A stretch of DNA of 64,000 nt from Streptomyces sp. CA-210063 (lineage in GTDB: Bacteria > Actinomycetota > Actinomycetes > Streptomycetales > Streptomycetaceae). The stretch covers positions 1,612,001 through 1,676,000 of the forward strand of contig NZ_CP102512.1 in NCBI RefSeq assembly GCF_024612015.1, read 5' to 3'. The position numbers and the translations under genes were made by a program. The notes below the pieces were generated by a model, which saw only the letters and a program-made list of their open reading frames with translations, did not search any database and was not told the DNA's origin. This document shows positions 1 through 64,000 of the stretch, piece by piece (position 1 is the first letter of the stretch; every line of letters starts with the position of its first letter).

Positions 1-1141
1 CCTCGTACTCGTCCTCCGGGGCCTCCTCGTCGCCTTCCTCGGCCTCGTCGCCTTCCTCTGCCTCGTCGGCGTACTCGTCGGCCTCGTCCGTCTCATCGCG
101 CTCATCGCGCTCATCGGCCTCGGCCGGCTCGTAGGAGTCGCGGGGCTCCTCGTCCGGCTCCGGCTCCTCCTCCCCGTACTCGGATTCGGCCTCGTCCTCG
201 GGCTCGCCCTCGGCCTCCTCGCGCTGCTCCTCCTCCGCGAGGGCGTCCTCGTGGCTGACGACGACCTCGCCGTCGCGGATCTCGCCGCGCCAGCCGTCCT
301 CGGCCTCGCCACGGAGGGTGATGAAGCGGGCGAAGTTCTTGAGGTCGAGCCGCGCCCGGCGGCCCTGGGCGCGCCAGATGTTGCCGGTCTTCTCGAAGAG
401 GCCCTTCGGGTAGTACTCGATGACCAGCAGAACCCGGGTGAGGTTGTCCGCGAGGCGATGGAAGGTGACGGCCCCCTTCGTGGTGCCCTTGGCGCCCTCC
501 GACGTCCAGGTGATCCGGTCGTCGGGCACCTGCTCGGTGGTGTGGGCCTTCCAGCTGCGGTTGGACCAGAACACCTTCAGCTGCCAGTCGGAGTGGGTGT
601 CGTCGGCCCGGTCGGCGCTCTTCACGCCCTTGGCGAAGGTGCTGAAGCTCTGAAATCGCGTCCACTGGTCGTACGCGGTACGCACCGGCACCCCGACGTC
701 GATGGACTCGACGATCACCGTGGGCTTGTTGCCCGAGCCGCCCTTGCGTGTGCCCTTGCCGCCACCGAGGTTCTTGAGCGCGTCGAGCACATTGTCCTTG
801 GCGCGGCCCGCGCCCACCTCCAGGGCGGTGCGCAACGGCCCCTTGCCCTCGGCGAGTTTGCGGCCGCCCTCGAGGGCGAGCTTCGCGAAGCCGGGGCTGT
901 TGCCCTCGGCGATGTCGTTGAGCTTGACGGTCGTCTCGCCGAGCTTGCGGCCGGCGCCGACGAGGAGCCGCTGGGCCTGGGCGGCCAGATACTCCCGGGC
1001 CTCGGCCTTGAGATGGTCGACGGCCTCGCTGTGGACCACGTCGGTGAGCGGACTGCTCTTCGTCGCGTCCTTCGCCCGGTCCGTCGCGCCGGTCGCCCCA
1101 CGGGTCGCGCGGCCGGTCGCCGCGCCGAGGGTGTCAGTCAT
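1..1141 (-). CDS. gvpZ: Gas vesicle cluster SRPBCC protein GvpZ (C-terminus cut by window edge)
   Basis: The reading frame starts with ATG at 1141 (MTDTLGAATG) and stays open to the window edge, giving 380 visible codons with no stop. Residues about 135-270 form an SRPBCC/cyclase-dehydrase fold (VIVESIDVGVPVRTAYDQW, ITWTSEG), preceded by a helical region. The last ~85 visible residues are almost entirely Glu/Asp with a few Ala and Tyr. Its start overlaps the end of gvpY by 8 bp, so the two are likely translationally coupled. The name follows the known Streptomyces order gvpOAFGYZJLSK; the rest of the operon would lie left of the window. The role in vesicle assembly is not established. The acidic tail contrasts with the basic tail of the preceding protein. 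Confidence 0.82.
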   Translation of the reverse strand, partial: MTDTLGAATGRATRGATGATDRAKDATKSSPLTDVVHSEAVDHLKAEAREYLAAQAQRLLVGAGRKLGETTVKLNDIAEGNSPGFAKLALEGGRKLAEGKGPLRTALEVGAGRAKDNVLDALKNLGGGKGTRKGGSGNKPTVIVESIDVGVPVRTAYDQWTRFQSFSTFAKGVKSADRADDTHSDWQLKVFWSNRSWKAHTTEQVPDDRITWTSEGAKGTTKGAVTFHRLADNLTRVLLVIEYYPKGLFEKTGNIWRAQGRRARLDLKNFARFITLRGEAEDGWRGEIRDGEVVVSHEDALAEEEQREEAEGEPEDEAESEYGEEEPEPDEEPRDSYEPAEADERDERDETDEADEYADEAEEGDEAEEGDEEAPEDEYE

Positions 1142-1799
1142 CGCCGCCGCCTCCCCTCGTGGTCCGCGCCCGGGTGGCCTTGCGTGCGGCCTTCTTGGCC
1201 GGGGCGCTGCCGGCGGCCGTCTTCTTCGCCGCGGCCTTCCTCGGCGTGGCCTTCCGGGCGGAAGGGGCGGCCGTCTTTTTCGCGGGGGCCTTCTTCACCG
1301 CCCGCTTGCGCGGTGACTGCCGCTCGTCCTCGGATGCGTCGTGGCCGACCCGCGGTTTCTCGTCCCCGCCGCCCCTACCCGTCCCGTCCCCGGGGCTCCG
1401 CCCCGGACCCCGCTCCTCAAGCGCCGGAGGGGCTGAATCCTCCCGGGCCTCCTCCTCGCCGCGCCCCGGCAGGTCAGGGGCCGCTCCGGCCAGCTGGTCG
1501 CGCACCTGTGAGGTGCGCCCGTGCAGCCGGTCGGCGAGCCCTTCGATCTGCCGCTCGACGAGCGCGCCGGTGGCCGCCTTGCCGACACCGCGCAGGTCCT
1601 CGCGCAGCTGGTCCCCGATCTCCTTGAACTGCGGGTTGTTCTGCAGCTGTTGTGACACCAGGTCCGCGAGCGCCCGCGGGCTCAGTTGCATCCGCTTGCC
1701 GGCCACCATGGTGCCGACCGCGAACGCGAGTTTCATTTTCTTGGTACGTCCGAGAACGTATCCGGCCCCGATGGCGAGGCCCAGTCCCAGTCGATTCAT
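1134..1799 (-). CDS. gvpY: Gas vesicle cluster protein GvpY with histone-like basic tail
   Basis: This 221 aa protein starts at ATG 1799 with GGGAGG five bases upstream, overlapping the gvpG stop (ATGA). The N-terminus is a glycine-rich hydrophobic stretch (MNRLGLGLAIGAGYVLG), possibly a membrane- or shell-associating segment. A helical region follows (residues ~45-100), then a low-complexity linker. The C-terminal ~65 residues are Lys/Ala/Pro-rich with KKAPAKK and AAKKTA repeats, resembling histone H1-like tails. The gene name rests on its position between gvpG and gvpZ. The function is unknown; the tail could bind nucleic acid or the acidic tail of GvpZ. Confidence 0.8.
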   Translation of the reverse strand: MNRLGLGLAIGAGYVLGRTKKMKLAFAVGTMVAGKRMQLSPRALADLVSQQLQNNPQFKEIGDQLREDLRGVGKAATGALVERQIEGLADRLHGRTSQVRDQLAGAAPDLPGRGEEEAREDSAPPALEERGPGRSPGDGTGRGGGDEKPRVGHDASEDERQSPRKRAVKKAPAKKTAAPSARKATPRKAAAKKTAAGSAPAKKAARKATRARTTRGGGGDD

Positions 1800-2059
1800 C
1801 CTGTCCTCCCGTCGCCGGTTCCCGTGCTCCGGCGCGCGCTGATCTCCAGCCGGTCGAGAAGCTCGTCCTCCAGGCGGTCGAACTCCTCCTCATCGATCTC
1901 GCCCGCTTCGAGCCGCTGCTCGAGGCGGGCGAGTTCGGCGCGGACGGCCGCCGGGTCGTAGTACTGGCGCTCGGCCTCGGTGAGCACTTGTCTCACCGCC
2001 CAGAAGCTGCCGCGCACCGGTGCGAACGGCAGCAGCAGCACCTCGGTGATCAATCCCAT
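1796..2059 (-). CDS. gvpG: Gas vesicle protein GvpG
   Basis: An 87 aa protein with the GvpG-family pattern: a short hydrophobic N-terminus (LITEVLLLPFAPVRG), then an amphipathic, strongly charged helix (LARLEQRLEAGEIDEEEFDRL) that looks like a short coiled coil. ATG 2059 has GAGGAGG seven bases upstream. GvpG proteins are minor assembly or accessory components of gas vesicles. The stop overlaps the gvpY start by 4 bp, and a 67 bp gap separates it from gvpF. Confidence 0.9.
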   Translation of the reverse strand: MGLITEVLLLPFAPVRGSFWAVRQVLTEAERQYYDPAAVRAELARLEQRLEAGEIDEEEFDRLEDELLDRLEISARRSTGTGDGRTG

Positions 2060-2126
2060 GTACTCGCCTCCTCGGCCTGAGAACGCCGCGCGCAGGGCGC
2101 GCCGTGAACACGCGTGCGGAACGCTG

Positions 2127-2876
2127 TCAGTGCGTGGTCTCCGCGGGCTGTGAGGGGCCCGGTTCGACGAAGCTGTACGGCGGCAGCGGCCCGTTCACGC
2201 GGACCTCGATATGCGGATGGCTCTTGCGAAGCTGCTCCACGGCGGCGAGGAACACCTCGGCCGACTGCCGGTCCACGAGGAACGACACATTGGCGAGCCA
2301 GCCGGTGGACTCGGGACCCGCGCTGACGGCGGTCGCGGCCGGCTCCAGTGCCCGCTGCAGCTCCGCCGCGTCCTCGGCCTCCCGGGCCTGCACCGCGGCG
2401 ACCACCATCTCGCCGAGCCGCAGCCGGTCCTCGTAAGTGCCGCCGCCCGCCTGCCGGTTGGCCTCGGTGAGGGCGCGCAGCTCGGGGTTCTCCCCCATCA
2501 CACGGTGCAGCACGGCCTCTTCGTCGTGGCTGGCCTTGACGTTGTACTCGACCTTGCCGTCCAGGGCGCCGAGCCGCTCCAGGTAGTGCTCCGCGCGTTC
2601 GGCGAGCACCCCGGTGACGGACGCGTCGTCCGGTGCGACACTGCCGAACCGCATGGGCAGCAGGGGGCCGCCCGCACCCGCCTCGCTCAGGACGTTCTGG
2701 TGGGCGAGCAGGTCCTTGCGCTTGGGGCGCAGCCCCTCGGGGGCCTCGCTGACGATCGCCGCCAGCTCGCCCTCCTGGAGGATGCGCACGGGGCGCGCGG
2801 GGTCGCCCACGCCGCCCATGCCCTCGGGAAGTGCGGGGTGTGAGCTCGCGGCGATGCCGTAGACGTACGTGCTCAC
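2127..2876 (-). CDS. gvpF: Gas vesicle protein GvpF/GvpL family
   Basis: A 249 aa GvpF/L-family protein with the N-terminal YVYGI strand, an [10 protein letters not shown] segment, the [10 protein letters not shown] core and the [14 protein letters not shown] region typical of the family. The C-terminal half is a ferredoxin-like second domain ([22 protein letters not shown]). The start is GTG 2876, seven bases after GGGAGG, overlapping the gvpA stop by 4 bp. GvpF and GvpL are minor structural or nucleation proteins that contact GvpA. The second paralogue, gvpL, would be expected further left, beyond the window. Confidence 0.93.
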
Positions 2877-3298
2877 TCCTGTTCCTCCCTCTTGCGCGAG
2901 CTCGTGGTCTTACGGGCCCGTGGCCGCGATTCGGTCTGGCCCTCGTCGCGGGCCTGCCGGAAGGCGTCGGAGACCGTCTCGGCGGCGCCGGACAGCGCCC
3001 CCTTGGACTTGCCGCGCGCACCGGACTCGGTGATCTCACCGACGAGATCCGGCAGGCCGGGGTTCTTGCGCGGCCCGGCCTCCAGGTCGAGCCGGTTGCA
3101 CGCCTCGGCGAAGCGCAGATAGGTGTCGACGCTGGCGACGACGACCCGGACGTCGATCTTCAGGATCTCGATGCCGACCAGGGAGACTCGTACGAAGGCG
3201 TCGATGACGAGCCCCCTGTCGAGGATGAGTTCCAGGACGTCGTACAGGCCGCTGCTGCCGCCTCCGCCGCCGGACTGCTGTGCCGGGACTACGGTCAT
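2873..3298 (-). CDS. gvpA: Major gas vesicle structural protein GvpA (GvpA/J family)
   Basis: A 141 aa protein. Residues ~18-70 carry the hydrophobic GvpA core ([19 protein letters not shown], then [20 protein letters not shown]), which in the family self-assembles into the gas-permeable vesicle shell. The remaining ~70 residues are a charged Lys/Arg-rich extension absent from cyanobacterial GvpA but usual in streptomycetes. The start is ATG 3298 with GGAGG ten bases upstream. It overlaps gvpF downstream by 4 bp and follows gvpO by 46 bp. GvpJ is a paralogue with the same fold; position 2 in the operon favours gvpA. Confidence 0.92.
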
Positions 3299-3344
3299 GC
3301 CGGCTGATCCTCCTTGTCTGTGGATGCTGGAGCGGGACGGCGGC

Positions 3345-3752
3345 CTAGCGGCCGCCGGGGCGATGTGGGTCGGCCCTCCCGCGTTCGTAACGGCGGACGC
3401 GCCGGTAGCCGGTGAGTTCGCCCTGGGGGTCGAGTTCCACCCGATAGCTCGCGAGCAGGCTCATCGTGTCGGGGACCCTGGCGATCTCCAGGACCTCGAC
3501 CTCCAACGTCCAGCCGTCCTCGTTCTGTTCGAAGGACGACACGGATTCGGGCGCCATGCCGGTCAGCTCCGCGAGCTGGGTCCGCGCGTGGCGCAGCACC
3601 TGTATGGGGCTGGGGCGGTCGTCCGACGCGTCATGCCGTGAATCCCCGGAGGACTCGCGCTCCTCGTTCGATTCCTGCGCTTCTTCCGGTTCATCCGATT
3701 TCTGGGATTTACGTGAACTCTGTGTTTTTGATGTGTTGGATGTGTTCGACAT
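3345..3752 (-). CDS. gvpO: Gas vesicle protein GvpO
   Basis: A 135 aa protein. The first ~55 residues are Ser/Asn/Glu-rich and disordered; residues ~58-125 form the GvpO domain ([52 protein letters not shown]). ATG 3752 is chosen because GAGG lies five bases upstream; the longer open frame lacks GvpO homology. It heads the gvp operon, with 52 bp separating it from the polymerase gene upstream, so a promoter must lie there or inside that gene. GvpO is required for vesicle formation in haloarchaea; its role in actinomycetes is unproven. Confidence 0.9.
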
Positions 3753-3804
3753 GGCCACCTCGAAGACCGAGTGGCCCCACGTCCGTTGGCCAAACCTTCT
3801 GGGC

Positions 3805-4731
3805 TCACCCGCGCAGCGCCGTGAGCCGTCGCCGCGCCGGCCCCAGGGCACGGCCCCTGCTCATCGCCCCCGCCCAGGGGTTGGTCCGGGCCTGTTCGAC
3901 GGCGTCCTCCAGCGTCCAGCGCCGGGCGTCGACGGCCGGATCGTCCAACTGCTCCCAGGTCAGGGGCGTGGCCACGGGCGCGCCGGGGCGTGCCCGTACG
4001 GTGAAGGGGGCGACGGCGGTCTGGGCGTAGGCGTTGCGCTGCACGTCGAGGTAGAGCCGGTCGCCGCGGTCCTTCTTGCGGGCCTCGGTGGTGAGCCGGT
4101 CGGGGTGGGCCCGGACGAGTTCCTCCGCGATCTCCTTGGCGAAGTCGCGTACGGCGTCGAAGTCGTCGCGCCCGTTCAGCGGTACGACGATGTGGACACC
4201 CTTGGAGCCGGTGGTCATCGGCGCGGACGGCAGCTTCAACTCGTCGAGCAGCTCCCTTACGTCCCTTGCCGCTTCGCGGACCTGCTCGAAGTCGTCCACC
4301 GCCGGGTCGAGGTCGAGGACCAGCCGGTCGGGCCGGTCGACGTGGCCCACCTTGGAGAGCCAGCGGTGCAGGGTGAGGCACGCCTGGTCGGCGAGGTAGA
4401 CCAGGGTGGCCGCGTCCTCGCACACCGGGTGGAGGACCGTGCCGCCCTCCTTGGGCACCTCGACCCGTTCGATCCAGTCCGGGTAGTGCTCGGGCGTGTT
4501 CTTCTGCATGAACATGGGCCCGTCGAGCCCGTCGGGATGCCGTTCCAGCATCAGCGGGCGCCCGCGCAGATGGGGCAGCATGAACGGGGCGACGGCACGG
4601 TGGTAGGCGACCAGGTCGCCCTTGGTGTACTCCCTGCCGCCGCCGTTCCCGTCGGCGGGGAACAGCACCTTGTCCGGTCGGTGGATCTCGACGCCACGCC
4701 GGCCGACCCGCATCGTGTGCGTGTCCCCCAT
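3805..4731 (-). CDS. Stand-alone LigD-type NHEJ polymerase/primase domain protein
   Basis: A 308 aa protein matching the polymerase (PrimPol/LigD-Pol) domain of bacterial DNA ligase D and lacking the ligase and nuclease domains. Visible motifs are RPLMLERHPDG near residue 60, FMQKNTPEHYPDWI, the catalytic LDLDP acid pair near residue 140, and TTGSKGVHIVVPL near 170. Such proteins extend or fill DNA and RNA ends during Ku-dependent end joining. ATG 4731 is chosen because the longer frame is out of keeping with the family. The gene lies 44 bp after transketolase and ends 52 bp before gvpO, all on the minus strand. No ku gene is in the window. Confidence 0.92.
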   Translation of the reverse strand: MGDTHTMRVGRRGVEIHRPDKVLFPADGNGGGREYTKGDLVAYHRAVAPFMLPHLRGRPLMLERHPDGLDGPMFMQKNTPEHYPDWIERVEVPKEGGTVLHPVCEDAATLVYLADQACLTLHRWLSKVGHVDRPDRLVLDLDPAVDDFEQVREAARDVRELLDELKLPSAPMTTGSKGVHIVVPLNGRDDFDAVRDFAKEIAEELVRAHPDRLTTEARKKDRGDRLYLDVQRNAYAQTAVAPFTVRARPGAPVATPLTWEQLDDPAVDARRWTLEDAVEQARTNPWAGAMSRGRALGPARRRLTALRG

Positions 4732-4774
4732 CTCCGACTCCCCTCTGTGGACGGGTTGTTCGCGCCAAGGCCGC

Positions 4775-6622
4775 TCAGGGCGCGATCGCGTGCTCCACCA
4801 GCAGCCGTCCGGCCGCCGTGATCGCCTCCGCGTCGATGCCCGCCTCCCGCAGCTGCTCCTCGGGGGAGGCCGAGCCCGGCATCGTGCGGACGGCGAGGCG
4901 GACCAGGCGGGGCACCGGCCGGCCGTCGAGGAAGGCGTCGAGGACCGCGTCACCGAGTCCGCCCTCCTCGTGGTGGTCCTCGACGGTGAGGAGGCAGCCG
5001 GTGCGTTCGGCGGCCTCGCGCAGGGTGCGCCGGTCGACGGGCTTGACCGAGTAGAGGTCGATCACCCGGACCTGGATGCCCTCGGCGTCCAGCGCGTCGG
5101 CGGCCTTCAGCGCCTCGTGGACGGTGACCCCGGCCGCGACGACCGTCAGCCGGTCGGTGTCCGAGGCGCGCAGCACCTTGCTTCCGCCGACCGGGAACTC
5201 CTCGGTCGGGCTGTAGAGAACGGGCGTGTCGCCCCTGGACGTGCGCAGATAGCGGATGCCCTCGAGGCCGGCCATCGCGCCGACGAGCTTGGCGGTCTGG
5301 TTGGCGTCGCACGGGTACAGCACGGTCGAGCCGTGCACCGCGCGCATCATCGCCAGGTCCTCCAGGCCCATCTGTGAGGGCCCGTCCTGCCCGATGGCGA
5401 CGCCCGCGTGCGAGCCGACGAGGTTGATGCCGGACCCGCTGATCGACGCCATGCGGATGAAGTCGTGGGCGCGGCTGAGGAACGCCGCGAACGTGGAGAC
5501 GTACGGCACCCAGCCGCGTGACGCGAGCCCCACCGCGGCGGCCACCAGCTGCTGTTCGGCGATGTAGCACTCGAAGAACCGGTCGGGGTGCTCCTTGGCG
5601 AAGAACTCGGCGCGCGTGGAGTCGCCGACCTCGCCGTCCAGGGCGACGACATCACCGCGCGCGGTACCGAGCGCGGCGAGCGCCTGCCCGAAGGCGTTCC
5701 GGGTGGCGACCTCGTCGCCGGTCTCGTAGCGCGGCAGCTCCAGGTGCCCGGTGCGTACGGCGTGCAGCATCCGGGCGGCGGGCGGCTGTTGGACCTCGAC
5801 GCGGATGTCGTGCACGCCGCCGAGTTCGGCGATCGCCTCCTCGGCGTCCTTGAGCGGCTTGCCGTGCAGGCCCTCGCGGTCCTGGACGGCCTCGACGCCC
5901 TTGCCCTTGAGGGTGCGGGCGAGGATCACGGTGGGCTGGCCCTTGGTGGACTCGGCCTCGCCGTAGGCGCGGGCGACGGCGTCCACGTCGTGCCCGTCGA
6001 TCTCGATCGTGTGCCAGCCGAAGGCCGCGAAGCGGCGGGCGTAGGCGTCCAGGTCGTGTCCGTGGCGGGTGGGCCCGCGCTGGCCGAGCCGGTTGACGTC
6101 GACGATCGCGGTGAGGTTGTCCAGATGCTCGTACGAGGCGTGCTCGGCGGCCTCCCACACCGATCCCTCGGCGAGTTCGCTGTCCCCGCACAGCACCCAC
6201 ACCCGGTAGCCGGTGCGGTCCAGCCGCTTCCCGGCCAGCGCGATACCGACGCCGACGGGCAGCCCCTGGCCGAGCGAGCCGGTGGCCGTCTCCACCCAGG
6301 GCAGCTTGCGCGGTGTCGGGTGCCCTTCGAGACGGCTGCCGTGCTTGCGGAACGTCATCAGCTCGGTCTCACTGATCGCGCCGGCCGCCTTGTACGCGGA
6401 GTACAGCAGCGGTGAGGCGTGGCCCTTGGACAGCACGAAGCGGTCGTTGCCGGGGTGCTGGGGGCGGTCGAAGTCGTAGCGCAGATGCCCGGCGAGCAGC
6501 ACCGCCATCAGCTCGGCCGCCGACATCGACGACGTCGGGTGCCCCGACCCCGCGGCCCCCGAGGCACGAATACTGTCGACCCGCAACTGCTGGGCCAGAT
6601 CGGTGAGTTGACGGCTCTTCAT
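4775..6622 (-). CDS. tkt: Transketolase
   Basis: A 615 aa thiamine-diphosphate enzyme of the short (mammalian/archaeal-like) transketolase type. It has the GSGHPTSSMSAAELM start, the ThDP-binding GDSELAEGSVWEAAEHA segment near residues 145-160, the pyrimidine-binding domain (FFECYIAEQQLVAAAVGLA), the GPSQMGLEDLAMMR loop, and a C-terminal transketolase domain with VEDHHEEGGLGD. It transfers two-carbon units between sugar phosphates in the pentose phosphate pathway. ATG 6622 has GGAAGGAG four bases upstream and overlaps the stop of the NADH dehydrogenase by 4 bp. It is probably not the only transketolase in the genome. Confidence 0.94.
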   Translation of the reverse strand: MKSRQLTDLAQQLRVDSIRASGAAGSGHPTSSMSAAELMAVLLAGHLRYDFDRPQHPGNDRFVLSKGHASPLLYSAYKAAGAISETELMTFRKHGSRLEGHPTPRKLPWVETATGSLGQGLPVGVGIALAGKRLDRTGYRVWVLCGDSELAEGSVWEAAEHASYEHLDNLTAIVDVNRLGQRGPTRHGHDLDAYARRFAAFGWHTIEIDGHDVDAVARAYGEAESTKGQPTVILARTLKGKGVEAVQDREGLHGKPLKDAEEAIAELGGVHDIRVEVQQPPAARMLHAVRTGHLELPRYETGDEVATRNAFGQALAALGTARGDVVALDGEVGDSTRAEFFAKEHPDRFFECYIAEQQLVAAAVGLASRGWVPYVSTFAAFLSRAHDFIRMASISGSGINLVGSHAGVAIGQDGPSQMGLEDLAMMRAVHGSTVLYPCDANQTAKLVGAMAGLEGIRYLRTSRGDTPVLYSPTEEFPVGGSKVLRASDTDRLTVVAAGVTVHEALKAADALDAEGIQVRVIDLYSVKPVDRRTLREAAERTGCLLTVEDHHEEGGLGDAVLDAFLDGRPVPRLVRLAVRTMPGSASPEEQLREAGIDAEAITAAGRLLVEHAIAP

Positions 6623-8280
6623 GAGTCTCCTTCCGAACCCTTGGCGGGCTTCTGAGGGTCATCGGGGGCCGGGCTCCGCGACGGCGCCGGCTTGGGGTTC
6701 TCGGGCGCCCCCGGCACCGCGGTCGGTCCGGGCTTCGCGGGTGGGTGCTGCTCAGGGGCGGACCGGGAGTGGTCCGATGCCCCGGGCACCGGTGCGGCGT
6801 GTGGTTCCTCCAAGGCCCCTGGCACCGCCGCGGGCCCCGGCTTGGCAGGTGCTTCCTGCTTGCGTGCGGCTCCGGGCCCGCCCGACACCCCGGCCCGATC
6901 GGGCGCGGTCCGTGCTTCCCGCTGCTCCGGCCTCTCCGGCGTCCCCCGGCCCTTCTCCGCCCCCGCCTTCTCCGGTCCGCCCGGCATCCTGGCCAGTTCC
7001 GGTGAGGCCGTGTCCAGGGGTACCGACCAGGACCGTACGAGGCCCAACTGGACGCCCTGGCGGGGCAGTACGGCGTCGAGGAGCCAGTCGGCGGCGACGC
7101 GGATGCGGTTGCCGGGCATGGCGGCGAGGTGGTAGCCGCGGGTGACGGCTCCGGCGACGGGGCCGGACAGCGGTATGCCGAGGGGGTTGGCGGCGGCCTT
7201 GACGCCGCCGAGGTCCACGACGAAGCCCAGGTCGCTGTGGCGGTAGGGCTTGGGCTCACCCCGGCCGAGGGAGGCCGCGACGTTGTGCCCGGCCACCTTC
7301 CCCTGCCGCCAGGCGTGTTGGGCGGTCATCGGCGTGTACTCGCCGGGCTTGGTCAGATCGGGCACGGCGGCCGCGTCCCCGCAGGCGAACACCTCGGGCC
7401 GCCCGGGCACGTGCAGCGTGGGCTCGACGAGCAGCCGGCCTCGTTCCATCGGCAGCCCGAGCGACTCGGCGAGCGGATCGGGCCGTACGCCCACGCACCA
7501 CACCAGCGTGCGCGTGTCGACGAACTCCCCGTCGCTCAGCAGCACTCCGGTCGGCGTCGCCTCCTTCACGGAGGTCCCCATCCGGACATCGACACCCCGC
7601 TGCCGCAGCACCCGGTCGGCGGTCCGCGACAGCTTCTCGTCCATCTCGGGCATCACCCGCTTCGCGATGTCGAGCAGGATCCAGCGCGGCCGCATGCCCT
7701 CCCGCAACGGCTGCCTGCGTACCAGCGCGTCGGTGAACAGCTGGCCGTGCGCGGCGACCTCGGTGCCGGTGTATCCGGCACCGACCACCACGAAGGTGCA
7801 GCGCGCGCCGCAGCTCTTGGGGTCCTCGCCACCCGCCGCCAGTTCGACCTGCCGGGTCACGTGGTCCCTGAGGTACAGCGCCTCGGGCAGCCCCCGGAAG
7901 CCATGGGCGTGCTCGGCGACGCCCGGGATGGGCAGCAGCTTGTTGACGCTGCCGGCGGCGAGCACCAGCCGGTCGTAGGTGAGCGTGCCGACGCCGCCCT
8001 CGGGGTCCGAGTAGTGCACGGTGCGCGCGTCGAGGTCGATGTCGTCGGCCTCCCCCAGCACCAGGCGGACATGGCGCAGGGTGCCGGCGAGGGAGACGGT
8101 GACCCGGCGTGGTTCCAGGATGCCGGCGGCGACCTGGGGCAGCAGGGGCAGATACAGGAAGTAGTCGGTCGGGTTGAGCAGGGTGATGTCGGCCTTGTTC
8201 CGGGTCAGCCGCGACAGGGTGCGGGCCGTCCGGTAGCCGGCGAAGCCGGCTCCGACGATCACGATGCGGGGTCGACTCAC
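6619..8280 (-). CDS. ndh: Type II NADH dehydrogenase-like FAD oxidoreductase with low-complexity tail
   Basis: A 553 aa protein. Residues 1-~420 are an NDH-2-type pyridine nucleotide-disulfide oxidoreductase with an N-terminal FAD motif (IVIVGAGFAGYRTA), an NAD motif (FVVVGAGYTGTEVA near 160) and the second FAD motif VFACGDAAAVPD near 300. The family passes electrons from NADH to membrane quinone without pumping protons. The last ~125 residues are Pro/Ala/Gly/Glu-rich, with a PAKPGPxAVPGA unit appearing twice; this is unusual for the family. GTG 8280 follows GGAGG by six bases. It is coupled to tkt downstream. Two 22 bp near-identical repeats lie just upstream. Confidence 0.88.
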   Translation of the reverse strand: MSRPRIVIVGAGFAGYRTARTLSRLTRNKADITLLNPTDYFLYLPLLPQVAAGILEPRRVTVSLAGTLRHVRLVLGEADDIDLDARTVHYSDPEGGVGTLTYDRLVLAAGSVNKLLPIPGVAEHAHGFRGLPEALYLRDHVTRQVELAAGGEDPKSCGARCTFVVVGAGYTGTEVAAHGQLFTDALVRRQPLREGMRPRWILLDIAKRVMPEMDEKLSRTADRVLRQRGVDVRMGTSVKEATPTGVLLSDGEFVDTRTLVWCVGVRPDPLAESLGLPMERGRLLVEPTLHVPGRPEVFACGDAAAVPDLTKPGEYTPMTAQHAWRQGKVAGHNVAASLGRGEPKPYRHSDLGFVVDLGGVKAAANPLGIPLSGPVAGAVTRGYHLAAMPGNRIRVAADWLLDAVLPRQGVQLGLVRSWSVPLDTASPELARMPGGPEKAGAEKGRGTPERPEQREARTAPDRAGVSGGPGAARKQEAPAKPGPAAVPGALEEPHAAPVPGASDHSRSAPEQHPPAKPGPTAVPGAPENPKPAPSRSPAPDDPQKPAKGSEGDS

Positions 8281-8318
8281 GGTTCGCCTCCGGCGGGGTC
8301 GCGCAGAGGAGCCTCAGC

Positions 8319-8368
8319 GTCCTCAGGCGTAGGGGTCCTGAGCGTCGTCCTCAGGCACAGGGGTCCTG
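8319..8368. promoter_or_regulatory. Two 22 bp near-identical direct repeats upstream of ndh
   Basis: Positions 8319-8340 and 8347-8368 match at 20 of 22 bases, with a 28 bp period. Each contains CTCAGG and CCTG(A/T)G as a short inverted repeat around a G-rich centre. They sit 39-88 bp upstream of the ndh GTG, in the 223 bp region shared with the divergent oxidoreductase gene. The arrangement fits a tandem operator, but no known consensus was recognised. Confidence 0.4.
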
Positions 8369-8503
8369 TGACGTACGAGCCTTCCGCGTCCCCCTGGTCA
8401 AGGCGCCCAAACCGGCAGGGCGTCCGAACGTCCGTGGGTTTCCCCGGTGACCCCCGGGTACTCGGACCCCGACCCGACCCGCACCCGTCGCGGAGGTACC
8501 CCC

Positions 8504-9469
8504 ATGCCCGCATACGGATACTTCTTGGCGACCGAGGAGTTCGGTCCCGCTGAGCTGATCGAGCAGGCGAGGATGGCCGAGCAGGCCGGATTCCAGCACC
8601 TGTGGATCTCGGACCACTACCATCCCTGGAACGACGCCCAGGGTCAGAGCCCGTTCGTGTGGTCGGTGATCGGCGCGCTCTCCGAGGCCGTGTCGCTGCC
8701 GATCGAGACGGCGGTGACCTGCCCGACGGTGCGGATCCACCCGGCGGTCGTCGCCCAGGCGGCGGCGACCAGTTCGGTGATGACCGGCGGCCGTTTCCGG
8801 CTCGGCATCGGCTCGGGCGAGGCGCTCAACGAGCATGTCCTCGGCACCCGCTGGCCCCCGGCGGACGTCCGTCTGGAGATGCTGGAGGAGGCGGTCCAGG
8901 TGATGCGACGCCTGTTCACCGGCGAGGAGGTCACCCATCGCGGCCCCCACTACACGGTGGAGAACGCCCGCCTCTACACGGTCCCCGACGAGCACGTCCC
9001 CATCGACATCTCCGGTTTCGGCTCCAAGGCCACCGGGCTCGCCGCCCGCATCGGCGACGGCTTCATCACCATGGGCCCCGACGAGGAACTGGTGGCCCAG
9101 TACCGCAAGGGCGGCGGGGGCGGGAAACTCGTCAGCGGCGGTACGAAGGTGTGCTGGGGCCCCGACCGCGACGCGGCCGTCCGTCTCGTCCGCAGCCTCT
9201 GGTCGAGCCAGCTCCTGCCCGGCGAGATGGCCCAGATCCTGCCCACCCCCAGCCACTTCGAGCAGTTGGAGCCGCTGGTCACCGAACAGATGGTCAGCGA
9301 GAACACGGTCTGCGGCGACGACGTCGACGAACACGTCGCCGAACTGACCGCCTTCGCCGACGCCGGCTTCGACCGCGTCTACGTCAGCCAGATAGGCCCC
9401 GACCAGCGCGGCTTCTTCGACTTCTACCGCACGAAGGTCCTCCCCCAACTCCAACAGGGCCCCAACTGA
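8504..9469 (+). CDS. LLM-class F420-dependent oxidoreductase (TIGR03557-type)
   Basis: A 321 aa TIM-barrel luciferase-like monooxygenase-family protein of the F420-dependent glucose-6-phosphate-dehydrogenase-related group (GYFLATEEFGPAELIEQAR, WISDHYHPWNDAQG, GIGSGEALNEH near residue 105, and a QIGPDQRGFFDFY C-terminus). These enzymes transfer hydride between cofactor F420 and various substrates; the substrate here is unknown. ATG 8504 lies seven bases after CGGAGGT. It is monocistronic, divergent from ndh and convergent with the SDR gene. Confidence 0.9.
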   Translation: MPAYGYFLATEEFGPAELIEQARMAEQAGFQHLWISDHYHPWNDAQGQSPFVWSVIGALSEAVSLPIETAVTCPTVRIHPAVVAQAAATSSVMTGGRFRLGIGSGEALNEHVLGTRWPPADVRLEMLEEAVQVMRRLFTGEEVTHRGPHYTVENARLYTVPDEHVPIDISGFGSKATGLAARIGDGFITMGPDEELVAQYRKGGGGGKLVSGGTKVCWGPDRDAAVRLVRSLWSSQLLPGEMAQILPTPSHFEQLEPLVTEQMVSENTVCGDDVDEHVAELTAFADAGFDRVYVSQIGPDQRGFFDFYRTKVLPQLQQGPN

Positions 9470-9485
9470 CCCACACCACCCCACA

Positions 9486-9562
9486 GTTCTCGGCCCAGAT
9501 GGTGCTCCCTCTCCTCATCATCTGGGCCGAGCATCATCTGGGGCATCAGCTGGGCCGAGAAC
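9486..9562. terminator. Nested inverted repeats between convergent genes
   Basis: A perfect 13 bp outer inverted repeat (9486-9498 with 9550-9562, GTTCTCGGCCCAG and its complement) encloses a second copy of the right arm. Thus 9489-9500 can instead pair perfectly with 9520-9531. Two mutually exclusive hairpins are possible. The site follows the F420 oxidoreductase stop by 16 bp and overlaps the last codons of the convergent SDR gene. No T-tract is present, as is common for Streptomyces terminators. Confidence 0.6.
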
Positions 9563-10613
9563 GACCGCGACGGCGCAGGCCGGTGGTCGTCGCGGCGCCC
9601 AGCCCGCCCAGCACCAGGCCCGCGCCCACCCGGTTCCGGTTCCGTGAGACCCAGTTCTGCGGGCTCCCCGTCACCGCCTCGGAGTCGAAGCGTCCATGCG
9701 CCCCGAAGTCCCGCCCGTGGGGACCGTCCGCAGGGGTCCACAGATTCCCGTGACCGCCGTAATCGCCGAGGTCCTCCCGCTGCTTCCCCGCTTCCCCCGC
9801 ATCCCACTGATCCTGCTGGGACTCGACCCCGGTACGAGCGAGATACCGCTCGACCAGCGCGGGCGCCACCGCGTTGGCGATCAGGGCCGCCACCGTCGAC
9901 CCGCCCACCCAGTACTCCCGCCGCCGCCCGTGCCCCGCCGCGTGCACGATCGCCCGCGCGGCGACCTCCGGCTGGTAGATGGGGGCGACGGGCCGCGCCC
10001 GCCCCGGCAGACGGTTCAACACCCAGTCGAACTGAGGGGTGTTGACGGCCGGCAGCTGCACCATGGTCGTACGCACATGCGCGCCCGCGTGCAGCAGCTC
10101 GCACCGCAGGGACTCGTTGAAGCCCTGGATCGCGTGCTTGGCCCCGCTGTACGCGGACTGCAGCGGGACGCCCCGGTAGGCGAGCGCGGAGCCGACCTGG
10201 ACGACGGTGCCTCGGTCGCGCGGCAGCATGTGCCGCAGCGCCGCCCGGGTCCCGAACACATAGCCCAGGTACGTCACTTCCGTCACCCGCCGGAACTCGT
10301 CGGGCGTGATGTCCATGAAGGGCGCGAACACCCCGGCGAAGGCGTTGTTGACCCACACGTCGATGCCGCCGAACGCGTCGACGACCTGCTGGGCCGCGTC
10401 GTCCACGGCCTTCACGTCGGCCATGTCCACGGGCACGACCAGCGCCTCGCCCCCGGCCCGCTGCACCTCGTCGGCCGCCGCCGCGAGCCCCTCACGCCCC
10501 CGGGCGAGCAGCGCCACCCGGTCGCCCCGGGCGGCGAAGGCCACGGCCGCGGCCCGGCCGACGCCACCGCTGGCCCCGGTCACGACCACGGTCCTGCGGC
10601 GGCGTACGGACAT
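9546..10613 (-). CDS. Short-chain dehydrogenase/reductase with C-terminal extension
   Basis: A 355 aa protein. Residues 1-~255 are a classical SDR with the nucleotide-binding TGASGGVGRAAA, the NNAF motif in place of NNAG, the Ser in QVGSALAYRG and the catalytic YSGAKHAIQ (Tyr-x3-Lys). It probably reduces or oxidises an alcohol or ketone using NAD(P)H; the substrate is unknown. The C-terminal ~100 residues contain a polar linker and end with a Gly/Ala-rich hydrophobic stretch followed by RRRGRSR, which could be a membrane anchor. ATG 10613 has GGGAG seven bases upstream. The holin-like gene lies 13 bp upstream and is probably cotranscribed. Confidence 0.88.
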   Translation of the reverse strand: MSVRRRRTVVVTGASGGVGRAAAVAFAARGDRVALLARGREGLAAAADEVQRAGGEALVVPVDMADVKAVDDAAQQVVDAFGGIDVWVNNAFAGVFAPFMDITPDEFRRVTEVTYLGYVFGTRAALRHMLPRDRGTVVQVGSALAYRGVPLQSAYSGAKHAIQGFNESLRCELLHAGAHVRTTMVQLPAVNTPQFDWVLNRLPGRARPVAPIYQPEVAARAIVHAAGHGRRREYWVGGSTVAALIANAVAPALVERYLARTGVESQQDQWDAGEAGKQREDLGDYGGHGNLWTPADGPHGRDFGAHGRFDSEAVTGSPQNWVSRNRNRVGAGLVLGGLGAATTTGLRRRGRSRPS

Positions 10614-10626
10614 CACGACACTCCCG

Positions 10627-11154
10627 TCAGGCCCTGTGATGCGGCGTCTCGGGGTCGATACCCGGCGGGGGCGGCGCCCCGGCCGCCGTACCGGGCGCAG
10701 GTCCACCCACGGCCCCGGTCCCACCGCCGGGCGCGACGGGCGGCACCGGCGGATAACCGGCCGGGCCCATCCCACCCGGGGGCATCCCCGGCGCCGTACC
10801 ACCGACGACCTGGTCACGACCCGCCGCGAGCTCCCCCTCGCGCCCGGCCGTGGGCCGGGACGCCGAAGGACGGGCCGCGCCCCTGAGCACATAGGCCACC
10901 ACACCGAGCACGACGGCCGTGATCAGCGCGGCCGCCCAGTCGGGCAGGCCCAGCGAGAGCGCCAGACCGAGGGCCAGCGCGAGGGCGGCACCCGCGTACA
11001 GGGCGACGGCACCGGACGCGGCGTACAGCGCGGCCCTACGGCGCTGCTTGCGCGTCTGCTGCCGCAGCTCGTCCCGTACGGTCTCGCGCGCCACCAGCGC
11101 CAGCTCGTCGACCAGGTGCTTGTCCAGATGTTCCAGATGATCCAAGCGGTCCAT
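10627..11154 (-). CDS. Phage holin superfamily III / DUF1469-type membrane protein
   Basis: A 175 aa protein. It has an N-terminal charged helix (residues 1-35), two hydrophobic helices at about 40-62 and 68-90 with an intervening LPDW turn, and a long Pro/Gly/Ala-rich tail. This matches the actinobacterial holin-X/DUF1469 group, whose function is not established and which is usually chromosomal rather than phage-borne. The ribosome site is weak (CGGGCGGC). A heptanucleotide array lies just upstream. Confidence 0.75.
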   Translation of the reverse strand: MDRLDHLEHLDKHLVDELALVARETVRDELRQQTRKQRRRAALYAASGAVALYAGAALALALGLALSLGLPDWAAALITAVVLGVVAYVLRGAARPSASRPTAGREGELAAGRDQVVGGTAPGMPPGGMGPAGYPPVPPVAPGGGTGAVGGPAPGTAAGAPPPPGIDPETPHHRA

Positions 11155-11206
11155 GCCGCCCGAGTACCCGGGCCGGGACCCGCGTAACGGCGCGTCCGGG
11201 GGGGCC

Positions 11207-11297
11207 GGCGGACGGCGGACGAGGGACGGCGGACGGCGGACGGCGGACGGCGGACGAGGGACGGCGGACGGCGGACGGCGGACGGCGGACGGCGGAC
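11207..11297. repeat. Tandem array of 13 heptanucleotide units
   Basis: Thirteen head-to-tail 7 bp units occupy 11207-11297. Eleven are GGCGGAC; units 3 and 8 are GAGGGAC, so the variants are 35 bp apart and mark a higher-order period. The array lies in the divergent 226 bp gap between the holin-like and VOC genes. It is intergenic and could affect spacing or promoter structure. Copy number should be variable between strains. Confidence 0.9.
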
Positions 11298-11367
11298 GGG
11301 TGATCGATCAGCGAGCCGATCCGGTCCAACCGTCCGAAACGATCTCCCTTTCCCGGCCGGCCCCAAC

Positions 11368-11373
11368 TAGGCT
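11368..11373 (+). promoter_or_regulatory. Candidate -10 element (leaderless) for the VOC gene
   Basis: TAGGCT ends seven bases before the ATG at 11381, and no ribosome site is visible. The spacing places the transcription start at or next to the A of ATG, suggesting a leaderless mRNA. No good -35 hexamer is visible. Confidence 0.4.
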
Positions 11374-11380
11374 TTTCCGC

Positions 11381-11734
11381 ATGGAGATTCTCGGCACCAC
11401 GCTCCGCATCTGCGTCGACGACCTGGAAGCCGCGGTCCCGTTCTACGAGAGACTCTCGGGCGGACCGGCGATGCGCTTCGAACGCGGCGGCGTCCAGGTC
11501 GCCGCCGTCGGCTGTTTCCTCCTGATGAGCGGCCCGGAGTCCGAGTTGGAGGTCCTACGCAAGGTCACCGCCACCATCGCGGTCAAGGACGTCGACGAGG
11601 CCCACCAGGTCCTCACCGACTCGGGCGCCCAGGTGCTGGCGGGACCGATCCCCACCCCTGTCGGCCGCAATCTCATCGCGGTCCACCCCGACGGTTCGGT
11701 CTACGAGTACGCGGACCGCCGGACGGTCGGGTAG
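11381..11734 (+). CDS. VOC/glyoxalase-fold protein
   Basis: A 117 aa protein with the vicinal-oxygen-chelate beta-alpha-beta-beta-beta layout: TTLRICVDDLEAAVPFYERL at the N-terminus, VAAVGCFLLM mid-protein, and the second module TATIAVKDVDEAHQVLTDSGA ending in HPDGSVYEY. Members bind a metal and act as isomerases, dioxygenases or antibiotic-binding proteins. This one is single-domain and probably dimeric; the substrate is unknown. ATG 11381 is preferred because the upstream frame runs through the heptanucleotide array. Confidence 0.82.
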   Translation: MEILGTTLRICVDDLEAAVPFYERLSGGPAMRFERGGVQVAAVGCFLLMSGPESELEVLRKVTATIAVKDVDEAHQVLTDSGAQVLAGPIPTPVGRNLIAVHPDGSVYEYADRRTVG

Positions 11735-11776
11735 CTCCGGTCGTCCGACGCAGGCGGGTGCCCGGCGGCCGGAGGG

Positions 11777-12673
11777 TCAGTCGGCGAACGCGGTCACCAC
11801 GATGTCCGTGAGCAGCGCGCCCGCCGTGCCGTCGGGGTCGAGATCGGGGTCGTAGATGGTGATGTTGAGGCCGACGCAGTGCGGTGACCTGACCAGCGGG
11901 CGGAGCAGTGCGGTCAGTTCGTCGGCGAGGAGCCCGTCGGGGTCGGGGCTGTCGACGGCGGGCATGACGGACGGGTCGAGGACGTCGGCGTCGAGATGCA
12001 CCCAGAAACCGGCCGGCTCCGGCGTCTCGAAGCTCTGCGCGGTGACCCGGGCGAGATCCTCCGCACCCCAGGTCCGCAGCTCGCCGACGGTCACGACGGG
12101 GATCTTCAGCGCGGCCAGTTCGGCCCGGTCGTCCTCGAACTCGTCCCGGATGCCGAAAAGCCGTACGTCCTCGTCGCGCAGATAGGGCCCGAGCCCCTCC
12201 AGGTCCGTCAGGTCGGACTGCCCCCGCCCGGTGCCGAGCGCCAGTTCCTCTCCGCCGGCCGCCCCGACCCGGTCGGAGTTCCCCGGATGCCGGAAGTCGG
12301 CGGACGCGTCGATCGCGACCAGTCCGTACCGCCCGATCCGCCGCAGGGCGAGCGAGGCGCCGAGCTGGATCGAACAGTCCCCGCCCAGGACGACGGGCAG
12401 CTCACCGGCTCGGACATGCCGTTCGATCCGGTCGGCGAGCCTGCGCGTGTACGAGGCGATCGCGGCCGCGTTGAAGACGCCGTCGCCCTCCTGCCAGTTC
12501 CCCCGGTCGTAGCGCGGCGGCACCACCACCCCGCCCTCCAGCGCTCCGAGCCGCCGCACGATGCCCTGCTCCCGCAGCGCACCGGCGAGCTTGTAGCAGC
12601 CGGGCACGGTACCCGGGGCGGGCGGCCGCAGGCCGAGGTTCGAGGGGGCGTCCACGACGACGATGTTCCGCAT
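11777..12673 (-). CDS. Arginase/agmatinase-fold protein with altered metal-site histidines
   Basis: A 298 aa ureohydrolase-fold protein. The three signature regions are recognisable: GGDCS near residue 104 (family GGDHS), IDASADF near 125 (family DAHxD) and HLDADVLDP near 215 (family DxDxxDP). Both canonical histidine ligands are replaced, His to Cys and His to Ser, while the aspartates remain. Arginase, agmatinase or formiminoglutamase activity with the usual Mn pair is therefore doubtful; a different metal, a different reaction or a non-catalytic role is possible. ATG 12673 follows AGGA; an ATG three codons upstream is the alternative. It is convergent with the VOC gene. Confidence 0.82.
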   Translation of the reverse strand: MRNIVVVDAPSNLGLRPPAPGTVPGCYKLAGALREQGIVRRLGALEGGVVVPPRYDRGNWQEGDGVFNAAAIASYTRRLADRIERHVRAGELPVVLGGDCSIQLGASLALRRIGRYGLVAIDASADFRHPGNSDRVGAAGGEELALGTGRGQSDLTDLEGLGPYLRDEDVRLFGIRDEFEDDRAELAALKIPVVTVGELRTWGAEDLARVTAQSFETPEPAGFWVHLDADVLDPSVMPAVDSPDPDGLLADELTALLRPLVRSPHCVGLNITIYDPDLDPDGTAGALLTDIVVTAFAD

Positions 12674-12731
12674 GGATCTCATCCTGCGCGACGGGAAGGC
12701 CGCCGGGGCGGGAATCACTCATTCCTGCGGC

Positions 12732-13292
12732 TCACGCCCGGGACCCCCGGTCTCGTCCCATCTCGGCGGTGACGGCCCACCGCTGGTGGTCCCGCCAGGC
12801 CCCGTCGATGAACAGGAAGTCCGGCGAGAACCCCTCCAGCCGGAATCCGCACCGCCGGGCCAGCGCGATGGAGGCGGCATTCCCCGGCTGCACGTTGATC
12901 TCCAGCCGGTGCAGCCCCATCGCCCCGAACGCGTGGTCGACGACCAGCCCGAGCGCCTCCCGCATCAGCCCCCGCCCGGCGGCGTGCGCGAACGCCCCGT
13001 ATCCGAGGGCGCCGCACTGGAAGCCGCCCTCCACGATGTTGTTGATGTTGATGAACCCGGCGATCCCCCCGCCGTCCTTCTCGCACACCAGGAACCCGGC
13101 CTTCGTCGGGTCCTCGATGAGCCGCCCCGCGTACGCGGCGTACGCGGCGGCTGTGGTCGGCGGGAACAACCACGGCTGGTGCAGGGCCTTGCTCTCCCGC
13201 GCCCGCGCGGTGAACTCGGCGCCGTCGTCGGGTGTGAAGTGTCGTATCCCCACACGGGGGCCTTCAGCGAGGTAACGAACGTTCTCAGCCAC
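12732..13292 (-). CDS. GNAT acetyltransferase (RimJ/RimL-like)
   Basis: A protein of about 186 aa with a RimJ/RimL-type GNAT fold. It has GIRHFTPDDGAEF at the N-terminus, the acetyl-CoA-binding region QCGALGYGAFAHAAGRGLMREAL near residue 100, and the HRLEINVQPGNAASIALARRCGF signature. It probably acetylates a protein N-terminus or small amine. The start is uncertain. GTG 13292 is chosen because it lies downstream of the LapA stop and keeps the whole fold; the ribosome site is weak. Confidence 0.82.
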   Translation of the reverse strand: MAENVRYLAEGPRVGIRHFTPDDGAEFTARARESKALHQPWLFPPTTAAAYAAYAGRLIEDPTKAGFLVCEKDGGGIAGFININNIVEGGFQCGALGYGAFAHAAGRGLMREALGLVVDHAFGAMGLHRLEINVQPGNAASIALARRCGFRLEGFSPDFLFIDGAWRDHQRWAVTAEMGRDRGSRA

Positions 13293-13318
13293 CTCGCCAC
13301 GGTACGTCGGTGCGCGCG

Positions 13319-13567
13319 TCACCTGCGCCGTCTCATGAAGAACGCCCCGCACAGGGCCCCGATCAATCCCGTCCCCAGCAGCGCCAGCCACAGCGGCATG
13401 GTGACCTCGGAGACCAACAGCTCGATCTCGGTGTTCTGCGTGTTCTGGAAGACGAAGACGAGCGCGAGCACCGCGAGCACACCCACGATGACCCGGCCGG
13501 GTGTCAGCAGATCACCCCACCGCTTCCGCCCGTGCGTCCGGACACGTTCCGATGTCTTCGGGCTCAT
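13319..13567 (-). CDS. LapA-domain (DUF1049) small membrane protein
   Basis: An 82 aa protein with two hydrophobic helices (residues ~25-43 and 55-75) and the LapA/DUF1049 hallmark FVFQNTQNTEIELL between them, ending in MRRRR. LapA-family proteins are inner-membrane proteins that in E. coli work with LapB in controlling lipopolysaccharide synthesis; the actinobacterial role is unknown. It lies 26 bp upstream of the GNAT gene on the same strand and 39 bp downstream of the S66 peptidase. Confidence 0.85.
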   Translation of the reverse strand: MSPKTSERVRTHGRKRWGDLLTPGRVIVGVLAVLALVFVFQNTQNTEIELLVSEVTMPLWLALLGTGLIGALCGAFFMRRRR

Positions 13568-13606
13568 GTCTCCAGGATGACGCGAACCGCCGGGACGCGC
13601 CCGCTG

Positions 13607-14581
13607 TCAGACCAGCGCCGGCTCGTCCAGCGTCAGCGTCCCCGCCTCGGCGTCCAGCTCCGCCATCACCCCGAACGGGATGGTCAGCGCCCCGTCGCCG
13701 TGGCCGAAGCCGAACTCCTCCACCATCGGCACCCCGAGCCCGCCCAGCCGGTCGACCAGCAGCCCCCGCACCCTTTCGTACGGCTCGCACTGGGCCCAGG
13801 AGCCGAGCAGGACGCCGGCGACGCCGTCGAGCCAGCCGGCGCGGAGGAGTTGGGTGAGGTAGCGGTCGAGGCGGTAGGTCTCCTCGCCGACGTCCTCCAG
13901 GCAGAGGAGGGCGCCTCGGGCGGAGGGGCGGACGTGGGGGTTGCCGAGTTCGGCGGCGAGGAGGCAGAGGCAGCCGCCGAGGAGGACGCCTCGGGCGCGC
14001 CCGGGCAGGAGCGGGGCGCTTCCTTCGGCGGCCTTGATCGTGCGTACCGTCTCCGGGGCGAAGAGGGTCGCCCGCAGATGCTCCTGGGCCCGCGCGTTCT
14101 TGAGGAAGTCGACGCCCGCGGCCATGGGGCCGTGCAGGGTGACCAGTCCGGCGCGGGTGGCGAACGCCTCGTGCAGCGCCGTGATGTCACTGAAGCCGAC
14201 GAGGATCTTGGGGCCCGCCGCCCGAATCGCGTCCCAGTCGAGCAGGTCGGCCATCCGCTGTACGCCGTAGCCGCCGCGGGCGCAGAGCACGGCGGACACG
14301 GACGGGTCGCACCAGGCGGCCTGGAAGTCGGCGGCGCGGTCGGCGTCCGTGCCCGCGAGGTAGTCGAACTCGGGGTGCCGGTCCAGCGTGTGGGGTCCGA
14401 CGACGGGGTCGAGGTCCCAGCCCCGCAGGAGGTCCAGTCCGGCGCTGAGCCGCTCCTCGGGCACCGGCCCGCTGGGGGCGACGACGGCCACGCGGGCGCC
14501 GGGGGCGAGACGGGCGGGCCTGGTCAGCGGCGGGACGGCGGGGGCCGGGGTGGTCGGCCGGTGCGGGGCGGGTGTCGTCAC
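13607..14581 (-). CDS. S66 family LD-carboxypeptidase
   Basis: A 324 aa serine peptidase of family S66 (LdcA/MccF fold). The expected catalytic residues are present: Ser in GFSDITALHE near residue 128, Glu in LCLEDVGEETY near 225, and His in FGFGHGD near 292. RGGYGVQRM marks the N-terminal domain. LdcA-type enzymes remove terminal D-Ala from muropeptide tetrapeptides; MccF-type ones detoxify peptide antibiotics. Start GTG 14581 overlaps the stop of the S9 peptidase by 4 bp. It is the last gene of the peptidase operon. Confidence 0.92.
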   Translation of the reverse strand: MTTPAPHRPTTPAPAVPPLTRPARLAPGARVAVVAPSGPVPEERLSAGLDLLRGWDLDPVVGPHTLDRHPEFDYLAGTDADRAADFQAAWCDPSVSAVLCARGGYGVQRMADLLDWDAIRAAGPKILVGFSDITALHEAFATRAGLVTLHGPMAAGVDFLKNARAQEHLRATLFAPETVRTIKAAEGSAPLLPGRARGVLLGGCLCLLAAELGNPHVRPSARGALLCLEDVGEETYRLDRYLTQLLRAGWLDGVAGVLLGSWAQCEPYERVRGLLVDRLGGLGVPMVEEFGFGHGDGALTIPFGVMAELDAEAGTLTLDEPALV

Positions 14582-16578
14582 TTGGCGAGCTCCAGAGTAG
14601 GGATTCCCGGTGGATTCAACCCGAAGACCTGCGCGTACAGCGAAAGCTCCGCCTCCAGGACCCGCACCATTGTCTCCGCCCGCCGGAATCCGTGCCCCTC
14701 CCCCTCGAACGCGATGTACGCGTGCGGCACCCGCCGCCCCTCCAGACCGGCCAGGAACCGCTCGCACTGCACGGGCGGGCAGATCACGTCGTCGAGGCCC
14801 TGGAGCAGCAGGAAGGGCGCGGTGATCCGGTCGACGTGCTCGCTGGGCGAGCGCTCCGCGTACCGCATGGGCTCCTCGGCCAGCGGTCCGACCAGGCTCT
14901 CCAGATACTGGGACTCGAAGTCGTGGGTTTCCCCCGAGCCCCAGTTCGTGAGGTCGAGGATGGGATACAGGATGGTTCCGCAGGCGTAGACGTCGGTCGT
15001 GGTGAGGGACGCGGCCGCCGTCCAGCCGCCGGCGCTGCCGCCCCGCACGGCGAGCCTGGTCCGGTCGGCGGTTCCCTCGTCGGCGAGGCCGAGCGCGACC
15101 GCCGCGCAGTCCTCGACGTCCACGACACCCCACTGCTCGCGCAGCCGGTTGCGGTACTCCCGGCCGTATCCGGTGGACCCCCCGTAGTTGACCTCGGCGA
15201 CCCCGATGCCGCGCGAGGTGAAGTACGCGATCGCCAGGTCGAGGACCAGGGGCGCGCGGCCGGTGGGTCCGCCGTGCGCCCAGACGACGTACGGCGGCAG
15301 CTCGGTGCTGAAGGCGACGCAGCCGGGGTGGTGGGGCGGGTAGATGTGCGCGTGGATCTCGCGTCCGGCGGGGCCGAGGAAGGTGCGGATCTGCGGTTCG
15401 GGGTAGTACGCGGGGTCCACCGGGTCGTCGTGCGCGGCCCCGATCACGCGGGCGTCGCCGGTGGTGGCGTCCAGCTCGACCACCTCGTAGGCGCTGCGGG
15501 GGCTGGCCCCGATGCCGAGGACCCGGCTGCCGCGCACGGCGAGGGACGGGGCGAACTCGGTCCATGGTCCGGCCGCGTCGACGACCTGACCGGTCTCGGT
15601 GTCGAGGATGCCGAGCGAGGTGGCGCCCCGCCCGTGCACCACGGCGGCGAGGCCGCCCTCCAGCAGCGCGAACCAGCGCCAGCCGACCTTCCACAGCGGC
15701 CCGCCGAACTCCTCCTCCCGGGCGCACAGAGCCGTACGCTCGTCGCCGTCGAGGCGGTACAGGTTCCAGTAGCCGGTGGTGTCGCTGGAGTACACGAGCG
15801 TCCCGTCGGCGGCCCACTCGGCCTGGGCGACGGACTCGTCCGGGCCGCCGCCGACGGTCCTGGGCTCGCCCAGCAGGCCGTCCTCGGTCACCTCGGCGAC
15901 GAGCAGCGACGTGCCGTCCCACGGCATGCGCGGATGGTCCCAGGCGAGCCACGCGGCGCGGCGGCCGTCGGGCGAGAGACGGGGGCCGGTGACGAACCGG
16001 TGGCTGTCGTCGGTGATTTCACGTACGGCGCCCCGGTCCTCGGCCGCCGAGCCGTCCAGCGGGACGGCGGCGACGACCCGCCGTAGGTCGGTGGGACCGT
16101 CGCCGGTGAACTCCTCCAGGACGCACCACACCTCGTTCCGCTCCGGGTGCGGCTGGGGGTCCACCCAGCGCAGTCCGCCGCCCACCGGCGACACCGGGGT
16201 GAGCGGGCGGGGCTCGCCGCCGGGCTCGTAGCGGTAGAGGCGCTGGTCGGCGAAGTTCACGAAGACCACGAGGGGGCCGTCGTCCCGCAGGACGCCGGCC
16301 CAGGGCTGACCGCCGTACTCCATGACCCGGCTGCGCACGTTCCACGGCGGCGGCAGCACCGACTCCTCCGTGCCGTCGGCCGTACGCCGCACGAGGGTGC
16401 GGCGGCCGCCCTCGGTGGGCCTCGGCTCGGTCCACCACGCCTCGTCGCCGACGAAGCCCACGAACTCGGGATGCCCGTCGTGCGCGGCGGCGAGCGCCGC
16501 GTCGATCGGCGAGGGCCACGAACCGTACGCCAGGGTCTGCACCTTGTCCCCCATCTCCCTTGGTCCCCCGTGTGCCAT
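14578..16578 (-). CDS. S9 family prolyl oligopeptidase-like peptidase
   Basis: A protein of about 666 aa. Residues ~30-400 form a beta-propeller (repeats such as RLSPDGRRAAWLAWD and AEWAADGTLVYSSD). Residues ~420-660 form the alpha/beta hydrolase domain with Ser in GGSAGGW, Asp in GLDDVICP and His in GEGHGF, giving the S9 triad. It probably hydrolyses short peptides in the cytoplasm; no signal peptide is seen. Either ATG 16578 or ATG 16554 (MGDKVQT) could be the start. The M20 stop is 6 bp upstream, so the genes are cotranscribed. Confidence 0.93.
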   Translation of the reverse strand: MAHGGPREMGDKVQTLAYGSWPSPIDAALAAAHDGHPEFVGFVGDEAWWTEPRPTEGGRRTLVRRTADGTEESVLPPPWNVRSRVMEYGGQPWAGVLRDDGPLVVFVNFADQRLYRYEPGGEPRPLTPVSPVGGGLRWVDPQPHPERNEVWCVLEEFTGDGPTDLRRVVAAVPLDGSAAEDRGAVREITDDSHRFVTGPRLSPDGRRAAWLAWDHPRMPWDGTSLLVAEVTEDGLLGEPRTVGGGPDESVAQAEWAADGTLVYSSDTTGYWNLYRLDGDERTALCAREEEFGGPLWKVGWRWFALLEGGLAAVVHGRGATSLGILDTETGQVVDAAGPWTEFAPSLAVRGSRVLGIGASPRSAYEVVELDATTGDARVIGAAHDDPVDPAYYPEPQIRTFLGPAGREIHAHIYPPHHPGCVAFSTELPPYVVWAHGGPTGRAPLVLDLAIAYFTSRGIGVAEVNYGGSTGYGREYRNRLREQWGVVDVEDCAAVALGLADEGTADRTRLAVRGGSAGGWTAAASLTTTDVYACGTILYPILDLTNWGSGETHDFESQYLESLVGPLAEEPMRYAERSPSEHVDRITAPFLLLQGLDDVICPPVQCERFLAGLEGRRVPHAYIAFEGEGHGFRRAETMVRVLEAELSLYAQVFGLNPPGIPTLELAK

Positions 16579-16584
16579 CGTTTC

Positions 16585-17916
16585 TCAGGCCGTCCGCAGG
16601 AAGCGGTCGAGTACGCGGACGCCGAAGTGGAGCGCCTCGACCGGGACGCGCTCGTCGACGCCGTGGAAGAGCGCCCCGTAGTCGAAGCCCTCCGGGAGCT
16701 TCAGCGGCGAGAAGCCGTAGCCGGTGATGCCGAGCCGTGAGAACTGCTTGGCGTCCGTGCCGCCCGGCATGCAGAACGGCACGACCTGCCCCTCGGGCGC
16801 GAACTCCTCGACGGCGGCCCGCATCCGGGCGTACGTCACGGAGTCCACCGGGGCCTGGAGGGCCACCTCCCGGTGCTCGTACTCCCACTCCACATCGGGG
16901 CCGGTGAGCCGGTCGAGGGTCTCCCGGAACTCGTCCTCGCCGCCGGGCAGATACCGCCCGTCCACATGGGCGACGGCCTCCCCCGGAATCACATTGATCT
17001 TGTAACCGGCTTCCAGCATGGTCGGGTTGGCGCTGTTGCGCACGGTCGCCTCGACCAGGGCGGCGGCCGGACCGAGCTTGTCGATCAGCCGGTCGACGTC
17101 ATGGCGGTCGTCGAGGTCGGCCTCGATGCCGTACAGCGCGGCGAGTTCGGTGAGGGCCGCGCGGACGGTCGGGGTGAGCCGGACGGGCCACTCGTGCGCG
17201 CCGATCCGGGCGATCGCCCCCGCGAGGCGGGTCACCGCGTTGGCCCGGTTCACCTTGGAGCCGTGGCCGGCCCGGCCGCGCGCGGTGAGCTTCAGCCAGC
17301 CGGTGCCGCGCTCCCCCGCCGCGATGGGATAGATCTGCCGGCCGGCGCCGTCGTGGACGGTGAACGCCCCCGACTCGCTGATGCCCTCGGTGCAGCCCTC
17401 GAAGAGTCCGGCGTGTTCGTCGGCGAGGAAACCGGAGCCGTCCTCGGCGCTCGCCTCCTCGTCGGCGGTGAACGCGATCACGATGTCCCTGCGGGGCCGT
17501 ACACCCGTGCGCGCCCAGTGCCGGACGACCGCGAGGATCATCGCGTCCATGTTCTTCATGTCGACCGCGCCCCGGCCCCAGACGACGCCGTCGCGGATCT
17601 CCCCGGAGAACGGGTGCACGCTCCAGTCCTCCGCCCGCGCGGGCACCACGTCCAGATGACCGTGGACGAGCAGCGCGTCCGCCGACGGTTCGCTGCCCTC
17701 GATCCGCGCGACGACATTCGTCCGGCCCTCGGTGCGCTCAAGCAGCGTGGGCTCCAGACCGACCTCGCCCAGCAGCGCGGCGGCGTACTCGGCGGCGGGC
17801 CGCTCCCGGCAGTCCCCGCCGCCGCGGTTGGTGGTGTCGATGCGGATGAGGTCGGAAGTGAACCGGACGACCTCGTCGAGTGCCCGCTGCTCCACCGGTG
17901 CCGTCTGCTCAGCCAT
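16585..17916 (-). CDS. M20 family metallopeptidase
   Basis: A 443 aa M20/M25/M40 peptidase (ArgE/DapE/carboxypeptidase G2-like). Metal and catalytic residues are visible in LLVHGHLDVVP, WGRGAVDMKN, TADEEASAEDG and LFHGVDE. The lid domain is around residues 190-310 (KLTARGRAGHGSKVN). It likely removes amino acids or acyl groups from small peptides with two zinc ions. ATG 17916 follows GGAGGAG by five bases and overlaps the end of the M55 gene by 8 bp, indicating translational coupling. Confidence 0.93.
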   Translation of the reverse strand: MAEQTAPVEQRALDEVVRFTSDLIRIDTTNRGGGDCRERPAAEYAAALLGEVGLEPTLLERTEGRTNVVARIEGSEPSADALLVHGHLDVVPARAEDWSVHPFSGEIRDGVVWGRGAVDMKNMDAMILAVVRHWARTGVRPRRDIVIAFTADEEASAEDGSGFLADEHAGLFEGCTEGISESGAFTVHDGAGRQIYPIAAGERGTGWLKLTARGRAGHGSKVNRANAVTRLAGAIARIGAHEWPVRLTPTVRAALTELAALYGIEADLDDRHDVDRLIDKLGPAAALVEATVRNSANPTMLEAGYKINVIPGEAVAHVDGRYLPGGEDEFRETLDRLTGPDVEWEYEHREVALQAPVDSVTYARMRAAVEEFAPEGQVVPFCMPGGTDAKQFSRLGITGYGFSPLKLPEGFDYGALFHGVDERVPVEALHFGVRVLDRFLRTA

Positions 17917-18742
17917 AGGTCTCCTCCACTGCGGCCGAGACGATCGTCGTGACCGCCTTGAAGGTACGGATGCCCTCGTACATGGTCGGGCTGGTGTACG
18001 CGACCTTGCGTTCACCGATACGTGCCACACCGGGCACGACGGTCGCGGCCATCGCCAGGTGCTCGGCGTCGAACTCCAGCGCCACGGTGAACGGCCCGCC
18101 CCTGACGGGTTCGTGACGCACCGCGAGCGACGCGGCCTCCTTCGCCGCCGCGCGGATGTCGGCGGCCGTTCTCGCCGGGGTGCGGCACACCGCCGCGTAC
18201 CGCGACACATGGTCCTTGACCGCCACTTTGAGCGCCCCGGGCGCGTACCCCAGGGCGTCCTCGCAAGCCACGTCGTCGCCTGTCACCAGGACCACCGGTA
18301 CCCCGTACTCGGCCACGACATGCGAATTCAGGAGCCCTTCGCTCGCCCGCTCGTCGTTGACCCACACGCCGGTGACGGAGTTCGCGAGATACGTGTGGGC
18401 CAGGACCCCTTCCATCCCCGCGCCCGCGTGGTAGCCGACGAACGCGATCCCGTCCACGTCCCCGTGCTGCACGCCCTCCACCATGGACAGCGCCTTGTGC
18501 CGCCCGGTCAGCATCTGCGCGCGCTCGTCCAACCGCTCCAGCAGCAGATTGCGCATCGTCCAGTGCGCCTCGTTGATCAGCACCTCGTCGGCTCCGCCGT
18601 CGAAGAAGCCGAGCACGGCGGCGTTGACATCGGAGGTGAACATCGCACGACACCGCTCCCACTGCGGCGTCCCCGGCAGCACGTCGGCCGGCCAGGTGAC
18701 ACCGGTGGCGCCCTCCATGTCGGCGCTGATGAGGATCTTCAT
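17909..18742 (-). CDS. dppA: M55 family D-aminopeptidase (DppA-like)
   Basis: A 277 aa protein of family M55, like B. subtilis DppA, a zinc D-aminopeptidase that releases N-terminal D-Ala. The ligand motifs DMEG near residue 8, NEAHW near 60, GYHAG near 104 and NDERASEGLLNS near 128 are present. It heads a peptidase operon (M55, M20, S9, S66) suited to D-residue-containing cell-wall peptides. There is no ribosome site; TAACGT ends eight bases before ATG 18742, so a leaderless transcript is likely. The promoter and first five codons are repeated at 38894-38950, 20 kb away. Confidence 0.92.
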   Translation of the reverse strand: MKILISADMEGATGVTWPADVLPGTPQWERCRAMFTSDVNAAVLGFFDGGADEVLINEAHWTMRNLLLERLDERAQMLTGRHKALSMVEGVQHGDVDGIAFVGYHAGAGMEGVLAHTYLANSVTGVWVNDERASEGLLNSHVVAEYGVPVVLVTGDDVACEDALGYAPGALKVAVKDHVSRYAAVCRTPARTAADIRAAAKEAASLAVRHEPVRGGPFTVALEFDAEHLAMAATVVPGVARIGERKVAYTSPTMYEGIRTFKAVTTIVSAAVEETYG

Positions 18743-18784
18743 GCTGCTTCACGTTACGCGTCGACGCGGGAACTTCTTACGAGG
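18728..18784. repeat. Direct repeat copy 1 (dppA promoter and start)
   Basis: This 57 bp matches 38894-38950 at 51 positions without gaps, including a perfect 29 bp core that spans the first five dppA codons and the TAACGT -10-like element. Similarity stops abruptly on both sides. It marks the left edge of the 20 kb block that carries the Pfa-like genes. Confidence 0.9.
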
Positions 18785-18845
18785 CAGAGAGGGAGTCCAC
18801 TCCTGAGACTCGGCACCTCGGCGCAGGGCGGTGCCGGACTCTGGC

Positions 18846-19760
18846 TCATCCGGCGAGACGGTCCAAGGACTCGTAGGTCGCGAGGTACTCGGCCGTGTCG
18901 ACGGAGCGTCCCATGGTGAAATTCGCGATCAGATCCGCGAGTGCCTCGGGCCGCTCCCCGCTCAGCAGATGGCCGGCGTCCCTGATGACCGCGAAATCGG
19001 CACGGGGAAGTTCAACCGCCAACTCGCGGCTGAGCCCTGGAGGAGCGAACCGGTCGTGTTCACCGGCGACGATCAGAAAGCGCACATCAGCGGGAATAGC
19101 CTCACGGGGGCGCAACGGATGACGCAGAACCCGCAGCGTGTTCTGCACATACCTGTCCATCCCGTCCGGGGAGAGTGAGTTGAAATTCCGGTAGGCGAGC
19201 AAGGTGATCGCCTTCCGCTGAGCGGACTCGCCCGCAGTGGGCGGAAAGAAGAGATCGACCGTGGTCCTTACGAACTCGTCCGGATCTCCTCCTACCAAAG
19301 CATCCAACGCGTAGTGGAGCGAGTCCCGTGTCTGAGGAGCGAGTTCAGGGCCGACGGAGGCCAGGACCGCGCCGACCGTACGCGCGGGATGGCGGCAGAT
19401 GAAACGGCCGGCCGTGACGGCTCCGTAGCAGGCTCCGAAGAGATTGGCCCTCGGGATTCCGGCGTCGTCGAGCACATGGGCCAGCGCATCGGCGAGGAAG
19501 TCGAAACCGTGGTAGGCGGGCAGCACATCGGAATCCCCTGCCCCCGGCAGATCCACGGTGATGACAGATGCGTGTGCGGAGAGATGCTGCTCCACACCGG
19601 TCCAGGCGAACTGATCCTGCAGTACCCCGCCCAGGAGAACAATGGGCTCGGTGGTCGGACGATCCTGATGGATGATTCGGTAGGAATAGTCGTACCCGGC
19701 GAAGCGCACAGCATTTCGCTCCTCCTCCAACAGCCGGGCACCGACACCGGGTTCGTTCAT
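18846..19760 (-). CDS. Alpha/beta hydrolase with Cys at the nucleophile position
   Basis: A 304 aa alpha/beta hydrolase-fold protein. The oxyanion region (IVLLGGVLQDQFAW), the acid in GEHDRFAPPG near residue 250 and His in AGHLLSGE near 273 are normal. The nucleophile elbow, however, reads GACYG with Cys-111 instead of Ser. Cys nucleophiles occur in dienelactone hydrolases and engineered thioesterases. Its ATG overlaps the stop of the pfaC-like gene by 4 bp, so it is translated with the synthase and is a good candidate for chain release or acyl transfer. No signal peptide is visible. Confidence 0.85.
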   Translation of the reverse strand: MNEPGVGARLLEEERNAVRFAGYDYSYRIIHQDRPTTEPIVLLGGVLQDQFAWTGVEQHLSAHASVITVDLPGAGDSDVLPAYHGFDFLADALAHVLDDAGIPRANLFGACYGAVTAGRFICRHPARTVGAVLASVGPELAPQTRDSLHYALDALVGGDPDEFVRTTVDLFFPPTAGESAQRKAITLLAYRNFNSLSPDGMDRYVQNTLRVLRHPLRPREAIPADVRFLIVAGEHDRFAPPGLSRELAVELPRADFAVIRDAGHLLSGERPEALADLIANFTMGRSVDTAEYLATYESLDRLAG

Positions 19761-22700
19761 TTCGGGTACACCGCCCTCATGCCGAGGTCGCGCACATGGT
19801 AGATGCGGCGGCCGTCGATCCACAGCCATGCCTCGGCAACAGCCGTGGTGCTGCCCGGATCGCGCGTGAAGCTCAGCACATCCATCTCGACGGTGAGAAG
19901 ACGGTCGGTGGGAACGACCTGCCCGCGGTATTTCCAGGTGGTTTTCCAGCCGGTCAGGATGGGCTCGAAACGCGTTCCCTCGGGAAGGGTTCCCGCGCAG
20001 CGTTCCTCGATGTGGAACCGTAGGAGTTGGCACATGGCTTCGATACCGAGGGATCCCGGCTGGACCGGGTCCTGGAAGAAGTGCGCGCTGAAGTACCAGG
20101 CTCCGGGATCGATGTGCTTCTCCGCACGCAGCCGTCCCTGTCCATGTGGGCCGCCGTCGGGCCAGTAGCCTGTGACGCGGTCGAGCATGCGCAGCATGGG
20201 GCCGATTCCTGAGGGACGGTCGGCGCCGAGGGCGACAGTGACGTCGGAAGGTGCGGCCAGGCGGGCTCGTTCGGCCTCGGTGGCGGGCAGGCCGAGTTGT
20301 CTGGCCAAGGCTTCCGCCGGGAAGAAACCGAAGGACGTCTGGAGGTCCGCGAGGGGTTCTCCGTCGGCCAGGCACCGGACGGTGAAGGCCGTCAGGATCA
20401 TGTCGCCGTACCGGGAGACACCGGTCAGTTCCGCGTGGGTGTGCAGTGTGCGCGTGCCGGGATCCACCGCGCGGTGCACGATGGCGGTGCCGTCGAGATT
20501 GCGGAACGCCAGCGGCGGCCCGTCCGCGAGCGCGTTGCCGATGCCGTACATGGCGAGCCATCCGCAGGGTTGCAGGGCGACCTCCAGCAGCACCGCGAAG
20601 GGCATGGTGGCCGTGCCGTTCTGATCGAAGTACCAGGTCTGTTCCGGTACGTCGTACTCGGCTCGTACGCCGCTGCCTTCCCTCAGTGTGTGCTGGGGGC
20701 CCTCGATCGAGACGACCCGGCTCACGAAGTGATAGGGCGGGCCGGGGAGACGCGGCAGGGGCCGGCCGTCGTCCAGGGCCGCGACAGCGGGACCGAATGC
20801 CTCGGACGGTCTGCCCCAGGCACAGGCGAGGAGAGCCGGGTAGCCGTACGAGACTCCGCCCGACTCGGCCACCGGCCTGGTTTCCCGGTGCCCGACGAGG
20901 CCGCCCAGCAGACCCGGTGGCACGTGTTCGCCGGTCGTCCGTACGACGGGTGGGCCCAGTTCTCGCCAGTGAGTGAGGGGCCAGTCGGGCACCAGGCGTA
21001 CGCCGACGTCGGCGGCGTGGAACGCCTTCACACCGTCGACGGTGACGAGCATGTCGGCCCGGAGTTCGGGGTGCGGTCCGGCGTGCGTCTCCCGGACGAA
21101 CAGTTCGTAGGTCACGAGCCGGCTCGCGGGGGTGGCCTGCCCTCGGCAGCGCATCCGGGTCGTGCGGCCGGGCACCGGTTCGAAACGCCAGCCGTCCCGG
21201 TCGACGGTGTGGCCCAGGGCGGCGAGATAGAAGGCCATGGCCTGCACGCCTGCCTGGAACATCAAGGTGCCGGGCATGCAGGGATCGTTGTGGAAGTGGC
21301 CGTCAAAGAACCATTCGTCGCCCTCGATCGGTGTTTCGGCCCGGAGATAGCCGCGTTTCCAGGGACCTCCCGCGGGGTCGAGTGCGGTGACTTCGTGGAG
21401 CAGGAGCAGGCGCCCGCTGTCGATGCCCGGTGACCGCACGTGGGCGTGTGTGCGTTCCCAGCCCGGCCCGAAGCAGTCGGCGGGGCGTCCCTCGGCGAAC
21501 GCCCGCACCTGCTCATGGCCAAAGCGGACGGCCACCTGGTCGACAGCCGGCGGGTCGTGGCGGGCCGGCTCCGGCGGGGTGTGGTCGGCCGGGTCCCACC
21601 GCACCCCGTCGCTGTCCGCCAGCTCTGCGTCCGTGAAGTATCCGGCCTGTCCCTCGCGTACGCGCAGCCGGAGTTCGTCGCCCACGTAGCAGTCGTACTG
21701 GAAGAAGAAGATCCGGATGCCGTTGTGCTCGGTGTTGCCGGTGACGTGGATCGCGTAGCGCAGAGTGTCGCCGGGGCGCGGCGCGACACCGTGGAAGTCG
21801 GCCTCACAGCCCAGCAGGCGGTACACGCGGTCGCCCTGTCCTGCCAGATCGGCGCCGAGGTAGCTCATGAGCAGCATGTCGGCCTGCCCCGCCTCGATCA
21901 TGAGGCCCGCGGGCATCCGTCCTGCGGGATCGACGTACCAGCTGTCGTTCCGCACCGTGGTCTCGGTCCAGATCATTCCGGTGCCCAGGGAGGCCGGCTC
22001 GGCGGCGATCCCCAGGACCCGGTCGATGAGCAACAGGGGAGGCGCGGGCAGCCGGGTCTGGCGGACTCGGCCGTCCTGCGGCGCGAAGAGCGGCCCGAAC
22101 AGGTCGGAGATCCGTCCGGTCGCATGCCGTTCGAGCTGCGCGCGGTCGAACGACGGGCCCGGGTACGGGGCGGGGCCGGGTCGGCGAGGCGACGCCACGG
22201 TGTGGTGCGAAGAAGCAGTTCCGGCCGCCCTGTCAGCTCCCGCCGCTCTCCCCGCTCCAGCCGCCGCGATGAGCGCGGCCAGGTCGCGTGTGCGTGACGC
22301 CAGGAATTCCTCGTGGGCGCGGGTGGCGTGAGTGAGGTGGTCGCGGTGGGCGACGACGACGAGTTCACGTTGACGCGCCAATGACCGGGCGGCCTCGGAC
22401 GGAGCGACGCTCCGCGCCGGGGAAGGGAAGGCACCGGCGGCACCGGAGACGCGCGGCCCGCCGCCAGGTGAGGCGGGGAGGACGACCTGAGCCCGGTACG
22501 GGATCAGGCGGGTGGCGCGTGGGGAGTCGGCGAGAGGGGGAGCCACGGCGGTGAGGCGTTCGAACAGGGACTGTGCCGCGCAGGGGATGCCCGCGGCGGC
22601 GAACTCGGCGACGGCCTGGCACAGTTGGTCGACGCCGTGCGTACCGGTTTCGTCCAACGCGACGGCGAGGTGGTCACGATCGCCGAGGATCCGCCGGATC

Positions 22701-25700
22701 CAACCCGTGCACGAGCCACGCGGACCATGCTCGACGAAGACACGCACACCGTCGGCGTAAGCCCGCTCGATCACCCCGGCGAAGTCGATGGTGCCCATGG
22801 CCTGCGCGGTGACGGCGTCGGCGGCGAGCCGCGCCGTGGGAACGTACGAGTCCCTGGCCGCGCAACCGTAGAAACGGACGCCTGGCACCGCGACGGTGGC
22901 TCGGTGATGAAGCCGCCACCACTGCTCGCGCACTTCCTCCAACTCGGGCGCGTGGGCGGCCATGTCATAGTCGACCCGGACGGTGTGGGCCCCGCGCAGG
23001 GGTCCTTCCAGAACGGCGGCGCAGGCGTCGGCCTCGCCGCCGATGACACACACACCGGGCGCGTTCACCGCCATCAGATGCACGGCACGTAGCCCGGTCA
23101 GCGCGGCGCGCACCTCGTCGAGGGGCGCGTTGACCACGTGCGTGGCCCAGTGCCGGCCCGTGATGCCGAGGCGCTGCCAGGCCGTGCGGGCGGCGCGATG
23201 CTCGCCGGTGACATCGCGGGTGAACAACTCGTCGGCGCATGCGTCGGCGTACAGGGCCGCCGCGTCCGGCCAGGCCCCGAGCGCCACGAGAGCAGTCGAC
23301 TCGCCGGACGAGTAGCCGATGGCGGCCTGCGGGACGAGTCCGAGCGTGTCACGGGTGAGGCGGGTGTGCAGGGCGGCCAGGGCCGTGACCCCGAAGATCT
23401 GGCCGAGCACGCCGCTGGGCGCGGTCGCGGGCAGACCGTGGACACGCCGTACCTCCGCATGCTCCGCCGGGAAGGCGAGGGCCAGTTCGCGTCCTGCCCC
23501 GGGGTAGTGGGCCGAGCCGCCCGTGTAGACGAAAGCCGTCTCCCCCTCGATCGGCGCCGCCCGGTAGGCGGCACCGGGCGGACGGCCGCCCGCGCCGGTC
23601 AGCCATCGGCGTGCCGCTTCGCTGCGCTGCGCCACCGACGCGGCCGGGCCCGCAAGGACGAGGCGCGCGGGGCCGCGGCTGTCCTCGCGGCCCTCGGCGA
23701 GCGCGGCCACCACCTCCTCGCGGTCCGCGCCGGAATACACCGACAGGCGGCGCGGCCCCTCCGACAGCCAGGGAGTGTGGTCGCCCGCCGTCAGCCGTAC
23801 CCGGGCCGGGGGCGCCCCCAGCGTGGAGACGACGACGGTGGCTGTCCTCAGCGCGGGGTCCGGCTCGGCGGGGCCGTCCGCACGGGGCCGGACGCGGTGT
23901 CCGAGGGCGACGACGGCGGCAGCGGCACTCAGCAGGCCCTGAGCGGCATGCGCCGTACCGAACAGGGCGGCGGGGTCGAAGCCCGGCGGAAGTGCCGTGG
24001 GTAGGGCGACTGCCTCGGTGGCATCCCCACCGCGCACCAGCAGATCGTCGGATTCCGGTGGGCCGCCGTCGGCGTGCTCGTCCCCGACGACGGCGAGGAC
24101 GGGATCGCCGTCGCGGCGGGCGTCAGTGACACGTTTGAGGACCATGACCACGGCCGCGTCCCCTGGTGGGGTGTCACGGCCCACCGCCCGCAACGCCTCC
24201 TGGTGCACGGGATCGTGGGAGAGGTCAACCGCCCCGACGACCGCGGCGTCCATCTCGCCCGACCGCAGTGCGCGCACCGCGAGGTGCAGGGCGACGACTC
24301 CGGACGCCTCCTCCGCACAGACCGCGTAGCCGGGGCCCCGGAGGTCCAGGACGGCGTTGATGCGGCCTGCGACGAGGTTCGGCAGGGTGCCAAGAACGCG
24401 GGTGGCGGTGAGCTCAGGGGTGAACGCGTCTCGGTACCGGCCGAGTTCGTCGGCGTCGGTGTGCACGCCGGCCGCCGCCAGCCAGGAGGGGACGCGCCAG
24501 CGGCCTCCGTACCGGGTGAGTGAGGCCGCCGCGCCCGCTCCGACGAGGACCGCCGTGCGCTCGCGCGGCAGCCGCACCCCTGCCGTGGCCTCGCGCGCCG
24601 CCTCCAGGACGAGCAGGTGGTGGGGCTGTACGTCGTCCAGATCACGGGGTGGGAAGGGCAGGCCGGGGAGCGCGACCTCGATCCGTGCCCGGGTGTCCCC
24701 GACCACGTCGCCCGCGAGCAGGGTGCGGCGGAAGTCGTCCAGGCCACGGCCGCCGGCCACACGTGCGCCGAGAGCCACCACGGCCACCCGACGGTCGGTC
24801 GGCTCCGGCACGGGCCGCGGCGGCGGTGGGGCCACGAGGGCTCGTTCCGTGTCCGCGGCTTCCAGGACGAGATGGGCATTGGTGCCGCCGAACCCGAAGG
24901 CGCTCAGACCGGCACGACGTGGCCCGGCCCACGGCAGCGGCTCGGTCAGGGGACGCAGCGGCGTGCCGCGCACGGTGTCGATCGGCTCGGTCAGGCCAGG
25001 CGTGGCGGGGCGGGTGCCGCAGCGCAGGGCACCGAGAAGTTTGAGCATGCCGGCCGCTCCGGCGGCGGTCAGCGGATGCCCGAGGTTCGCCTTCACCGAG
25101 CCGAAGGGCAGACCGGGGTGGTCCGCGAACACACGGGCGGAGCTGCGCACTTCGGTCGCGTCTCCGACAGGGGTGCCGGTGCCATGGCATTCCAGCAGCG
25201 AGATCGAGGCCGGATCGAGGCCGGCGGCGGCGTACGCCGCACGCATGGCCTGCTCCTGGCCGTCCGCCGAGGGCGACGCGAAGCCGTTCCCACGGCCGTC
25301 GTTGGACAGGCCCACCCCGCGTACGACGCCGAGGACCGGCCGCCCCTCGGCGACCGCGTCGCGCAGCCGCATCAAGGCGGTGAAGCCCGCTCCCTCGGCC
25401 GGCACCAGGCCGTCCGCCCGGCGGTCGAACGGCCGGCACCGACCGCTGCGGCTCATCGCCCCCAGGGCACAGAAACCGATCTGGATGAACAGGTTGTCCG
25501 TGCAGTTGACCGCTCCCGCGAGCATGAGGTCGGCGGAGCCGTCATGCAGCCGGTCGCAGGCGAGTTTGACCGCATGGATGTACGAGGCGCATGCGGCGTC
25601 CAGGGCGAAGGCGCCCGCGCCGAGGCCCAGGGCACGTGCCGCGAGGTGCGCGGGCAGGCCCGTGTGGAAGGCACCGCGACCGGCCGGCCGGGGACCGAGC

Positions 25701-26176
25701 GCGGGGAGCAGCCGGTCCCGGACACCGGCCGTCTGTCCGTCGACGTACACGTGCTCGGCGAAATCCGCGGCGACGTCCGACGGATAGCTCAGGTTGCCCA
25801 GGACGAGTCCGGACCGCGCCGTCCGCGCCTCGTCGTGGAGCTCGTATCCGGCCTCGCCGAGTGCTTGGCGCGCACTGTGCAGAACCCAGCGGACCATCGG
25901 ATCGAACGCCCCGACCTCGGCACCGGCCAGGCGGAAGCCCTCCGGGTCGAAGACATCGTCGAATCCGCGTACGTAGCCGCCCATCCGGGTCCAGGTGGCA
26001 TCGGCACACACGTCCACCGGGCCGGTGATGTGCTGGTCCGTCACCCGCCAGCGCCGCTCGGGCACCGGGGCCACGGCGACGCGGCCGGCGGCGACGTTCT
26101 CCCACAGCGTGTCCGGGTCGAGGGCGTCGGGAAAGACACACCCGCGCCCCACTACCGCGATCGGTTCACATCCCAT
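19757..26176 (-). CDS. PfaC-like multidomain synthase: KS-CLF-AT-(DH-DH)-(DH-DH)
   Basis: A 2139 aa protein. Ketosynthase, residues ~5-430, has Cys-196 in DAACASY, plus ECHGTGT and NLGHP. A second KS-like domain (~460-830) has Glu-623 where KS has Cys, so it is a chain-length-factor type. The acyltransferase (~890-1230) has Ser-956 in GYSSGES and His in AAHAPE. Four hot-dog units follow as two pseudo-dimers: each first half lacks the catalytic His (near 1416 and 1853), and each second half keeps it (His-1627 in DGHFHNDP, His-2032 in SAHFFQDP). This matches PUFA synthase subunit C plus an AT. ATG 26176 is chosen after GGGA; the open frame further upstream lies inside the pfaA-like gene. Confidence 0.9.
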   Translation of the reverse strand: MGCEPIAVVGRGCVFPDALDPDTLWENVAAGRVAVAPVPERRWRVTDQHITGPVDVCADATWTRMGGYVRGFDDVFDPEGFRLAGAEVGAFDPMVRWVLHSARQALGEAGYELHDEARTARSGLVLGNLSYPSDVAADFAEHVYVDGQTAGVRDRLLPALGPRPAGRGAFHTGLPAHLAARALGLGAGAFALDAACASYIHAVKLACDRLHDGSADLMLAGAVNCTDNLFIQIGFCALGAMSRSGRCRPFDRRADGLVPAEGAGFTALMRLRDAVAEGRPVLGVVRGVGLSNDGRGNGFASPSADGQEQAMRAAYAAAGLDPASISLLECHGTGTPVGDATEVRSSARVFADHPGLPFGSVKANLGHPLTAAGAAGMLKLLGALRCGTRPATPGLTEPIDTVRGTPLRPLTEPLPWAGPRRAGLSAFGFGGTNAHLVLEAADTERALVAPPPPRPVPEPTDRRVAVVALGARVAGGRGLDDFRRTLLAGDVVGDTRARIEVALPGLPFPPRDLDDVQPHHLLVLEAAREATAGVRLPRERTAVLVGAGAAASLTRYGGRWRVPSWLAAAGVHTDADELGRYRDAFTPELTATRVLGTLPNLVAGRINAVLDLRGPGYAVCAEEASGVVALHLAVRALRSGEMDAAVVGAVDLSHDPVHQEALRAVGRDTPPGDAAVVMVLKRVTDARRDGDPVLAVVGDEHADGGPPESDDLLVRGGDATEAVALPTALPPGFDPAALFGTAHAAQGLLSAAAAVVALGHRVRPRADGPAEPDPALRTATVVVSTLGAPPARVRLTAGDHTPWLSEGPRRLSVYSGADREEVVAALAEGREDSRGPARLVLAGPAASVAQRSEAARRWLTGAGGRPPGAAYRAAPIEGETAFVYTGGSAHYPGAGRELALAFPAEHAEVRRVHGLPATAPSGVLGQIFGVTALAALHTRLTRDTLGLVPQAAIGYSSGESTALVALGAWPDAAALYADACADELFTRDVTGEHRAARTAWQRLGITGRHWATHVVNAPLDEVRAALTGLRAVHLMAVNAPGVCVIGGEADACAAVLEGPLRGAHTVRVDYDMAAHAPELEEVREQWWRLHHRATVAVPGVRFYGCAARDSYVPTARLAADAVTAQAMGTIDFAGVIERAYADGVRVFVEHGPRGSCTGWIRRILGDRDHLAVALDETGTHGVDQLCQAVAEFAAAGIPCAAQSLFERLTAVAPPLADSPRATRLIPYRAQVVLPASPGGGPRVSGAAGAFPSPARSVAPSEAARSLARQRELVVVAHRDHLTHATRAHEEFLASRTRDLAALIAAAGAGRAAGADRAAGTASSHHTVASPRRPGPAPYPGPSFDRAQLERHATGRISDLFGPLFAPQDGRVRQTRLPAPPLLLIDRVLGIAAEPASLGTGMIWTETTVRNDSWYVDPAGRMPAGLMIEAGQADMLLMSYLGADLAGQGDRVYRLLGCEADFHGVAPRPGDTLRYAIHVTGNTEHNGIRIFFFQYDCYVGDELRLRVREGQAGYFTDAELADSDGVRWDPADHTPPEPARHDPPAVDQVAVRFGHEQVRAFAEGRPADCFGPGWERTHAHVRSPGIDSGRLLLLHEVTALDPAGGPWKRGYLRAETPIEGDEWFFDGHFHNDPCMPGTLMFQAGVQAMAFYLAALGHTVDRDGWRFEPVPGRTTRMRCRGQATPASRLVTYELFVRETHAGPHPELRADMLVTVDGVKAFHAADVGVRLVPDWPLTHWRELGPPVVRTTGEHVPPGLLGGLVGHRETRPVAESGGVSYGYPALLACAWGRPSEAFGPAVAALDDGRPLPRLPGPPYHFVSRVVSIEGPQHTLREGSGVRAEYDVPEQTWYFDQNGTATMPFAVLLEVALQPCGWLAMYGIGNALADGPPLAFRNLDGTAIVHRAVDPGTRTLHTHAELTGVSRYGDMILTAFTVRCLADGEPLADLQTSFGFFPAEALARQLGLPATEAERARLAAPSDVTVALGADRPSGIGPMLRMLDRVTGYWPDGGPHGQGRLRAEKHIDPGAWYFSAHFFQDPVQPGSLGIEAMCQLLRFHIEERCAGTLPEGTRFEPILTGWKTTWKYRGQVVPTDRLLTVEMDVLSFTRDPGSTTAVAEAWLWIDGRRIYHVRDLGMRAVYPK

Positions 26177-26232
26177 GCTGATCCCGACTGATCCACTCTC
26201 TCGCCCGCGCCGGGGTGTGGCCCGGCCCGGTG

Positions 26233-29200
26233 TCACGCGGGGCGCGCGACCAGTTCCACCTGAAGGAGCTGCACCTGCGGCGCGCCGTCGGCGGCGAGCA
26301 GGGCGACGTCGCAGCGCGCGGTGTCGCCCCGCACGCGGCCGGCCCGCACGGCGCACGTCGTGGGGACGGTCAGCGCCCCTGTACGCGGGAGGCGCGCGGT
26401 ACCGACGGACATCGGCAGGCACGCCCGGCCCAGGGCGCGCTCGGCCCACAGCAGGGCGAGTTGGAGGGCCCCGTCGAGCGCCCCGGGGTCCACGTGCCAG
26501 GCGTCGTCGGCCCAGCCCAGTTCCTCGGCTCCGACGACCTCCGCCGCCGCTCCGTCGGGGCCGAGCCCGTGGACCGTGCGCAGTGCACGGAAGCCGGGGC
26601 CGTGGAAGAGGGCCGGTGAGTCGTACACGTCGTACACGTCGTCCGCACCGGGCACGTCGGCACCTGGGTACGACGGCAGGCCGTGTCCCGTGGGCCAGGG
26701 ACCGGTGTCCGTCGCGTCGAGCGCCGCGAGGGTGGCACGGTAGTGGAGGACGGCAGCGCCATCGCCATCGGCACGCAACTGCACCTCGACGGGACCGCCC
26801 GGGAAGGACGAGGGCTGTGACGTGACCGTGAGAACGCTCCGGTGGTCCCGCCGCCGCACATCGCACTCGATTCCGCGCAGGACACGCAGGTCCCGCAGCA
26901 CGACCTCGGCAGTGTCGCCCTGCCACGAACGGACCGCGCGGGCGAACCAGTCGAGCACGACGGCCATCGGCACGACGGGGGCTTCGCCCGGCACATGATC
27001 GGCCAGATGACCGTGCGTGTCCGGCCGGATCAGCAACTCGGCGGCGCGGGCCGCGCCGGGACCGGTCCACCGACCGTGACTCGTCGGCCCACCGAACCCC
27101 ATCGGCCCACCTGGGCCGTCCGCGGTCACGACCACGCGCGGTGTCGGTGTCAACGGGCCCGTCAGTTCGGTGGTGAACACCTGGGCGCCCGCCTCGGGAT
27201 GGATCAGCCCGACTCCGGACCGGGCGAAGTGCGCGGCCAGCCCGGCGTCCACCATGCCGCCGTCCCAGGGCCCCCAGGCGATGCTCCGCACGAGGCAGCC
27301 CCGGCGGCGGTGCTGTTCGACGCAGGCCACCTGGTCCATGACCTCGTTGGCCATCGCGTAGTCGGCCTGCCCGGTGTTGCCGAACCGGGCGGCGACCGAC
27401 GAGAACAGGACGATCGTCTCCAGCGGGTCGTCGGCCGTGGCGTCGAGCAACGCGCGCAGGCCGGCGACCTTCGTACCGAAGACCAGGTCGAACTGCTCCT
27501 CGGTCTTCTCCGCGATGCGCTGGTCCGCGAGAACGCCCGCACCGTGCACGATCCCGGTGACGGGCCGCCCCCATTCGCTCCGTACGCGGTCCAGCGCCCG
27601 GCTCAGTTCACCGGCGTCGCGTACGTCCGCCGTGACGTACCGGGCATCGCTGCCGGCCTGTCGCAGCGCCTCCAACGTCGCCCGGATCTCGCGTACGGCG
27701 AGGATGTGGCGTGCCCGCGCCGCGAGCGCCGCCGGAGTGGCGTCGGCGTGTTCGGCGGGGCGTCGCGCGAGGTGTTCCGCGGCGAGAGCCCGGACGAGGG
27801 CCGCCTCGTCGGTCATGGGCCGCAGACCGGCCGGTTCGTCGTCCAGGCGGGTACGGCCGACCAGGACGAGCCCTGGCCGGTGGGCGCGAGCCAGTTCGCG
27901 CAGCGCCGCCGCTGTGACCCCCCGGCCCCCACCGGTGACGACGAGCAGCGACTCGGGCCCGAGTTCTCGCGTCTGTTCGGGGTCGAGGGCCGATCGGACG
28001 GAGGATCGCGGGGTGAGGTGCGGGACGAGCCTCGTGCCGTCCGCGCGCAGTCCCACATCGAGAGCGGTTCCTCCGTTGAGGATCTCGCGCACGATCACCT
28101 CAGCCACTTCCCGCGCGGTACGGGCACCCCACTCGCAGTCGATGGCCCGCACGGTCGCGCGTGGCCATTCCCGCGCGGCCGTCCTGGCCAGCGCGGCCAG
28201 GCCGCCGGCCCAGGCACGTTCCCCGTGGCGGCCGCTCAGCCCGAAGTCACCGCCGCTGTCCTGGACGACCACCAGGAGCCCGCCCTCCGCTTCGAGCACC
28301 GGGGCCAGCCCGCCACAGACCCGCAGCGCCTCACGCTGCAGGGCCGTCGCGTTCTCCCACGTGGCGGCTTGCGCGAGCCCACCGAGCAGCACCACAGCGC
28401 GAGCATCGGCGGGTACCTCGTCGACGGCGACGGCGTCCACGCCGCCCGCCCTCAGCCCGTCGGCGACCAGTCGCGCGGTTCCCCGACCGTCGTCGGTGAC
28501 CACCAGCCGCGAACCGTACAACCCCGCCGGCGCCAGACCTACCGGATCCTCCGGTACGGCTTCGACGATGTGGCACCGCGGCCGCGACGGCTCGGGCGGC
28601 CCGGACAGCTCGGAGGGGGCAACCGTCTCGGAGGGTGCGGGCAGCCCTGACAGCCCGGACAGACCATCCTCGTCCACGACCGCCACTCCGCCGGTGCCAC
28701 CCGCCAGCCTTCCGGACAGGTCCCCGCCCGCGCCGGGCACCACGTGTGCGGACGGACCGGCCGGAGGCGACGTGTGCCGCCGCAGCACCTCCGCCACGTC
28801 ACCGAGTGTCCGTGCGGTGCTCAGTTCGGAGATCTCATCACTCGGGAGATTCCCGACCCGCTCCATCAGAGCGCCCAGGATTTCCACGCGCTTGATGGAG
28901 TCGATACCCAGCTCGGCGGCCATGTCCATGCTCATCTTCAGCATCTCGGCGGGGAAGCCCGTTCTGTCGGCCACCACCGACCGCAGCAACTCCTCCACGT
29001 CCACCTCGTGGCGCTCCCTCTCCACTGCTGGGGGTGGCATCGTCACGACGGCCGGCGATGCCGACAGGCGGGGATCGTTCTCGGGCGGCAGCTCAGGTGG
29101 TTCGGCCATGGTCGACGGGGAACCGGTCGGCAAGGGCACGGCCGGTACGGCGAGTTCCCGCGAGCCGGTCGAGGCACCGGCGTCGATGCCGCATGCGCCG

Positions 29201-32200
29201 AGCACCGCCGCGAACGACGTCTCGGCCACGCGCAGGAACGCGAGATGGCTCTCCGTGAACGCACGCTGATACGCCGCGTGCGCCTCCGCGGTCTGGGCCT
29301 GCGCCTGCTCGATGACCCGCAGCCAGTCCGGCGGCGGAGACAAGACCGAGGACAGGGCATCGGAGTCCGGGGACATCGGCGCCGGCACGTACGGCGCGAC
29401 CCGTGGCTGCGTGGGGAACACGGGGACGGGCACCGTGGCAGGCGCCGGGGCCATGTGCTCCGGAGCCGGTTGGTCCGGAGCACATGGCCCCGGCGCCACG
29501 CCGGGCTCCGGATTGGCCGGGGGCAGCTGGGGCGCGCCTCCGGGAGGAGGATAGGGGCGCCCGGAGTTGACCCCACTGATGTTCACGGTCATCCGCGTCT
29601 CCTCGTTCCTCCCGGCCGCGGTCTCGGGCCGGGGCGGTGCGTACTCGGTCCACAGGGCCTCGTGGTCAAGGTCGATCCCCCGGACGGCGAGCCGGGCCAT
29701 GGCCTCCTGAAGACTCGTCACGCCGTGTGCGCCCTTGCGGTCCAGCGGCACGGCTAGGTGCTCACGACCGGCGAGGATGTCGTCCACCAGTCCCGACAGG
29801 ACCGCGCCGGGGCCTACTTCCACAAAGGTCCGGACGCCGTCGGCGTACATCGACTCGATCACCGCGGTGAAATCGACGGGTGTGACGATGTGTTCGGCGA
29901 TGTGCCCGCGGATCTCGTCCGGTGCCGTGGGCCAGGCGCCGCCTTCGGCGTTCCCGTGGACGGTGAGCGTCGGCTCGCCGATGTCGACGCTGTCGGCCAG
30001 TACGGCCATGCGCTGGACGGCGTCCGCGACGAGCGGGGTGTGGAACGCGGTGCTCGTCTCCAGCGGAACGGCCGCGGTGCCCGCGTCGGCCAGCCGCGTC
30101 CGCAGGGCTTCGACGGCCTCGACGGTTCCTCCGACGACGGTCTGCCGGGGAGAGTTGCGATTGGCCGTCCACAGCTCGGGGTGGCCCACGCCGTTGATCG
30201 CGTCGGTCACCTCCTCGGGCCCGGCGGCGACGGCGAGCATGGCGCCCCCCGCGCTGGCCGCGTCCCTCATGGCCTCGCCGCGCACCCGCGCCACGTGCAG
30301 GAGCGTGGGGGCATCGAGGACTCCCGCCGCGTGCAGGGCGACGAGTTCGCCGAAGCTGTGGCCCGCCACACGGTCGGGGCGCAGCCCGAGGGCACGGAGC
30401 ACCTCCAGCGACGCCACGCTGTGGACGGCGATCGCGGGCTGTGCCCACTCGGTGGCGCGCAGGAGGGACCGTTGGGCGTCCCGCTCGGTGTCGGTGACGG
30501 CCGGAGCGGGGAACACCACCCGGTGCAGTGGCAGGCCTTCCCACTCCCGCGCCCCCAGCTCGTCCCAGGCGGAGCGGGCGACAGCCGCCTCCATGGCCAG
30601 GTCGGCCCCCATGCCGACGTACTGGCTGCCCTGGCCGGGGAAGAGAAAGGCGACTTGGCCGGGAGCCGGTGCGCCGAGGGCGAGATGGACGCCCTCAGGC
30701 GCGGAGTGCGCGGGCGCGCACGACGCCGACGCCGACGCCGATGCCGATGCCGACCTGAGCGTTTCGGCCGACCGCGCGAGCTTGGCCGCCAGGTCCGCCT
30801 CGTCGGTCGCGACCACGGCGAGCCGGGCGGGGGCGCTCGCCCGGTACGCGCGCTGACTGATCCGAGCCGTCTCGGCCAAGGGCCGCCCCTGGCCGTATTC
30901 GGCACAGAGCGCCGCCAGTTCGCGTGGGGAGTCCGCCGCCAGCAGGACGAGTTCGGTCGGCGCGGTGCGGCAGCGCCACGCGGGAGCGCCGCCTGCTCCG
31001 GTCTCCGACGCCGCCACGTATTCCTCCACCGTCACATGGAAGTTGCTGCCGCCGAATCCGAAACTGGAGACCGCCGCTCGTCGGGGATGGTCGTTGCCGC
31101 GCACCCATGGCCTGGTGCGGGTGTTGAGGTAGAAGCAGCTGTCGGGGAGGTCGAGGTCGGGGTTGGGCCGCTCGGCCTTGATGGTGGGAGGGAGCACCTT
31201 GTGGTGCAGCGCGAGGACGGCCTTGAGCAGCCCCACGGCTCCGGCGGTGCACTTGGTGTGGCCCAGTTGCGACTTGACCGAGCCCAGGGCGCACCATTGC
31301 CGGTCGGGGCGCCCTGTTTCGGTGAAGACCGTGTTGAGGGCGGTGAATTCCGCGAGGTCGCCGACGCGGGTTCCGGTGCCGTGCGCCTCGACGAGTTCCA
31401 CGGTGTCGGGGCCGTAGCGGGACGCGTCGTAGGTCCGGCGCAGCGCCTTGGCCTGTCCCTGGGCCAACGGGGTGTAGACAGCGGTGCCGTGGCCGTCCGA
31501 GGAGGACCCCAGCCCGCGGATCACGGCGTAGACGCGGTTGCCGTCCCGTTCGGCGTCGGCCAGCCGTTTCAGGGCGAACATCGCGAGTCCTTCGCCGAGC
31601 ATCGTTCCGTCGGCGTTCTCGGCGAAGGGGCGGCAGTCCCCCGTCGGGGACAGGGCCGGGGTCTTGCTGAAGAACAGGTACATGCCGGGATCGGTGAGGG
31701 TGTCGACTCCGCCGGTGAGCACCATGTCCGCCCGGCCGAGCGTCAGTTCGCCGAGTGCCACGGAGAGCGCGGCCAGCGAACTGGCGCAGGCCGCGTCGAC
31801 GGTGTGGTTCGAGCCCCGGAAGTCGAACTTGTTGGCGATCCGGCCCGCGACCACGTTGGCCAGGGCGCCGGGGAAGGTGTCCTCCTGCGCCGGCACATAG
31901 TGCTCGGCGATCCGGTCGCACAGTTCCGTCACCCGGCTCTCGGGCAGACCGGCCTCGCGCATGGCCTTGCGCCACACGGGGCGTTGGAGCCTGGAGACGG
32001 AGTAGCTCACCTGTTCAAGGGTCGTCGTGCCCAGAACGACGCTGACCCGGTCGCGATCGGTCCCGGCGAGGTGCTCCGGTCCGAGGTCGTCGAGGACCGA
32101 CCGGGCCACGAGGAGGGCCAGCAGCTGGCTGGTGTCGGTGGCCGGGATGGCCTTCGGCGGCATCCCGAACTCCAGCGGGTCGAAGGCGACCTGGGGCAGG

Positions 32201-32445
32201 AAGGCGCCCCGTCGGGCATAGGTCTTGTCCACGGCGGACGGATCGGGATCGTAGTGGTCCTCCACCAGCCAGTGCGTCGGAGGAATGTCGCTCATGTGGT
32301 CGCGCCCCTCCAGCACACCGCGCCAGAAGTCCGTGACGCCGGTGGCGCCGGGCAGGAGGGCTCCGACCCCGACCACGGCGACGGGGACATGGCCCCCGGT
32401 GGCGTCCGTGGGCGCGGGGCGCGGCGGCTTCGGATGCGTGGGCAT
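26233..32445 (-). CDS. PfaA-like synthase: KS-AT-ACP-KR-DH-like
   Basis: A 2070 aa protein. Ketosynthase (~20-470) has Cys-220 in DAACASS, EAHGTGT and QLGHTK. Acyltransferase (~600-900) has Ser-697 in GHSFGE and His in AFHTP. After a Pro-rich linker and a helical segment (~1090-1150) comes a single acyl carrier domain with the phosphopantetheine Ser-1183 in GIDSIKRVEIL. A PfaA-type ketoreductase (~1500-1760) has VTGGGRG and Tyr-1696 in QADYAMANE. The C-terminus (~1780-2070) resembles a PKS dehydratase/product-template hot-dog (THGHLADHV). Canonical PfaA carries 4-9 tandem ACPs; here only one is seen. The pfaC-like gene follows 56 bp downstream. Confidence 0.9.
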   Translation of the reverse strand: MPTHPKPPRPAPTDATGGHVPVAVVGVGALLPGATGVTDFWRGVLEGRDHMSDIPPTHWLVEDHYDPDPSAVDKTYARRGAFLPQVAFDPLEFGMPPKAIPATDTSQLLALLVARSVLDDLGPEHLAGTDRDRVSVVLGTTTLEQVSYSVSRLQRPVWRKAMREAGLPESRVTELCDRIAEHYVPAQEDTFPGALANVVAGRIANKFDFRGSNHTVDAACASSLAALSVALGELTLGRADMVLTGGVDTLTDPGMYLFFSKTPALSPTGDCRPFAENADGTMLGEGLAMFALKRLADAERDGNRVYAVIRGLGSSSDGHGTAVYTPLAQGQAKALRRTYDASRYGPDTVELVEAHGTGTRVGDLAEFTALNTVFTETGRPDRQWCALGSVKSQLGHTKCTAGAVGLLKAVLALHHKVLPPTIKAERPNPDLDLPDSCFYLNTRTRPWVRGNDHPRRAAVSSFGFGGSNFHVTVEEYVAASETGAGGAPAWRCRTAPTELVLLAADSPRELAALCAEYGQGRPLAETARISQRAYRASAPARLAVVATDEADLAAKLARSAETLRSASASASASASCAPAHSAPEGVHLALGAPAPGQVAFLFPGQGSQYVGMGADLAMEAAVARSAWDELGAREWEGLPLHRVVFPAPAVTDTERDAQRSLLRATEWAQPAIAVHSVASLEVLRALGLRPDRVAGHSFGELVALHAAGVLDAPTLLHVARVRGEAMRDAASAGGAMLAVAAGPEEVTDAINGVGHPELWTANRNSPRQTVVGGTVEAVEALRTRLADAGTAAVPLETSTAFHTPLVADAVQRMAVLADSVDIGEPTLTVHGNAEGGAWPTAPDEIRGHIAEHIVTPVDFTAVIESMYADGVRTFVEVGPGAVLSGLVDDILAGREHLAVPLDRKGAHGVTSLQEAMARLAVRGIDLDHEALWTEYAPPRPETAAGRNEETRMTVNISGVNSGRPYPPPGGAPQLPPANPEPGVAPGPCAPDQPAPEHMAPAPATVPVPVFPTQPRVAPYVPAPMSPDSDALSSVLSPPPDWLRVIEQAQAQTAEAHAAYQRAFTESHLAFLRVAETSFAAVLGACGIDAGASTGSRELAVPAVPLPTGSPSTMAEPPELPPENDPRLSASPAVVTMPPPAVERERHEVDVEELLRSVVADRTGFPAEMLKMSMDMAAELGIDSIKRVEILGALMERVGNLPSDEISELSTARTLGDVAEVLRRHTSPPAGPSAHVVPGAGGDLSGRLAGGTGGVAVVDEDGLSGLSGLPAPSETVAPSELSGPPEPSRPRCHIVEAVPEDPVGLAPAGLYGSRLVVTDDGRGTARLVADGLRAGGVDAVAVDEVPADARAVVLLGGLAQAATWENATALQREALRVCGGLAPVLEAEGGLLVVVQDSGGDFGLSGRHGERAWAGGLAALARTAAREWPRATVRAIDCEWGARTAREVAEVIVREILNGGTALDVGLRADGTRLVPHLTPRSSVRSALDPEQTRELGPESLLVVTGGGRGVTAAALRELARAHRPGLVLVGRTRLDDEPAGLRPMTDEAALVRALAAEHLARRPAEHADATPAALAARARHILAVREIRATLEALRQAGSDARYVTADVRDAGELSRALDRVRSEWGRPVTGIVHGAGVLADQRIAEKTEEQFDLVFGTKVAGLRALLDATADDPLETIVLFSSVAARFGNTGQADYAMANEVMDQVACVEQHRRRGCLVRSIAWGPWDGGMVDAGLAAHFARSGVGLIHPEAGAQVFTTELTGPLTPTPRVVVTADGPGGPMGFGGPTSHGRWTGPGAARAAELLIRPDTHGHLADHVPGEAPVVPMAVVLDWFARAVRSWQGDTAEVVLRDLRVLRGIECDVRRRDHRSVLTVTSQPSSFPGGPVEVQLRADGDGAAVLHYRATLAALDATDTGPWPTGHGLPSYPGADVPGADDVYDVYDSPALFHGPGFRALRTVHGLGPDGAAAEVVGAEELGWADDAWHVDPGALDGALQLALLWAERALGRACLPMSVGTARLPRTGALTVPTTCAVRAGRVRGDTARCDVALLAADGAPQVQLLQVELVARPA

Positions 32446-32485
32446 GGGGCGCGGAACTCCTCGGGGACGACGCCGGCCGTATGGG

Positions 32486-34123
32486 TCAGCTGAGGTGTCG
32501 GGGGGTGAAGGTGAAGGCGGCGGCGGGGACGGCGACTCCGTAGGAGCGCAGCTGCTGGGCCCGGGTCACCACCGCCGCGCCCTCCAGGAGATTGAGGGCG
32601 ACCTGGACGACGGTGCACTGAGCGCGCTCGGCTAGGAAGCTGCCCCGCACCCAGTTGTTGAAGGCTCCCATCACCGGCCCGCACCAGATCTGGTAGTCCG
32701 CGCGCCGGTCGGTTTCCCCGTTGATCGCCCAGGCACTGGAGCGGCCGAGATACCAGCGGAACACCAGCGCCATACGGTGCTTGGGATCGGTGTCGGCCCG
32801 GATGAGCTGTCCGGGGTCGCGCTCGGCCCAGAACTTCTCGGTCCAGGCCCACACCCGCGTCATGGGAGCACGGAAGACCTCTTGCTCGAGCCAAGCGGAG
32901 GTGCCGGCGTCGAGCGCCTCCAGCGACGGAACCGCACGATAGATCTCGTACAGGCGGCTCGCGCGTGAGGCGAACAGTGTGCCGCGGCGCAGCACTTGCA
33001 GTCGTACGCCCATCTCGAACATGTCGGCGGCCGGAGCCATCGTCACGTCGGCGATGTCGGCGGTGGCCAGCATGTTCTTGGCGTCGTCCGAGGTGCCCGC
33101 CTCGACGGTGATCTGGTTGACCGTACCGGTGACGACGTACGCCGCGCCCGCTCCGAAGGCGGCGGCGAGCGCCTGCGGCGTGCCCAGCCCGCCCGCGGCA
33201 CCGATCCTGATGGGGCGCGCGTAGCCGTGACGTCGGGTGAGGTGGTCGCGCAGGGCCAGGATGACGGGCAGCAGCGCGCCCAGTGGGCGGTTGTCCGTGT
33301 GGCCACCGCTGTCGGACTCCACGGTGACGTCATCGGCCATCGGTACCTGGCCGGCCAACGCCGCCTCTTCGGCGGTGAGTTGCCTTCGGTCGACCAGAAC
33401 ACGCAGCAGGTGCGGCGGAGCCGGAGACATGAAGCGCTCGGCCACTTCCTCCCGGGACACCTTGGCGAACACCCGCCGGGCGCGCAGGATCCGGCCGTCG
33501 GGGGCACGGCGCAGCCCGGCCGCACGGCACCGCACCACCGCCGGCGTCAGATCCATGTACGCCGACGCCGAGACGCATGGCACGCCACGCCGCACGAGGG
33601 ACTCGGCGACCCTCTCCTCCAGCGACGGCTCCGCCGGGGAGTGGATGAGGTTGGCCCCCCAGTTCGGCTGGGCGCCGAGGGCTCGCGCCACCTCGTCCAG
33701 GCGGCGTTCGACCTCCTGATGGGCCAGTCCGCCCGTCCCGAGGAAGCCGAGCATCCGTGCTCGGCCCAGCGCGATCACCATCCGGGGTGTGGCGATACCC
33801 ATGGCCATTTCCCCGGCCACGTAAGGGAAGCGAACACCGTGCTCCTCCCCGAAAGAACGCTCGCCCAGCCATTCCGGATAAATGGGTGGAACAATTCCCT
33901 CGACATGCAGAGCCGGGTCCGCGGCGAGTCCGGTGAAAGCACCACCACCGAGCGCGATGGTCCGCCCTGTCGCCAGGCCGCGACTGAGCACATAAGCCGT
34001 TTCACGAATCCGTGCCACATAATCGGCGACGGTGTCCGGCCCGGCCGCCGGGGGAAGGTGTCCAGGCAACCAGGTCAGCGGACGACGCACCAGGTCAGGG
34101 GTCCGCGATGGGGACAGTGGCAC
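32486..34123 (-). CDS. PfaD-like enoyl reductase (FMN, 2-nitropropane dioxygenase fold)
   Basis: A protein of about 545 aa of the PfaD/omega-3 PUFA synthase enoyl reductase family, with a TIM-barrel FMN fold (GEMAMGIATPRMVIALGRA, NWGANLIHSP, IRIGAAGGLGTPQALAAAFG, AYVVTGTVNQITVEAGTSD) and the family C-terminal domain (WYLGRSSAWAINGE, GPVMGAFNNWVRGS). In PUFA synthases it reduces enoyl-ACP intermediates in trans. GTG 34123 is chosen because GAGGGG lies eight bases upstream; TTG 34126 is possible. It is the first gene of the synthase operon and ends 40 bp before the pfaA-like start. Confidence 0.9.
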   Translation of the reverse strand: MPLSPSRTPDLVRRPLTWLPGHLPPAAGPDTVADYVARIRETAYVLSRGLATGRTIALGGGAFTGLAADPALHVEGIVPPIYPEWLGERSFGEEHGVRFPYVAGEMAMGIATPRMVIALGRARMLGFLGTGGLAHQEVERRLDEVARALGAQPNWGANLIHSPAEPSLEERVAESLVRRGVPCVSASAYMDLTPAVVRCRAAGLRRAPDGRILRARRVFAKVSREEVAERFMSPAPPHLLRVLVDRRQLTAEEAALAGQVPMADDVTVESDSGGHTDNRPLGALLPVILALRDHLTRRHGYARPIRIGAAGGLGTPQALAAAFGAGAAYVVTGTVNQITVEAGTSDDAKNMLATADIADVTMAPAADMFEMGVRLQVLRRGTLFASRASRLYEIYRAVPSLEALDAGTSAWLEQEVFRAPMTRVWAWTEKFWAERDPGQLIRADTDPKHRMALVFRWYLGRSSAWAINGETDRRADYQIWCGPVMGAFNNWVRGSFLAERAQCTVVQVALNLLEGAAVVTRAQQLRSYGVAVPAAAFTFTPRHLS

Positions 34124-34344
34124 CAAAGGATCCCCTCATGAACCGGGAGATTGAGGCAGGAGTCCGACTCCATTCCCGTAAATGCTTTCACACTCACCCT
34201 CACAACGAAAGGCTACATCCGGGCGCACAATTAACCATTAATTCAACTATTCAAATAATCATATTCCCCGAATACGGCAACCCTATACGCACCCGATCGG
34301 TTCGGGCGTACTCTGCGGGGCGGCATGAAAGGGAGGGGGATGCA
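34124..34344. promoter_or_regulatory. Divergent AT-rich promoter region between pfaD-like and exporter genes
   Basis: About 220 bp separate the divergent genes. Positions ~34180-34290 are strikingly AT-rich for this chromosome. They contain a perfect inverted repeat, AATTAA-N3-TTAATT at 34229-34243, followed by further AT tracts. Such islands often hold promoters and regulator sites. No -35/-10 pair could be fixed with confidence. No regulator gene is present in the neighbourhood. Confidence 0.55.
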
Positions 34345-35922
34345 GTGAAGGCCCGAGGATCGGTGACCGGCGGCATGACACCGGCGCGCCGGAGGGTCGC
34401 CATGGGCGCCGTCTGCCTGGGGCTCTACATGCTCGGGATGGACCTGACCGTACTCAACACACTCCTGCCCGACCTGCACCGAGATCTGGATCTGACGGCG
34501 GCCCAGGCCCAGTGGGTGGTGGACGGCTACGCCCTCGCCCTGGGCGGACTTGTACTGTCCACCGGGGGACTCACCGAACGTGTCGGCCGACGGCGCGCCT
34601 ACGTCGGCGGCCTGCTGGTGTGCGCAGCGGCTTCCGCTCTGGGAGCCCTGGCGACCACCTCCCACGGCGTCATCGCCGCACGGGTGGGCATGGGCGTCGG
34701 GGCGGCGCTGTTCATGCCGGCCACGCTCTCCATCGTCAGTGGCCTCTTCCCGGAGCCCGCACTGCGCCGTCAGGCGATCGCCGTGTGGGCGGTGGTGGCC
34801 GGCCTCGGCATGCTCACCGGCCCGGTGGTCGCAGGGCTCCTGGTCTCCCACTTCTCCTGGCATTCCGGTTTCTGGATCAACGTGCCGCTCGCACTGATCA
34901 GCGCGGCCCTGGCCGCGCTCCTCGTGCCGACGACCGGTCCCGCGCGCCGCGGGAGGACCGATGTGCCGGGGGCCGTCCTGTCCGCCGCCGGTCTGACCAC
35001 ACTGGTCTGGGCCCTCATCGAGGCACCGGGACGCGGCTGGACCAGCCTCCCGGTCACCGTCGCCTTCGCCCTCGCCACGGCTCTGCTGGCCACGTTCGCC
35101 GTACGGCAGTGCCGTACCGCTGACCCCATGCTGCCGCCCGCCCTGCTACGCGACCGCCGGGTGAGCGGCGGCGCCGCAGCCGTGGCGCTGGTGTGCTTCG
35201 CCCTGGCGGGCTCGCTGTTCGTCGTCACCCTCTACCTGCAAAGCATCCTCCGATACGACCCGTGGGAGGCCGGGCTCCGTCTGCTGCCCCAGGGCGGCGC
35301 CCTGGTCATCGGGTCGGCGTCGGCCCTGCCGCTGCTCCGCCGGTTCCACGAGAAAGTACCTGTCGTCCTGGGCCTGCTGCTGATCGCCGGAGCCCTGGCG
35401 GTCTGGTCGTCCACCACTTCCGACTCCGGATACCCACGACTGCTCGTGGTCCAGCTCGTCGCCGGCACCGGTGCCGGGCTGGTGGCCACGGCCGGCACCG
35501 AGGCGGTCATGCACGCGGTTTCCCCCTGGCAGGCCGCCCTGGGCTCGGCTGTCAACGACGCCTCTCGCCAAGTCGGTTCGGTCCTGGGCATCGCCGTCCA
35601 GGGCTCGATCCTCGCCACCGTCTATCCCCGGCGCCTGAGGACCCACCTCGACCAACTACCGCAGCCCGTCCCCACGCTCCGCCGGCCCACGCCTTACGAC
35701 CTCCCGGGCACCCTGGACCTCGAAGCCCTCCCCCCAGGAACCCGAGCAGCGGCAGCCACCGCCGTCCGCCACGCCTTCATCGAGGCCATGAACGTCACCG
35801 CTCTGTCCACCACCTGCGTCATCCTCGCCACCACCATCACGGTGGCCTACGCGCTCCCGGGCCCCCTACGCAGACCCGCGCCGGCCTTCCTCCCGACCGC
35901 CGAACAGGAAGGCGTCCGGTAG
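34345..35922 (+). CDS. DHA2-family 14-TM MFS exporter
   Basis: A 525 aa major facilitator of the DHA2 (EmrB/QacA) drug:proton antiporter type. Signatures are MDLTVLNTLLPDL in TM1, WVVDGYALALGGLVL in TM2, the GRRRAYVGG loop, and WRSGFWINVP-like HSGFWINVPLALI in TM5-6, with about 14 hydrophobic helices. GTG 34345 follows GGGAGGGGG by five bases. It is divergently transcribed from the Pfa-like operon and probably exports its product or confers self-resistance; the substrate is unknown. Confidence 0.9.
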   Translation: MKARGSVTGGMTPARRRVAMGAVCLGLYMLGMDLTVLNTLLPDLHRDLDLTAAQAQWVVDGYALALGGLVLSTGGLTERVGRRRAYVGGLLVCAAASALGALATTSHGVIAARVGMGVGAALFMPATLSIVSGLFPEPALRRQAIAVWAVVAGLGMLTGPVVAGLLVSHFSWHSGFWINVPLALISAALAALLVPTTGPARRGRTDVPGAVLSAAGLTTLVWALIEAPGRGWTSLPVTVAFALATALLATFAVRQCRTADPMLPPALLRDRRVSGGAAAVALVCFALAGSLFVVTLYLQSILRYDPWEAGLRLLPQGGALVIGSASALPLLRRFHEKVPVVLGLLLIAGALAVWSSTTSDSGYPRLLVVQLVAGTGAGLVATAGTEAVMHAVSPWQAALGSAVNDASRQVGSVLGIAVQGSILATVYPRRLRTHLDQLPQPVPTLRRPTPYDLPGTLDLEALPPGTRAAAATAVRHAFIEAMNVTALSTTCVILATTITVAYALPGPLRRPAPAFLPTAEQEGVR

Positions 35923-36157
35923 TGCTTCGTCGGCGCTGCCGGCCGACCAGGTCGGCGCAGGGCAGCGGCCATGCCATCCACCCCTGCGCCGATCACCTCA
36001 AGCAATGGCGCGGCCCGGCACTTGATCGTCCCGGTCACCGGCCGTGTTGCCGATCCTTCGTCCCCGGGCAGGCTTCCTGGCCGGGGAGGAGCCCACGGCA
36101 GAGCAGCGGGCCTGCCGTGGGCTGGTGGTCCTGGACGGCGGCGGACCGGTGCCAGGA

Positions 36158-36751
36158 CTATTCCGGTACAGGTGCCTCGCCGGATACCGCAACGCCTGCG
36201 CGGTGGAAGTCGTCCAGGGTCGACGCTGTGGTGTCCGGGGCGACGCCGACCGAGTAGTCCAGGAGCACGCGGGCACAGAAGCCCGCCTTGACGGCGTCCA
36301 GCGCGGTCGCGCGGACGCAGTGGTCGGTGGCGATGCCCACCACATCAACGTCCTCCACCTCCCGCGAGCGCAGCCAGTCCGCCAGAGGTGTGCCGTGGTC
36401 GTCGGCGCCTTCGAAGCCGCTCTTGGAAGCGCTGTGAGCGCCCTTGAAGAAAACGGCATCCACCTTGCCACCAGTGGCCGTGGGAGCGAAGTTCGGGTGG
36501 AACTCACCCCCCTCGTTCCCGGCCACACAGTGGACGGGGAAGCTGTCCCGGAAGTCCGGGTTCTCGGAGAAGTGACTGCCCGGATCGATGTGATGATCCC
36601 GGGTGGCCACCACGTACTGGTAGTCACGCCCCGCACTCTTCTCGACCAGTTCCGCGATCGCCGAGGCGATCCGCGCGCCTCCAGCGACGGGAACACTGCC
36701 TCCTTCGCAGAAGTCGTTCTGCACATCCACGACGATCAAACCTCGGCTCAT
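36158..36751 (-). CDS. pncA: Nicotinamidase/isochorismatase-family hydrolase
   Basis: A 197 aa cysteine hydrolase. The catalytic Asp in VDVQNDFCEGG, Lys in VFFKGAHSASKSGFEG and Cys in IATDHCVRATALDA form the family triad. The DHHxDPGSHF metal-site motif is typical of nicotinamidases (PncA), which convert nicotinamide to nicotinate for NAD salvage. ATG 36751 follows AAGGAG by six bases. It converges on the exporter gene and sits inside the candidate island. The pncA assignment is by motif; other amidases of the family are possible. Confidence 0.88.
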   Translation of the reverse strand: MSRGLIVVDVQNDFCEGGSVPVAGGARIASAIAELVEKSAGRDYQYVVATRDHHIDPGSHFSENPDFRDSFPVHCVAGNEGGEFHPNFAPTATGGKVDAVFFKGAHSASKSGFEGADDHGTPLADWLRSREVEDVDVVGIATDHCVRATALDAVKAGFCARVLLDYSVGVAPDTTASTLDDFHRAGVAVSGEAPVPE

Positions 36752-36956
36752 CACGAACTCCTTCCAGAGCTGTGGAACGCAGTAAAGAACCGCTTCGGAA
36801 ACCTGAACTACAGGCCACCGACTGCCCCGTGGGCTGAACGGGCCTGCCGTCACCCGCCCGGACGAACAGAATCAACCCCGTTGCGTGACAGACCACCGCG
36901 ATGTCCCACGCCCCGCGCTTCGGCCTTGTCCCCGCCTTCCGGGGAGGAGAGAAAGT

Positions 36957-36984
36957 GCGGGCCGCGGGACTTGCCGCGGCCCGC
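36957..36984 (-). terminator. Strong hairpin downstream of the lectin gene
   Basis: An 11 bp perfect GC-rich stem (36957-36967 with 36974-36984) with a 6-base loop; three further pairs follow across a one-base bulge. It begins 14 bp after the lectin stop, so it probably terminates lectin transcription. There is no U-tract. Confidence 0.7.
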
Positions 36985-36997
36985 CTTCCCGCCCTGC

Positions 36998-38122
36998 TCA
37001 GGGGAGGGACCACCAGTTGACCCACAGTTCGGAGTCATCGGTGATGAGGAATGCGTAGGGGCGCTGAGCGGCGTTGTTGTTGTCCTGCACGGTGAGTACC
37101 TCGCCGGGGCGTTCGAGGACGCGTCCGGTCGCGGTGCCGTGATCGGCCCACTTCCACGTGCTGCCGTCCCACCAGTTCGCGTACAGCTTGGAGTTGTCGC
37201 CGATGACGTAGGCGTACGGGCGCTGGGCCGCGGTCGGTGCGTCCCGGACCGTGATGGCGCCGACGGAGTCGAGGATGAGCCTCCCGCTGGGCGTCCCCTG
37301 GGCGCTCCAGTGCCAGGTGCCGCCGTCCCACCAGTTCAGGTACAGCTTCGAGTCGTAGCCCTGGACGAAGACGTACGGCCGCTGGGCCGCGTTCGGTGTG
37401 TCCTGGACCGTGATGACGCCCACGCCGTTCTTGACCGGCTGGCCTGCCGGGGTCCCGTGGTCGGCCCAGTGCCACGTGTTGCCGTCCCACCAGCTGCACC
37501 AGAGGTGGGAGTCGGCGGTGATGACGTAGGCGTAGGGGCGGTCGAAGGAGCTGGGGGTGTCTCGGACGGTGGTGACGCCCAGGGGGCGGGAGATGGTGTG
37601 GCTGGGCGGGGTGCCGTGGTCGGCCCAGTGCCAGGTGCTGCCGTCCCACCAACTGCACCACAGCCGGAAGTCATCGGTGAGGACGAAGGCGTAGGGGCGC
37701 TCGGGCGAGGTCGGGCTGTCCTGGACGACGACGACACCGACTCCTTCGCGCACCCACCGCCCGCTCGGTGCGCCGTGGTCGGCCCAGTGCCACTGGCTGC
37801 CGTCCCACCAGTTCGCGTACAGCTTCGAGTCGTCACCGATGACGAAGGTGTACGGCCGCTGGGCCGCACCCGGGGTGTCCCGGACCGTCACGGAGCCGAC
37901 CTTCTCGAGGATGGTGCGCCCCGCTGGTACGCCGTGGTCGCTCCACTGCCACTTGCCGCCGTCCCACCAGTTGGCGTGCAACCGCGAGTCGGAGCCGCGT
38001 ACGAAGACGTACGGCCGCTGGCCGACCTGCGGGTTGTCCTTCACGGTCACCGCGCCGGCGGTGGCCCGGACGCCGATCGTCGGTGTGGGTTTGTTCTGGT
38101 CGTTCCACTGCCATGAAGCCAT
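36998..38122 (-). CDS. Seven-bladed beta-propeller lectin-like protein of 53-aa repeats
   Basis: A 374 aa protein made almost wholly of a 53-residue repeat. Each unit opens RPYxFV, then DSxLYxNWWDG, WxWxDHGxPxGR and xVTVxDxP. Six complete units plus a C-terminal half unit (ELWVNWWSLP) are present; the N-terminus (ASWQWNDQNKP) supplies the missing strand, as in the closure of a seven-bladed propeller. The Trp-rich pattern resembles the PLL/tectonin-type bacterial and fungal lectins, so carbohydrate binding is likely. There is no signal peptide or membrane segment. ATG 38122 follows GGAGAGGG by six bases. Confidence 0.8.
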   Translation of the reverse strand: MASWQWNDQNKPTPTIGVRATAGAVTVKDNPQVGQRPYVFVRGSDSRLHANWWDGGKWQWSDHGVPAGRTILEKVGSVTVRDTPGAAQRPYTFVIGDDSKLYANWWDGSQWHWADHGAPSGRWVREGVGVVVVQDSPTSPERPYAFVLTDDFRLWCSWWDGSTWHWADHGTPPSHTISRPLGVTTVRDTPSSFDRPYAYVITADSHLWCSWWDGNTWHWADHGTPAGQPVKNGVGVITVQDTPNAAQRPYVFVQGYDSKLYLNWWDGGTWHWSAQGTPSGRLILDSVGAITVRDAPTAAQRPYAYVIGDNSKLYANWWDGSTWKWADHGTATGRVLERPGEVLTVQDNNNAAQRPYAFLITDDSELWVNWWSLP

Positions 38123-38893
38123 CGTGTGCCCTCTCCAGCCCTCAAGCCCGTCGCGGGGCAGGGGGCATGCTGGTGAGATGTGTTCCAGGGAATCGGGCGC
38201 CGCAAGAGGCAGACGCCAGGACATCAGGACACGGGAACGGGTCCGGCCGGAGTCCCGCTGGGTTCCGCGTGAAAACCTTGACACCGCCCCCTGCTGCCCG
38301 TCACCGGCGCATCGGGCAGGTCACCCTGCGCCGGGAGGGTTCCGGTCACAGCCGGGCGAGATAGCACATTTCAGCCAGCGCGGCTCTGCATGACGCCGGT
38401 CCCCGCGGCCTCCGGTACCCGGATGCCGCCAACGACTGTTCCCGGGAAGCGCGCATCGGCCGTAACCCGCCACCCGAGGCTGAATGCCACACCGCACCAG
38501 CAGCGCACATCGATACCGCCACTCAACCCCCGCCCCGACACCACTCGTCTCAAAAGAGGCATTCCGTAGCTTTTAAATCGGTTTATCAGACTTTTACCCT
38601 GGCCTTTCGCCGTCACGCTGATTGGTGCAGCCCGAACTGATGGCAGAAGTCGGCGTCGACAACGCCCGCGACGCCTCGGGCCGGTGGCACGACCCCGCAC
38701 GCCGGCAGCGCTCCGGCGTCGGATCGTGCGGAGTCGGCATCTCCGGAAGCCGGTTCAAGGGGTCGATCGCCCGTACGTAGCCGCGTGCCCACGCCAGCCG
38801 GCGCTGGGCTGGGCTGCACCTGTGGATCCGCGCCCGGGACTACGAACTGCCATGTTCCAGTCTGCGCCGCAGGTCACGGCAGCAGCCCCAAGA
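38123..38893. other. Gene-poor stretch at the right end of the candidate island
   Basis: About 770 bp without a convincing gene. Short open frames on both strands lack family motifs or ribosome sites. The part near 38560-38610 is AT-rich and may hold the lectin promoter. The 38630-38880 part looks coding-like in composition but is not intact in any frame. It may contain decayed mobile-element sequence; nothing specific was recognised. Confidence 0.5.
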
Positions 38894-38950
38894 GATGAGG
38901 ATCTTCATGCTGCTTCACGTTATGCGTCGGCGAGGGAACCTCCCACGAGG
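38894..38950 (-). pseudogene. Direct repeat copy 2: headless remnant of dppA 5' end
   Basis: This segment matches 18728-18784 at 51 of 57 bases. It contains an ATG at 38908 followed by five codons identical to dppA (MKILI), then unrelated sequence, and keeps the TAACGT element eight bases upstream. It lies 31 bp after the FAD-oxidoreductase stop (ATG 72 bp after it). It is read as the original 5' end of dppA left behind when the island entered. Confidence 0.75.
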
Positions 38951-38980
38951 AGAGGGGCGGCTCTCCGTCTGCGCCGGGCG

Positions 38981-40390
38981 TCACCAGAGGCTGGCGTTCT
39001 GGGAGCGGAGTTCCCGCTGCACCGCGCTCGCCGGGATGTCCTGGGGGCGTTCGCCCTGGGCCGCGGCGAGTGCCGCGCAGACGCCCGCCGCCTGTCCGGT
39101 GGCCATCGAGATCGGCATGACGCGGTACGAGGAGTGGGCCACGTGGTCGCCGGAGATGCAACGGCCGGCGACCAGGACCCGGTTCACCTCACGGGGGAAG
39201 AGGCAGCGCAGGGGGATGTCGTAGGACTGGCCGCGCGGGAGTCGTTTCAGCGTGGTGCCGCGGCCGCTCGGGTTGTGGATGTCCACCGGGTACGCCCCGC
39301 GGGCGATGACGTCCTGGAACTTGCGGGCGGTCAGTACGTCCTCGCCCGTCAGCTGGTACTCGCCATGGATCCGGCGCGTCTCCCGGACCCCCACCTGGAC
39401 GCCGCTCTGCACGACGTACGAGTCGGCGAAGCCCGGCACGCGGTCGCGCAGGAAGCGGGAGATCTGCGCCATCTGGCGGTGGGCGGCGAACTCGGCGCGG
39501 GTGAGGTCCCAGACGCTGGTGCCGAGCACCTCGGTGACGCGGGTGGAGTTGACCGCGACCTCGCCGGTGTTCGGTGTGGCGAAGAACAGCATGTCCTCGC
39601 GCGGCAGGTCCAGTTCTCCGGCGTCGGTGGCGGCACGGACCAGGTCCCACAACCCGTGCACGCCCTTCCACTGATCCGGGTGGGCATGGGCGTACGCGGC
39701 GAATTCCTCGTGGTCGAAGCGGACCATGCGGAACATCAGCGTCATGGGCTGCGTCCAGCCGTCCTCCGGCCGGCCGATGTCGTACGCGGCCCCGGCCGCC
39801 GCGGCGATGTCGCCGTCCCCGGTACAGTCGACGATCACGTCCGCGTCGATGACGACCGGCCCCGACTTGGTCTCGAACACCGCCCGGGCGCGGTCGGGCA
39901 GGTCGAGGACACCGGAGGCGAAGGCGTGCAGCAGGGTGCGGACCTCGTGGGTCTCCAGCAGCTCGTAGACCACCAGTTTGAACAGCTCGGCGTCGAAGGG
40001 CACCGTGTAGCCGGTCTCGAGCGAAGGGCGGATCGCCGCTCCCGCGCGCACCAGTTGTTCGAGCAGCACCCACAGCACGCCGCCGACGACCGGCTCGCCC
40101 TCTCCGTGGTCGGGCGGCAGCAGGCGGGCGGCATCGCCGGCGACGGCCTGTTTGACCTCGTTGTGGAAGCTCATCAAGGGCATGACGAGGGCCGCGGTGG
40201 CGTTGCCCCCGAGAAATCCGTACCGCTCGACGAGGATCACCTGGGCGCCCGCGTTCGCGGCCCCGAGGGCCGCCCCGATGCCGGCCGGTCCGCCGCCGAT
40301 CACCAGCACCTGCGTGGACCCCGCGTGCAGGGCCTGGCGCGGGGGCAGCTCCACGCTCCGGGGGACGCGGGGCGGCATCATAGAGGACAC
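38981..40390 (-). CDS. FAD-dependent oxidoreductase (succinate dehydrogenase/fumarate reductase-like fold)
   Basis: A 469 aa FAD_oxidored-family protein with the Rossmann motif VLVIGGGPAGIGAALGAA, ERYGFLGGNATAALV, DCTGDGDIAAAAGA and the C-terminal VLVAGRCISGDHVAHSSYRVMP. The substrate is unknown; relatives oxidise small hydroxylated or unsaturated metabolites. GTG 40390 follows GGGAGG by four bases. The pyruvyl transferase gene lies 56 bp upstream on the same strand. Downstream is the dppA remnant, which suggests this gene once preceded the peptidase operon. Confidence 0.87.
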   Translation of the reverse strand: MSSMMPPRVPRSVELPPRQALHAGSTQVLVIGGGPAGIGAALGAANAGAQVILVERYGFLGGNATAALVMPLMSFHNEVKQAVAGDAARLLPPDHGEGEPVVGGVLWVLLEQLVRAGAAIRPSLETGYTVPFDAELFKLVVYELLETHEVRTLLHAFASGVLDLPDRARAVFETKSGPVVIDADVIVDCTGDGDIAAAAGAAYDIGRPEDGWTQPMTLMFRMVRFDHEEFAAYAHAHPDQWKGVHGLWDLVRAATDAGELDLPREDMLFFATPNTGEVAVNSTRVTEVLGTSVWDLTRAEFAAHRQMAQISRFLRDRVPGFADSYVVQSGVQVGVRETRRIHGEYQLTGEDVLTARKFQDVIARGAYPVDIHNPSGRGTTLKRLPRGQSYDIPLRCLFPREVNRVLVAGRCISGDHVAHSSYRVMPISMATGQAAGVCAALAAAQGERPQDIPASAVQRELRSQNASLW

Positions 40391-40446
40391 GGTTCCTCCC
40401 TTGGGCCGATCCTTCGGCGATCCTTTGGGTACCGGTGGCGGCGGGT

Positions 40447-41616
40447 TCAGCCTGCGGACGCGACCGTCGGCACGGGGCGGTCGACGAGGGGACGGGGCGC
40501 GGTGCTGTCGAGGTAGGCGAGGAGCCGGTCAGCGGTCCCGGCGGCCCGCAGCCGCATCGACGCGGTGCGAGCGGACGTGTGCGCCATGCGGGCGGGCCGC
40601 TCGTCCCACAGCCGGTCCACCTCCGCCAGGAGCAGACCGGTGTTCTCCCTGACCACGCCGCGCAGGGCGGGGGCGCCGACCTGCTGGGCGAAGTCGAAGA
40701 CCTTGCCCGCGTAGGGCAGGGGCAGCAGGGGGATGCCGGCGAGCGCGGCGAAGATCAGGAAGTGCAGCCTCATGCCGATGGCCAGGTCCAGCCGCGCGAT
40801 GATGTCGAGCACCTGCTGCGGGCGATAGGTGCCGTGCAGCACCGTGCAGCGATCGGCGTCCGCCATGTGGGACACCACCGCGTGCGCGTGCCGGATGTCG
40901 TCGCGTTCCATGGAGACGAAGACGACATGCCCGTCCAGCCGGTGGACGAGGAAGTCGCCGACGTTGGCGAGGAGTTGGTGGTAGCCCTCCGCATCGAGGT
41001 GCTCGGCGGCACGGCCGGGCTCCCGCACGCTCATCCCCACCAGCCGCACTCCCGGCGGAACCGCCTCGGCCCGCAGGAGCGCTTCACCGCCGTCCCCGGG
41101 CTCCAGCAGCAGCGCCGGGTCGGCGGTGACGGAGATCGGCCGGGACAGGCCGGCCTCCTCCAGTACCAGCTTCGACTCCTCGTCGCGCACCGTCACCTCG
41201 GCCGCGTCGGAGAGCGTCGTACGGCTCCACGCGCGGTCCGCCTCGTCGGTGAGCGGACCGACGCCGACGGCGTAGGTGAAGACGGGGACGCCGAGATCCT
41301 GGGCGGTGCGGGTGAGCCGGAGATAGCGGCGCGCTTCGGTGTCGTAGAGGATGCCGCCGCCTCCGAGCACGAGCACGCTGAGCCGGCGCAGGTGCTCGGA
41401 GATCTGCTCCCGGCACACGCCTTCCCATCCGACGACCTCGACGTCCGGATGGACACGTCGGCTGTACTCGGGGTCGCGGGAGAGAAGCAGGATGTGGACG
41501 TCCGGACGCCCGGACCGGATGCGGTCCAGCATGGCGGTGAGGATCGCCTCATCGCCCACATTCCGCCCACCGTAGGAGCCCAGTACCCCTACGGTCACAC
41601 TGCGTCGGTCACCCAT
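40447..41616 (-). CDS. Polysaccharide pyruvyl transferase family protein
   Basis: A 389 aa GT-B-fold protein of the polysaccharide pyruvyl transferase (CsaB-like) family: VGVLGSYGGRNVGDEAILTAM at the N-terminus, VLGGGGILYDTE near residue 95, FTYAVGVGPL, SVREPGRA, and GMRLHFLIFAALAGIPLLPLPYAGK near 300. Members add ketal-linked pyruvate to cell-wall or exopolysaccharide sugars using phosphoenolpyruvate. ATG 41616 follows AGGGAG by six bases. Confidence 0.87.
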   Translation of the reverse strand: MGDRRSVTVGVLGSYGGRNVGDEAILTAMLDRIRSGRPDVHILLLSRDPEYSRRVHPDVEVVGWEGVCREQISEHLRRLSVLVLGGGGILYDTEARRYLRLTRTAQDLGVPVFTYAVGVGPLTDEADRAWSRTTLSDAAEVTVRDEESKLVLEEAGLSRPISVTADPALLLEPGDGGEALLRAEAVPPGVRLVGMSVREPGRAAEHLDAEGYHQLLANVGDFLVHRLDGHVVFVSMERDDIRHAHAVVSHMADADRCTVLHGTYRPQQVLDIIARLDLAIGMRLHFLIFAALAGIPLLPLPYAGKVFDFAQQVGAPALRGVVRENTGLLLAEVDRLWDERPARMAHTSARTASMRLRAAGTADRLLAYLDSTAPRPLVDRPVPTVASAG

Positions 41617-41816
41617 GATCGGCTCCCTGAGGTGTCTCCAGCCTTCTCTGCCGCTCACCTTTCGCGCATCCCTGTACCAGTTCACCCCGAGATTGAATTT
41701 ATGTCCCGCCAAGGCGGGGCCGCCCGCGCAGGACCGCTCGTCGACACCGAGAGTGCCCGCGGCGCGCTGATGCGTGACTGCCGCGGCCATCACGCCGAAA
41801 GTCGAGGACGAGGGCG

Positions 41817-42542
41817 CTATGCCGTACGCCCCGCCACGTACCACCTCGACGGCAGTTCAATCCGGGTGCCGTCGGCCGTGTACTCGGTGGTGAGCAGCGG
41901 GAGTTCGCCGCCGGCGACGAGGGTGAGGCCGGCGGCGCGGAGGTACTCCGGGATCGCGGCGTCGGTGACCTCGCCCGGGGCGATGCCGTGGCGGAAGATC
42001 GGGGCGAGCTTGGCAGGGGGGCCGGTGGGGCTCTGGGCGAGGCCCATGAGGACGGGTTTCGCGGCCTCGGCGAGTTCGACGAGGCAGGCCCGGCCGCGCT
42101 CTCCCAGCAGCGTGGCGATGCTGTCGACGAGGCGTTGGCGGTCGTCGGGCTCGCACTGGTGGAGGACGCCGCGCACGTAGACGTTGGCGTCGCCGAGGTC
42201 GGTGTGGAGGGTCTCGGCGTCCGTCTTGTCGGCCGCGTCGAGCAGGCGGTACGTGGCCCGGCCGCCGGGGTCGGCGTGTCGGGCCCGGTCGAGGGCGGCG
42301 GTGGAGAGGTCGGCGCCGAGCACGCGGGGGAAGCGGTCGGCCAGGAAACGGGTCTGGGTGCCGTTGCCGCAGCCCAGGTCGACGAAAGGCAGGTCGGGGT
42401 CCGTCAAGTACGGTTCGTACAGGGCGAGATGGACGGCCGCGGTCCGTTCGGGCGCGGCGTCCCAGAAGACCGCTCCCGGTTCGTCGGGGGCCTCACGCCA
42501 GAACCCCTCCCAGGCCTCCCTGTACCGACTCGTCACGCTCAT
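41817..42542 (-). CDS. Class I SAM-dependent methyltransferase
   Basis: A 241 aa Rossmann-fold methyltransferase with motif I VDLGCGNGTQTRFLA near residue 55, LGADLSTAALDRAR as motif II, and YVRGVLHQCEPDDR in the motif IV region. The substrate is unknown; a small molecule is likely. ATG 42542 has GGGGGAG six bases upstream. It stands alone, 200 bp from the pyruvyl transferase. Confidence 0.87.
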   Translation of the reverse strand: MSVTSRYREAWEGFWREAPDEPGAVFWDAAPERTAAVHLALYEPYLTDPDLPFVDLGCGNGTQTRFLADRFPRVLGADLSTAALDRARHADPGGRATYRLLDAADKTDAETLHTDLGDANVYVRGVLHQCEPDDRQRLVDSIATLLGERGRACLVELAEAAKPVLMGLAQSPTGPPAKLAPIFRHGIAPGEVTDAAIPEYLRAAGLTLVAGGELPLLTTEYTADGTRIELPSRWYVAGRTA

Positions 42543-42782
42543 GCCCAACTCCCCCGGGATAGCACGTCGGCCCGCCGCTCGGCGGCCCAGAACGGTCTAC
42601 CGCGCCCGGAATGCGCAGACAAGCACCGCGCGCGTACCTTCACCTCTCATCCAAATCGCGCGCGCCCCAACGCGCCCCGCACGCCCCCTGGCCACCCAGA
42701 AACGGCGGCGAGCCACTCCGGCGGGGCCGGTGCACGACGCACAGGTACCCGGGGCCGGCGCCGAAGCCAGTCCCCCACCGCC

Positions 42783-45275
42783 TCAACGCCGCCGCGGCAG
42801 CGTCAGTTCGAACCACACCGTCTTCCCCGCACCCGTCCGGCTGGTGCCCCACTCGCGCGCCAAGGTCGTCAGGACGCGCAGCCCGCGGCCGAACTCGTCG
42901 GTCGGGGCCACGCTGAGCAGCGTCGGCAGGGTGGGGTCGTCGTCGTAGACCTCGCACTGCAGGGTGTCGCCGCGGACGAGGCGCAGTTCGATGCGGCGGC
43001 CGCGGGCGTGGCGTACGGCGTTGGTGACGAGTTCGCCGACGAGGAGCGTGGTGGTGTCCGTGAGGGCGTCCAGGCCCCAGACGTGGAGTTGTTCGCGGAC
43101 GGCGGCGCGGGCGCGGGCGACCTCGATCGGGTCGGGGGCGAGGCGCCACTCGGCGACGTCCTCGGGTTCGATGCCGTTGAGCCGGGCCATCAGCAGGGCC
43201 ACGTCGTCCTTGCGTCCGCCGCGCCCCGTTTCCGACAATGTCGCGGCGAGGGTGCGGATGATGGTGTCGCAGGCGTCGTCCATGGAGGCGGCCGGGTGGG
43301 CGGCGGACTCACAGAGGGTCGCGAGGCCCACGCCGATGTCCTCGCCGCGCACCTCGACGAGTCCGTCGGTGCACATCACGAGGCGGTCGCCGGGCTCCAC
43401 GCGCACGCGTACCGCCTCGAAGGGCACCCCGCCGACGCCGATGGGCGCGCCCGTGGGCAGGTCGAGGAGTTCGCTGCGGCCGTCCACGGCACGGACCAGC
43501 ACGGGCGGGATATGGCCGGCGTTGGCGAGGTGCAGCTCGCCGGCGATGGGGTCGTAGACGGCGTACAGGCAGGTCGCGAGGTAGTGCTCGCCGAGGCGCT
43601 GAGCGAGGTCGTCGAGGTTGCGAAGGAGCTGCGCGGGCGGCAGGTCGAGGGCGGCCATGGTCTGCACGGCCGTGCGCAACTGGCCCATCATCGCGGCCGA
43701 GTTGAGGCCGTGTCCCATGACGTCGCCGACGACGAGCGCGGTGCGGGCGCCGGGCAGTTTCACGGAGTCGAACCAGTCGCCGCCGACGCGTCCGAGCAGG
43801 GTGCCCGGCAGATAGCGGGTGGCGATGTCGCAGCCCGCCATGTGGGCCGCGATGTTCGGCAGCATGCTGTCCTGGAGCGTCTCGGCGACGTTCTCCTGGT
43901 GCGTGTACATGCGTGCGTTGTCGAGGACGAGGCCCGCGCGGGCGGCGAGTTCGGCGCCGGTCACGCGGTCCATGTCGTTGAAGACCTCGCGCTCCGGGTG
44001 GCGCAGCAGGATCATGAAGCCGAGCACCACGTTGCGGGCCTTCAGCGGCACGATCAGCATGGAGCGGTTGCTGATCAGCGGCCGGATGTCGCGTTTCTCG
44101 AACTGCGCGGCGATCGCGTGCCCCATCTGCTCGCTGATGCGCGGCACCAGGACGGGCTCGCCGGTGGTCATGCACTGGAAGAACGGCGTGTGCGCCGGGA
44201 ACGGCATGGCCTCGCCGACCGGTACGACGTCGTCCCAGCGGCCCGGCTCGTCCGTGTGCTCCACGGCGACCCGGTGCCACATGGTGGTCGTGTCGGGCAC
44301 CCCTTCGGGGAAGCCCTCACCGGCGACGACCTGTTCGCGCAGATAGGTGCCGGCGACGTCGGTGAAGCGCGGCACGACCGCCTTGCTGACCTCGACGATG
44401 GTCCGGGACAGGTCGAGTGAGGTACCGATGCGTCCGCTGACCTCGTTGAGGAACTCCAGGCGCTCGCGTACGGCCGCGTACTCGAGGTCCTCGCCCTCGT
44501 CCCGTACGTCCTGGGAGACCGGCAGGCCTTCGGCGACGGCGCGCGCGGCCCGTTCGCGACGCGCCTGCCGCTCCGCGCGCCGGGGCACGCCCCAGTCGGG
44601 GGTGACGGGCACCCGGTCGTTCTGGCTGAACTCCAGCACCGGATAGCCCAGTTCGAGGACCTGGGCGACGATGCGGGCGCTCTCGCCGACGCTCATGCTG
44701 GGCAGGATCTCGGGAAGCCTGCGGGCGAGTTCCTCGGCGCCGGGGAAGTCGGTGTGCAGGGCGAAGCCGGGCGCGATGCGTTCGACGGCCACGGCCGCCT
44801 CGTCGTCCGGCCGGCGCAGCGTCTCGGCGTCGGCGGCCAGCACGAGGAGCCGCTCCCGGCCGGGGACGACCAGCGGATATGCCCACCACAGCACATCGAC
44901 ACGGTCGCGGTCGCCGTCGCCGTCGGGCACGGTGATCCGGGCGCGGCCGGCGGCCGGGTAGGACAGCTGTCCGTCGAGGGAGGACTCCAGGTCGTGGCCG
45001 AGTGCGTCGTACGCGCCGTACGCCGCGTGGGGTGGGGTGTCGTCCGCGTCCGGGAGGGCGCCGGAGACGGGCAGCAGATCGAGGGCGGGGCGGCCCACCG
45101 CGTCGTCCTTGGGGGTGCCGAAGAGCCGGCGTGCGCCGGTGCTCCAGTGCGAGACGAGGCCGGCGCGGTCGACGACGACCACGGCCAGGGGGATGCGGCC
45201 GGCCGCGGCGTGCTCCGCCGTGCCGTCACCGGCTCCGTGGCCGGTAGTCGCGCCCGTGTCGGTGCCACGGTCCAT
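42783..45275 (-). CDS. PAS-GAF-PP2C (SpoIIE) phosphatase with HATPase domain
   Basis: An 830 aa sensor phosphatase. A PAS domain lies at ~25-150, GAF at ~270-440, SpoIIE/PP2C at ~460-680 with metal-binding GGDWFDS, GDVMGHG, CTDGLVE and RKDDVALL, and an anti-sigma-type histidine-kinase-like ATPase at ~700-825 with ELVTNAVRHA and GRGLRVL. Streptomycetes use such proteins to dephosphorylate anti-anti-sigma factors and bind sigma factors in partner-switching stress control. No partner genes are adjacent. ATG 45275 follows AGGG by eight bases. Confidence 0.92.
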   Translation of the reverse strand: MDRGTDTGATTGHGAGDGTAEHAAAGRIPLAVVVVDRAGLVSHWSTGARRLFGTPKDDAVGRPALDLLPVSGALPDADDTPPHAAYGAYDALGHDLESSLDGQLSYPAAGRARITVPDGDGDRDRVDVLWWAYPLVVPGRERLLVLAADAETLRRPDDEAAVAVERIAPGFALHTDFPGAEELARRLPEILPSMSVGESARIVAQVLELGYPVLEFSQNDRVPVTPDWGVPRRAERQARRERAARAVAEGLPVSQDVRDEGEDLEYAAVRERLEFLNEVSGRIGTSLDLSRTIVEVSKAVVPRFTDVAGTYLREQVVAGEGFPEGVPDTTTMWHRVAVEHTDEPGRWDDVVPVGEAMPFPAHTPFFQCMTTGEPVLVPRISEQMGHAIAAQFEKRDIRPLISNRSMLIVPLKARNVVLGFMILLRHPEREVFNDMDRVTGAELAARAGLVLDNARMYTHQENVAETLQDSMLPNIAAHMAGCDIATRYLPGTLLGRVGGDWFDSVKLPGARTALVVGDVMGHGLNSAAMMGQLRTAVQTMAALDLPPAQLLRNLDDLAQRLGEHYLATCLYAVYDPIAGELHLANAGHIPPVLVRAVDGRSELLDLPTGAPIGVGGVPFEAVRVRVEPGDRLVMCTDGLVEVRGEDIGVGLATLCESAAHPAASMDDACDTIIRTLAATLSETGRGGRKDDVALLMARLNGIEPEDVAEWRLAPDPIEVARARAAVREQLHVWGLDALTDTTTLLVGELVTNAVRHARGRRIELRLVRGDTLQCEVYDDDPTLPTLLSVAPTDEFGRGLRVLTTLAREWGTSRTGAGKTVWFELTLPRRR

Positions 45276-45472
45276 GGCCAAGGCCCTTTCTCCCCATGGC
45301 TCGCAAGATCTGCGCCGCCCCCACTACCGTACGGCTGCGTAGCGTTGCGATGTGTGGCAATACGCGAATTGCTCCGCGGGAGCCTCCGGCGCACGCGCCG
45401 ACCCCACGGACGGCGCACGATCACTCGCGCGCCCCCGTAGAACCACCGGCCCGCCTTCTCCTGGCCGGCGGC

Positions 45473-47842
45473 TCAGTCCACGTACCCCAGGTGCAGATCC
45501 CGTTCCGTCCTCCCACCGCCGGCGACCTGGAGCACCGTCGCGACGGGGGGATATCCGGTGGCGATCACCGTGTACTCGCCGGAGGAGAGGTCGACGAACC
45601 GGAACGTTCCGTCGATGCCGGTGGTGATCGTGTCGACGACGTTCCCGGCGGCGTCGAGGAGAGTGACATGCGCGTCCTCCACCGGTCGGCCGCCCCCAGC
45701 GCGGACCGTGCCCCGCAGGACGGCGCCCCCGGCGAGTTCGATGTCCTGCCGGATCTCACGGGCGGCCTGGACGGTGACCGGCAGCGCGGCCGGGCGGTAG
45801 GAGTGGGCGCCGGCGGCGAGCGTGTACTCCCCGGCGACCAGTTCGGTGATGAGGTACTCGCCCTCCTCCCCGCTGCGGGTGGTCACGACGACCTCGCCGT
45901 GCACGTTGGTGAGCGTGACGGTCGCGTCGCTGACCGCCCGGCCGTCCGCCGTCCGTACGGCCCCGACCAGGCGCCCCGCGCCGCCGAGCACGATGTCGAC
46001 CTCGACGGGGCGCTCACCGACGGTGACGCTCACGGCCTGCGGCTGGTGGCCGCCCGCGGCCGCGATCAGCACGTACGCCCCCGGCCCCGGCGTGGACAGC
46101 GCGTACCGCCCGTCCTCGCCGCTGCCGCCGCGCCCGGTCTGCCGGCCGGTGGCGTCGATGAGGGTGAGCGCGGCCCGGGGCACGACGGTGCCGTCGGGGT
46201 GCTGGACCGTGCCGCAGAGGGGAGCCCCCGAGACGTACGGCGAACGTGCCTGCGGGATCTGGACGGAGGGGGTGGGCGCGGGCTCGGCGGGGACCTCGTC
46301 GAAGGACACCGGTGTTTTCTCCTTGAGGAAGCAGGCGATCAGGAGCCCGAGGACGAGCACCGGCGTGAGATACAGGAAGATCCGCGGCATGGCCTCGGCG
46401 TAGGCCTCGACGTAGGCGGCGCGCAGCGGGTCGGGCAGGGCGTGGACGAGCTCCGGGGTGAGGGAGTCGGGGTCGGGGAGGACGGCACGCGCGCGCGTGG
46501 GCAGCCGGTCGGCGAGCCGGTCCAGGAGGAGCGCGCCGAAGACGGCCACGCCCACGCTGCCGCCGATCTGCCGGAGGTAGTTGTTGGCGGCGGTGGCGGC
46601 GCCGACGTCGCAGGGGCGTACGGAGTTCTGCACGGCGAGGATCAGGACCGGCATCACCATGCCGATGCCGGCGCCGAGTACGGCCGTCCAGATGCCGAAG
46701 TGCAGCCGGGGCGTGTCGGTCTCCAGGCGGGACAGCAGCCAGATGCCGAGGGCGGTCAGGGCGCTGCCGAGGACCGGGTACGTCCGGTAGTGCCCGGTGC
46801 GGCTGATGAGTTGGCCGGAGACGACGGACGCGCCGACGATGCCGGCCGTCATCGGCAGCATGAGCAGTCCCGACTCGGTGGCGGAGGTCCCGCCGACCAT
46901 CCGCAGCTGGGTCGGCAGGTAACTGGCGGCGCCGAAGAGGGCGATGCCGATGGCCGCCCCCACGAGCCCGGTCACGACGAAGACGGGGTCCTTGAACAGC
47001 CGCAGAGGAATGAGGGGTTGGGCCGCGAACCGCTCGGCGACGAGGAAGAGGACGGTCGCGGCGAGCGCGCCGGCGCCGAGGCCGAGGACCATCCGTGAGT
47101 TCCACGCGTACGCGGTGCCGCCCCAACTGGCCAGCAGGACCAGGCAGGTCGACGCGGCGGCGAGCAGGAGCGTCCCCAGCACATCGAGGCGGCCCTTGGC
47201 CGTGGGCTTCGGCAGTTTCAGCGCGAAGGTGACGACGGCCAGAGCGAGGAGGCCGAACGGCACGTTGACGTAGAAGCACCACCGCCAGGAGAGGTGGTCC
47301 GTGAGCCAACCGCCGAGGAGAGGGCCGGCGACGGAGGCGAGACCGAACGCGGCGCCGATCAGACCCAGATGGCGGCCGCGGTTCCGGGACGGCACGATGT
47401 CGGCGACGATCGCCTGCACTCCGATCAGGAGGCCGCCCGCGCCGGCGCCCTGGAGCGCGCGGAACGCGATGAGCTGGTCCATGGTCCGCGCGAAGCCGGC
47501 GAGCGCGGACCCGGCCACGAAGACCACGAGCGCGAACTGGAAGACGCCCTTGCGGCCGTGGAGGTCACCGAGCCTGCCGTAGACGGGCAGTCCGACCGTG
47601 GCGGTGAGCAGATACGCCGTGATCGCCCAGGACATCCGGCCCACACCGTGCAGCTCACCGGCGATCTCGGGGAGCGCGGTGGCGACGACCATCTGCTCCA
47701 GCGCGGCGAGGAGCAGCGCGAGCACGAGGGCGAAGAAGACCAACCGGACGCGGCGCGGACCGAGTCGGGGTGGTGCGTCCGCCGGTGGCGGTGTCGCGGG
47801 TGGGGTGGTGGGTTCGTCCTTCACCAGTGTGATCGCGCCCAT
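45473..47842 (-). CDS. DHA2-family MFS transporter fused to three carboxypeptidase-regulatory-like domains
   Basis: A 789 aa fusion. Residues ~30-520 are a 14-TM DHA2 drug:proton antiporter (LLAALEQMVVATALPEI, WAITAYLLTATVGLPVYGRLGD, LSWRWCFYVNVPFG). Residues ~545-789 are three consecutive ~80-residue beta-sandwich repeats of the carboxypeptidase-regulatory/Cna-B-like type, each with G(T/A)Vxx.DG, VTL.(D/N) and GEYTL/GxYxL strands. These domains are normally extracytoplasmic, yet an even TM count would place them inside. ATG 47842 is followed by a charged N-terminus. Confidence 0.9.
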   Translation of the reverse strand: MGAITLVKDEPTTPPATPPPADAPPRLGPRRVRLVFFALVLALLLAALEQMVVATALPEIAGELHGVGRMSWAITAYLLTATVGLPVYGRLGDLHGRKGVFQFALVVFVAGSALAGFARTMDQLIAFRALQGAGAGGLLIGVQAIVADIVPSRNRGRHLGLIGAAFGLASVAGPLLGGWLTDHLSWRWCFYVNVPFGLLALAVVTFALKLPKPTAKGRLDVLGTLLLAAASTCLVLLASWGGTAYAWNSRMVLGLGAGALAATVLFLVAERFAAQPLIPLRLFKDPVFVVTGLVGAAIGIALFGAASYLPTQLRMVGGTSATESGLLMLPMTAGIVGASVVSGQLISRTGHYRTYPVLGSALTALGIWLLSRLETDTPRLHFGIWTAVLGAGIGMVMPVLILAVQNSVRPCDVGAATAANNYLRQIGGSVGVAVFGALLLDRLADRLPTRARAVLPDPDSLTPELVHALPDPLRAAYVEAYAEAMPRIFLYLTPVLVLGLLIACFLKEKTPVSFDEVPAEPAPTPSVQIPQARSPYVSGAPLCGTVQHPDGTVVPRAALTLIDATGRQTGRGGSGEDGRYALSTPGPGAYVLIAAAGGHQPQAVSVTVGERPVEVDIVLGGAGRLVGAVRTADGRAVSDATVTLTNVHGEVVVTTRSGEEGEYLITELVAGEYTLAAGAHSYRPAALPVTVQAAREIRQDIELAGGAVLRGTVRAGGGRPVEDAHVTLLDAAGNVVDTITTGIDGTFRFVDLSSGEYTVIATGYPPVATVLQVAGGGRTERDLHLGYVD

Positions 47843-47860
47843 GCGTACCGCTCCCCTCGT

Positions 47861-47910
47861 CGCACTTACCGCACAATTCCCGCGTTAAGCGGCAACTGTC
47901 GGCAAGTGCG
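47861..47910. promoter_or_regulatory. Inverted repeat upstream of the MFS fusion gene
   Basis: CGCACTT at 47861-47867 and AAGTGCG at 47904-47910 form a 7 bp inverted repeat with a 36-base centre that holds further CCGC/GCGG pairs. It begins 18 bp upstream of the ATG and could be a regulator site. No regulator gene is adjacent. Confidence 0.3.
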
Positions 47911-48021
47911 GCGAGTTACGGCATTCCGGGGAGCGTCACGAAGATCCACTCGAACCGGTGAGGGAGGCAACGCGCCCCGGATGATCGCTCGCTGGGCCGG
48001 GCATCCTTCTCGCCCTCGGTG

Positions 48022-48465
48022 TTACTTCTCGACCTCCGCGGCGAGGTTGGCGAGCAGGCCGTCGTAGATCCTGCCGAGGCCCTTGGGGGCGAAGGTCTTC
48101 TCGAAGAAGCCGCCGATGCCGCCGGCGCCCTGCCAGGTGGTGGTGACGACGACGCGGGACTTGCCCTCGCCGGCGGGGGTGACCCGCCAGACCGTGACCA
48201 TGGAGGAGTTACGGTCCTTCTCGACCAGCTCGCCGTCGGAGGGCTCGGTGACCTCCAGGAGACAGTCGCGGACGCGCTTGCTGGTGGCCTGGAGCTTCCA
48301 GTGGACGAGGCTGCCCTCACCGTCGCCACCCTCGTGCACCTCGTACTCGCTGAAGTGCTCGGTCAGCAGCTTCTCGCGCGCGCCGCTGTAGTCGGCCAGG
48401 GTGTCGAACACCGTCTCCGCGTCCGCCGCGACGACTCGTTCGGTGGTGGCCTCGACCTGCGCCAT
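48022..48465 (-). CDS. SRPBCC family protein
   Basis: A 147 aa START/Bet v1-like protein (polyketide cyclase/dehydrase type): AQVEATTERVVAADAETVFDTLADY strand-helix, WKLQATSKRVRDCLLEVTE, VTVWRVTP, and a C-terminal long helix GLGRIYDGLLANLAAEVEK. Ligand and role are unknown; many act as lipid- or metabolite-binding proteins. ATG 48465 follows GGAGG by seven bases. It is divergent from the radical SAM gene. Confidence 0.87.
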   Translation of the reverse strand: MAQVEATTERVVAADAETVFDTLADYSGAREKLLTEHFSEYEVHEGGDGEGSLVHWKLQATSKRVRDCLLEVTEPSDGELVEKDRNSSMVTVWRVTPAGEGKSRVVVTTTWQGAGGIGGFFEKTFAPKGLGRIYDGLLANLAAEVEK

Positions 48466-48629
48466 TGCACTTCCTCCAGCACTTGGTAACTCGGGGATGT
48501 GCGGAAAGCCAACCACCACCCGGCCGGAGGGCCCAAATCGGGGTGCCCCAAGGGCCGGGCGCGGCAGGTCCGGGCGGCCCCCGGCAAGACCTCCACACGA
48601 TGTTCGAAAACCAGTTCGCACGATCAAGG

Positions 48630-48647
48630 GAACGTGTGTTCTATTCT
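48630..48647 (+). promoter_or_regulatory. LexA-type SOS box overlapping the radical SAM promoter
   Basis: GAAC-GTGT-GTTC at 48630-48641 is a perfect match to the actinobacterial LexA operator core GAAC-N4-GTTC. It abuts the -10-like TATTCT at 48642-48647, 28 bp upstream of the start codon. LexA bound here would block RNA polymerase. Confidence 0.7.
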
Positions 48648-48675
48648 GGGGCGCAGAGCAACCGAGGAGGCGTCC

Positions 48676-49719
48676 ATGCGCTGGGACCATCTGGCCGAGA
48701 ACCCCGCCACGGCCCGGGACGCCGCGCTGTTCGGCGCGGACGCGGTGACGAGCCGGACCTTCGACACCCCGGAGTTCCGCGGCATGACCTTCCACGAGGT
48801 CCGGGCGAAAACGATCGTGAACCGGGTGCCGGGCGCCTCGCGGATGCCGTTCGAGTGGACGGTGAACCCGTATCGGGGCTGCACGCACGCGTGCGTCTAC
48901 TGCTTCGCCCGCAAGACCCACAGCTATCTGGACCTCGACACGGGTCTCGACTTCGACTCGCAGATCGTGGTGAAGATCAACGCGCCCGAGCTGCTGCGCC
49001 GGCAGCTGGCCTCGCCGCGCTGGCACGGCGAGCACATCGCGATGGGCACCAACGTGGACTGCTATCAGCGCGCGGAGGGCCGCTACCGCCTGATGCCGGG
49101 GATCATCGCGGCCCTGCGCGACCACGCGAACCCCTTCTCGATCCTGACCAAGGGCACGCTGATCCTGCGCGACCTGGACCTGATCCGGCAGGCGGCGGAG
49201 GTCACCGAGGTCGGCATCTCCGTCTCCGTCGGCTTCACCGACCACGAGCTGTGGCGCACCGTCGAGCCGGGCACGCCTGCCCCGGAGCGCCGGCTGGACG
49301 TCGTGCGCGCCTTCACCGACGCCGGCATCGGCTGCGGAGTGCTGATGGCCCCCGTGCTCCCCTTCCTCAGCGACCACCCGGACCGGCTGCGCGCCACCGT
49401 ACGGGCCATCGCGGCCTCCGGGGCGACGTCCGTGACCCCGCTGGTGCTGCATCTGCGGCCCGGCGCACGCGAGTGGTACATGGCCTGGCTGGAGCGCCAT
49501 CACCCCTACCTCGCACGGCGTTACGAGCGGCTGTACGCGGAGGGCGCCTACGCCCCGAAGTGGTACCAGCGGCAGATCACCCGTCAGGTGCACGAGCTGG
49601 CCCAGGAGTACGGGATGGGTCCGAGGCGCGCGGAGCTGCCGAGGCGCATACCGGCTCGTGAGCCGGCCGCGCCGGAGACGGTCCCGGCCACGGAACCGAC
49701 CCAGCTGACCCTTCTCTGA
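48676..49719 (+). CDS. Rv2578c-family radical SAM protein
   Basis: A 347 aa radical SAM enzyme with the cluster-binding CTHACVYC motif near residue 70 (Cys-x3-Cys-x2-Cys), preceded by NPYRGC. The remainder is the SplB-like barrel (KINAPELLRRQL, GTNVDCYQ, ILTKGTLILRDLD, SVSVGF). The family is named for M. tuberculosis Rv2578c, which to my recollection belongs to the LexA regulon; the reaction is unknown, with DNA repair suspected from spore photoproduct lyase resemblance. ATG 48676 follows GAGGAGG by five bases. Confidence 0.9.
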   Translation: MRWDHLAENPATARDAALFGADAVTSRTFDTPEFRGMTFHEVRAKTIVNRVPGASRMPFEWTVNPYRGCTHACVYCFARKTHSYLDLDTGLDFDSQIVVKINAPELLRRQLASPRWHGEHIAMGTNVDCYQRAEGRYRLMPGIIAALRDHANPFSILTKGTLILRDLDLIRQAAEVTEVGISVSVGFTDHELWRTVEPGTPAPERRLDVVRAFTDAGIGCGVLMAPVLPFLSDHPDRLRATVRAIAASGATSVTPLVLHLRPGAREWYMAWLERHHPYLARRYERLYAEGAYAPKWYQRQITRQVHELAQEYGMGPRRAELPRRIPAREPAAPETVPATEPTQLTLL

Positions 49720-49865
49720 CGCCTCCGGGGTCATCCGGGCGCTTCTCCCACCCCGATGGGGTCAAGTCTGGGCAGAACGCGTTCCTCCGAGGGCGCAGTC
49801 CGGGACGATGCGACGAAGGCCGTGGCGTGCACGGCTCGAAATCCTCCGTCCTGGGAGGCCTGACG

Positions 49866-51437
49866 ATGAAGAAACGCGCAGTCGCTCTGTGCGGTGCCGC
49901 CGCCGTGTTGGCCGGGATGGTCACGGCGGTCCCGGCCGGCGCGAGCGGCGATTCCGCCTCCGCGCCGGTGCCGAAACCCGCTTGGAAGAAGTGCGCCACC
50001 AGTGACTATCCGAAGCTCCAGTGCGCCTCCCTGAAGGTGCCGCTGGACCACCGCGAGCCGAACGGCCGGAAGATCACGCTCGCCCTCTCCCGCATCCCGC
50101 ACACCGCGAAGAAGTACCAGGGGCCGCTGCTGGTCAACCCGGGCGGGCCCGGCGGCAGCGGGCTCACACTGGCCGGGTTCGTCGCGTCCTCGCTGCCGGA
50201 GAAGGTGGCGGCGCAGTACGACGTCATCGGCTTCGACCCGCGCGGCGTCGGCGCCAGCAAGCCGGCGCTGAACTGCAGGCGGGACCACTTCTCACCGGTG
50301 CGCCCCGACTCCCTGCCGACCACCGCGAAGATCGAGCAGGCCAACCTCAGGCGGGCCGAGGCCTTCGCCACGGCCTGCGCCACGAAGTACGCGGACGTGC
50401 TGCCGTACATCGACACGATCAGCGCGGTCAAGGACATGGACGCCATCCGCGCGGCCCTCGGCGCCAAGAAGATCAACTACTTCGGATACTCGTACGGCAC
50501 CTATCTGGGCGCCGTGTACGCCAAGCTCTTCCCCAGCCGCGTACGGCGTGCGGTGCTGGACTCCGTCGTCGACCCCACGGGGGTCTGGTACGACGACAAC
50601 CTCCAGCAGGACCAGGCGTTCAACGACCGCCACCGGGCGCTGATGGCCTGGATCGCGAAGAACGACAAGACGTACCGGCTCGGCACCGATCCGGAGAAGA
50701 TCGAGACCAAGTGGTACGCGATGCGGTCGGCGCTGGCCAGGAAGCCCGCGGACGGCGTGGTGGGCGCCTCCGAGCTGGAGGACACGTTCATGCCGGGCGG
50801 CTACTACAACGGCTACTGGCCCTATCTCGCCGAGGCGTTCGCGGCCTTCGTGAACAAGAAGAACGACGATCCGCTGGTCGAGGCGTACGAGAACTTCGGC
50901 GCCGTCGACGCGGCCGGCGACAACGGCTACAGCATCTACGCCTCGGTGCAGTGCCGTGACGCGCGCTGGCCGCGTGACTGGGACGAGTGGCGTGACGACA
51001 ACTGGGCGGTGTACGAGAAGGCACCGTTCATGACCTGGAACAACGCCTGGTACAACGCGCCGTGCGCGTTCTGGCCCACGAAGTCCCTGCACTCGGTGGA
51101 CATCTCCAACACCGCGCTGCCGCCGGTCCTGATCTTCCAGGCGACGGACGACGCGGCCACCCCGTACGAGGGCGGAGTCATCACCCACCTCCTGCTGCGC
51201 GGCTCCAGCCTGGTCGTCGAGCAGGGTGGCGGGAACCACGGCATCACACTGAGCGGCAACGCCTGTCTGGACAAGCACCTGGCGGCGTATCTGACCGACG
51301 GCACGGTACCCAGGGGCCACGGCGAGGCCGACGCCGTCTGCAAGAAGCTCCCCGACCCCAAGCCCCTGCGCACCAAGGCCGCGTCCGCCTCCTCACGAGG
51401 CTCGACGCTGCACGGCCTGCTGGGTTTCCGCGGCTGA
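49866..51437 (+). CDS. Secreted alpha/beta hydrolase, tripeptidyl aminopeptidase (Tap/SlpD-like)
   Basis: A 523 aa exported serine peptidase. It has a Sec signal peptide (MKKRAV...AGMVTAVPAGASG, cleavage near residue 27), then PLLVNPGGPGGSG as oxyanion region, Ser in FGYSYGTYLG near 215, Asp in FQATDDAATPYEGG near 425, and His in GGGNHGI near 455. This is family S33 tripeptidyl aminopeptidase architecture; such enzymes remove N-terminal tripeptides from secreted proteins or propeptides. ATG 49866 follows GGGAGG by seven bases. A strong terminator follows. Confidence 0.92.
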   Translation: MKKRAVALCGAAAVLAGMVTAVPAGASGDSASAPVPKPAWKKCATSDYPKLQCASLKVPLDHREPNGRKITLALSRIPHTAKKYQGPLLVNPGGPGGSGLTLAGFVASSLPEKVAAQYDVIGFDPRGVGASKPALNCRRDHFSPVRPDSLPTTAKIEQANLRRAEAFATACATKYADVLPYIDTISAVKDMDAIRAALGAKKINYFGYSYGTYLGAVYAKLFPSRVRRAVLDSVVDPTGVWYDDNLQQDQAFNDRHRALMAWIAKNDKTYRLGTDPEKIETKWYAMRSALARKPADGVVGASELEDTFMPGGYYNGYWPYLAEAFAAFVNKKNDDPLVEAYENFGAVDAAGDNGYSIYASVQCRDARWPRDWDEWRDDNWAVYEKAPFMTWNNAWYNAPCAFWPTKSLHSVDISNTALPPVLIFQATDDAATPYEGGVITHLLLRGSSLVVEQGGGNHGITLSGNACLDKHLAAYLTDGTVPRGHGEADAVCKKLPDPKPLRTKAASASSRGSTLHGLLGFRG

Positions 51438-51447
51438 GCACGACCTG

Positions 51448-51493
51448 ACGGCAGGGGGTGGGGCACGAAATTCACGCCCCCACCCCCTGCCGT
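51448..51493 (+). terminator. Perfect 16 bp hairpin after the aminopeptidase gene
   Basis: Arms 51448-51463 and 51478-51493 are perfectly complementary (ACGGCAGGGGGTGGGG type) with a 14-base loop. It starts 11 bp after the stop codon and lies 17 bp before the next gene's start codon, so it insulates the two genes. Confidence 0.85.
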
Positions 51494-51498
51494 CCGCT

Positions 51499-51504
51499 TA
51501 ATGT
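51499..51504 (+). promoter_or_regulatory. Candidate -10 element (leaderless) for GNAT gene
   Basis: TAATGT ends six bases before ATG 51511. No ribosome site fits between the terminator and the start codon, so transcription probably begins at the start codon. Confidence 0.4.
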
Positions 51505-51510
51505 GCCGCC

Positions 51511-52041
51511 ATGAACGACGCTCTCCGTGCCCTCCGCATACGCGAGATGGCCCTGTCCGACTGCCACCCCGTCGCCGAGATCCGCGTCGGCGGCTGGCAG
51601 ACCGCGTACGCCGGGCTCGTACCGCAGTCGTACCTCGACGCCATGGACGTGGCGCAGGACGCCGAGAAGCGCCGCGCGATGCTCTCGAAGCCGGACAGCC
51701 CCGTGGTGAACCTGATCGCCGAGCGGGCCGGGCAGGTCGTCGGCTGGGCGGCGTACGGCCCCTACCGCGACGGCGAAGTCCGCACCGAGGACGCCGAGTT
51801 GTACGCGCTCTACGTACGACCGGGCCACTTCGGCGCCGGGGTGGGCACCGCGCTGCTGAGGGCGTCCACCGAGCGTTGCGAGGCCGCCGGCCACGGCCGC
51901 ATGCTCCTGTGGGTCCTGAAGGAGAACGCCAGGGCCCGCCGCTTCTACGAACACCACGGCTTCACCGCGGACGGCGCCGAAGAACCCTTCGAGGTGAACG
52001 GGGTCGAGGTGCCCGAGATCCGGTACGTACGCGCCCCATAA
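51511..52041 (+). CDS. GNAT family N-acetyltransferase
   Basis: A 176 aa GNAT protein: IREMALSDCHPVAEIRVGGWQTAYAGLVP at the N-terminus, ELYALYVRPGHFGAGVGTALLRA as the acetyl-CoA pyrophosphate-binding motif A, and LWVLKENARARRFYEHHGF as motif B. The substrate is unknown. The start follows a strong terminator by 17 bp without a ribosome site, suggesting a leaderless transcript. It is convergent with the HEAT-repeat gene. Confidence 0.88.
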   Translation: MNDALRALRIREMALSDCHPVAEIRVGGWQTAYAGLVPQSYLDAMDVAQDAEKRRAMLSKPDSPVVNLIAERAGQVVGWAAYGPYRDGEVRTEDAELYALYVRPGHFGAGVGTALLRASTERCEAAGHGRMLLWVLKENARARRFYEHHGFTADGAEEPFEVNGVEVPEIRYVRAP

Positions 52042-52121
52042 GGGGGGCGGGGCTGTATCCGATATGCGGCTCCGCCGCGTGGGCGCGACAAGCCCCCACC
52101 GGACCCGCGGCCGCATCACCA

Positions 52122-52152
52122 CCCAGGCAGCGGAGCGCTACCGCTGCCTGGG
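52122..52152. terminator. 12 bp bidirectional hairpin between convergent genes
   Basis: CCCAGGCAGCGG at 52122-52133 pairs perfectly with 52141-52152 across a 7-base loop. The right arm overlaps the last codons of the HEAT-repeat gene. It can serve both convergent transcripts. Confidence 0.75.
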
Positions 52153-52713
52153 GATACGCGCCAGCGCCCGCACCGCCGCCTCCGCGAGCGTCGGATGCGC
52201 AAGGGCCTCGTTCAGCACGGTCCTGGCCCGGGCGTCCCCCAGCGCCCCCAGTCCCTCCACACACGCGAGCGCCACCCTGCGATACGGATCGTGCGGTCTC
52301 AGGCGGCGCTGCAGCGTGGTGATCAGCGCGGGGACGGACTCGGGGGCGCCGAGCTCGACGAGCAGGCGTACGGGGTGGAGGGCGTAGGCGACGCGGAGTT
52401 CGTTGGTCGCGAGGGCGGCCGCCGCGCGGGCGGTGCGCGGATCCCCGAGCCGGGCCAGCGCGTACGCGGCGGAAGCGCAGCGCGGCGGATCACGGTGATT
52501 GAGCAGCAGGACAAGTGCCTCGAAGGCCCGCCGGTCCCCCGCGACCCCCAACCGGAACGCCGCCAACTCCCGCGCCCACAACGGCTGTCCGGGCTCCGTC
52601 AGCACGGCGGCCAGCTCGTCCGTGGACTCGGTGGTGACGAGCCGCTCGTATCCCGCCGCGCCCCCCGACTCGCTCCGCACACGCTCCGTGAGTGATCGCA
52701 ACTCCACGTCCAT
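52138..52713 (-). CDS. HEAT-repeat protein
   Basis: A 191 aa all-helical protein with three or four HEAT-type repeats (LWARELAAFRLGVAGDRRAFEAL, ASAAYALARLGDPRTARAA, RVALACVEGLGALGDARARTVL, LAEAAVRALARI). HEAT arrays are protein-protein scaffolds; the partner is unknown. No ribosome site is visible. TACGCT ends seven bases before ATG 52713, fitting a leaderless promoter. Confidence 0.82.
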   Translation of the reverse strand: MDVELRSLTERVRSESGGAAGYERLVTTESTDELAAVLTEPGQPLWARELAAFRLGVAGDRRAFEALVLLLNHRDPPRCASAAYALARLGDPRTARAAAALATNELRVAYALHPVRLLVELGAPESVPALITTLQRRLRPHDPYRRVALACVEGLGALGDARARTVLNEALAHPTLAEAAVRALARIPRQR

Positions 52714-53085
52714 ACGACCGAGCGTACGGGCGTGAACGCCCTTCGGGGACGTACATCACAAACATGAGGGCTGGCGCGCTCGTTACCCACCGGTTAAGCT
52801 CAGACGAGCGAGATACCCACTCGTGTTCGCTCGCGACGGTTTGGTGACGCAGCCGTGGTGAGCACAGTCGGTTCGGTACCTGGAGTACCAGTACGGCTCG
52901 GCCTCGGGACAGGGCCGGTCGGTTCAGCCGTTCCCCTTGGGCGTGTGCACGCCCGCGGCGACGGCGCCGGGCGTGTGCGTTCATCAGCCCGGCACCACCA
53001 ACACCCGCATTCCACGCGCCGGTTGCGCGCTCTTCGCGTACCCGCGGCGCTTCCCTCAGTCGTCACCCTCGTCTGGAGTCCCGCG
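52714..53085. promoter_or_regulatory. Divergent 372 bp intergenic region
   Basis: This holds the TACGCT -10-like element of the HEAT gene at 52721-52726 (minus strand). It also holds a 7 bp inverted repeat CGAGCGA/TCGCTCG at 52805-52811 and 52827-52833 that may be a regulator site for the 3-hydroxyacyl-CoA dehydrogenase gene. No small gene was found. Confidence 0.4.
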
Positions 53086-54900
53086 ATGGCCACTCCCCTT
53101 TCCGACTCCCCCCTGTCCCCGCAGTCCCCCTTCAAGACGATCGCCGTGGTCGGTCTCGGCACCATGGGCACCGGTATCGCCGAGGTGCTGGCCCGGGCCG
53201 GCCGTGAGGTCGTCGGCGTCGACATCAGCGAGGCGGCCGCCGCCCGTGCCGTCGCCGCGCTGGAGGCCGCCACCGAGCGTGCCGTGGCGCGGGGCCGGAT
53301 CACCGAGCAGGAGCGCGGCGACGCGCTCGCCCGTTTCCGCACCTTCACCGATCTGCAGGCCGCGGCCGACGCCGACCTGGTGATCGAGGTGGTTCCGGAG
53401 TCGTACGAGATCAAGCAGCAGCTCTTCCGTGAGCTGGACGCCATCGTGCGTCCGGAGACCGTCCTCGCCACCGGCACCAACGCCCTGTCGGTGACGCGTC
53501 TGGCCGCCGAGTCGGCGCGCCCGGAGCGGGTGCTCGGGCTGCACTTCTTCAACCCGGCGCCCGCGATGAAGCTGGTCGAGGTCGTCTCCTCGGTGCTGAC
53601 CGCGCCCCAGGCCGTCGCCCAGGTCACGGATCTCGCCCTCGACCTGGGCAAGGAGCCCGTCGCGGTCGGCGACCGGCCCGGCTTCGTCGCCGACGGCCTG
53701 CTGTTCGGCTACCTCAACCAGGCCGCCGCGATGTACGAGGCCAAGTACGCCTCCCGCGAGGACATCGACGCGGCGATGCGGCTCGGCTGCGGCCTGCCGA
53801 TGGGCCCGTTGGCGCTGCTGGACCTGATCGGCGTGGACACCGCGCGCACGGTCCTGGAGGCCATGTACACGGCCTCGCACGACCGGCTGCACGCGCCGGC
53901 GCCGATCCTCAAGCAGCTCAGCGAGGCGGGCCTGACCGGCCGTAAGTCGGGGCGCGGCTTCTACACGTACGAGGCCCCCGGCTCCGCCACGGTCGTGCGG
54001 GACGCGCTGACGCCGCCGGAGGGGGCCGCCACGGTTCCCGGCCGTACCGTCCGCTCGGTGGGTGTCGCGGGCTCGGGCACCATGGCGTCCGGGATCGCCG
54101 AGGTGTTCGCGAAGGCCGGGTACGAGGTCGTGCTGGCCGCCCGCAGCGAGGAGAAGGCGCAGGCCGCGAAGGCCCGCATCGGCAAGTCGCTCGCGCGCTC
54201 CGCCGACAAGGGACGGATGACGGTCGAGGCCGCCGCCGAGACGCTGGACCGGATCACCCCGGCGGGCTCGTACGACGCGTTCGCGGACGTCGATCTGGCG
54301 CTGGAGGCCGTGGCCGAGGACCTGGAGGTCAAGCGGCAGCTGTTCGCGACCTTCGACAAGGTGTGCAAGCCGGGCGCGATCCTCGCCACCACCACCTCGT
54401 CGCTGCCCGTCGTGGCCTGCGCCCGCGCCACCTCGCGCCCGCAGGACGTGATCGGCATGCACTTCTTCAACCCGGCGCCGGCGATGAAGCTGGTCGAGGT
54501 GGTCCGCACGGTCCTGACCGCCGAGGACGTGCACGCGACCGTGCGCGACCTGTGCGCCAAGGTCCGCAAGCACCCCGTGGACTGCGGCGACCGCGCCGGT
54601 TTCATCGTGAACGCGCTGCTGTTCCCGTATCTGAACAACGCCATCAAGATGGTCCAGGAGCACTACGCGACGCTGGACGACATCGACGCGGCCATGAAGC
54701 TGGGCGGCGGCTACCCGATGGGTCCGTTCGAGCTGCTGGACGTGGTCGGGCTGGATGTCTCGCTGGCCATCGAGAAGGTCCTGCACCGCGAGTTCCGCGA
54801 CCCGGGGCTGGCCCCGGCGCCGCTTCTCGAGCACCTGGTGGCCGCGGGCTGCCTCGGCCGCAAGACGGGCCGAGGCTTCCGCGAATATGCCAAGCGCTGA
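53086..54900 (+). CDS. Double-length 3-hydroxybutyryl/3-hydroxyacyl-CoA dehydrogenase
   Basis: A 604 aa protein built of two complete 3-hydroxyacyl-CoA dehydrogenase modules (residues ~18-310 and ~325-604). Each has a dinucleotide motif (VVGLGTMGTGIAEV; VAGSGTMASGIAEV), the HFFNPAPAMKLVEVV catalytic-His signature and the GRKxGRGFxxY C-terminal motif. It probably reduces acetoacetyl-CoA to 3-hydroxybutyryl-CoA, the precursor of crotonyl-CoA for the ethylmalonyl-CoA pathway genes downstream; direction is inferred from context. ATG 53086 has GGAG seven bases upstream. Confidence 0.92.
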   Translation: MATPLSDSPLSPQSPFKTIAVVGLGTMGTGIAEVLARAGREVVGVDISEAAAARAVAALEAATERAVARGRITEQERGDALARFRTFTDLQAAADADLVIEVVPESYEIKQQLFRELDAIVRPETVLATGTNALSVTRLAAESARPERVLGLHFFNPAPAMKLVEVVSSVLTAPQAVAQVTDLALDLGKEPVAVGDRPGFVADGLLFGYLNQAAAMYEAKYASREDIDAAMRLGCGLPMGPLALLDLIGVDTARTVLEAMYTASHDRLHAPAPILKQLSEAGLTGRKSGRGFYTYEAPGSATVVRDALTPPEGAATVPGRTVRSVGVAGSGTMASGIAEVFAKAGYEVVLAARSEEKAQAAKARIGKSLARSADKGRMTVEAAAETLDRITPAGSYDAFADVDLALEAVAEDLEVKRQLFATFDKVCKPGAILATTTSSLPVVACARATSRPQDVIGMHFFNPAPAMKLVEVVRTVLTAEDVHATVRDLCAKVRKHPVDCGDRAGFIVNALLFPYLNNAIKMVQEHYATLDDIDAAMKLGGGYPMGPFELLDVVGLDVSLAIEKVLHREFRDPGLAPAPLLEHLVAAGCLGRKTGRGFREYAKR

Positions 54901-55102
54901 GCGTCCGGGCGACGGGGCCGGGGAGAGTACGGACCGGAAGGACCACGCGACGGCGGGCACGGACTGGGGCGGGCTGCTCGCCCCGGGCAGCCGTCCGCCG
55001 CCCGTCCGTTCCACCGCTCCCCCGCCCGCCCACCTGGCCACTCCCCCGTCCGAGCGGGGCGGGGGGACGGCCGGACACGCGCACTCTCCTGCACGGATGC
55101 AG

Positions 55103-55108
55103 TACGTT
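55103..55108 (+). promoter_or_regulatory. Candidate -10 element for the TetR gene
   Basis: TACGTT ends six bases before ATG 55115, and no ribosome site lies between, so a leaderless transcript is possible. MQYVRG from ATG 55097 is an alternative start that would remove this interpretation. Confidence 0.35.
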
Positions 55109-55114
55109 CGGGGC

Positions 55115-55921
55115 ATGTCCCAGCCCGCCAAGTCCTCACGTACACCAGCTGCGCCCGACGCCCCGGAGAGCGCCGCGGGCAGTCGTGCCGCCGCCCAACG
55201 CCTCAAGATGCGCCGGGAACTGGCGGCCGCGGCCATGGAGCTGTTCGCGACCAAGGGGTACGAGGCGACCACCGTCGACGAGATCGCGGCGGCGGCCGGG
55301 GTCGCCCGCCGCACCTTCTTCCGCCACTTCCGCTCCAAGGAAGAGGCGATCTTCCCGGACCACGACGACACCCTGATCCGCGCCGAGGCGGTGCTCAACG
55401 CGGCACCCCAGCACGAGCATCCGCTCGACACGGTGTGCCGCGGCATCAAGGAAGTCATGAAGATGTACGCGGCCCGGCCGGAGATCTCGGTCGCCCGCTA
55501 CAAGCTGACCCGTGAGGTCCCCACCCTCCGCGAGGCGGAGATCGCCTCCGTAGCCCGCTACGAGCGCCTCTTCACCCGCTATCTGCTGGGCCACTTCGAC
55601 GAGCACGCCCACCACGACGACGGCAACGACGACCCGCTGCTCGCCGAGGTCGCCGCGTCGGCGGTCGTCACCGCGCACAACCACGTGCTGCGGCGGTGGC
55701 TCAGATCCGGCGGACAGGGCGATGTCGAGAGGCAGCTCGACCACGCCTTCGCCATCGTCCGCAGGACATTCGGCACGGTCGGCGCAGGCCGCATCCTGAC
55801 CCCGGAGCCGGCCCTCGTGACGGCCTCCACCCACGGCGAGGTGCTGGTGACGGTCGCCCGCACGGACGCCCCCCTCGACGAGGTCATGCGGACCATCGAA
55901 GAGGCACTCCGGGACCGCTGA
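55115..55921 (+). CDS. TetR-family transcriptional regulator
   Basis: A 268 aa TetR regulator with the N-terminal helix-turn-helix at residues ~30-80 (AAMELFATKGYEATTVDEIA, then GVARRTFFRHFRSKEEAIF) and a helical ligand-binding C-terminal domain. Position between the dehydrogenase and ccr suggests it controls the ethylmalonyl-CoA operon. In Methylobacterium a TetR protein, CcrR, activates ccr; orthology is unproven. The 11 bp palindrome downstream at 56033-56068 is the obvious candidate operator. Confidence 0.9.
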   Translation: MSQPAKSSRTPAAPDAPESAAGSRAAAQRLKMRRELAAAAMELFATKGYEATTVDEIAAAAGVARRTFFRHFRSKEEAIFPDHDDTLIRAEAVLNAAPQHEHPLDTVCRGIKEVMKMYAARPEISVARYKLTREVPTLREAEIASVARYERLFTRYLLGHFDEHAHHDDGNDDPLLAEVAASAVVTAHNHVLRRWLRSGGQGDVERQLDHAFAIVRRTFGTVGAGRILTPEPALVTASTHGEVLVTVARTDAPLDEVMRTIEEALRDR

Positions 55922-55964
55922 GGCCTCTGCCCGAACCTCGATCTACTCATTGGTAACTGTGAGA

Positions 55965-55988
55965 ACGGCCACCCCAGCGGGTGGCCGT
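55965..55988 (+). terminator. Rho-independent terminator after the TetR gene
   Basis: A 10 bp perfect stem (ACGGCCACCC, 55965-55974, with 55979-55988), a 4-base CAGC loop, and T-tract to 55992. It lies about 43 bp after the TetR stop. It is a classical intrinsic terminator, rare in form for this window. Confidence 0.9.
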
Positions 55989-56032
55989 TTTTGCACGTCA
56001 GAGGCCCTTTTCGACCTCCTTTTGATCGATCA

Positions 56033-56068
56033 TCGCTCAGGTGTTACGTAAAGATTTCACCTGAGCGA
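56033..56068. promoter_or_regulatory. 11 bp inverted repeat, candidate operator upstream of ccr
   Basis: TCGCTCAGGTG at 56033-56043 and its exact complement at 56058-56068 flank a 14-base centre that starts with the palindrome TTACGTAA (56044-56051). It lies 20 bp upstream of the candidate ccr -35 element. It fits a TetR-type operator; a second terminator hairpin is less likely since no T-tract follows. Confidence 0.6.
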
Positions 56069-56088
56069 ACTTTCTGGCACTCGGTGCC

Positions 56089-56117
56089 TTGCGGGGTGAC
56101 ACGGCGTGCCATACGTT
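56089..56117 (+). promoter_or_regulatory. ccrp: Candidate promoter of the ccr operon
   Basis: TTGCGG (56089-56094), 17-base spacer, TACGTT (56112-56117). The implied transcription start near 56124 would give a leader of about 228 nt before the ccr start. No small gene with family features was found in that leader. Confidence 0.5.
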
Positions 56118-56351
56118 GAAGGAGTCCGGGCGGCCGGCGTGCAGCGAACTCTCGTACGTCGGCTGTCCCCCGCAAGCCACGTGCCTGCGTGCCCGGACGC
56201 CTGCGTCACAGGCAACCTTCCGCGCCACAAAGCGCCGCCGAAGCACCACCTCCGCCGAACCGACGGCATCACACCCGACCCAGCTCAGCAGCACCCGACG
56301 TAACCCTCAGCAGCGTCTTCCCTCAGGACGCTCGTCGCCGGAGGCACCACC

Positions 56352-57689
56352 GTGAAGGAAATCCTGGACGCGATCCAGTCCCCGGACTCCACGTCCGCCG
56401 ACTTCGCCGCTCTGCCGCTCCCCGAGTCGTACCGCGCGATCACCGTGCACAAGGACGAGACGGACATGTTCGCGGGCCTCACCACCCGCGACAAGGACCC
56501 CCGCAAGTCGATCCACCTGGACGACGTGCCGCTCCCGGAGCTCGGCCCGGGCGAGGCCCTGGTGGCCGTCATGGCCTCCTCGGTGAACTACAACTCCGTG
56601 TGGACCTCGATCTTCGAGCCGCTGCCGACCTTCGCCTTCCTGGAGCGGTACGGCAAGCTCTCCGAGCTGACCAAGCGCCATGACCTGCCGTACCACATCA
56701 TCGGCTCCGACCTGGCGGGCGTCGTCCTGCGCACCGGCCCCGGTGTCAACGCCTGGCGGCCCGGTGACGAGGTCGTGGCCCACTGCCTCTCCGTCGAGCT
56801 GGAGTCGTCCGACGGCCACAACGACACGATGCTCGACCCCGAGCAGCGGATCTGGGGCTTCGAGACCAACTTCGGCGGCCTGGCGGAGATCGCACTCGTC
56901 AAGTCGAACCAGCTGATGCCGAAGCCCGACCACCTCAGCTGGGAGGAGGCCGCCGCGCCGGGTCTGGTCAACTCCACCGCGTACCGGCAGCTGGTCTCCC
57001 GCAACGGCGCCGACATGAAGCAGGGCGACAACGTGCTGATCTGGGGCGCGAGCGGCGGACTCGGCTCGTACGCCACCCAGTTCGCCCTCGCCGGCGGCGC
57101 CAACCCGATCTGTGTCGTCTCCAGCGAGCAGAAGGCCGACATCTGCCGGGCCATGGGCGCCGAGGCGATCATCGACCGCACCGCCGAGGACTACAAGTTC
57201 TGGAAGGACGAGCACACCCAGGACCCGCGTGAGTGGAAGCGCTTCGGCAAGCGCATCCGTGAACTCACCGGCGGCGAGGACGTCGACATCGTCTTCGAGC
57301 ACCCGGGCCGCGAGACCTTCGGTGCCTCGGTCTACGTCACCCGCAAGGGCGGCACGATCGTCACCTGCGCCTCGACGTCGGGCTACAACCACGAGTACGA
57401 CAACCGCTACCTGTGGATGTCGCTGAAGCGGATCATCGGCTCGCACTTCGCGAACTACCGCGAGGCCTGGGAGGCCAACCGCCTCATCGCCAAGGGCAAG
57501 ATCCACCCCACGCTGTCGAAGGTCTACTCCCTGGAGGAGACCGGGCAGGCCGCGTACGACGTGCACCGCAACCTCCACCAGGGCAAGGTCGGCGTGCTCT
57601 GCCTCGCCCCCGAGGAAGGCATGGGCGTGCGGGACCAGGAGAAGCGCGCCCAGCACATCGACGCCATCAACCGCTTCCGGAACATCTGA
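56352..57689 (+). CDS. ccr: Crotonyl-CoA carboxylase/reductase
   Basis: A 445 aa MDR-superfamily enzyme. GTG 56352 has CGGAGG seven bases upstream. Recognisable Ccr segments are VMASSVNYNSVWTSIFEP, YHIIGSDLAGVVLRTG, GFETNFGGLAEI, the NADPH motif WGASGGLGSYATQFA near residue 235, DIVFEHPGRETFGAS and SLKRIIGSHFANYREA. It reductively carboxylates crotonyl-CoA to ethylmalonyl-CoA with NADPH and CO2. It is the first gene of a close-packed operon for the ethylmalonyl-CoA pathway, and ethylmalonyl-CoA is also a polyketide extender unit. Confidence 0.97.
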   Translation: MKEILDAIQSPDSTSADFAALPLPESYRAITVHKDETDMFAGLTTRDKDPRKSIHLDDVPLPELGPGEALVAVMASSVNYNSVWTSIFEPLPTFAFLERYGKLSELTKRHDLPYHIIGSDLAGVVLRTGPGVNAWRPGDEVVAHCLSVELESSDGHNDTMLDPEQRIWGFETNFGGLAEIALVKSNQLMPKPDHLSWEEAAAPGLVNSTAYRQLVSRNGADMKQGDNVLIWGASGGLGSYATQFALAGGANPICVVSSEQKADICRAMGAEAIIDRTAEDYKFWKDEHTQDPREWKRFGKRIRELTGGEDVDIVFEHPGRETFGASVYVTRKGGTIVTCASTSGYNHEYDNRYLWMSLKRIIGSHFANYREAWEANRLIAKGKIHPTLSKVYSLEETGQAAYDVHRNLHQGKVGVLCLAPEEGMGVRDQEKRAQHIDAINRFRNI

Positions 57690-57699
57690 GGTCCAAAAG

Positions 57700-59727
57700 A
57701 TGAGTGAGCGTCAGAAGGACCGGCCGTGGCTGATGCGGACGTACGCCGGTCACTCCACGGCCGAGGCGTCCAACGAGCTGTACCGGCGCAACCTCGCCAA
57801 GGGGCAGACGGGTCTCTCGGTGGCGTTCGATCTGCCGACGCAGACCGGCTACGACTCCGACCACATCCTCGCCCGCGGCGAGGTCGGCCGGGTCGGGGTC
57901 CCGGTGGCCCATCTCGGTGACATGCGCAGGCTGTTCCAGGACATCCCCCTGGACCAGATGAACACCTCGATGACCATCAACGCCACCGCCATGTGGCTGC
58001 TGGCGCTCTACCAGGTCGTCGCGGAGGAGCAGGGTGTGGACATCACCCAGCTCCAGGGGACGACCCAGAACGACATCGTCAAGGAGTACCTGTCGCGGGG
58101 CACCCATGTGTTCCCGCCGGGACCCTCGCTCCGGCTGACGACGGACATGATCGCGTACACGGTCTCCCACATCCCGAAGTGGAACCCGATCAACATCTGC
58201 AGCTACCACCTGCAGGAGGCCGGGGCCACGCCGGTGCAGGAGATCGCGTACGCGATGTCCACGGCGATCGCGGTGCTGGACGCCGTGCGTGACTCCGGCC
58301 AGGTGCCGCAGGAGCGCATGGGTGACGTCGTCGGCCGTATCTCCTTCTTCGTGAACGCGGGCGTCCGTTTCGTCGAGGAGATGTGTAAGATGCGGGCCTT
58401 CGGCCGCATCTGGGACCGGATCACCCGCGAGCGGTACGGCATCGAGAACCCCAAGCATCGGCGTTTCCGGTACGGCGTCCAGGTCAACTCCCTCGGTCTG
58501 ACCGAGGCGCAGCCGGAGAACAACGTCCAGCGGATCGTGCTGGAGATGCTGGCCGTGACGCTCTCCAAGGACGCGCGGGCCAGGGCGGTCCAGCTGCCGG
58601 CCTGGAACGAGGCTCTCGGCCTGCCCCGGCCGTGGGACCAGCAGTGGTCGCTGCGGATCCAGCAGGTGCTGGCGCACGAGAGCGATCTGCTGGAGTACGA
58701 GGACATCTTCGAGGGCTCGCACGTCATCGAGGCGAAGGTGGCCCAGCTGGTCGAGGAGTCCTTCGCCGAGATCGAGCGGATCCAGGAGATGGGCGGCGCG
58801 ATGGCCGCCGTCGAGTCCGGCTACCTCAAGTCGCAGCTGGTCTCCTCGCACGCCGAGCGCCGGGCCCGGATCGAGTCGGGCCAGGAGAAGATCGTCGGCG
58901 TCAACATCTACGAGTCGACGGAGCCGAACCCGCTGACCGCCGACCTGGACGCGGCGATCCAGACGGTCGACCCGGCCGTCGAGGCGCGGGTGATCAAGTC
59001 GCTCCAGAACTGGCGCGACACCCGCTACCAGCCGCCCTTCAACCATCCGCGCCCGTGCAAGGCGCTGGAGCGGCTGAAGGAAGCCGCGAAGGGCACCGAC
59101 AACCTCATGGCGGCCACCCTGGAGTGCGCCCGTGCCGGGGTCACGACCGGCGAGTGGGCCGGGGCCCTGCGAGAGGTGTTCGGGGAGTTCCGGGCACCGA
59201 CCGGTGTGTCGTCGGCGCCGGTGGCCGTCTCCGCCGAGGAGGGCTCGGCCATGTCGGAGGTCCGCCGCAAGGTGGACCTGACGGCGAAGGACCTGAACGT
59301 CGGCAAGCTCCGCTTCCTGGTCGGCAAGCCGGGCCTGGACGGACACTCCAACGGGGCCGAGCAGATCGCCGTGCGGGCCCGTGACGCGGGCTTCGAGGTC
59401 GTCTACCAGGGCATCCGGCTCACTCCCGAGCAGATCGTGGACGCGGCCCTCGCCGAGGACGTGCACGCGGTCGGCCTGTCCATCCTGTCCGGGTCGCACG
59501 CGCAGCTCGTGCCGGACGTGCTGGAACGGCTGCGTGTGGCAGGCGCCACAGATATTCCGGTGATCGCCGGTGGCATCATCCCGAATGGTGACGCCGAACA
59601 GCTGCGGGCCGCGGGAGTCGCCGCGGTCTTCACGCCGAAGGATTTCGACATCACCGGAATCATCGGCCGGATCGTCGACGAGATCCGTAAAGCGAACAAG
59701 CTCGACCCCCTGGAGGTCCCCGCATGA
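57700..59727 (+). CDS. ecm: Ethylmalonyl-CoA mutase (B12-dependent, MeaA-like)
   Basis: A 675 aa single-chain B12 mutase. The catalytic barrel spans ~1-510 (AFDLPTQTGYDSD, NTSMTINATAMWLLALY, ISFFVNAGVRFVEEMCKMRA), and the B12-binding domain ~545-665 has the DGHSNG (DxHxxG) cobalt-ligating motif. It is shorter than methylmalonyl-CoA mutase large subunits and matches MeaA/Ecm, which turn ethylmalonyl-CoA into methylsuccinyl-CoA. It begins 11 bp after ccr and overlaps the lyase start by 4 bp. Confidence 0.95.
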   Translation: MSERQKDRPWLMRTYAGHSTAEASNELYRRNLAKGQTGLSVAFDLPTQTGYDSDHILARGEVGRVGVPVAHLGDMRRLFQDIPLDQMNTSMTINATAMWLLALYQVVAEEQGVDITQLQGTTQNDIVKEYLSRGTHVFPPGPSLRLTTDMIAYTVSHIPKWNPINICSYHLQEAGATPVQEIAYAMSTAIAVLDAVRDSGQVPQERMGDVVGRISFFVNAGVRFVEEMCKMRAFGRIWDRITRERYGIENPKHRRFRYGVQVNSLGLTEAQPENNVQRIVLEMLAVTLSKDARARAVQLPAWNEALGLPRPWDQQWSLRIQQVLAHESDLLEYEDIFEGSHVIEAKVAQLVEESFAEIERIQEMGGAMAAVESGYLKSQLVSSHAERRARIESGQEKIVGVNIYESTEPNPLTADLDAAIQTVDPAVEARVIKSLQNWRDTRYQPPFNHPRPCKALERLKEAAKGTDNLMAATLECARAGVTTGEWAGALREVFGEFRAPTGVSSAPVAVSAEEGSAMSEVRRKVDLTAKDLNVGKLRFLVGKPGLDGHSNGAEQIAVRARDAGFEVVYQGIRLTPEQIVDAALAEDVHAVGLSILSGSHAQLVPDVLERLRVAGATDIPVIAGGIIPNGDAEQLRAAGVAAVFTPKDFDITGIIGRIVDEIRKANKLDPLEVPA

Positions 59728-60683
59728 CCGTCAACCGTCTTCGTCCGCGGCGCTCCTGCCTGGCCGTACCGGGCTCGAACCCCCGCTTCCTGGAGAAGGC
59801 ACAGGGCCTCCCGGCGGACCAGGTCTTCCTCGACCTGGAGGACGCGTGCGCCCCCCTCGCCAAGCCCGAGGCCCGGCACACGATCGTGAAGTTCCTCAAC
59901 GAGGGCGACTGGACCGGTAAGACGCGGGTCGTGCGCGTCAACGACTGGACGACGGAGTGGACGTACCGCGATGTCGTGACCGTCGTCGAGGGCGCGGGCC
60001 AGAACCTCGACTGCATCATGCTGCCGAAGGTTCAGACCGCCCAGCAGGTCGTCGCCCTCGACCTCCTGCTGACGCAGATCGAGAAGACGATGGGCTTCGA
60101 GGTCGGCAAGATCGGCATCGAGGCGCAGATCGAGAACGCGCAGGGCCTGAACAACGTCAACGAGATCGCCACGGCTTCCCCGCGCGTCGAGACGATCATC
60201 TTCGGCCCGGCCGACTTCATGGCCTCCATCAACATGAAGTCGCTGGTCGTGGGCGAGCAGCCGCCCGGCTACCCGGCGGACGCCTACCACTACATCCTGA
60301 TGAAGATCCTGATGGCCGCCCGCGCCAACAACCTCCAGGCGATCGACGGCCCCTACCTGCAGATCCGCAACACCGACGGCTACCGCGAGGTCGCCCGGCG
60401 CGCCGCGGCCCTCGGCTTCGACGGCAAGTGGGTGCTGCACCCGGGCCAGGTCGAGGCGTCCAACGAGATCTTCTCGCCCTCGCAGGAGGACTACGACCAC
60501 GCCGAGCTGATCCTGGACGCGTACGACTACTACACGTCCGAGGCGGGCGGCAAGAAGGGCTCGGCGATGCTCGGCGACGAGATGATCGACGAGGCCAGCC
60601 GCAAGATGGCCCTGGTCATTTCCGGCAAGGGGCGCGCGGCCGGCATGCAGCGCACCAGCAAGTTCGAGATCCCGGAGGCGTAA
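59724..60683 (+). CDS. mcl1: Malyl/beta-methylmalyl-CoA lyase (CitE-like)
   Basis: A 319 aa HpcH/HpaI-type TIM barrel of the CitE group: RSCLAVPGSNPRFLEKA, VFLDLEDACAPLAKPEAR (metal ligand Glu/Asp), KIGIEAQIENAQGLNNV, IIFGPADFMASI and GFDGKWVLHPGQVEASN. In this pathway it cleaves beta-methylmalyl-CoA to glyoxylate and propionyl-CoA. ATG 59724 overlaps the mutase stop by 4 bp. Assignment rests on both motifs and operon position. Confidence 0.93.
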   Translation: MTVNRLRPRRSCLAVPGSNPRFLEKAQGLPADQVFLDLEDACAPLAKPEARHTIVKFLNEGDWTGKTRVVRVNDWTTEWTYRDVVTVVEGAGQNLDCIMLPKVQTAQQVVALDLLLTQIEKTMGFEVGKIGIEAQIENAQGLNNVNEIATASPRVETIIFGPADFMASINMKSLVVGEQPPGYPADAYHYILMKILMAARANNLQAIDGPYLQIRNTDGYREVARRAAALGFDGKWVLHPGQVEASNEIFSPSQEDYDHAELILDAYDYYTSEAGGKKGSAMLGDEMIDEASRKMALVISGKGRAAGMQRTSKFEIPEA

Positions 60684-60687
60684 GGAC

Positions 60688-61212
60688 ATGCAGTTCGGGC
60701 GCACCTACGAGGAGTTCGAGGTCGGGGCTGTCTACAAGCACTGGCCCGGGAAGACGGTCACGGAGTACGACGACCACCTCTTCTGTCTCCTCACGATGAA
60801 CCACCACCCGCTCCACATGGACTCCAACTACGCGGAGCGGACGACCGACTTCGGCAAGAACGTCGTCGTGGGGAACTACATCTACTCGCTGCTGCTGGGC
60901 ATGTCCGTGCCGGACGTCTCCGGCAAGGCGATCGCCAACCTGGAGATCGAGTCGCTGAAGCACGTGGCGCCGACCTTCCACGGCGACACGATCTACGGCG
61001 AGACGACCGTGCTCGACAAGTGGCCGTCGAAGTCGAAGAACGACCGCGGCATCGTCCACGTCGAGACCAAGGGCTACAAGCAGGACGGCACGCTGGTGTG
61101 CGTGTTCCGCCGCAAGGTCATGGTGCCGACCGAGACGTACATCAAGGAGCGCGGCGGCGAGCAGCCGGGCCGCCCGGAGCTGAAGGCCCCTTCGGAAAAG
61201 ACGGAGAAGTAG
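60688..61212 (+). CDS. mch: MaoC-like mesaconyl-CoA hydratase (single domain)
   Basis: A 174 aa MaoC hot-dog hydratase with MNHHPLHMDSNYAE near residue 45 and the hydratase helix VVVGNYIYSLLLG. By operon context it hydrates mesaconyl-CoA to beta-methylmalyl-CoA. Characterised proteobacterial Mch proteins are about twice as long with two MaoC domains, so this is a half-length version that must dimerise. ATG 60688 follows GGAGG at the end of the lyase gene, 4 bp after its stop. Confidence 0.88.
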   Translation: MQFGRTYEEFEVGAVYKHWPGKTVTEYDDHLFCLLTMNHHPLHMDSNYAERTTDFGKNVVVGNYIYSLLLGMSVPDVSGKAIANLEIESLKHVAPTFHGDTIYGETTVLDKWPSKSKNDRGIVHVETKGYKQDGTLVCVFRRKVMVPTETYIKERGGEQPGRPELKAPSEKTEK

Positions 61213-61214
61213 CC

Positions 61215-62420
61215 ATGGCACGACTCGCCCAGACCCACGGCCTCACGGACATTCAGCAGGAGATTCTCTCCACCGTCCGTGACTTCGTGGACAAGGAGAT
61301 CATCCCGGTCGCGACCGAACTGGAGCACCGCGACGAGTACCCGCAAGCGATCGTCGACGGGCTCAAGGAACTGGGCCTCTTCGGCCTGATGATCCCCGAG
61401 GAGTACGGCGGTCTGGGCGAGTCCCTGCTCACGTACGCGCTGTGCGTGGAGGAGATCGCCCGGGGCTGGATGTCCGTGTCCGGGATCATCAACACGCATT
61501 TCATCGTGGCGTACATGCTGAAGCAGCACGGCACGCAGGAGCAGAAGGACTACTTCCTGCCGAAGATGGCGCTCGGTGAGATCCGGGGCGCCTTCTCGAT
61601 GTCGGAGCCGGCGCTCGGTTCCGATGTGTCGGCGATCACATCGAAGGCGGTCAAGGACGGCGACGAGTATGTCCTGAACGGTCAGAAGATGTGGCTGACG
61701 AACGGCGGGACGTCAACCCTGGTCGCCGTTCTCGTCCGAAGTGACGAAGGACACCCGGAGGGCACCGCCCCCCACAAGTCGATGACGACCTTTCTGGTCG
61801 AGAAGGAGCCCGGCTTCGGAGAGGTCCGCCCCGGCCTCACCATTCCCGGGAAGATCGACAAGATGGGCTACAAGGGCGTCGACACGACCGAGCTCATCAT
61901 GGACGGACTGCGCATTCCGGCCAATCGTGTACTCGGTGGCGTCACCGGCCGAGGGTTTTACCAAATGATGGACGGCGTAGAGGTCGGCCGGGTGAATGTG
62001 GCCGCACGTGGCTGTGGTGTCGCTCAGCGCGCATTCGAGCTCGGTGTCCGGTACGCCCAGCAGCGCCACACTTTCGGCAAGCAGATCGCCCAGCACCAGG
62101 CGATCCAGTTCAAGCTGGCCGAGATGGCTACCAAGGTCGAGGCCGCCCATGCGATGATGGTGAACGCAGCGCGCAAAAAGGACTCGGGCGAACGAAACGA
62201 CCTCGAAGCAGGGATGGCGAAGTACCTCGCCTCCGAATACTGCAAAGAAGTCGTCGAGGACGCTTTCCGGATCCACGGCGGTTACGGCTTCTCCAAGGAG
62301 TACGAGATCGAGCGCCTCTACCGTGAGGCGCCGATGCTGCTGATCGGTGAAGGTACCGCCGAAATCCAGAAAATGATCATCGGCCGTCGACTGCTCGAAG
62401 AGTATCGATTCCAGGGCTAG
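61215..62420 (+). CDS. mcd: Acyl-CoA dehydrogenase, probable methylsuccinyl-CoA dehydrogenase
   Basis: A 401 aa flavin acyl-CoA dehydrogenase: IPEEYGGLGESLLTYALCVEEIARG, AFSMSEPALGSDVSAI, VLNGQKMWLTNGG, GVEVGRVNVAARGCGVAQRAFEL, YAQQRHTFGKQIAQHQAIQF and a C-terminal GEGTAEIQKMIIGRRLL. The active-site Glu is likely in GEGTAE. Operon context indicates oxidation of methylsuccinyl-CoA to mesaconyl-CoA. It starts two bases after the mch stop and lacks the N-terminal extension reported for proteobacterial Mcd. Confidence 0.92.
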   Translation: MARLAQTHGLTDIQQEILSTVRDFVDKEIIPVATELEHRDEYPQAIVDGLKELGLFGLMIPEEYGGLGESLLTYALCVEEIARGWMSVSGIINTHFIVAYMLKQHGTQEQKDYFLPKMALGEIRGAFSMSEPALGSDVSAITSKAVKDGDEYVLNGQKMWLTNGGTSTLVAVLVRSDEGHPEGTAPHKSMTTFLVEKEPGFGEVRPGLTIPGKIDKMGYKGVDTTELIMDGLRIPANRVLGGVTGRGFYQMMDGVEVGRVNVAARGCGVAQRAFELGVRYAQQRHTFGKQIAQHQAIQFKLAEMATKVEAAHAMMVNAARKKDSGERNDLEAGMAKYLASEYCKEVVEDAFRIHGGYGFSKEYEIERLYREAPMLLIGEGTAEIQKMIIGRRLLEEYRFQG

Positions 62421-62601
62421 TCGAGGGCCGGATGCCTGATTCGGGGTGTTTTCTTCGAGAAGGAGATCACACCCTGTCAGCACTCTTCGGTCGCCGACTC
62501 GACTTCCTGGCTTGCCCAGTTGCGGTCGGCGACCGGTACGATCCCTGGGAAAGCCGCCGTCCCCAGTCACCGCGCGGCATCATCCGCTACGAAGGTCATC
62601 C

Positions 62602-63258
62602 ATGCCCCACAGCCAAACCTCTGCACCACGCGACAGCCTCGTCGGCGTACGGCTCGCGCGCGGAGCATCGCCGTGGCTTCTCCCGACCGTCGCCACCGCA
62701 GCACTCAGCCTCGCCCGCTCGCGTCGCTCCGGCGCCGCCCGGGCCGTGGCCGTACCCGCCACCGCGCTGGCGGCGGGCATGCTGTGGTTCTTCCGCGACC
62801 CCGAGCGTGAGATCGCCCAGGGCCGGGTCATCTCGCCCGCCGACGGAGTGGTGCAGAGCATCATGCCGTGGAAGGACGGCCGCACCCGCGTCGCGATCTT
62901 CATGAGCCCGCTCAATGTCCACGTCAACCGCGCGCCGCTCAGCGGCACGGTGACGTCGGTCGAGCACATCCCGGGTGGGTTCGTTCCGGCGTTCAACAAG
63001 GAGAGCGAGAACAACGAGCGCGTCGTCTGGCACTTCGACACCGAACTCGGTGACATCGAGATGATCCAGATCGCCGGCGCCGTGGCTCGCCGCATCGTTC
63101 CGTACCTCCCCGAGGGCACCAAGGTCGAGCAGGGTGACCGGATCGGGCTGATCCGCTTCGGCTCGCGCGTCGACATCTACCTGCCCGAGGGTGTGGAGAT
63201 CGACGTCGAGGTGGGTCAGAAGACCGTGGCTGGGGTGACTCGCATTGACCGTGATTGA
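62602..63258 (+). CDS. psd: Phosphatidylserine decarboxylase proenzyme
   Basis: A 218 aa pyruvoyl-dependent decarboxylase of the short (archaeal/actinobacterial) type. It has an N-terminal hydrophobic anchor with WFFRDPERE near residue 70, GRVISPADGVVQSI, VAIFMSPLNVHVNRAP, VPAFNKESENNER, and the autocleavage site within RFGSRVDIYLP near residue 190 (Gly-Ser). It makes phosphatidylethanolamine from phosphatidylserine at the membrane. A 181 bp gap separates it from mcd; I see no convincing terminator there. Confidence 0.95.
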   Translation: MPHSQTSAPRDSLVGVRLARGASPWLLPTVATAALSLARSRRSGAARAVAVPATALAAGMLWFFRDPEREIAQGRVISPADGVVQSIMPWKDGRTRVAIFMSPLNVHVNRAPLSGTVTSVEHIPGGFVPAFNKESENNERVVWHFDTELGDIEMIQIAGAVARRIVPYLPEGTKVEQGDRIGLIRFGSRVDIYLPEGVEIDVEVGQKTVAGVTRIDRD

Positions 63259-64000
63259 TCCGGAGACCCAGCCCGGCCAGACCGGGACCGGCTGGGTGCC
63301 CGACGTCGACGAGGTGGAGGACGACGCGGAGGAGATGCCGCTGTCACTCCGTCTGTCGATAGCGGACACGCTCACGCTGGGCAACGCCACGTGTGGCTTC
63401 ATGGCGGTGTACTTCACGACCACCGGCATCCTGATCCCGCATCTCACCGGCAGCCAGGAGTCGGGCATGGCCCGGCACAGCGCGGCCACCGCCGTGATCC
63501 TGATGCTGTGCGCGGCGATCTTCGACCTGTTCGACGGGCTGGTGGCGCGCAAGCTCCGCTCCTCGCCGATGGGCGCGGAGCTGGACAACCTCTCCGACCT
63601 GATCAGCTTCGGCCTGGCGCCGGCGTACTTCGTCCTCGTCTACGGCATGGTCGCCGACGACGCGCACCAGCGTGTGGCCGCGGTGGGCGCGATCGTCGTA
63701 CTGCTGGCCGTGGTGCTGAGGCTCGCGAGATTCTCCTGTGTGACGGTCAAGGACGGCACGTTCCAGGGCATGCCGTCGCCGTTCGGCGCGCTGACCGTCG
63801 TGTCGATCGTGCTCCTGGAGCTGCCCTTCGTGGCGACCCTCCTGGCGATCCTCGGCACGGCGTGGCTGATGGTGAGCCGGGTCGAGTACCCGAAGCCGCG
63901 GGGTCCCCTCGCGGTGGCGATGCTCTCCTGGATCGTCCTCTCCATGGGGCTGCTGATGGCCTGGGCCTTCGACGCCCCCGGCGGCCAGCTCCTCCTCCAG
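63245..64000 (+). CDS. pssA: CDP-diacylglycerol-serine O-phosphatidyltransferase (3' end cut by window)
   Basis: An open frame of 252 codons without stop. TTG 63245 (LTVIDPETQ) is chosen because homologues begin MTV; GTG 63251 is the alternative. The CDP-alcohol phosphatidyltransferase signature is present at 63535-63600 (DG-x2-AR then G-x3-D-x3-D in FDGLVARKL and GAELDNLSD), followed by several membrane helices. It makes phosphatidylserine from CDP-diacylglycerol and serine. It overlaps the psd stop, so the two-step pathway is translationally coupled. Confidence 0.93.
   Translation, partial: MTVIDPETQPGQTGTGWVPDVDEVEDDAEEMPLSLRLSIADTLTLGNATCGFMAVYFTTTGILIPHLTGSQESGMARHSAATAVILMLCAAIFDLFDGLVARKLRSSPMGAELDNLSDLISFGLAPAYFVLVYGMVADDAHQRVAAVGAIVVLLAVVLRLARFSCVTVKDGTFQGMPSPFGALTVVSIVLLELPFVATLLAILGTAWLMVSRVEYPKPRGPLAVAMLSWIVLSMGLLMAWAFDAPGGQLLLQ

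Follow-up and report, generated by a model that had tools for sequence, protein, structure and literature searches.

The window, a 64-kb stretch of the genome of Streptomyces sp. CA-210063, carries an intact copy of the D-aminopeptidase gene dppA and, upstream of it, a long run of cargo genes reaching to the methyltransferase gene X (Table 1). Homologs of dppA occur in 293 of the 295 genomes searched, including nearly all Streptomyces among them. The pfaD-pfaA-pfaC trio is colinear in all six other loci that were fetched, and the best relatives of the pfaD-like protein in other species are 62–65% identical. The repeat protein has no Pfam match at E 0.001 and no match to a PDB sequence, and no Rfam element reaches the gathering score between 18700 and 42600.

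Table 1. Features at the dppA–X interval of Streptomyces sp. CA-210063, in window coordinates.
Feature	Position	Strand	Remarks
dppA, D-aminopeptidase (M55), intact	17909..18742	-	Pfam Peptidase_M55 PF04951, E 4.8e-90
Left repeat copy	18728..18784	-	dppA upstream (putative promoter) region and codons 1-5; dppA behind it intact
Whole inserted block relative to G253	18786..~41813		23.0 kb; 106 bp in G253; includes the FAD/pyruvyl transferase pair
Alpha/beta hydrolase	18846..19700	-	Pfam Abhydrolase_1, residues 306-537 of ORF 18846-20561; start approximate
pfaC-like synthase	19757..26260	-	Pfam ketoacyl-synt, FabA x3; listed ORF 19757-27574, start approximate
pfaA-like synthase	26233..32445	-	Pfam domains KS, AT, ACP, KR, dehydratase
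pfaD-like enoyl reductase	32486..34126	-	Pfam NMO and FabD_helical_ins
MFS transporter	34012..35922	+	Pfam MFS_1, E 1.3e-42; start approximate
Isochorismatase-like hydrolase	36158..36853	-	Pfam PF00857, E 1.9e-24
Repeat protein, ~53-residue repeats	36998..38284	-	159-nt DNA period
Debris: C-terminal end of ATP-dependent DNA ligase gene	38611..38717	+	Type annotated on Streptomyces plasmids
Debris: C-terminal end of a second gene	38711..38893	-	Cut off at right repeat copy
Right repeat copy	38894..38950	-	Orphan dppA upstream region and codons 1-5, no dppA behind it
FAD-dependent oxidoreductase, accessory	38981..40390	-	Pfam PF12831, E 1.5e-123
Polysaccharide pyruvyl transferase (PyrT)	40447..41844	-	Pfam PF04230; true start probably downstream of listed GTG
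Gene X, methyltransferase	41817..42548	-	Pfam Methyltransf_25; next gene upstream of dppA in cargo-free relatives

The limits of the foreign DNA emerge from comparison with G253, the closest genome found, in which dppA and X are separated by 0.16 kb. Two blastn matches, 16872-18785 (95%) and 41814-59627 (94%), lie only 106 bp apart in the corresponding locus, L121. An earlier, sequence-only reading of this DNA had proposed a 20 kb insertion. A large block does lie just upstream of dppA, but relative to relatives it measures 23.0 kb and takes in the FAD oxidoreductase and pyruvyl transferase genes, which the same reading had assigned to an ancestral order leading directly into dppA. That order is not supported: the neighbour of dppA is the methyltransferase gene in five relatives (G253, G108, G139, G040 and G024), and no genome shows FAD directly followed by dppA, the arrangement anticipated for relatives that lack the island.

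The FAD/PyrT pair has a distribution of its own. The oxidoreductase is present in 39 of 295 genomes and in 7 of 80 further genomes, and PyrT lies within 700 bp upstream of it in 77 of 80 named loci. Neither dppA nor X is found near the pair at any of these 80 loci within the stretch examined (76 with at least 3 kb downstream), and conversely the pair is absent from the dppA locus in all 79 genomes compared, which argues that it was acquired separately. The intermediate X-PyrT-FAD-dppA was likewise encountered in none of the 79 dppA loci or 80 FAD loci. A recent ancestor may still have had the order FAD-dppA, though no genome shows it.

The dppA-X gap is a gene-acquisition hotspot: the flanking genes are conserved and the cargo is variable among the 79 genomes, 60 of whose dppA loci were chosen by motif and part of which have an X match only 44–54% identical. 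X lies no more than 310 bp from dppA in 29 genomes, at 0.37–17 kb in 34 (three of these larger gaps being shorter than 0.6 kb), and outside the examined stretch in 16.

The start of dppA occurs twice. A repeat search of the 64-kb window returns the 57-nt direct repeat as a two-copy family with 89% identity. The copies match at 51 of 57 positions, share a perfect 29-bp core and carry all six mismatches within the last 28 positions; under a single-base model with the base composition of the window, about 8e-7 exact 29-mer pairs are expected in 64 kb. They are the sole two copies genome-wide, by DNA search and by a motif search allowing up to three mismatches. The right copy shares codons 1–5 with dppA and then runs into unrelated sequence, giving, by eye, a frame of only 22 codons. 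Its ATG lies 72 bp, and the edge of the repeat 30 bp, from the stop codon of the FAD gene. The repeat pair, the identity of its core as the upstream region and first five codons of dppA, and the missing gene behind the right copy had all been described correctly from the sequence. The motif is present twice in only one of 131 motif-bearing genomes, the source genome, and once in each of the other 130; none of the genomes without the island carries both copies. The core-adjacent sequence was also considered as part of an element, an idea dropped on account of this single-copy state. A further candidate, that the 22-codon frame is a leader peptide such as precedes dppA in some species, was rejected: beyond the five dppA codons it aligns, weakly, to the second debris gene.

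Short partial duplications of the dppA start, 29–90 bp upstream, are a feature of some other species. In a scan of 74 loci, extra copies were confined to L206, L207 and L208, at 42–90 bp, and L160 gave a single weak extra match 18 kb away.

The right copy is bordered by gene debris that ends exactly where the repeat begins. The second of the two truncated genes is recognizable by DNA similarity from 38711 to ~38823 and by weaker protein similarity beyond. The two junctions may be of different kinds: on the left the join lies inside conserved dppA sequence, and on the right it adjoins debris. The right copy might have nothing to do with the arrival of cargo and have arisen when the dppA start was duplicated locally to the 3' end of the FAD gene; short duplications 29–90 bp away in other species give this some precedent. 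Here, however, it would require a 20-kb jump landing exactly at the edge of the debris, and the two copies differ at 6 of 57 positions and so are not a fresh duplication, which makes this origin improbable.

Further evidence comes from the sequence preceding dppA. Its present 42-bp putative promoter region is 93% identical to that of L186, a distant species whose dppA DNA is 83% identical, versus 76% to that of G253, whose dppA DNA is 96% identical. Of the 11 promoter regions most similar to the left copy, eight belong to loci with cargo and three to loci without X in the examined stretch; the 29 cargo-free loci contribute none. Against the left copy the right one has six differences, and against the closest alleles elsewhere it has five; in copies of just 57 bp, few positions decide such affinities. 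Among pairs with dppA DNA identity of at least 0.93, mean promoter identity is 0.91 for 29 cargo-free pairs versus 0.61 for 30 cargo pairs and 0.63 for nine mixed pairs (values here and below not corrected for phylogeny, with loci lacking X in reach counted as cargo loci), which suggests that a change of promoter goes with a change of cargo. At dppA identity of 0.84–0.90 the means are about the same (0.48–0.56) for cargo, cargo-free and mixed pairs, and a general rule that cargo loci share promoters fails there.

In sliding identity, the coding DNA of dppA is closest to G253 over 18000-18599, while for the bins starting at 17800 and 18600 other relatives match as closely or more closely. Import of the whole gene from a donor was therefore rejected, and any import would be confined to the 5' end. 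Replacement of the dppA promoter is plausible from these comparisons. The proposal that the island brought a replacement 5' end accordingly stands in part: the 5' duplication is real and the affinity to L186 over G253 fits, but the general pairwise rule does not hold.

The repeats had been attributed to att-site integration, and a site overlapping the dppA start, with the element supplying the replacement 5' end, would account for the perfect 29-bp core in both copies and for the frequency of cargo at the dppA locus in other species. No tyrosine integrase (PF00589) lies in the window among the matches listed (12 of the 15 in the source genome), nor near dppA among those listed for 18 other genomes, of which 14 have cargo and four lack X in reach, and none was detected among the block ORFs scanned. 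A cargo census with Pfam and PHROGs (100 of 297 proteins) noted no integrase among the 25 commonest families, a depth at which a rare one could be missed. Whereas the repeats enclose 18728-38950, the block defined against relatives continues 2.9 kb past the right copy, a mismatch that would carry no weight against att repeats if this 2.9-kb end was acquired separately. Nor is the core duplicated at other occupied sites: 130 of 131 genomes are single-copy, only short-range partial duplications occur elsewhere, and within the stretches examined (74 loci) other cargos lack a second copy on the side away from dppA. Given also that the right junction adjoins debris, site-specific integration is very unlikely. 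An integrase may once have been present and since lost.

The same topology would follow from Campbell-type integration, in which a circle bearing the synthase block plus a short piece of the dppA 5' end entered by one crossover through general homology. Same-orientation direct repeats do flank 18785-38893, and there is plasmid-type ligase debris at one end. Such a crossover would nevertheless require a fragment ending at codon 5 and very short homology, and no replication or transfer family was found among the block ORFs scanned; this route is unlikely, if less so than an att site.

The most probable history is one of two successive arrivals upstream of dppA, with the right copy being an earlier dppA start left behind. 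The X-dppA gap would have been filled in at least two steps in this lineage. One step would have placed the PyrT/FAD operon upstream of a dppA promoter. In another, the Pfa-like synthase block would have arrived with a dppA-type promoter on its dppA side and debris on its far side. Homology in the conserved 5' end may have mediated its junction with dppA, while its far side would have been linked by an illegitimate event at codon 5 of the dppA 5' end then in place. The resident promoter and five codons would thereby have been stranded as the orphan right copy, and the left copy would now serve dppA. An integrase need not have taken part.

More speculatively, the dppA promoter and first codons might constitute a portable joint, with cargo modules that carry a dppA promoter allele along as they circulate among Streptomyces, each arrival re-promoting dppA and displacing the old promoter, and orphans recording the succession of cargo; this extension is possible but doubtful. 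The locus itself looks like an ordinary acquisition hotspot with an unusually legible scar, not a new kind of mobile element. It offers a readable example of a Streptomyces hotspot that accumulates cargo, a biosynthetic cassette included, without a visible integrase, and it shows how a widely conserved gene can stay intact while its upstream DNA is replaced. An orphan 5' end could mark the order of arrivals at other hotspots as well.

No publication on this locus was recognized by title among the papers listed for Streptomyces, dppA and D-aminopeptidase. The block resembles Pfa-like secondary lipid synthase clusters in its consecutive ketosynthase, acyltransferase, FabA-like and enoyl-reductase genes. 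Integrase-driven genomic islands and ICEs likewise have foreign DNA at a gene end between direct (att) repeats. At the dppA locus no integrase was found among the matches listed, the second copy does not recur at this site in other genomes, and the foreign block outreaches the repeats. Hotspots of horizontal gene transfer between core genes, where mobile-element genes are lacking, are attributed to homologous recombination at the flanks in one account (PMC5635113). Such hotspots and the dppA locus both have core genes conserved on either side and a wide choice of cargos, and at the dppA locus no integrase was seen among the matches listed. What sets the dppA locus apart is the second copy of part of a flanking gene, which marks a seam within the cargo. 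Further parallels are the effector-immunity arrays of Vibrio, for which homology-facilitated illegitimate recombination or sequential displacement has been proposed as the mechanism, and laboratory conjugation tests in E. coli (PMC5361080, PMC3240628). On the history proposed above, the dppA locus would share with these cases an anchor by homology on one side, an illegitimate join on the opposite side and older sequence beside the new module, but the orphan described here is the upstream region and first five codons of a Streptomyces peptidase gene.

A repeat search of the window returned two 57-bp direct repeats (same orientation) spaced 20,166 bp apart, which agree at 51 of 57 bases; the six mismatches all fall in the final 28 positions, behind 29 identical bases. 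Chance alone would give about 8e-7 exact 29-mer pairs in 64 kb at the base composition of the window. The pair and its perfect 29-bp core, as a sequence-only reading had reported them, are the only copies in the whole genome, a single 10.86-Mb contig. The left copy forms the start of the intact D-aminopeptidase gene dppA; in the right copy, upstream region and first five codons are preserved before the gene breaks off.

The same reading had the repeats frame a 20-kb element, inserted into an operon in which the FAD-dependent oxidoreductase gene (FAD) preceded dppA. Among 295 Streptomyces genomes searched, the nearest DppA is that of G253 (99% protein identity), whose DNA aligns with window positions 16872-18785 (95%) and 41814-59627 (94%), two stretches separated by just 106 bp in G253. 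The methyltransferase gene X and dppA are likewise neighbours in G108, G139, G040 and G024 (spacing 81-141 bp). Because G253 and these relatives place X beside dppA, the added DNA extends from 18786 to ~41813 (23.0 kb) and includes both FAD and the pyruvyl transferase gene (PyrT), so that neither the 20-kb extent nor the ancestral order holds as stated. Close relatives are not uniform in this respect: in G247 (DppA identity 97%) the X-dppA gap is filled with 4.9 kb of other DNA carrying three genes.

FAD is present in 39/295 genomes and 7/80 further ones, and dppA in 293/295. In the best 80 of 130 named FAD loci, PyrT lies ahead of FAD within 700 bp in 77, and neither dppA nor X was found near FAD in any (in 76/80, 3 kb or more was covered downstream of FAD). 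When the first 120 bp after FAD were compared by eye in 11 relatives, a common stretch occurred only in L016 and L027. FAD and PyrT were absent from the X-dppA region of all 79 genomes sampled (up to 20 kb around dppA each). PyrT-FAD looks like a small accessory operon occurring in many places.

This 79-genome sample is uneven: the motif list supplied 60 genomes, 14 were picked for their DppA identity and five for odd 5' ends. X and dppA are at most 310 bp apart in 29 genomes and 0.37-17 kb apart in 34 (three of them below 0.6 kb, leaving little room for extra DNA, or cargo). X was not in the stretch examined in 16, one of which is a 4.5-kb stretch only and some of which have the later genes and lack X; in part of the loci the X match is only 44-54% identical and may be another gene. 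Cargo varies by locus (sugar-acid type genes in L126), and the cargo proteins scanned (100 of 297) include transporters, regulators and oxidoreductases. In 18 other genomes (cargo in 14, no X in reach in four), no tyrosine integrase among the matches listed lies near dppA. In L158 the DNA directly upstream of dppA is cargo, whose start resembles a cobalamin riboswitch; the first gene is laid out similarly in L162, L170, L189, L198 and L201.

The dppA start with its upstream region, searched as a motif at fixed spacing with up to three mismatches, occurs in 131 of 392 genomes: 130 have a single copy, and two are seen only here. Since the other 130 carry it once, the motif is native rather than a recurrent att core. 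When 74 loci were scanned more loosely, L206, L207 and L208 alone had an extra copy, 42-90 bp from the dppA start, and L160 gave a weak match 18 kb off; L211-L213 also have a doubled dppA-like start (spacing 29-32 bp). In these six loci the second start, with the usual upstream motif, lies 29-90 bp upstream of the dppA start codon and opens a short frame whose stop, by eye, overlaps that codon. Might this overlap reflect translational coupling?

Over the 42 bp upstream of the ATG, the left copy is 93% like L186 and 90% like L126, L154 and L167, whose dppA DNA is 83-93% identical to that of the window; G253 is 76% identical there despite a dppA identity of 96%. The 11 best matches to this upstream region comprise eight loci with cargo and three without X in the stretch examined. 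The nearest outside alleles of the right copy are L186, L154 and L167, each with five differences of 57. With phylogeny ignored, pairs at dppA identity of at least 0.93 have a mean promoter identity of 0.91 without cargo and ~0.6 in cargo or mixed pairs; at 0.84-0.90 the three pair classes are much alike. These pairwise identities indicate that promoter change accompanies cargo change in near relatives, uncorrected for phylogeny. Sharing of a promoter is not the rule among cargo-bearing loci.

Features of the X-dppA region (window coordinates)
Feature	Position	Strand	Remark
dppA	17909-18742	-	M55
Left copy	18728-18784
Pfa-like trio (pfaC, pfaA, pfaD types)			synthase block, between the copies
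Alpha/beta hydrolase, MFS transporter, isochorismatase-like gene, repeat protein			synthase block
ATP-dependent DNA ligase remnant, C-terminal end	38611-38717		DNA match to ligase genes
Second gene remnant, C-terminal end	38711 to ~38823	opposite to ligase remnant	no Pfam family; ends at right copy
Right copy	38894-38950
FAD	38981-40390	-
PyrT	40447-41844	-
Gene X	41817-42548	-

The pfa trio of the synthase block is colinear in 6/6 loci compared, and pfaD has its closest relatives in other species at 62-65% identity. Among genomes with both positions listed, G118, G195, G204 (by motif position), G205, G278 and G282 have pfaD and dppA on different contigs or >1 Mb apart. On one strand the mechanical ORFs of the pfaA- and pfaC-like genes share 1.3 kb (26233-27574); pfaC itself probably starts close to 26260. 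The gene at 36998-38284 (-) encodes ~53-residue Trp-rich repeats (159-nt DNA period); it gave no Pfam match and no PDB sequence match, and may be a sugar-binding propeller.

Two gene remnants separate the last gene of the block from the right copy. Of the 22 plasmid records that matched the first, 15 were listed, and 9 of these, SAP1 included, annotate it as ligase; it has matches in genome contigs as well. Judged by these matches, this remnant is likely plasmid-type DNA at the block edge, an origin we propose for it alone and not for the second.

Accretion is the simplest account; its order and mechanism we infer, an X-PyrT-FAD-dppA intermediate being absent from the genomes compared. An X-PyrT-FAD-promoter-dppA arrangement would have come first, and the synthase block would then have arrived carrying a dppA-type promoter, one side joining via the conserved dppA start and the other illegitimately at codon 5. 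Such joining is reminiscent of homology-facilitated illegitimate recombination, which has been put forward to explain displaced effector modules in Vibrio (PMC5361080) and was detected in E. coli conjugation at low measured frequency (PMC3240628). The X-dppA locus itself is a hotspot like those that PMC5635113 describes.
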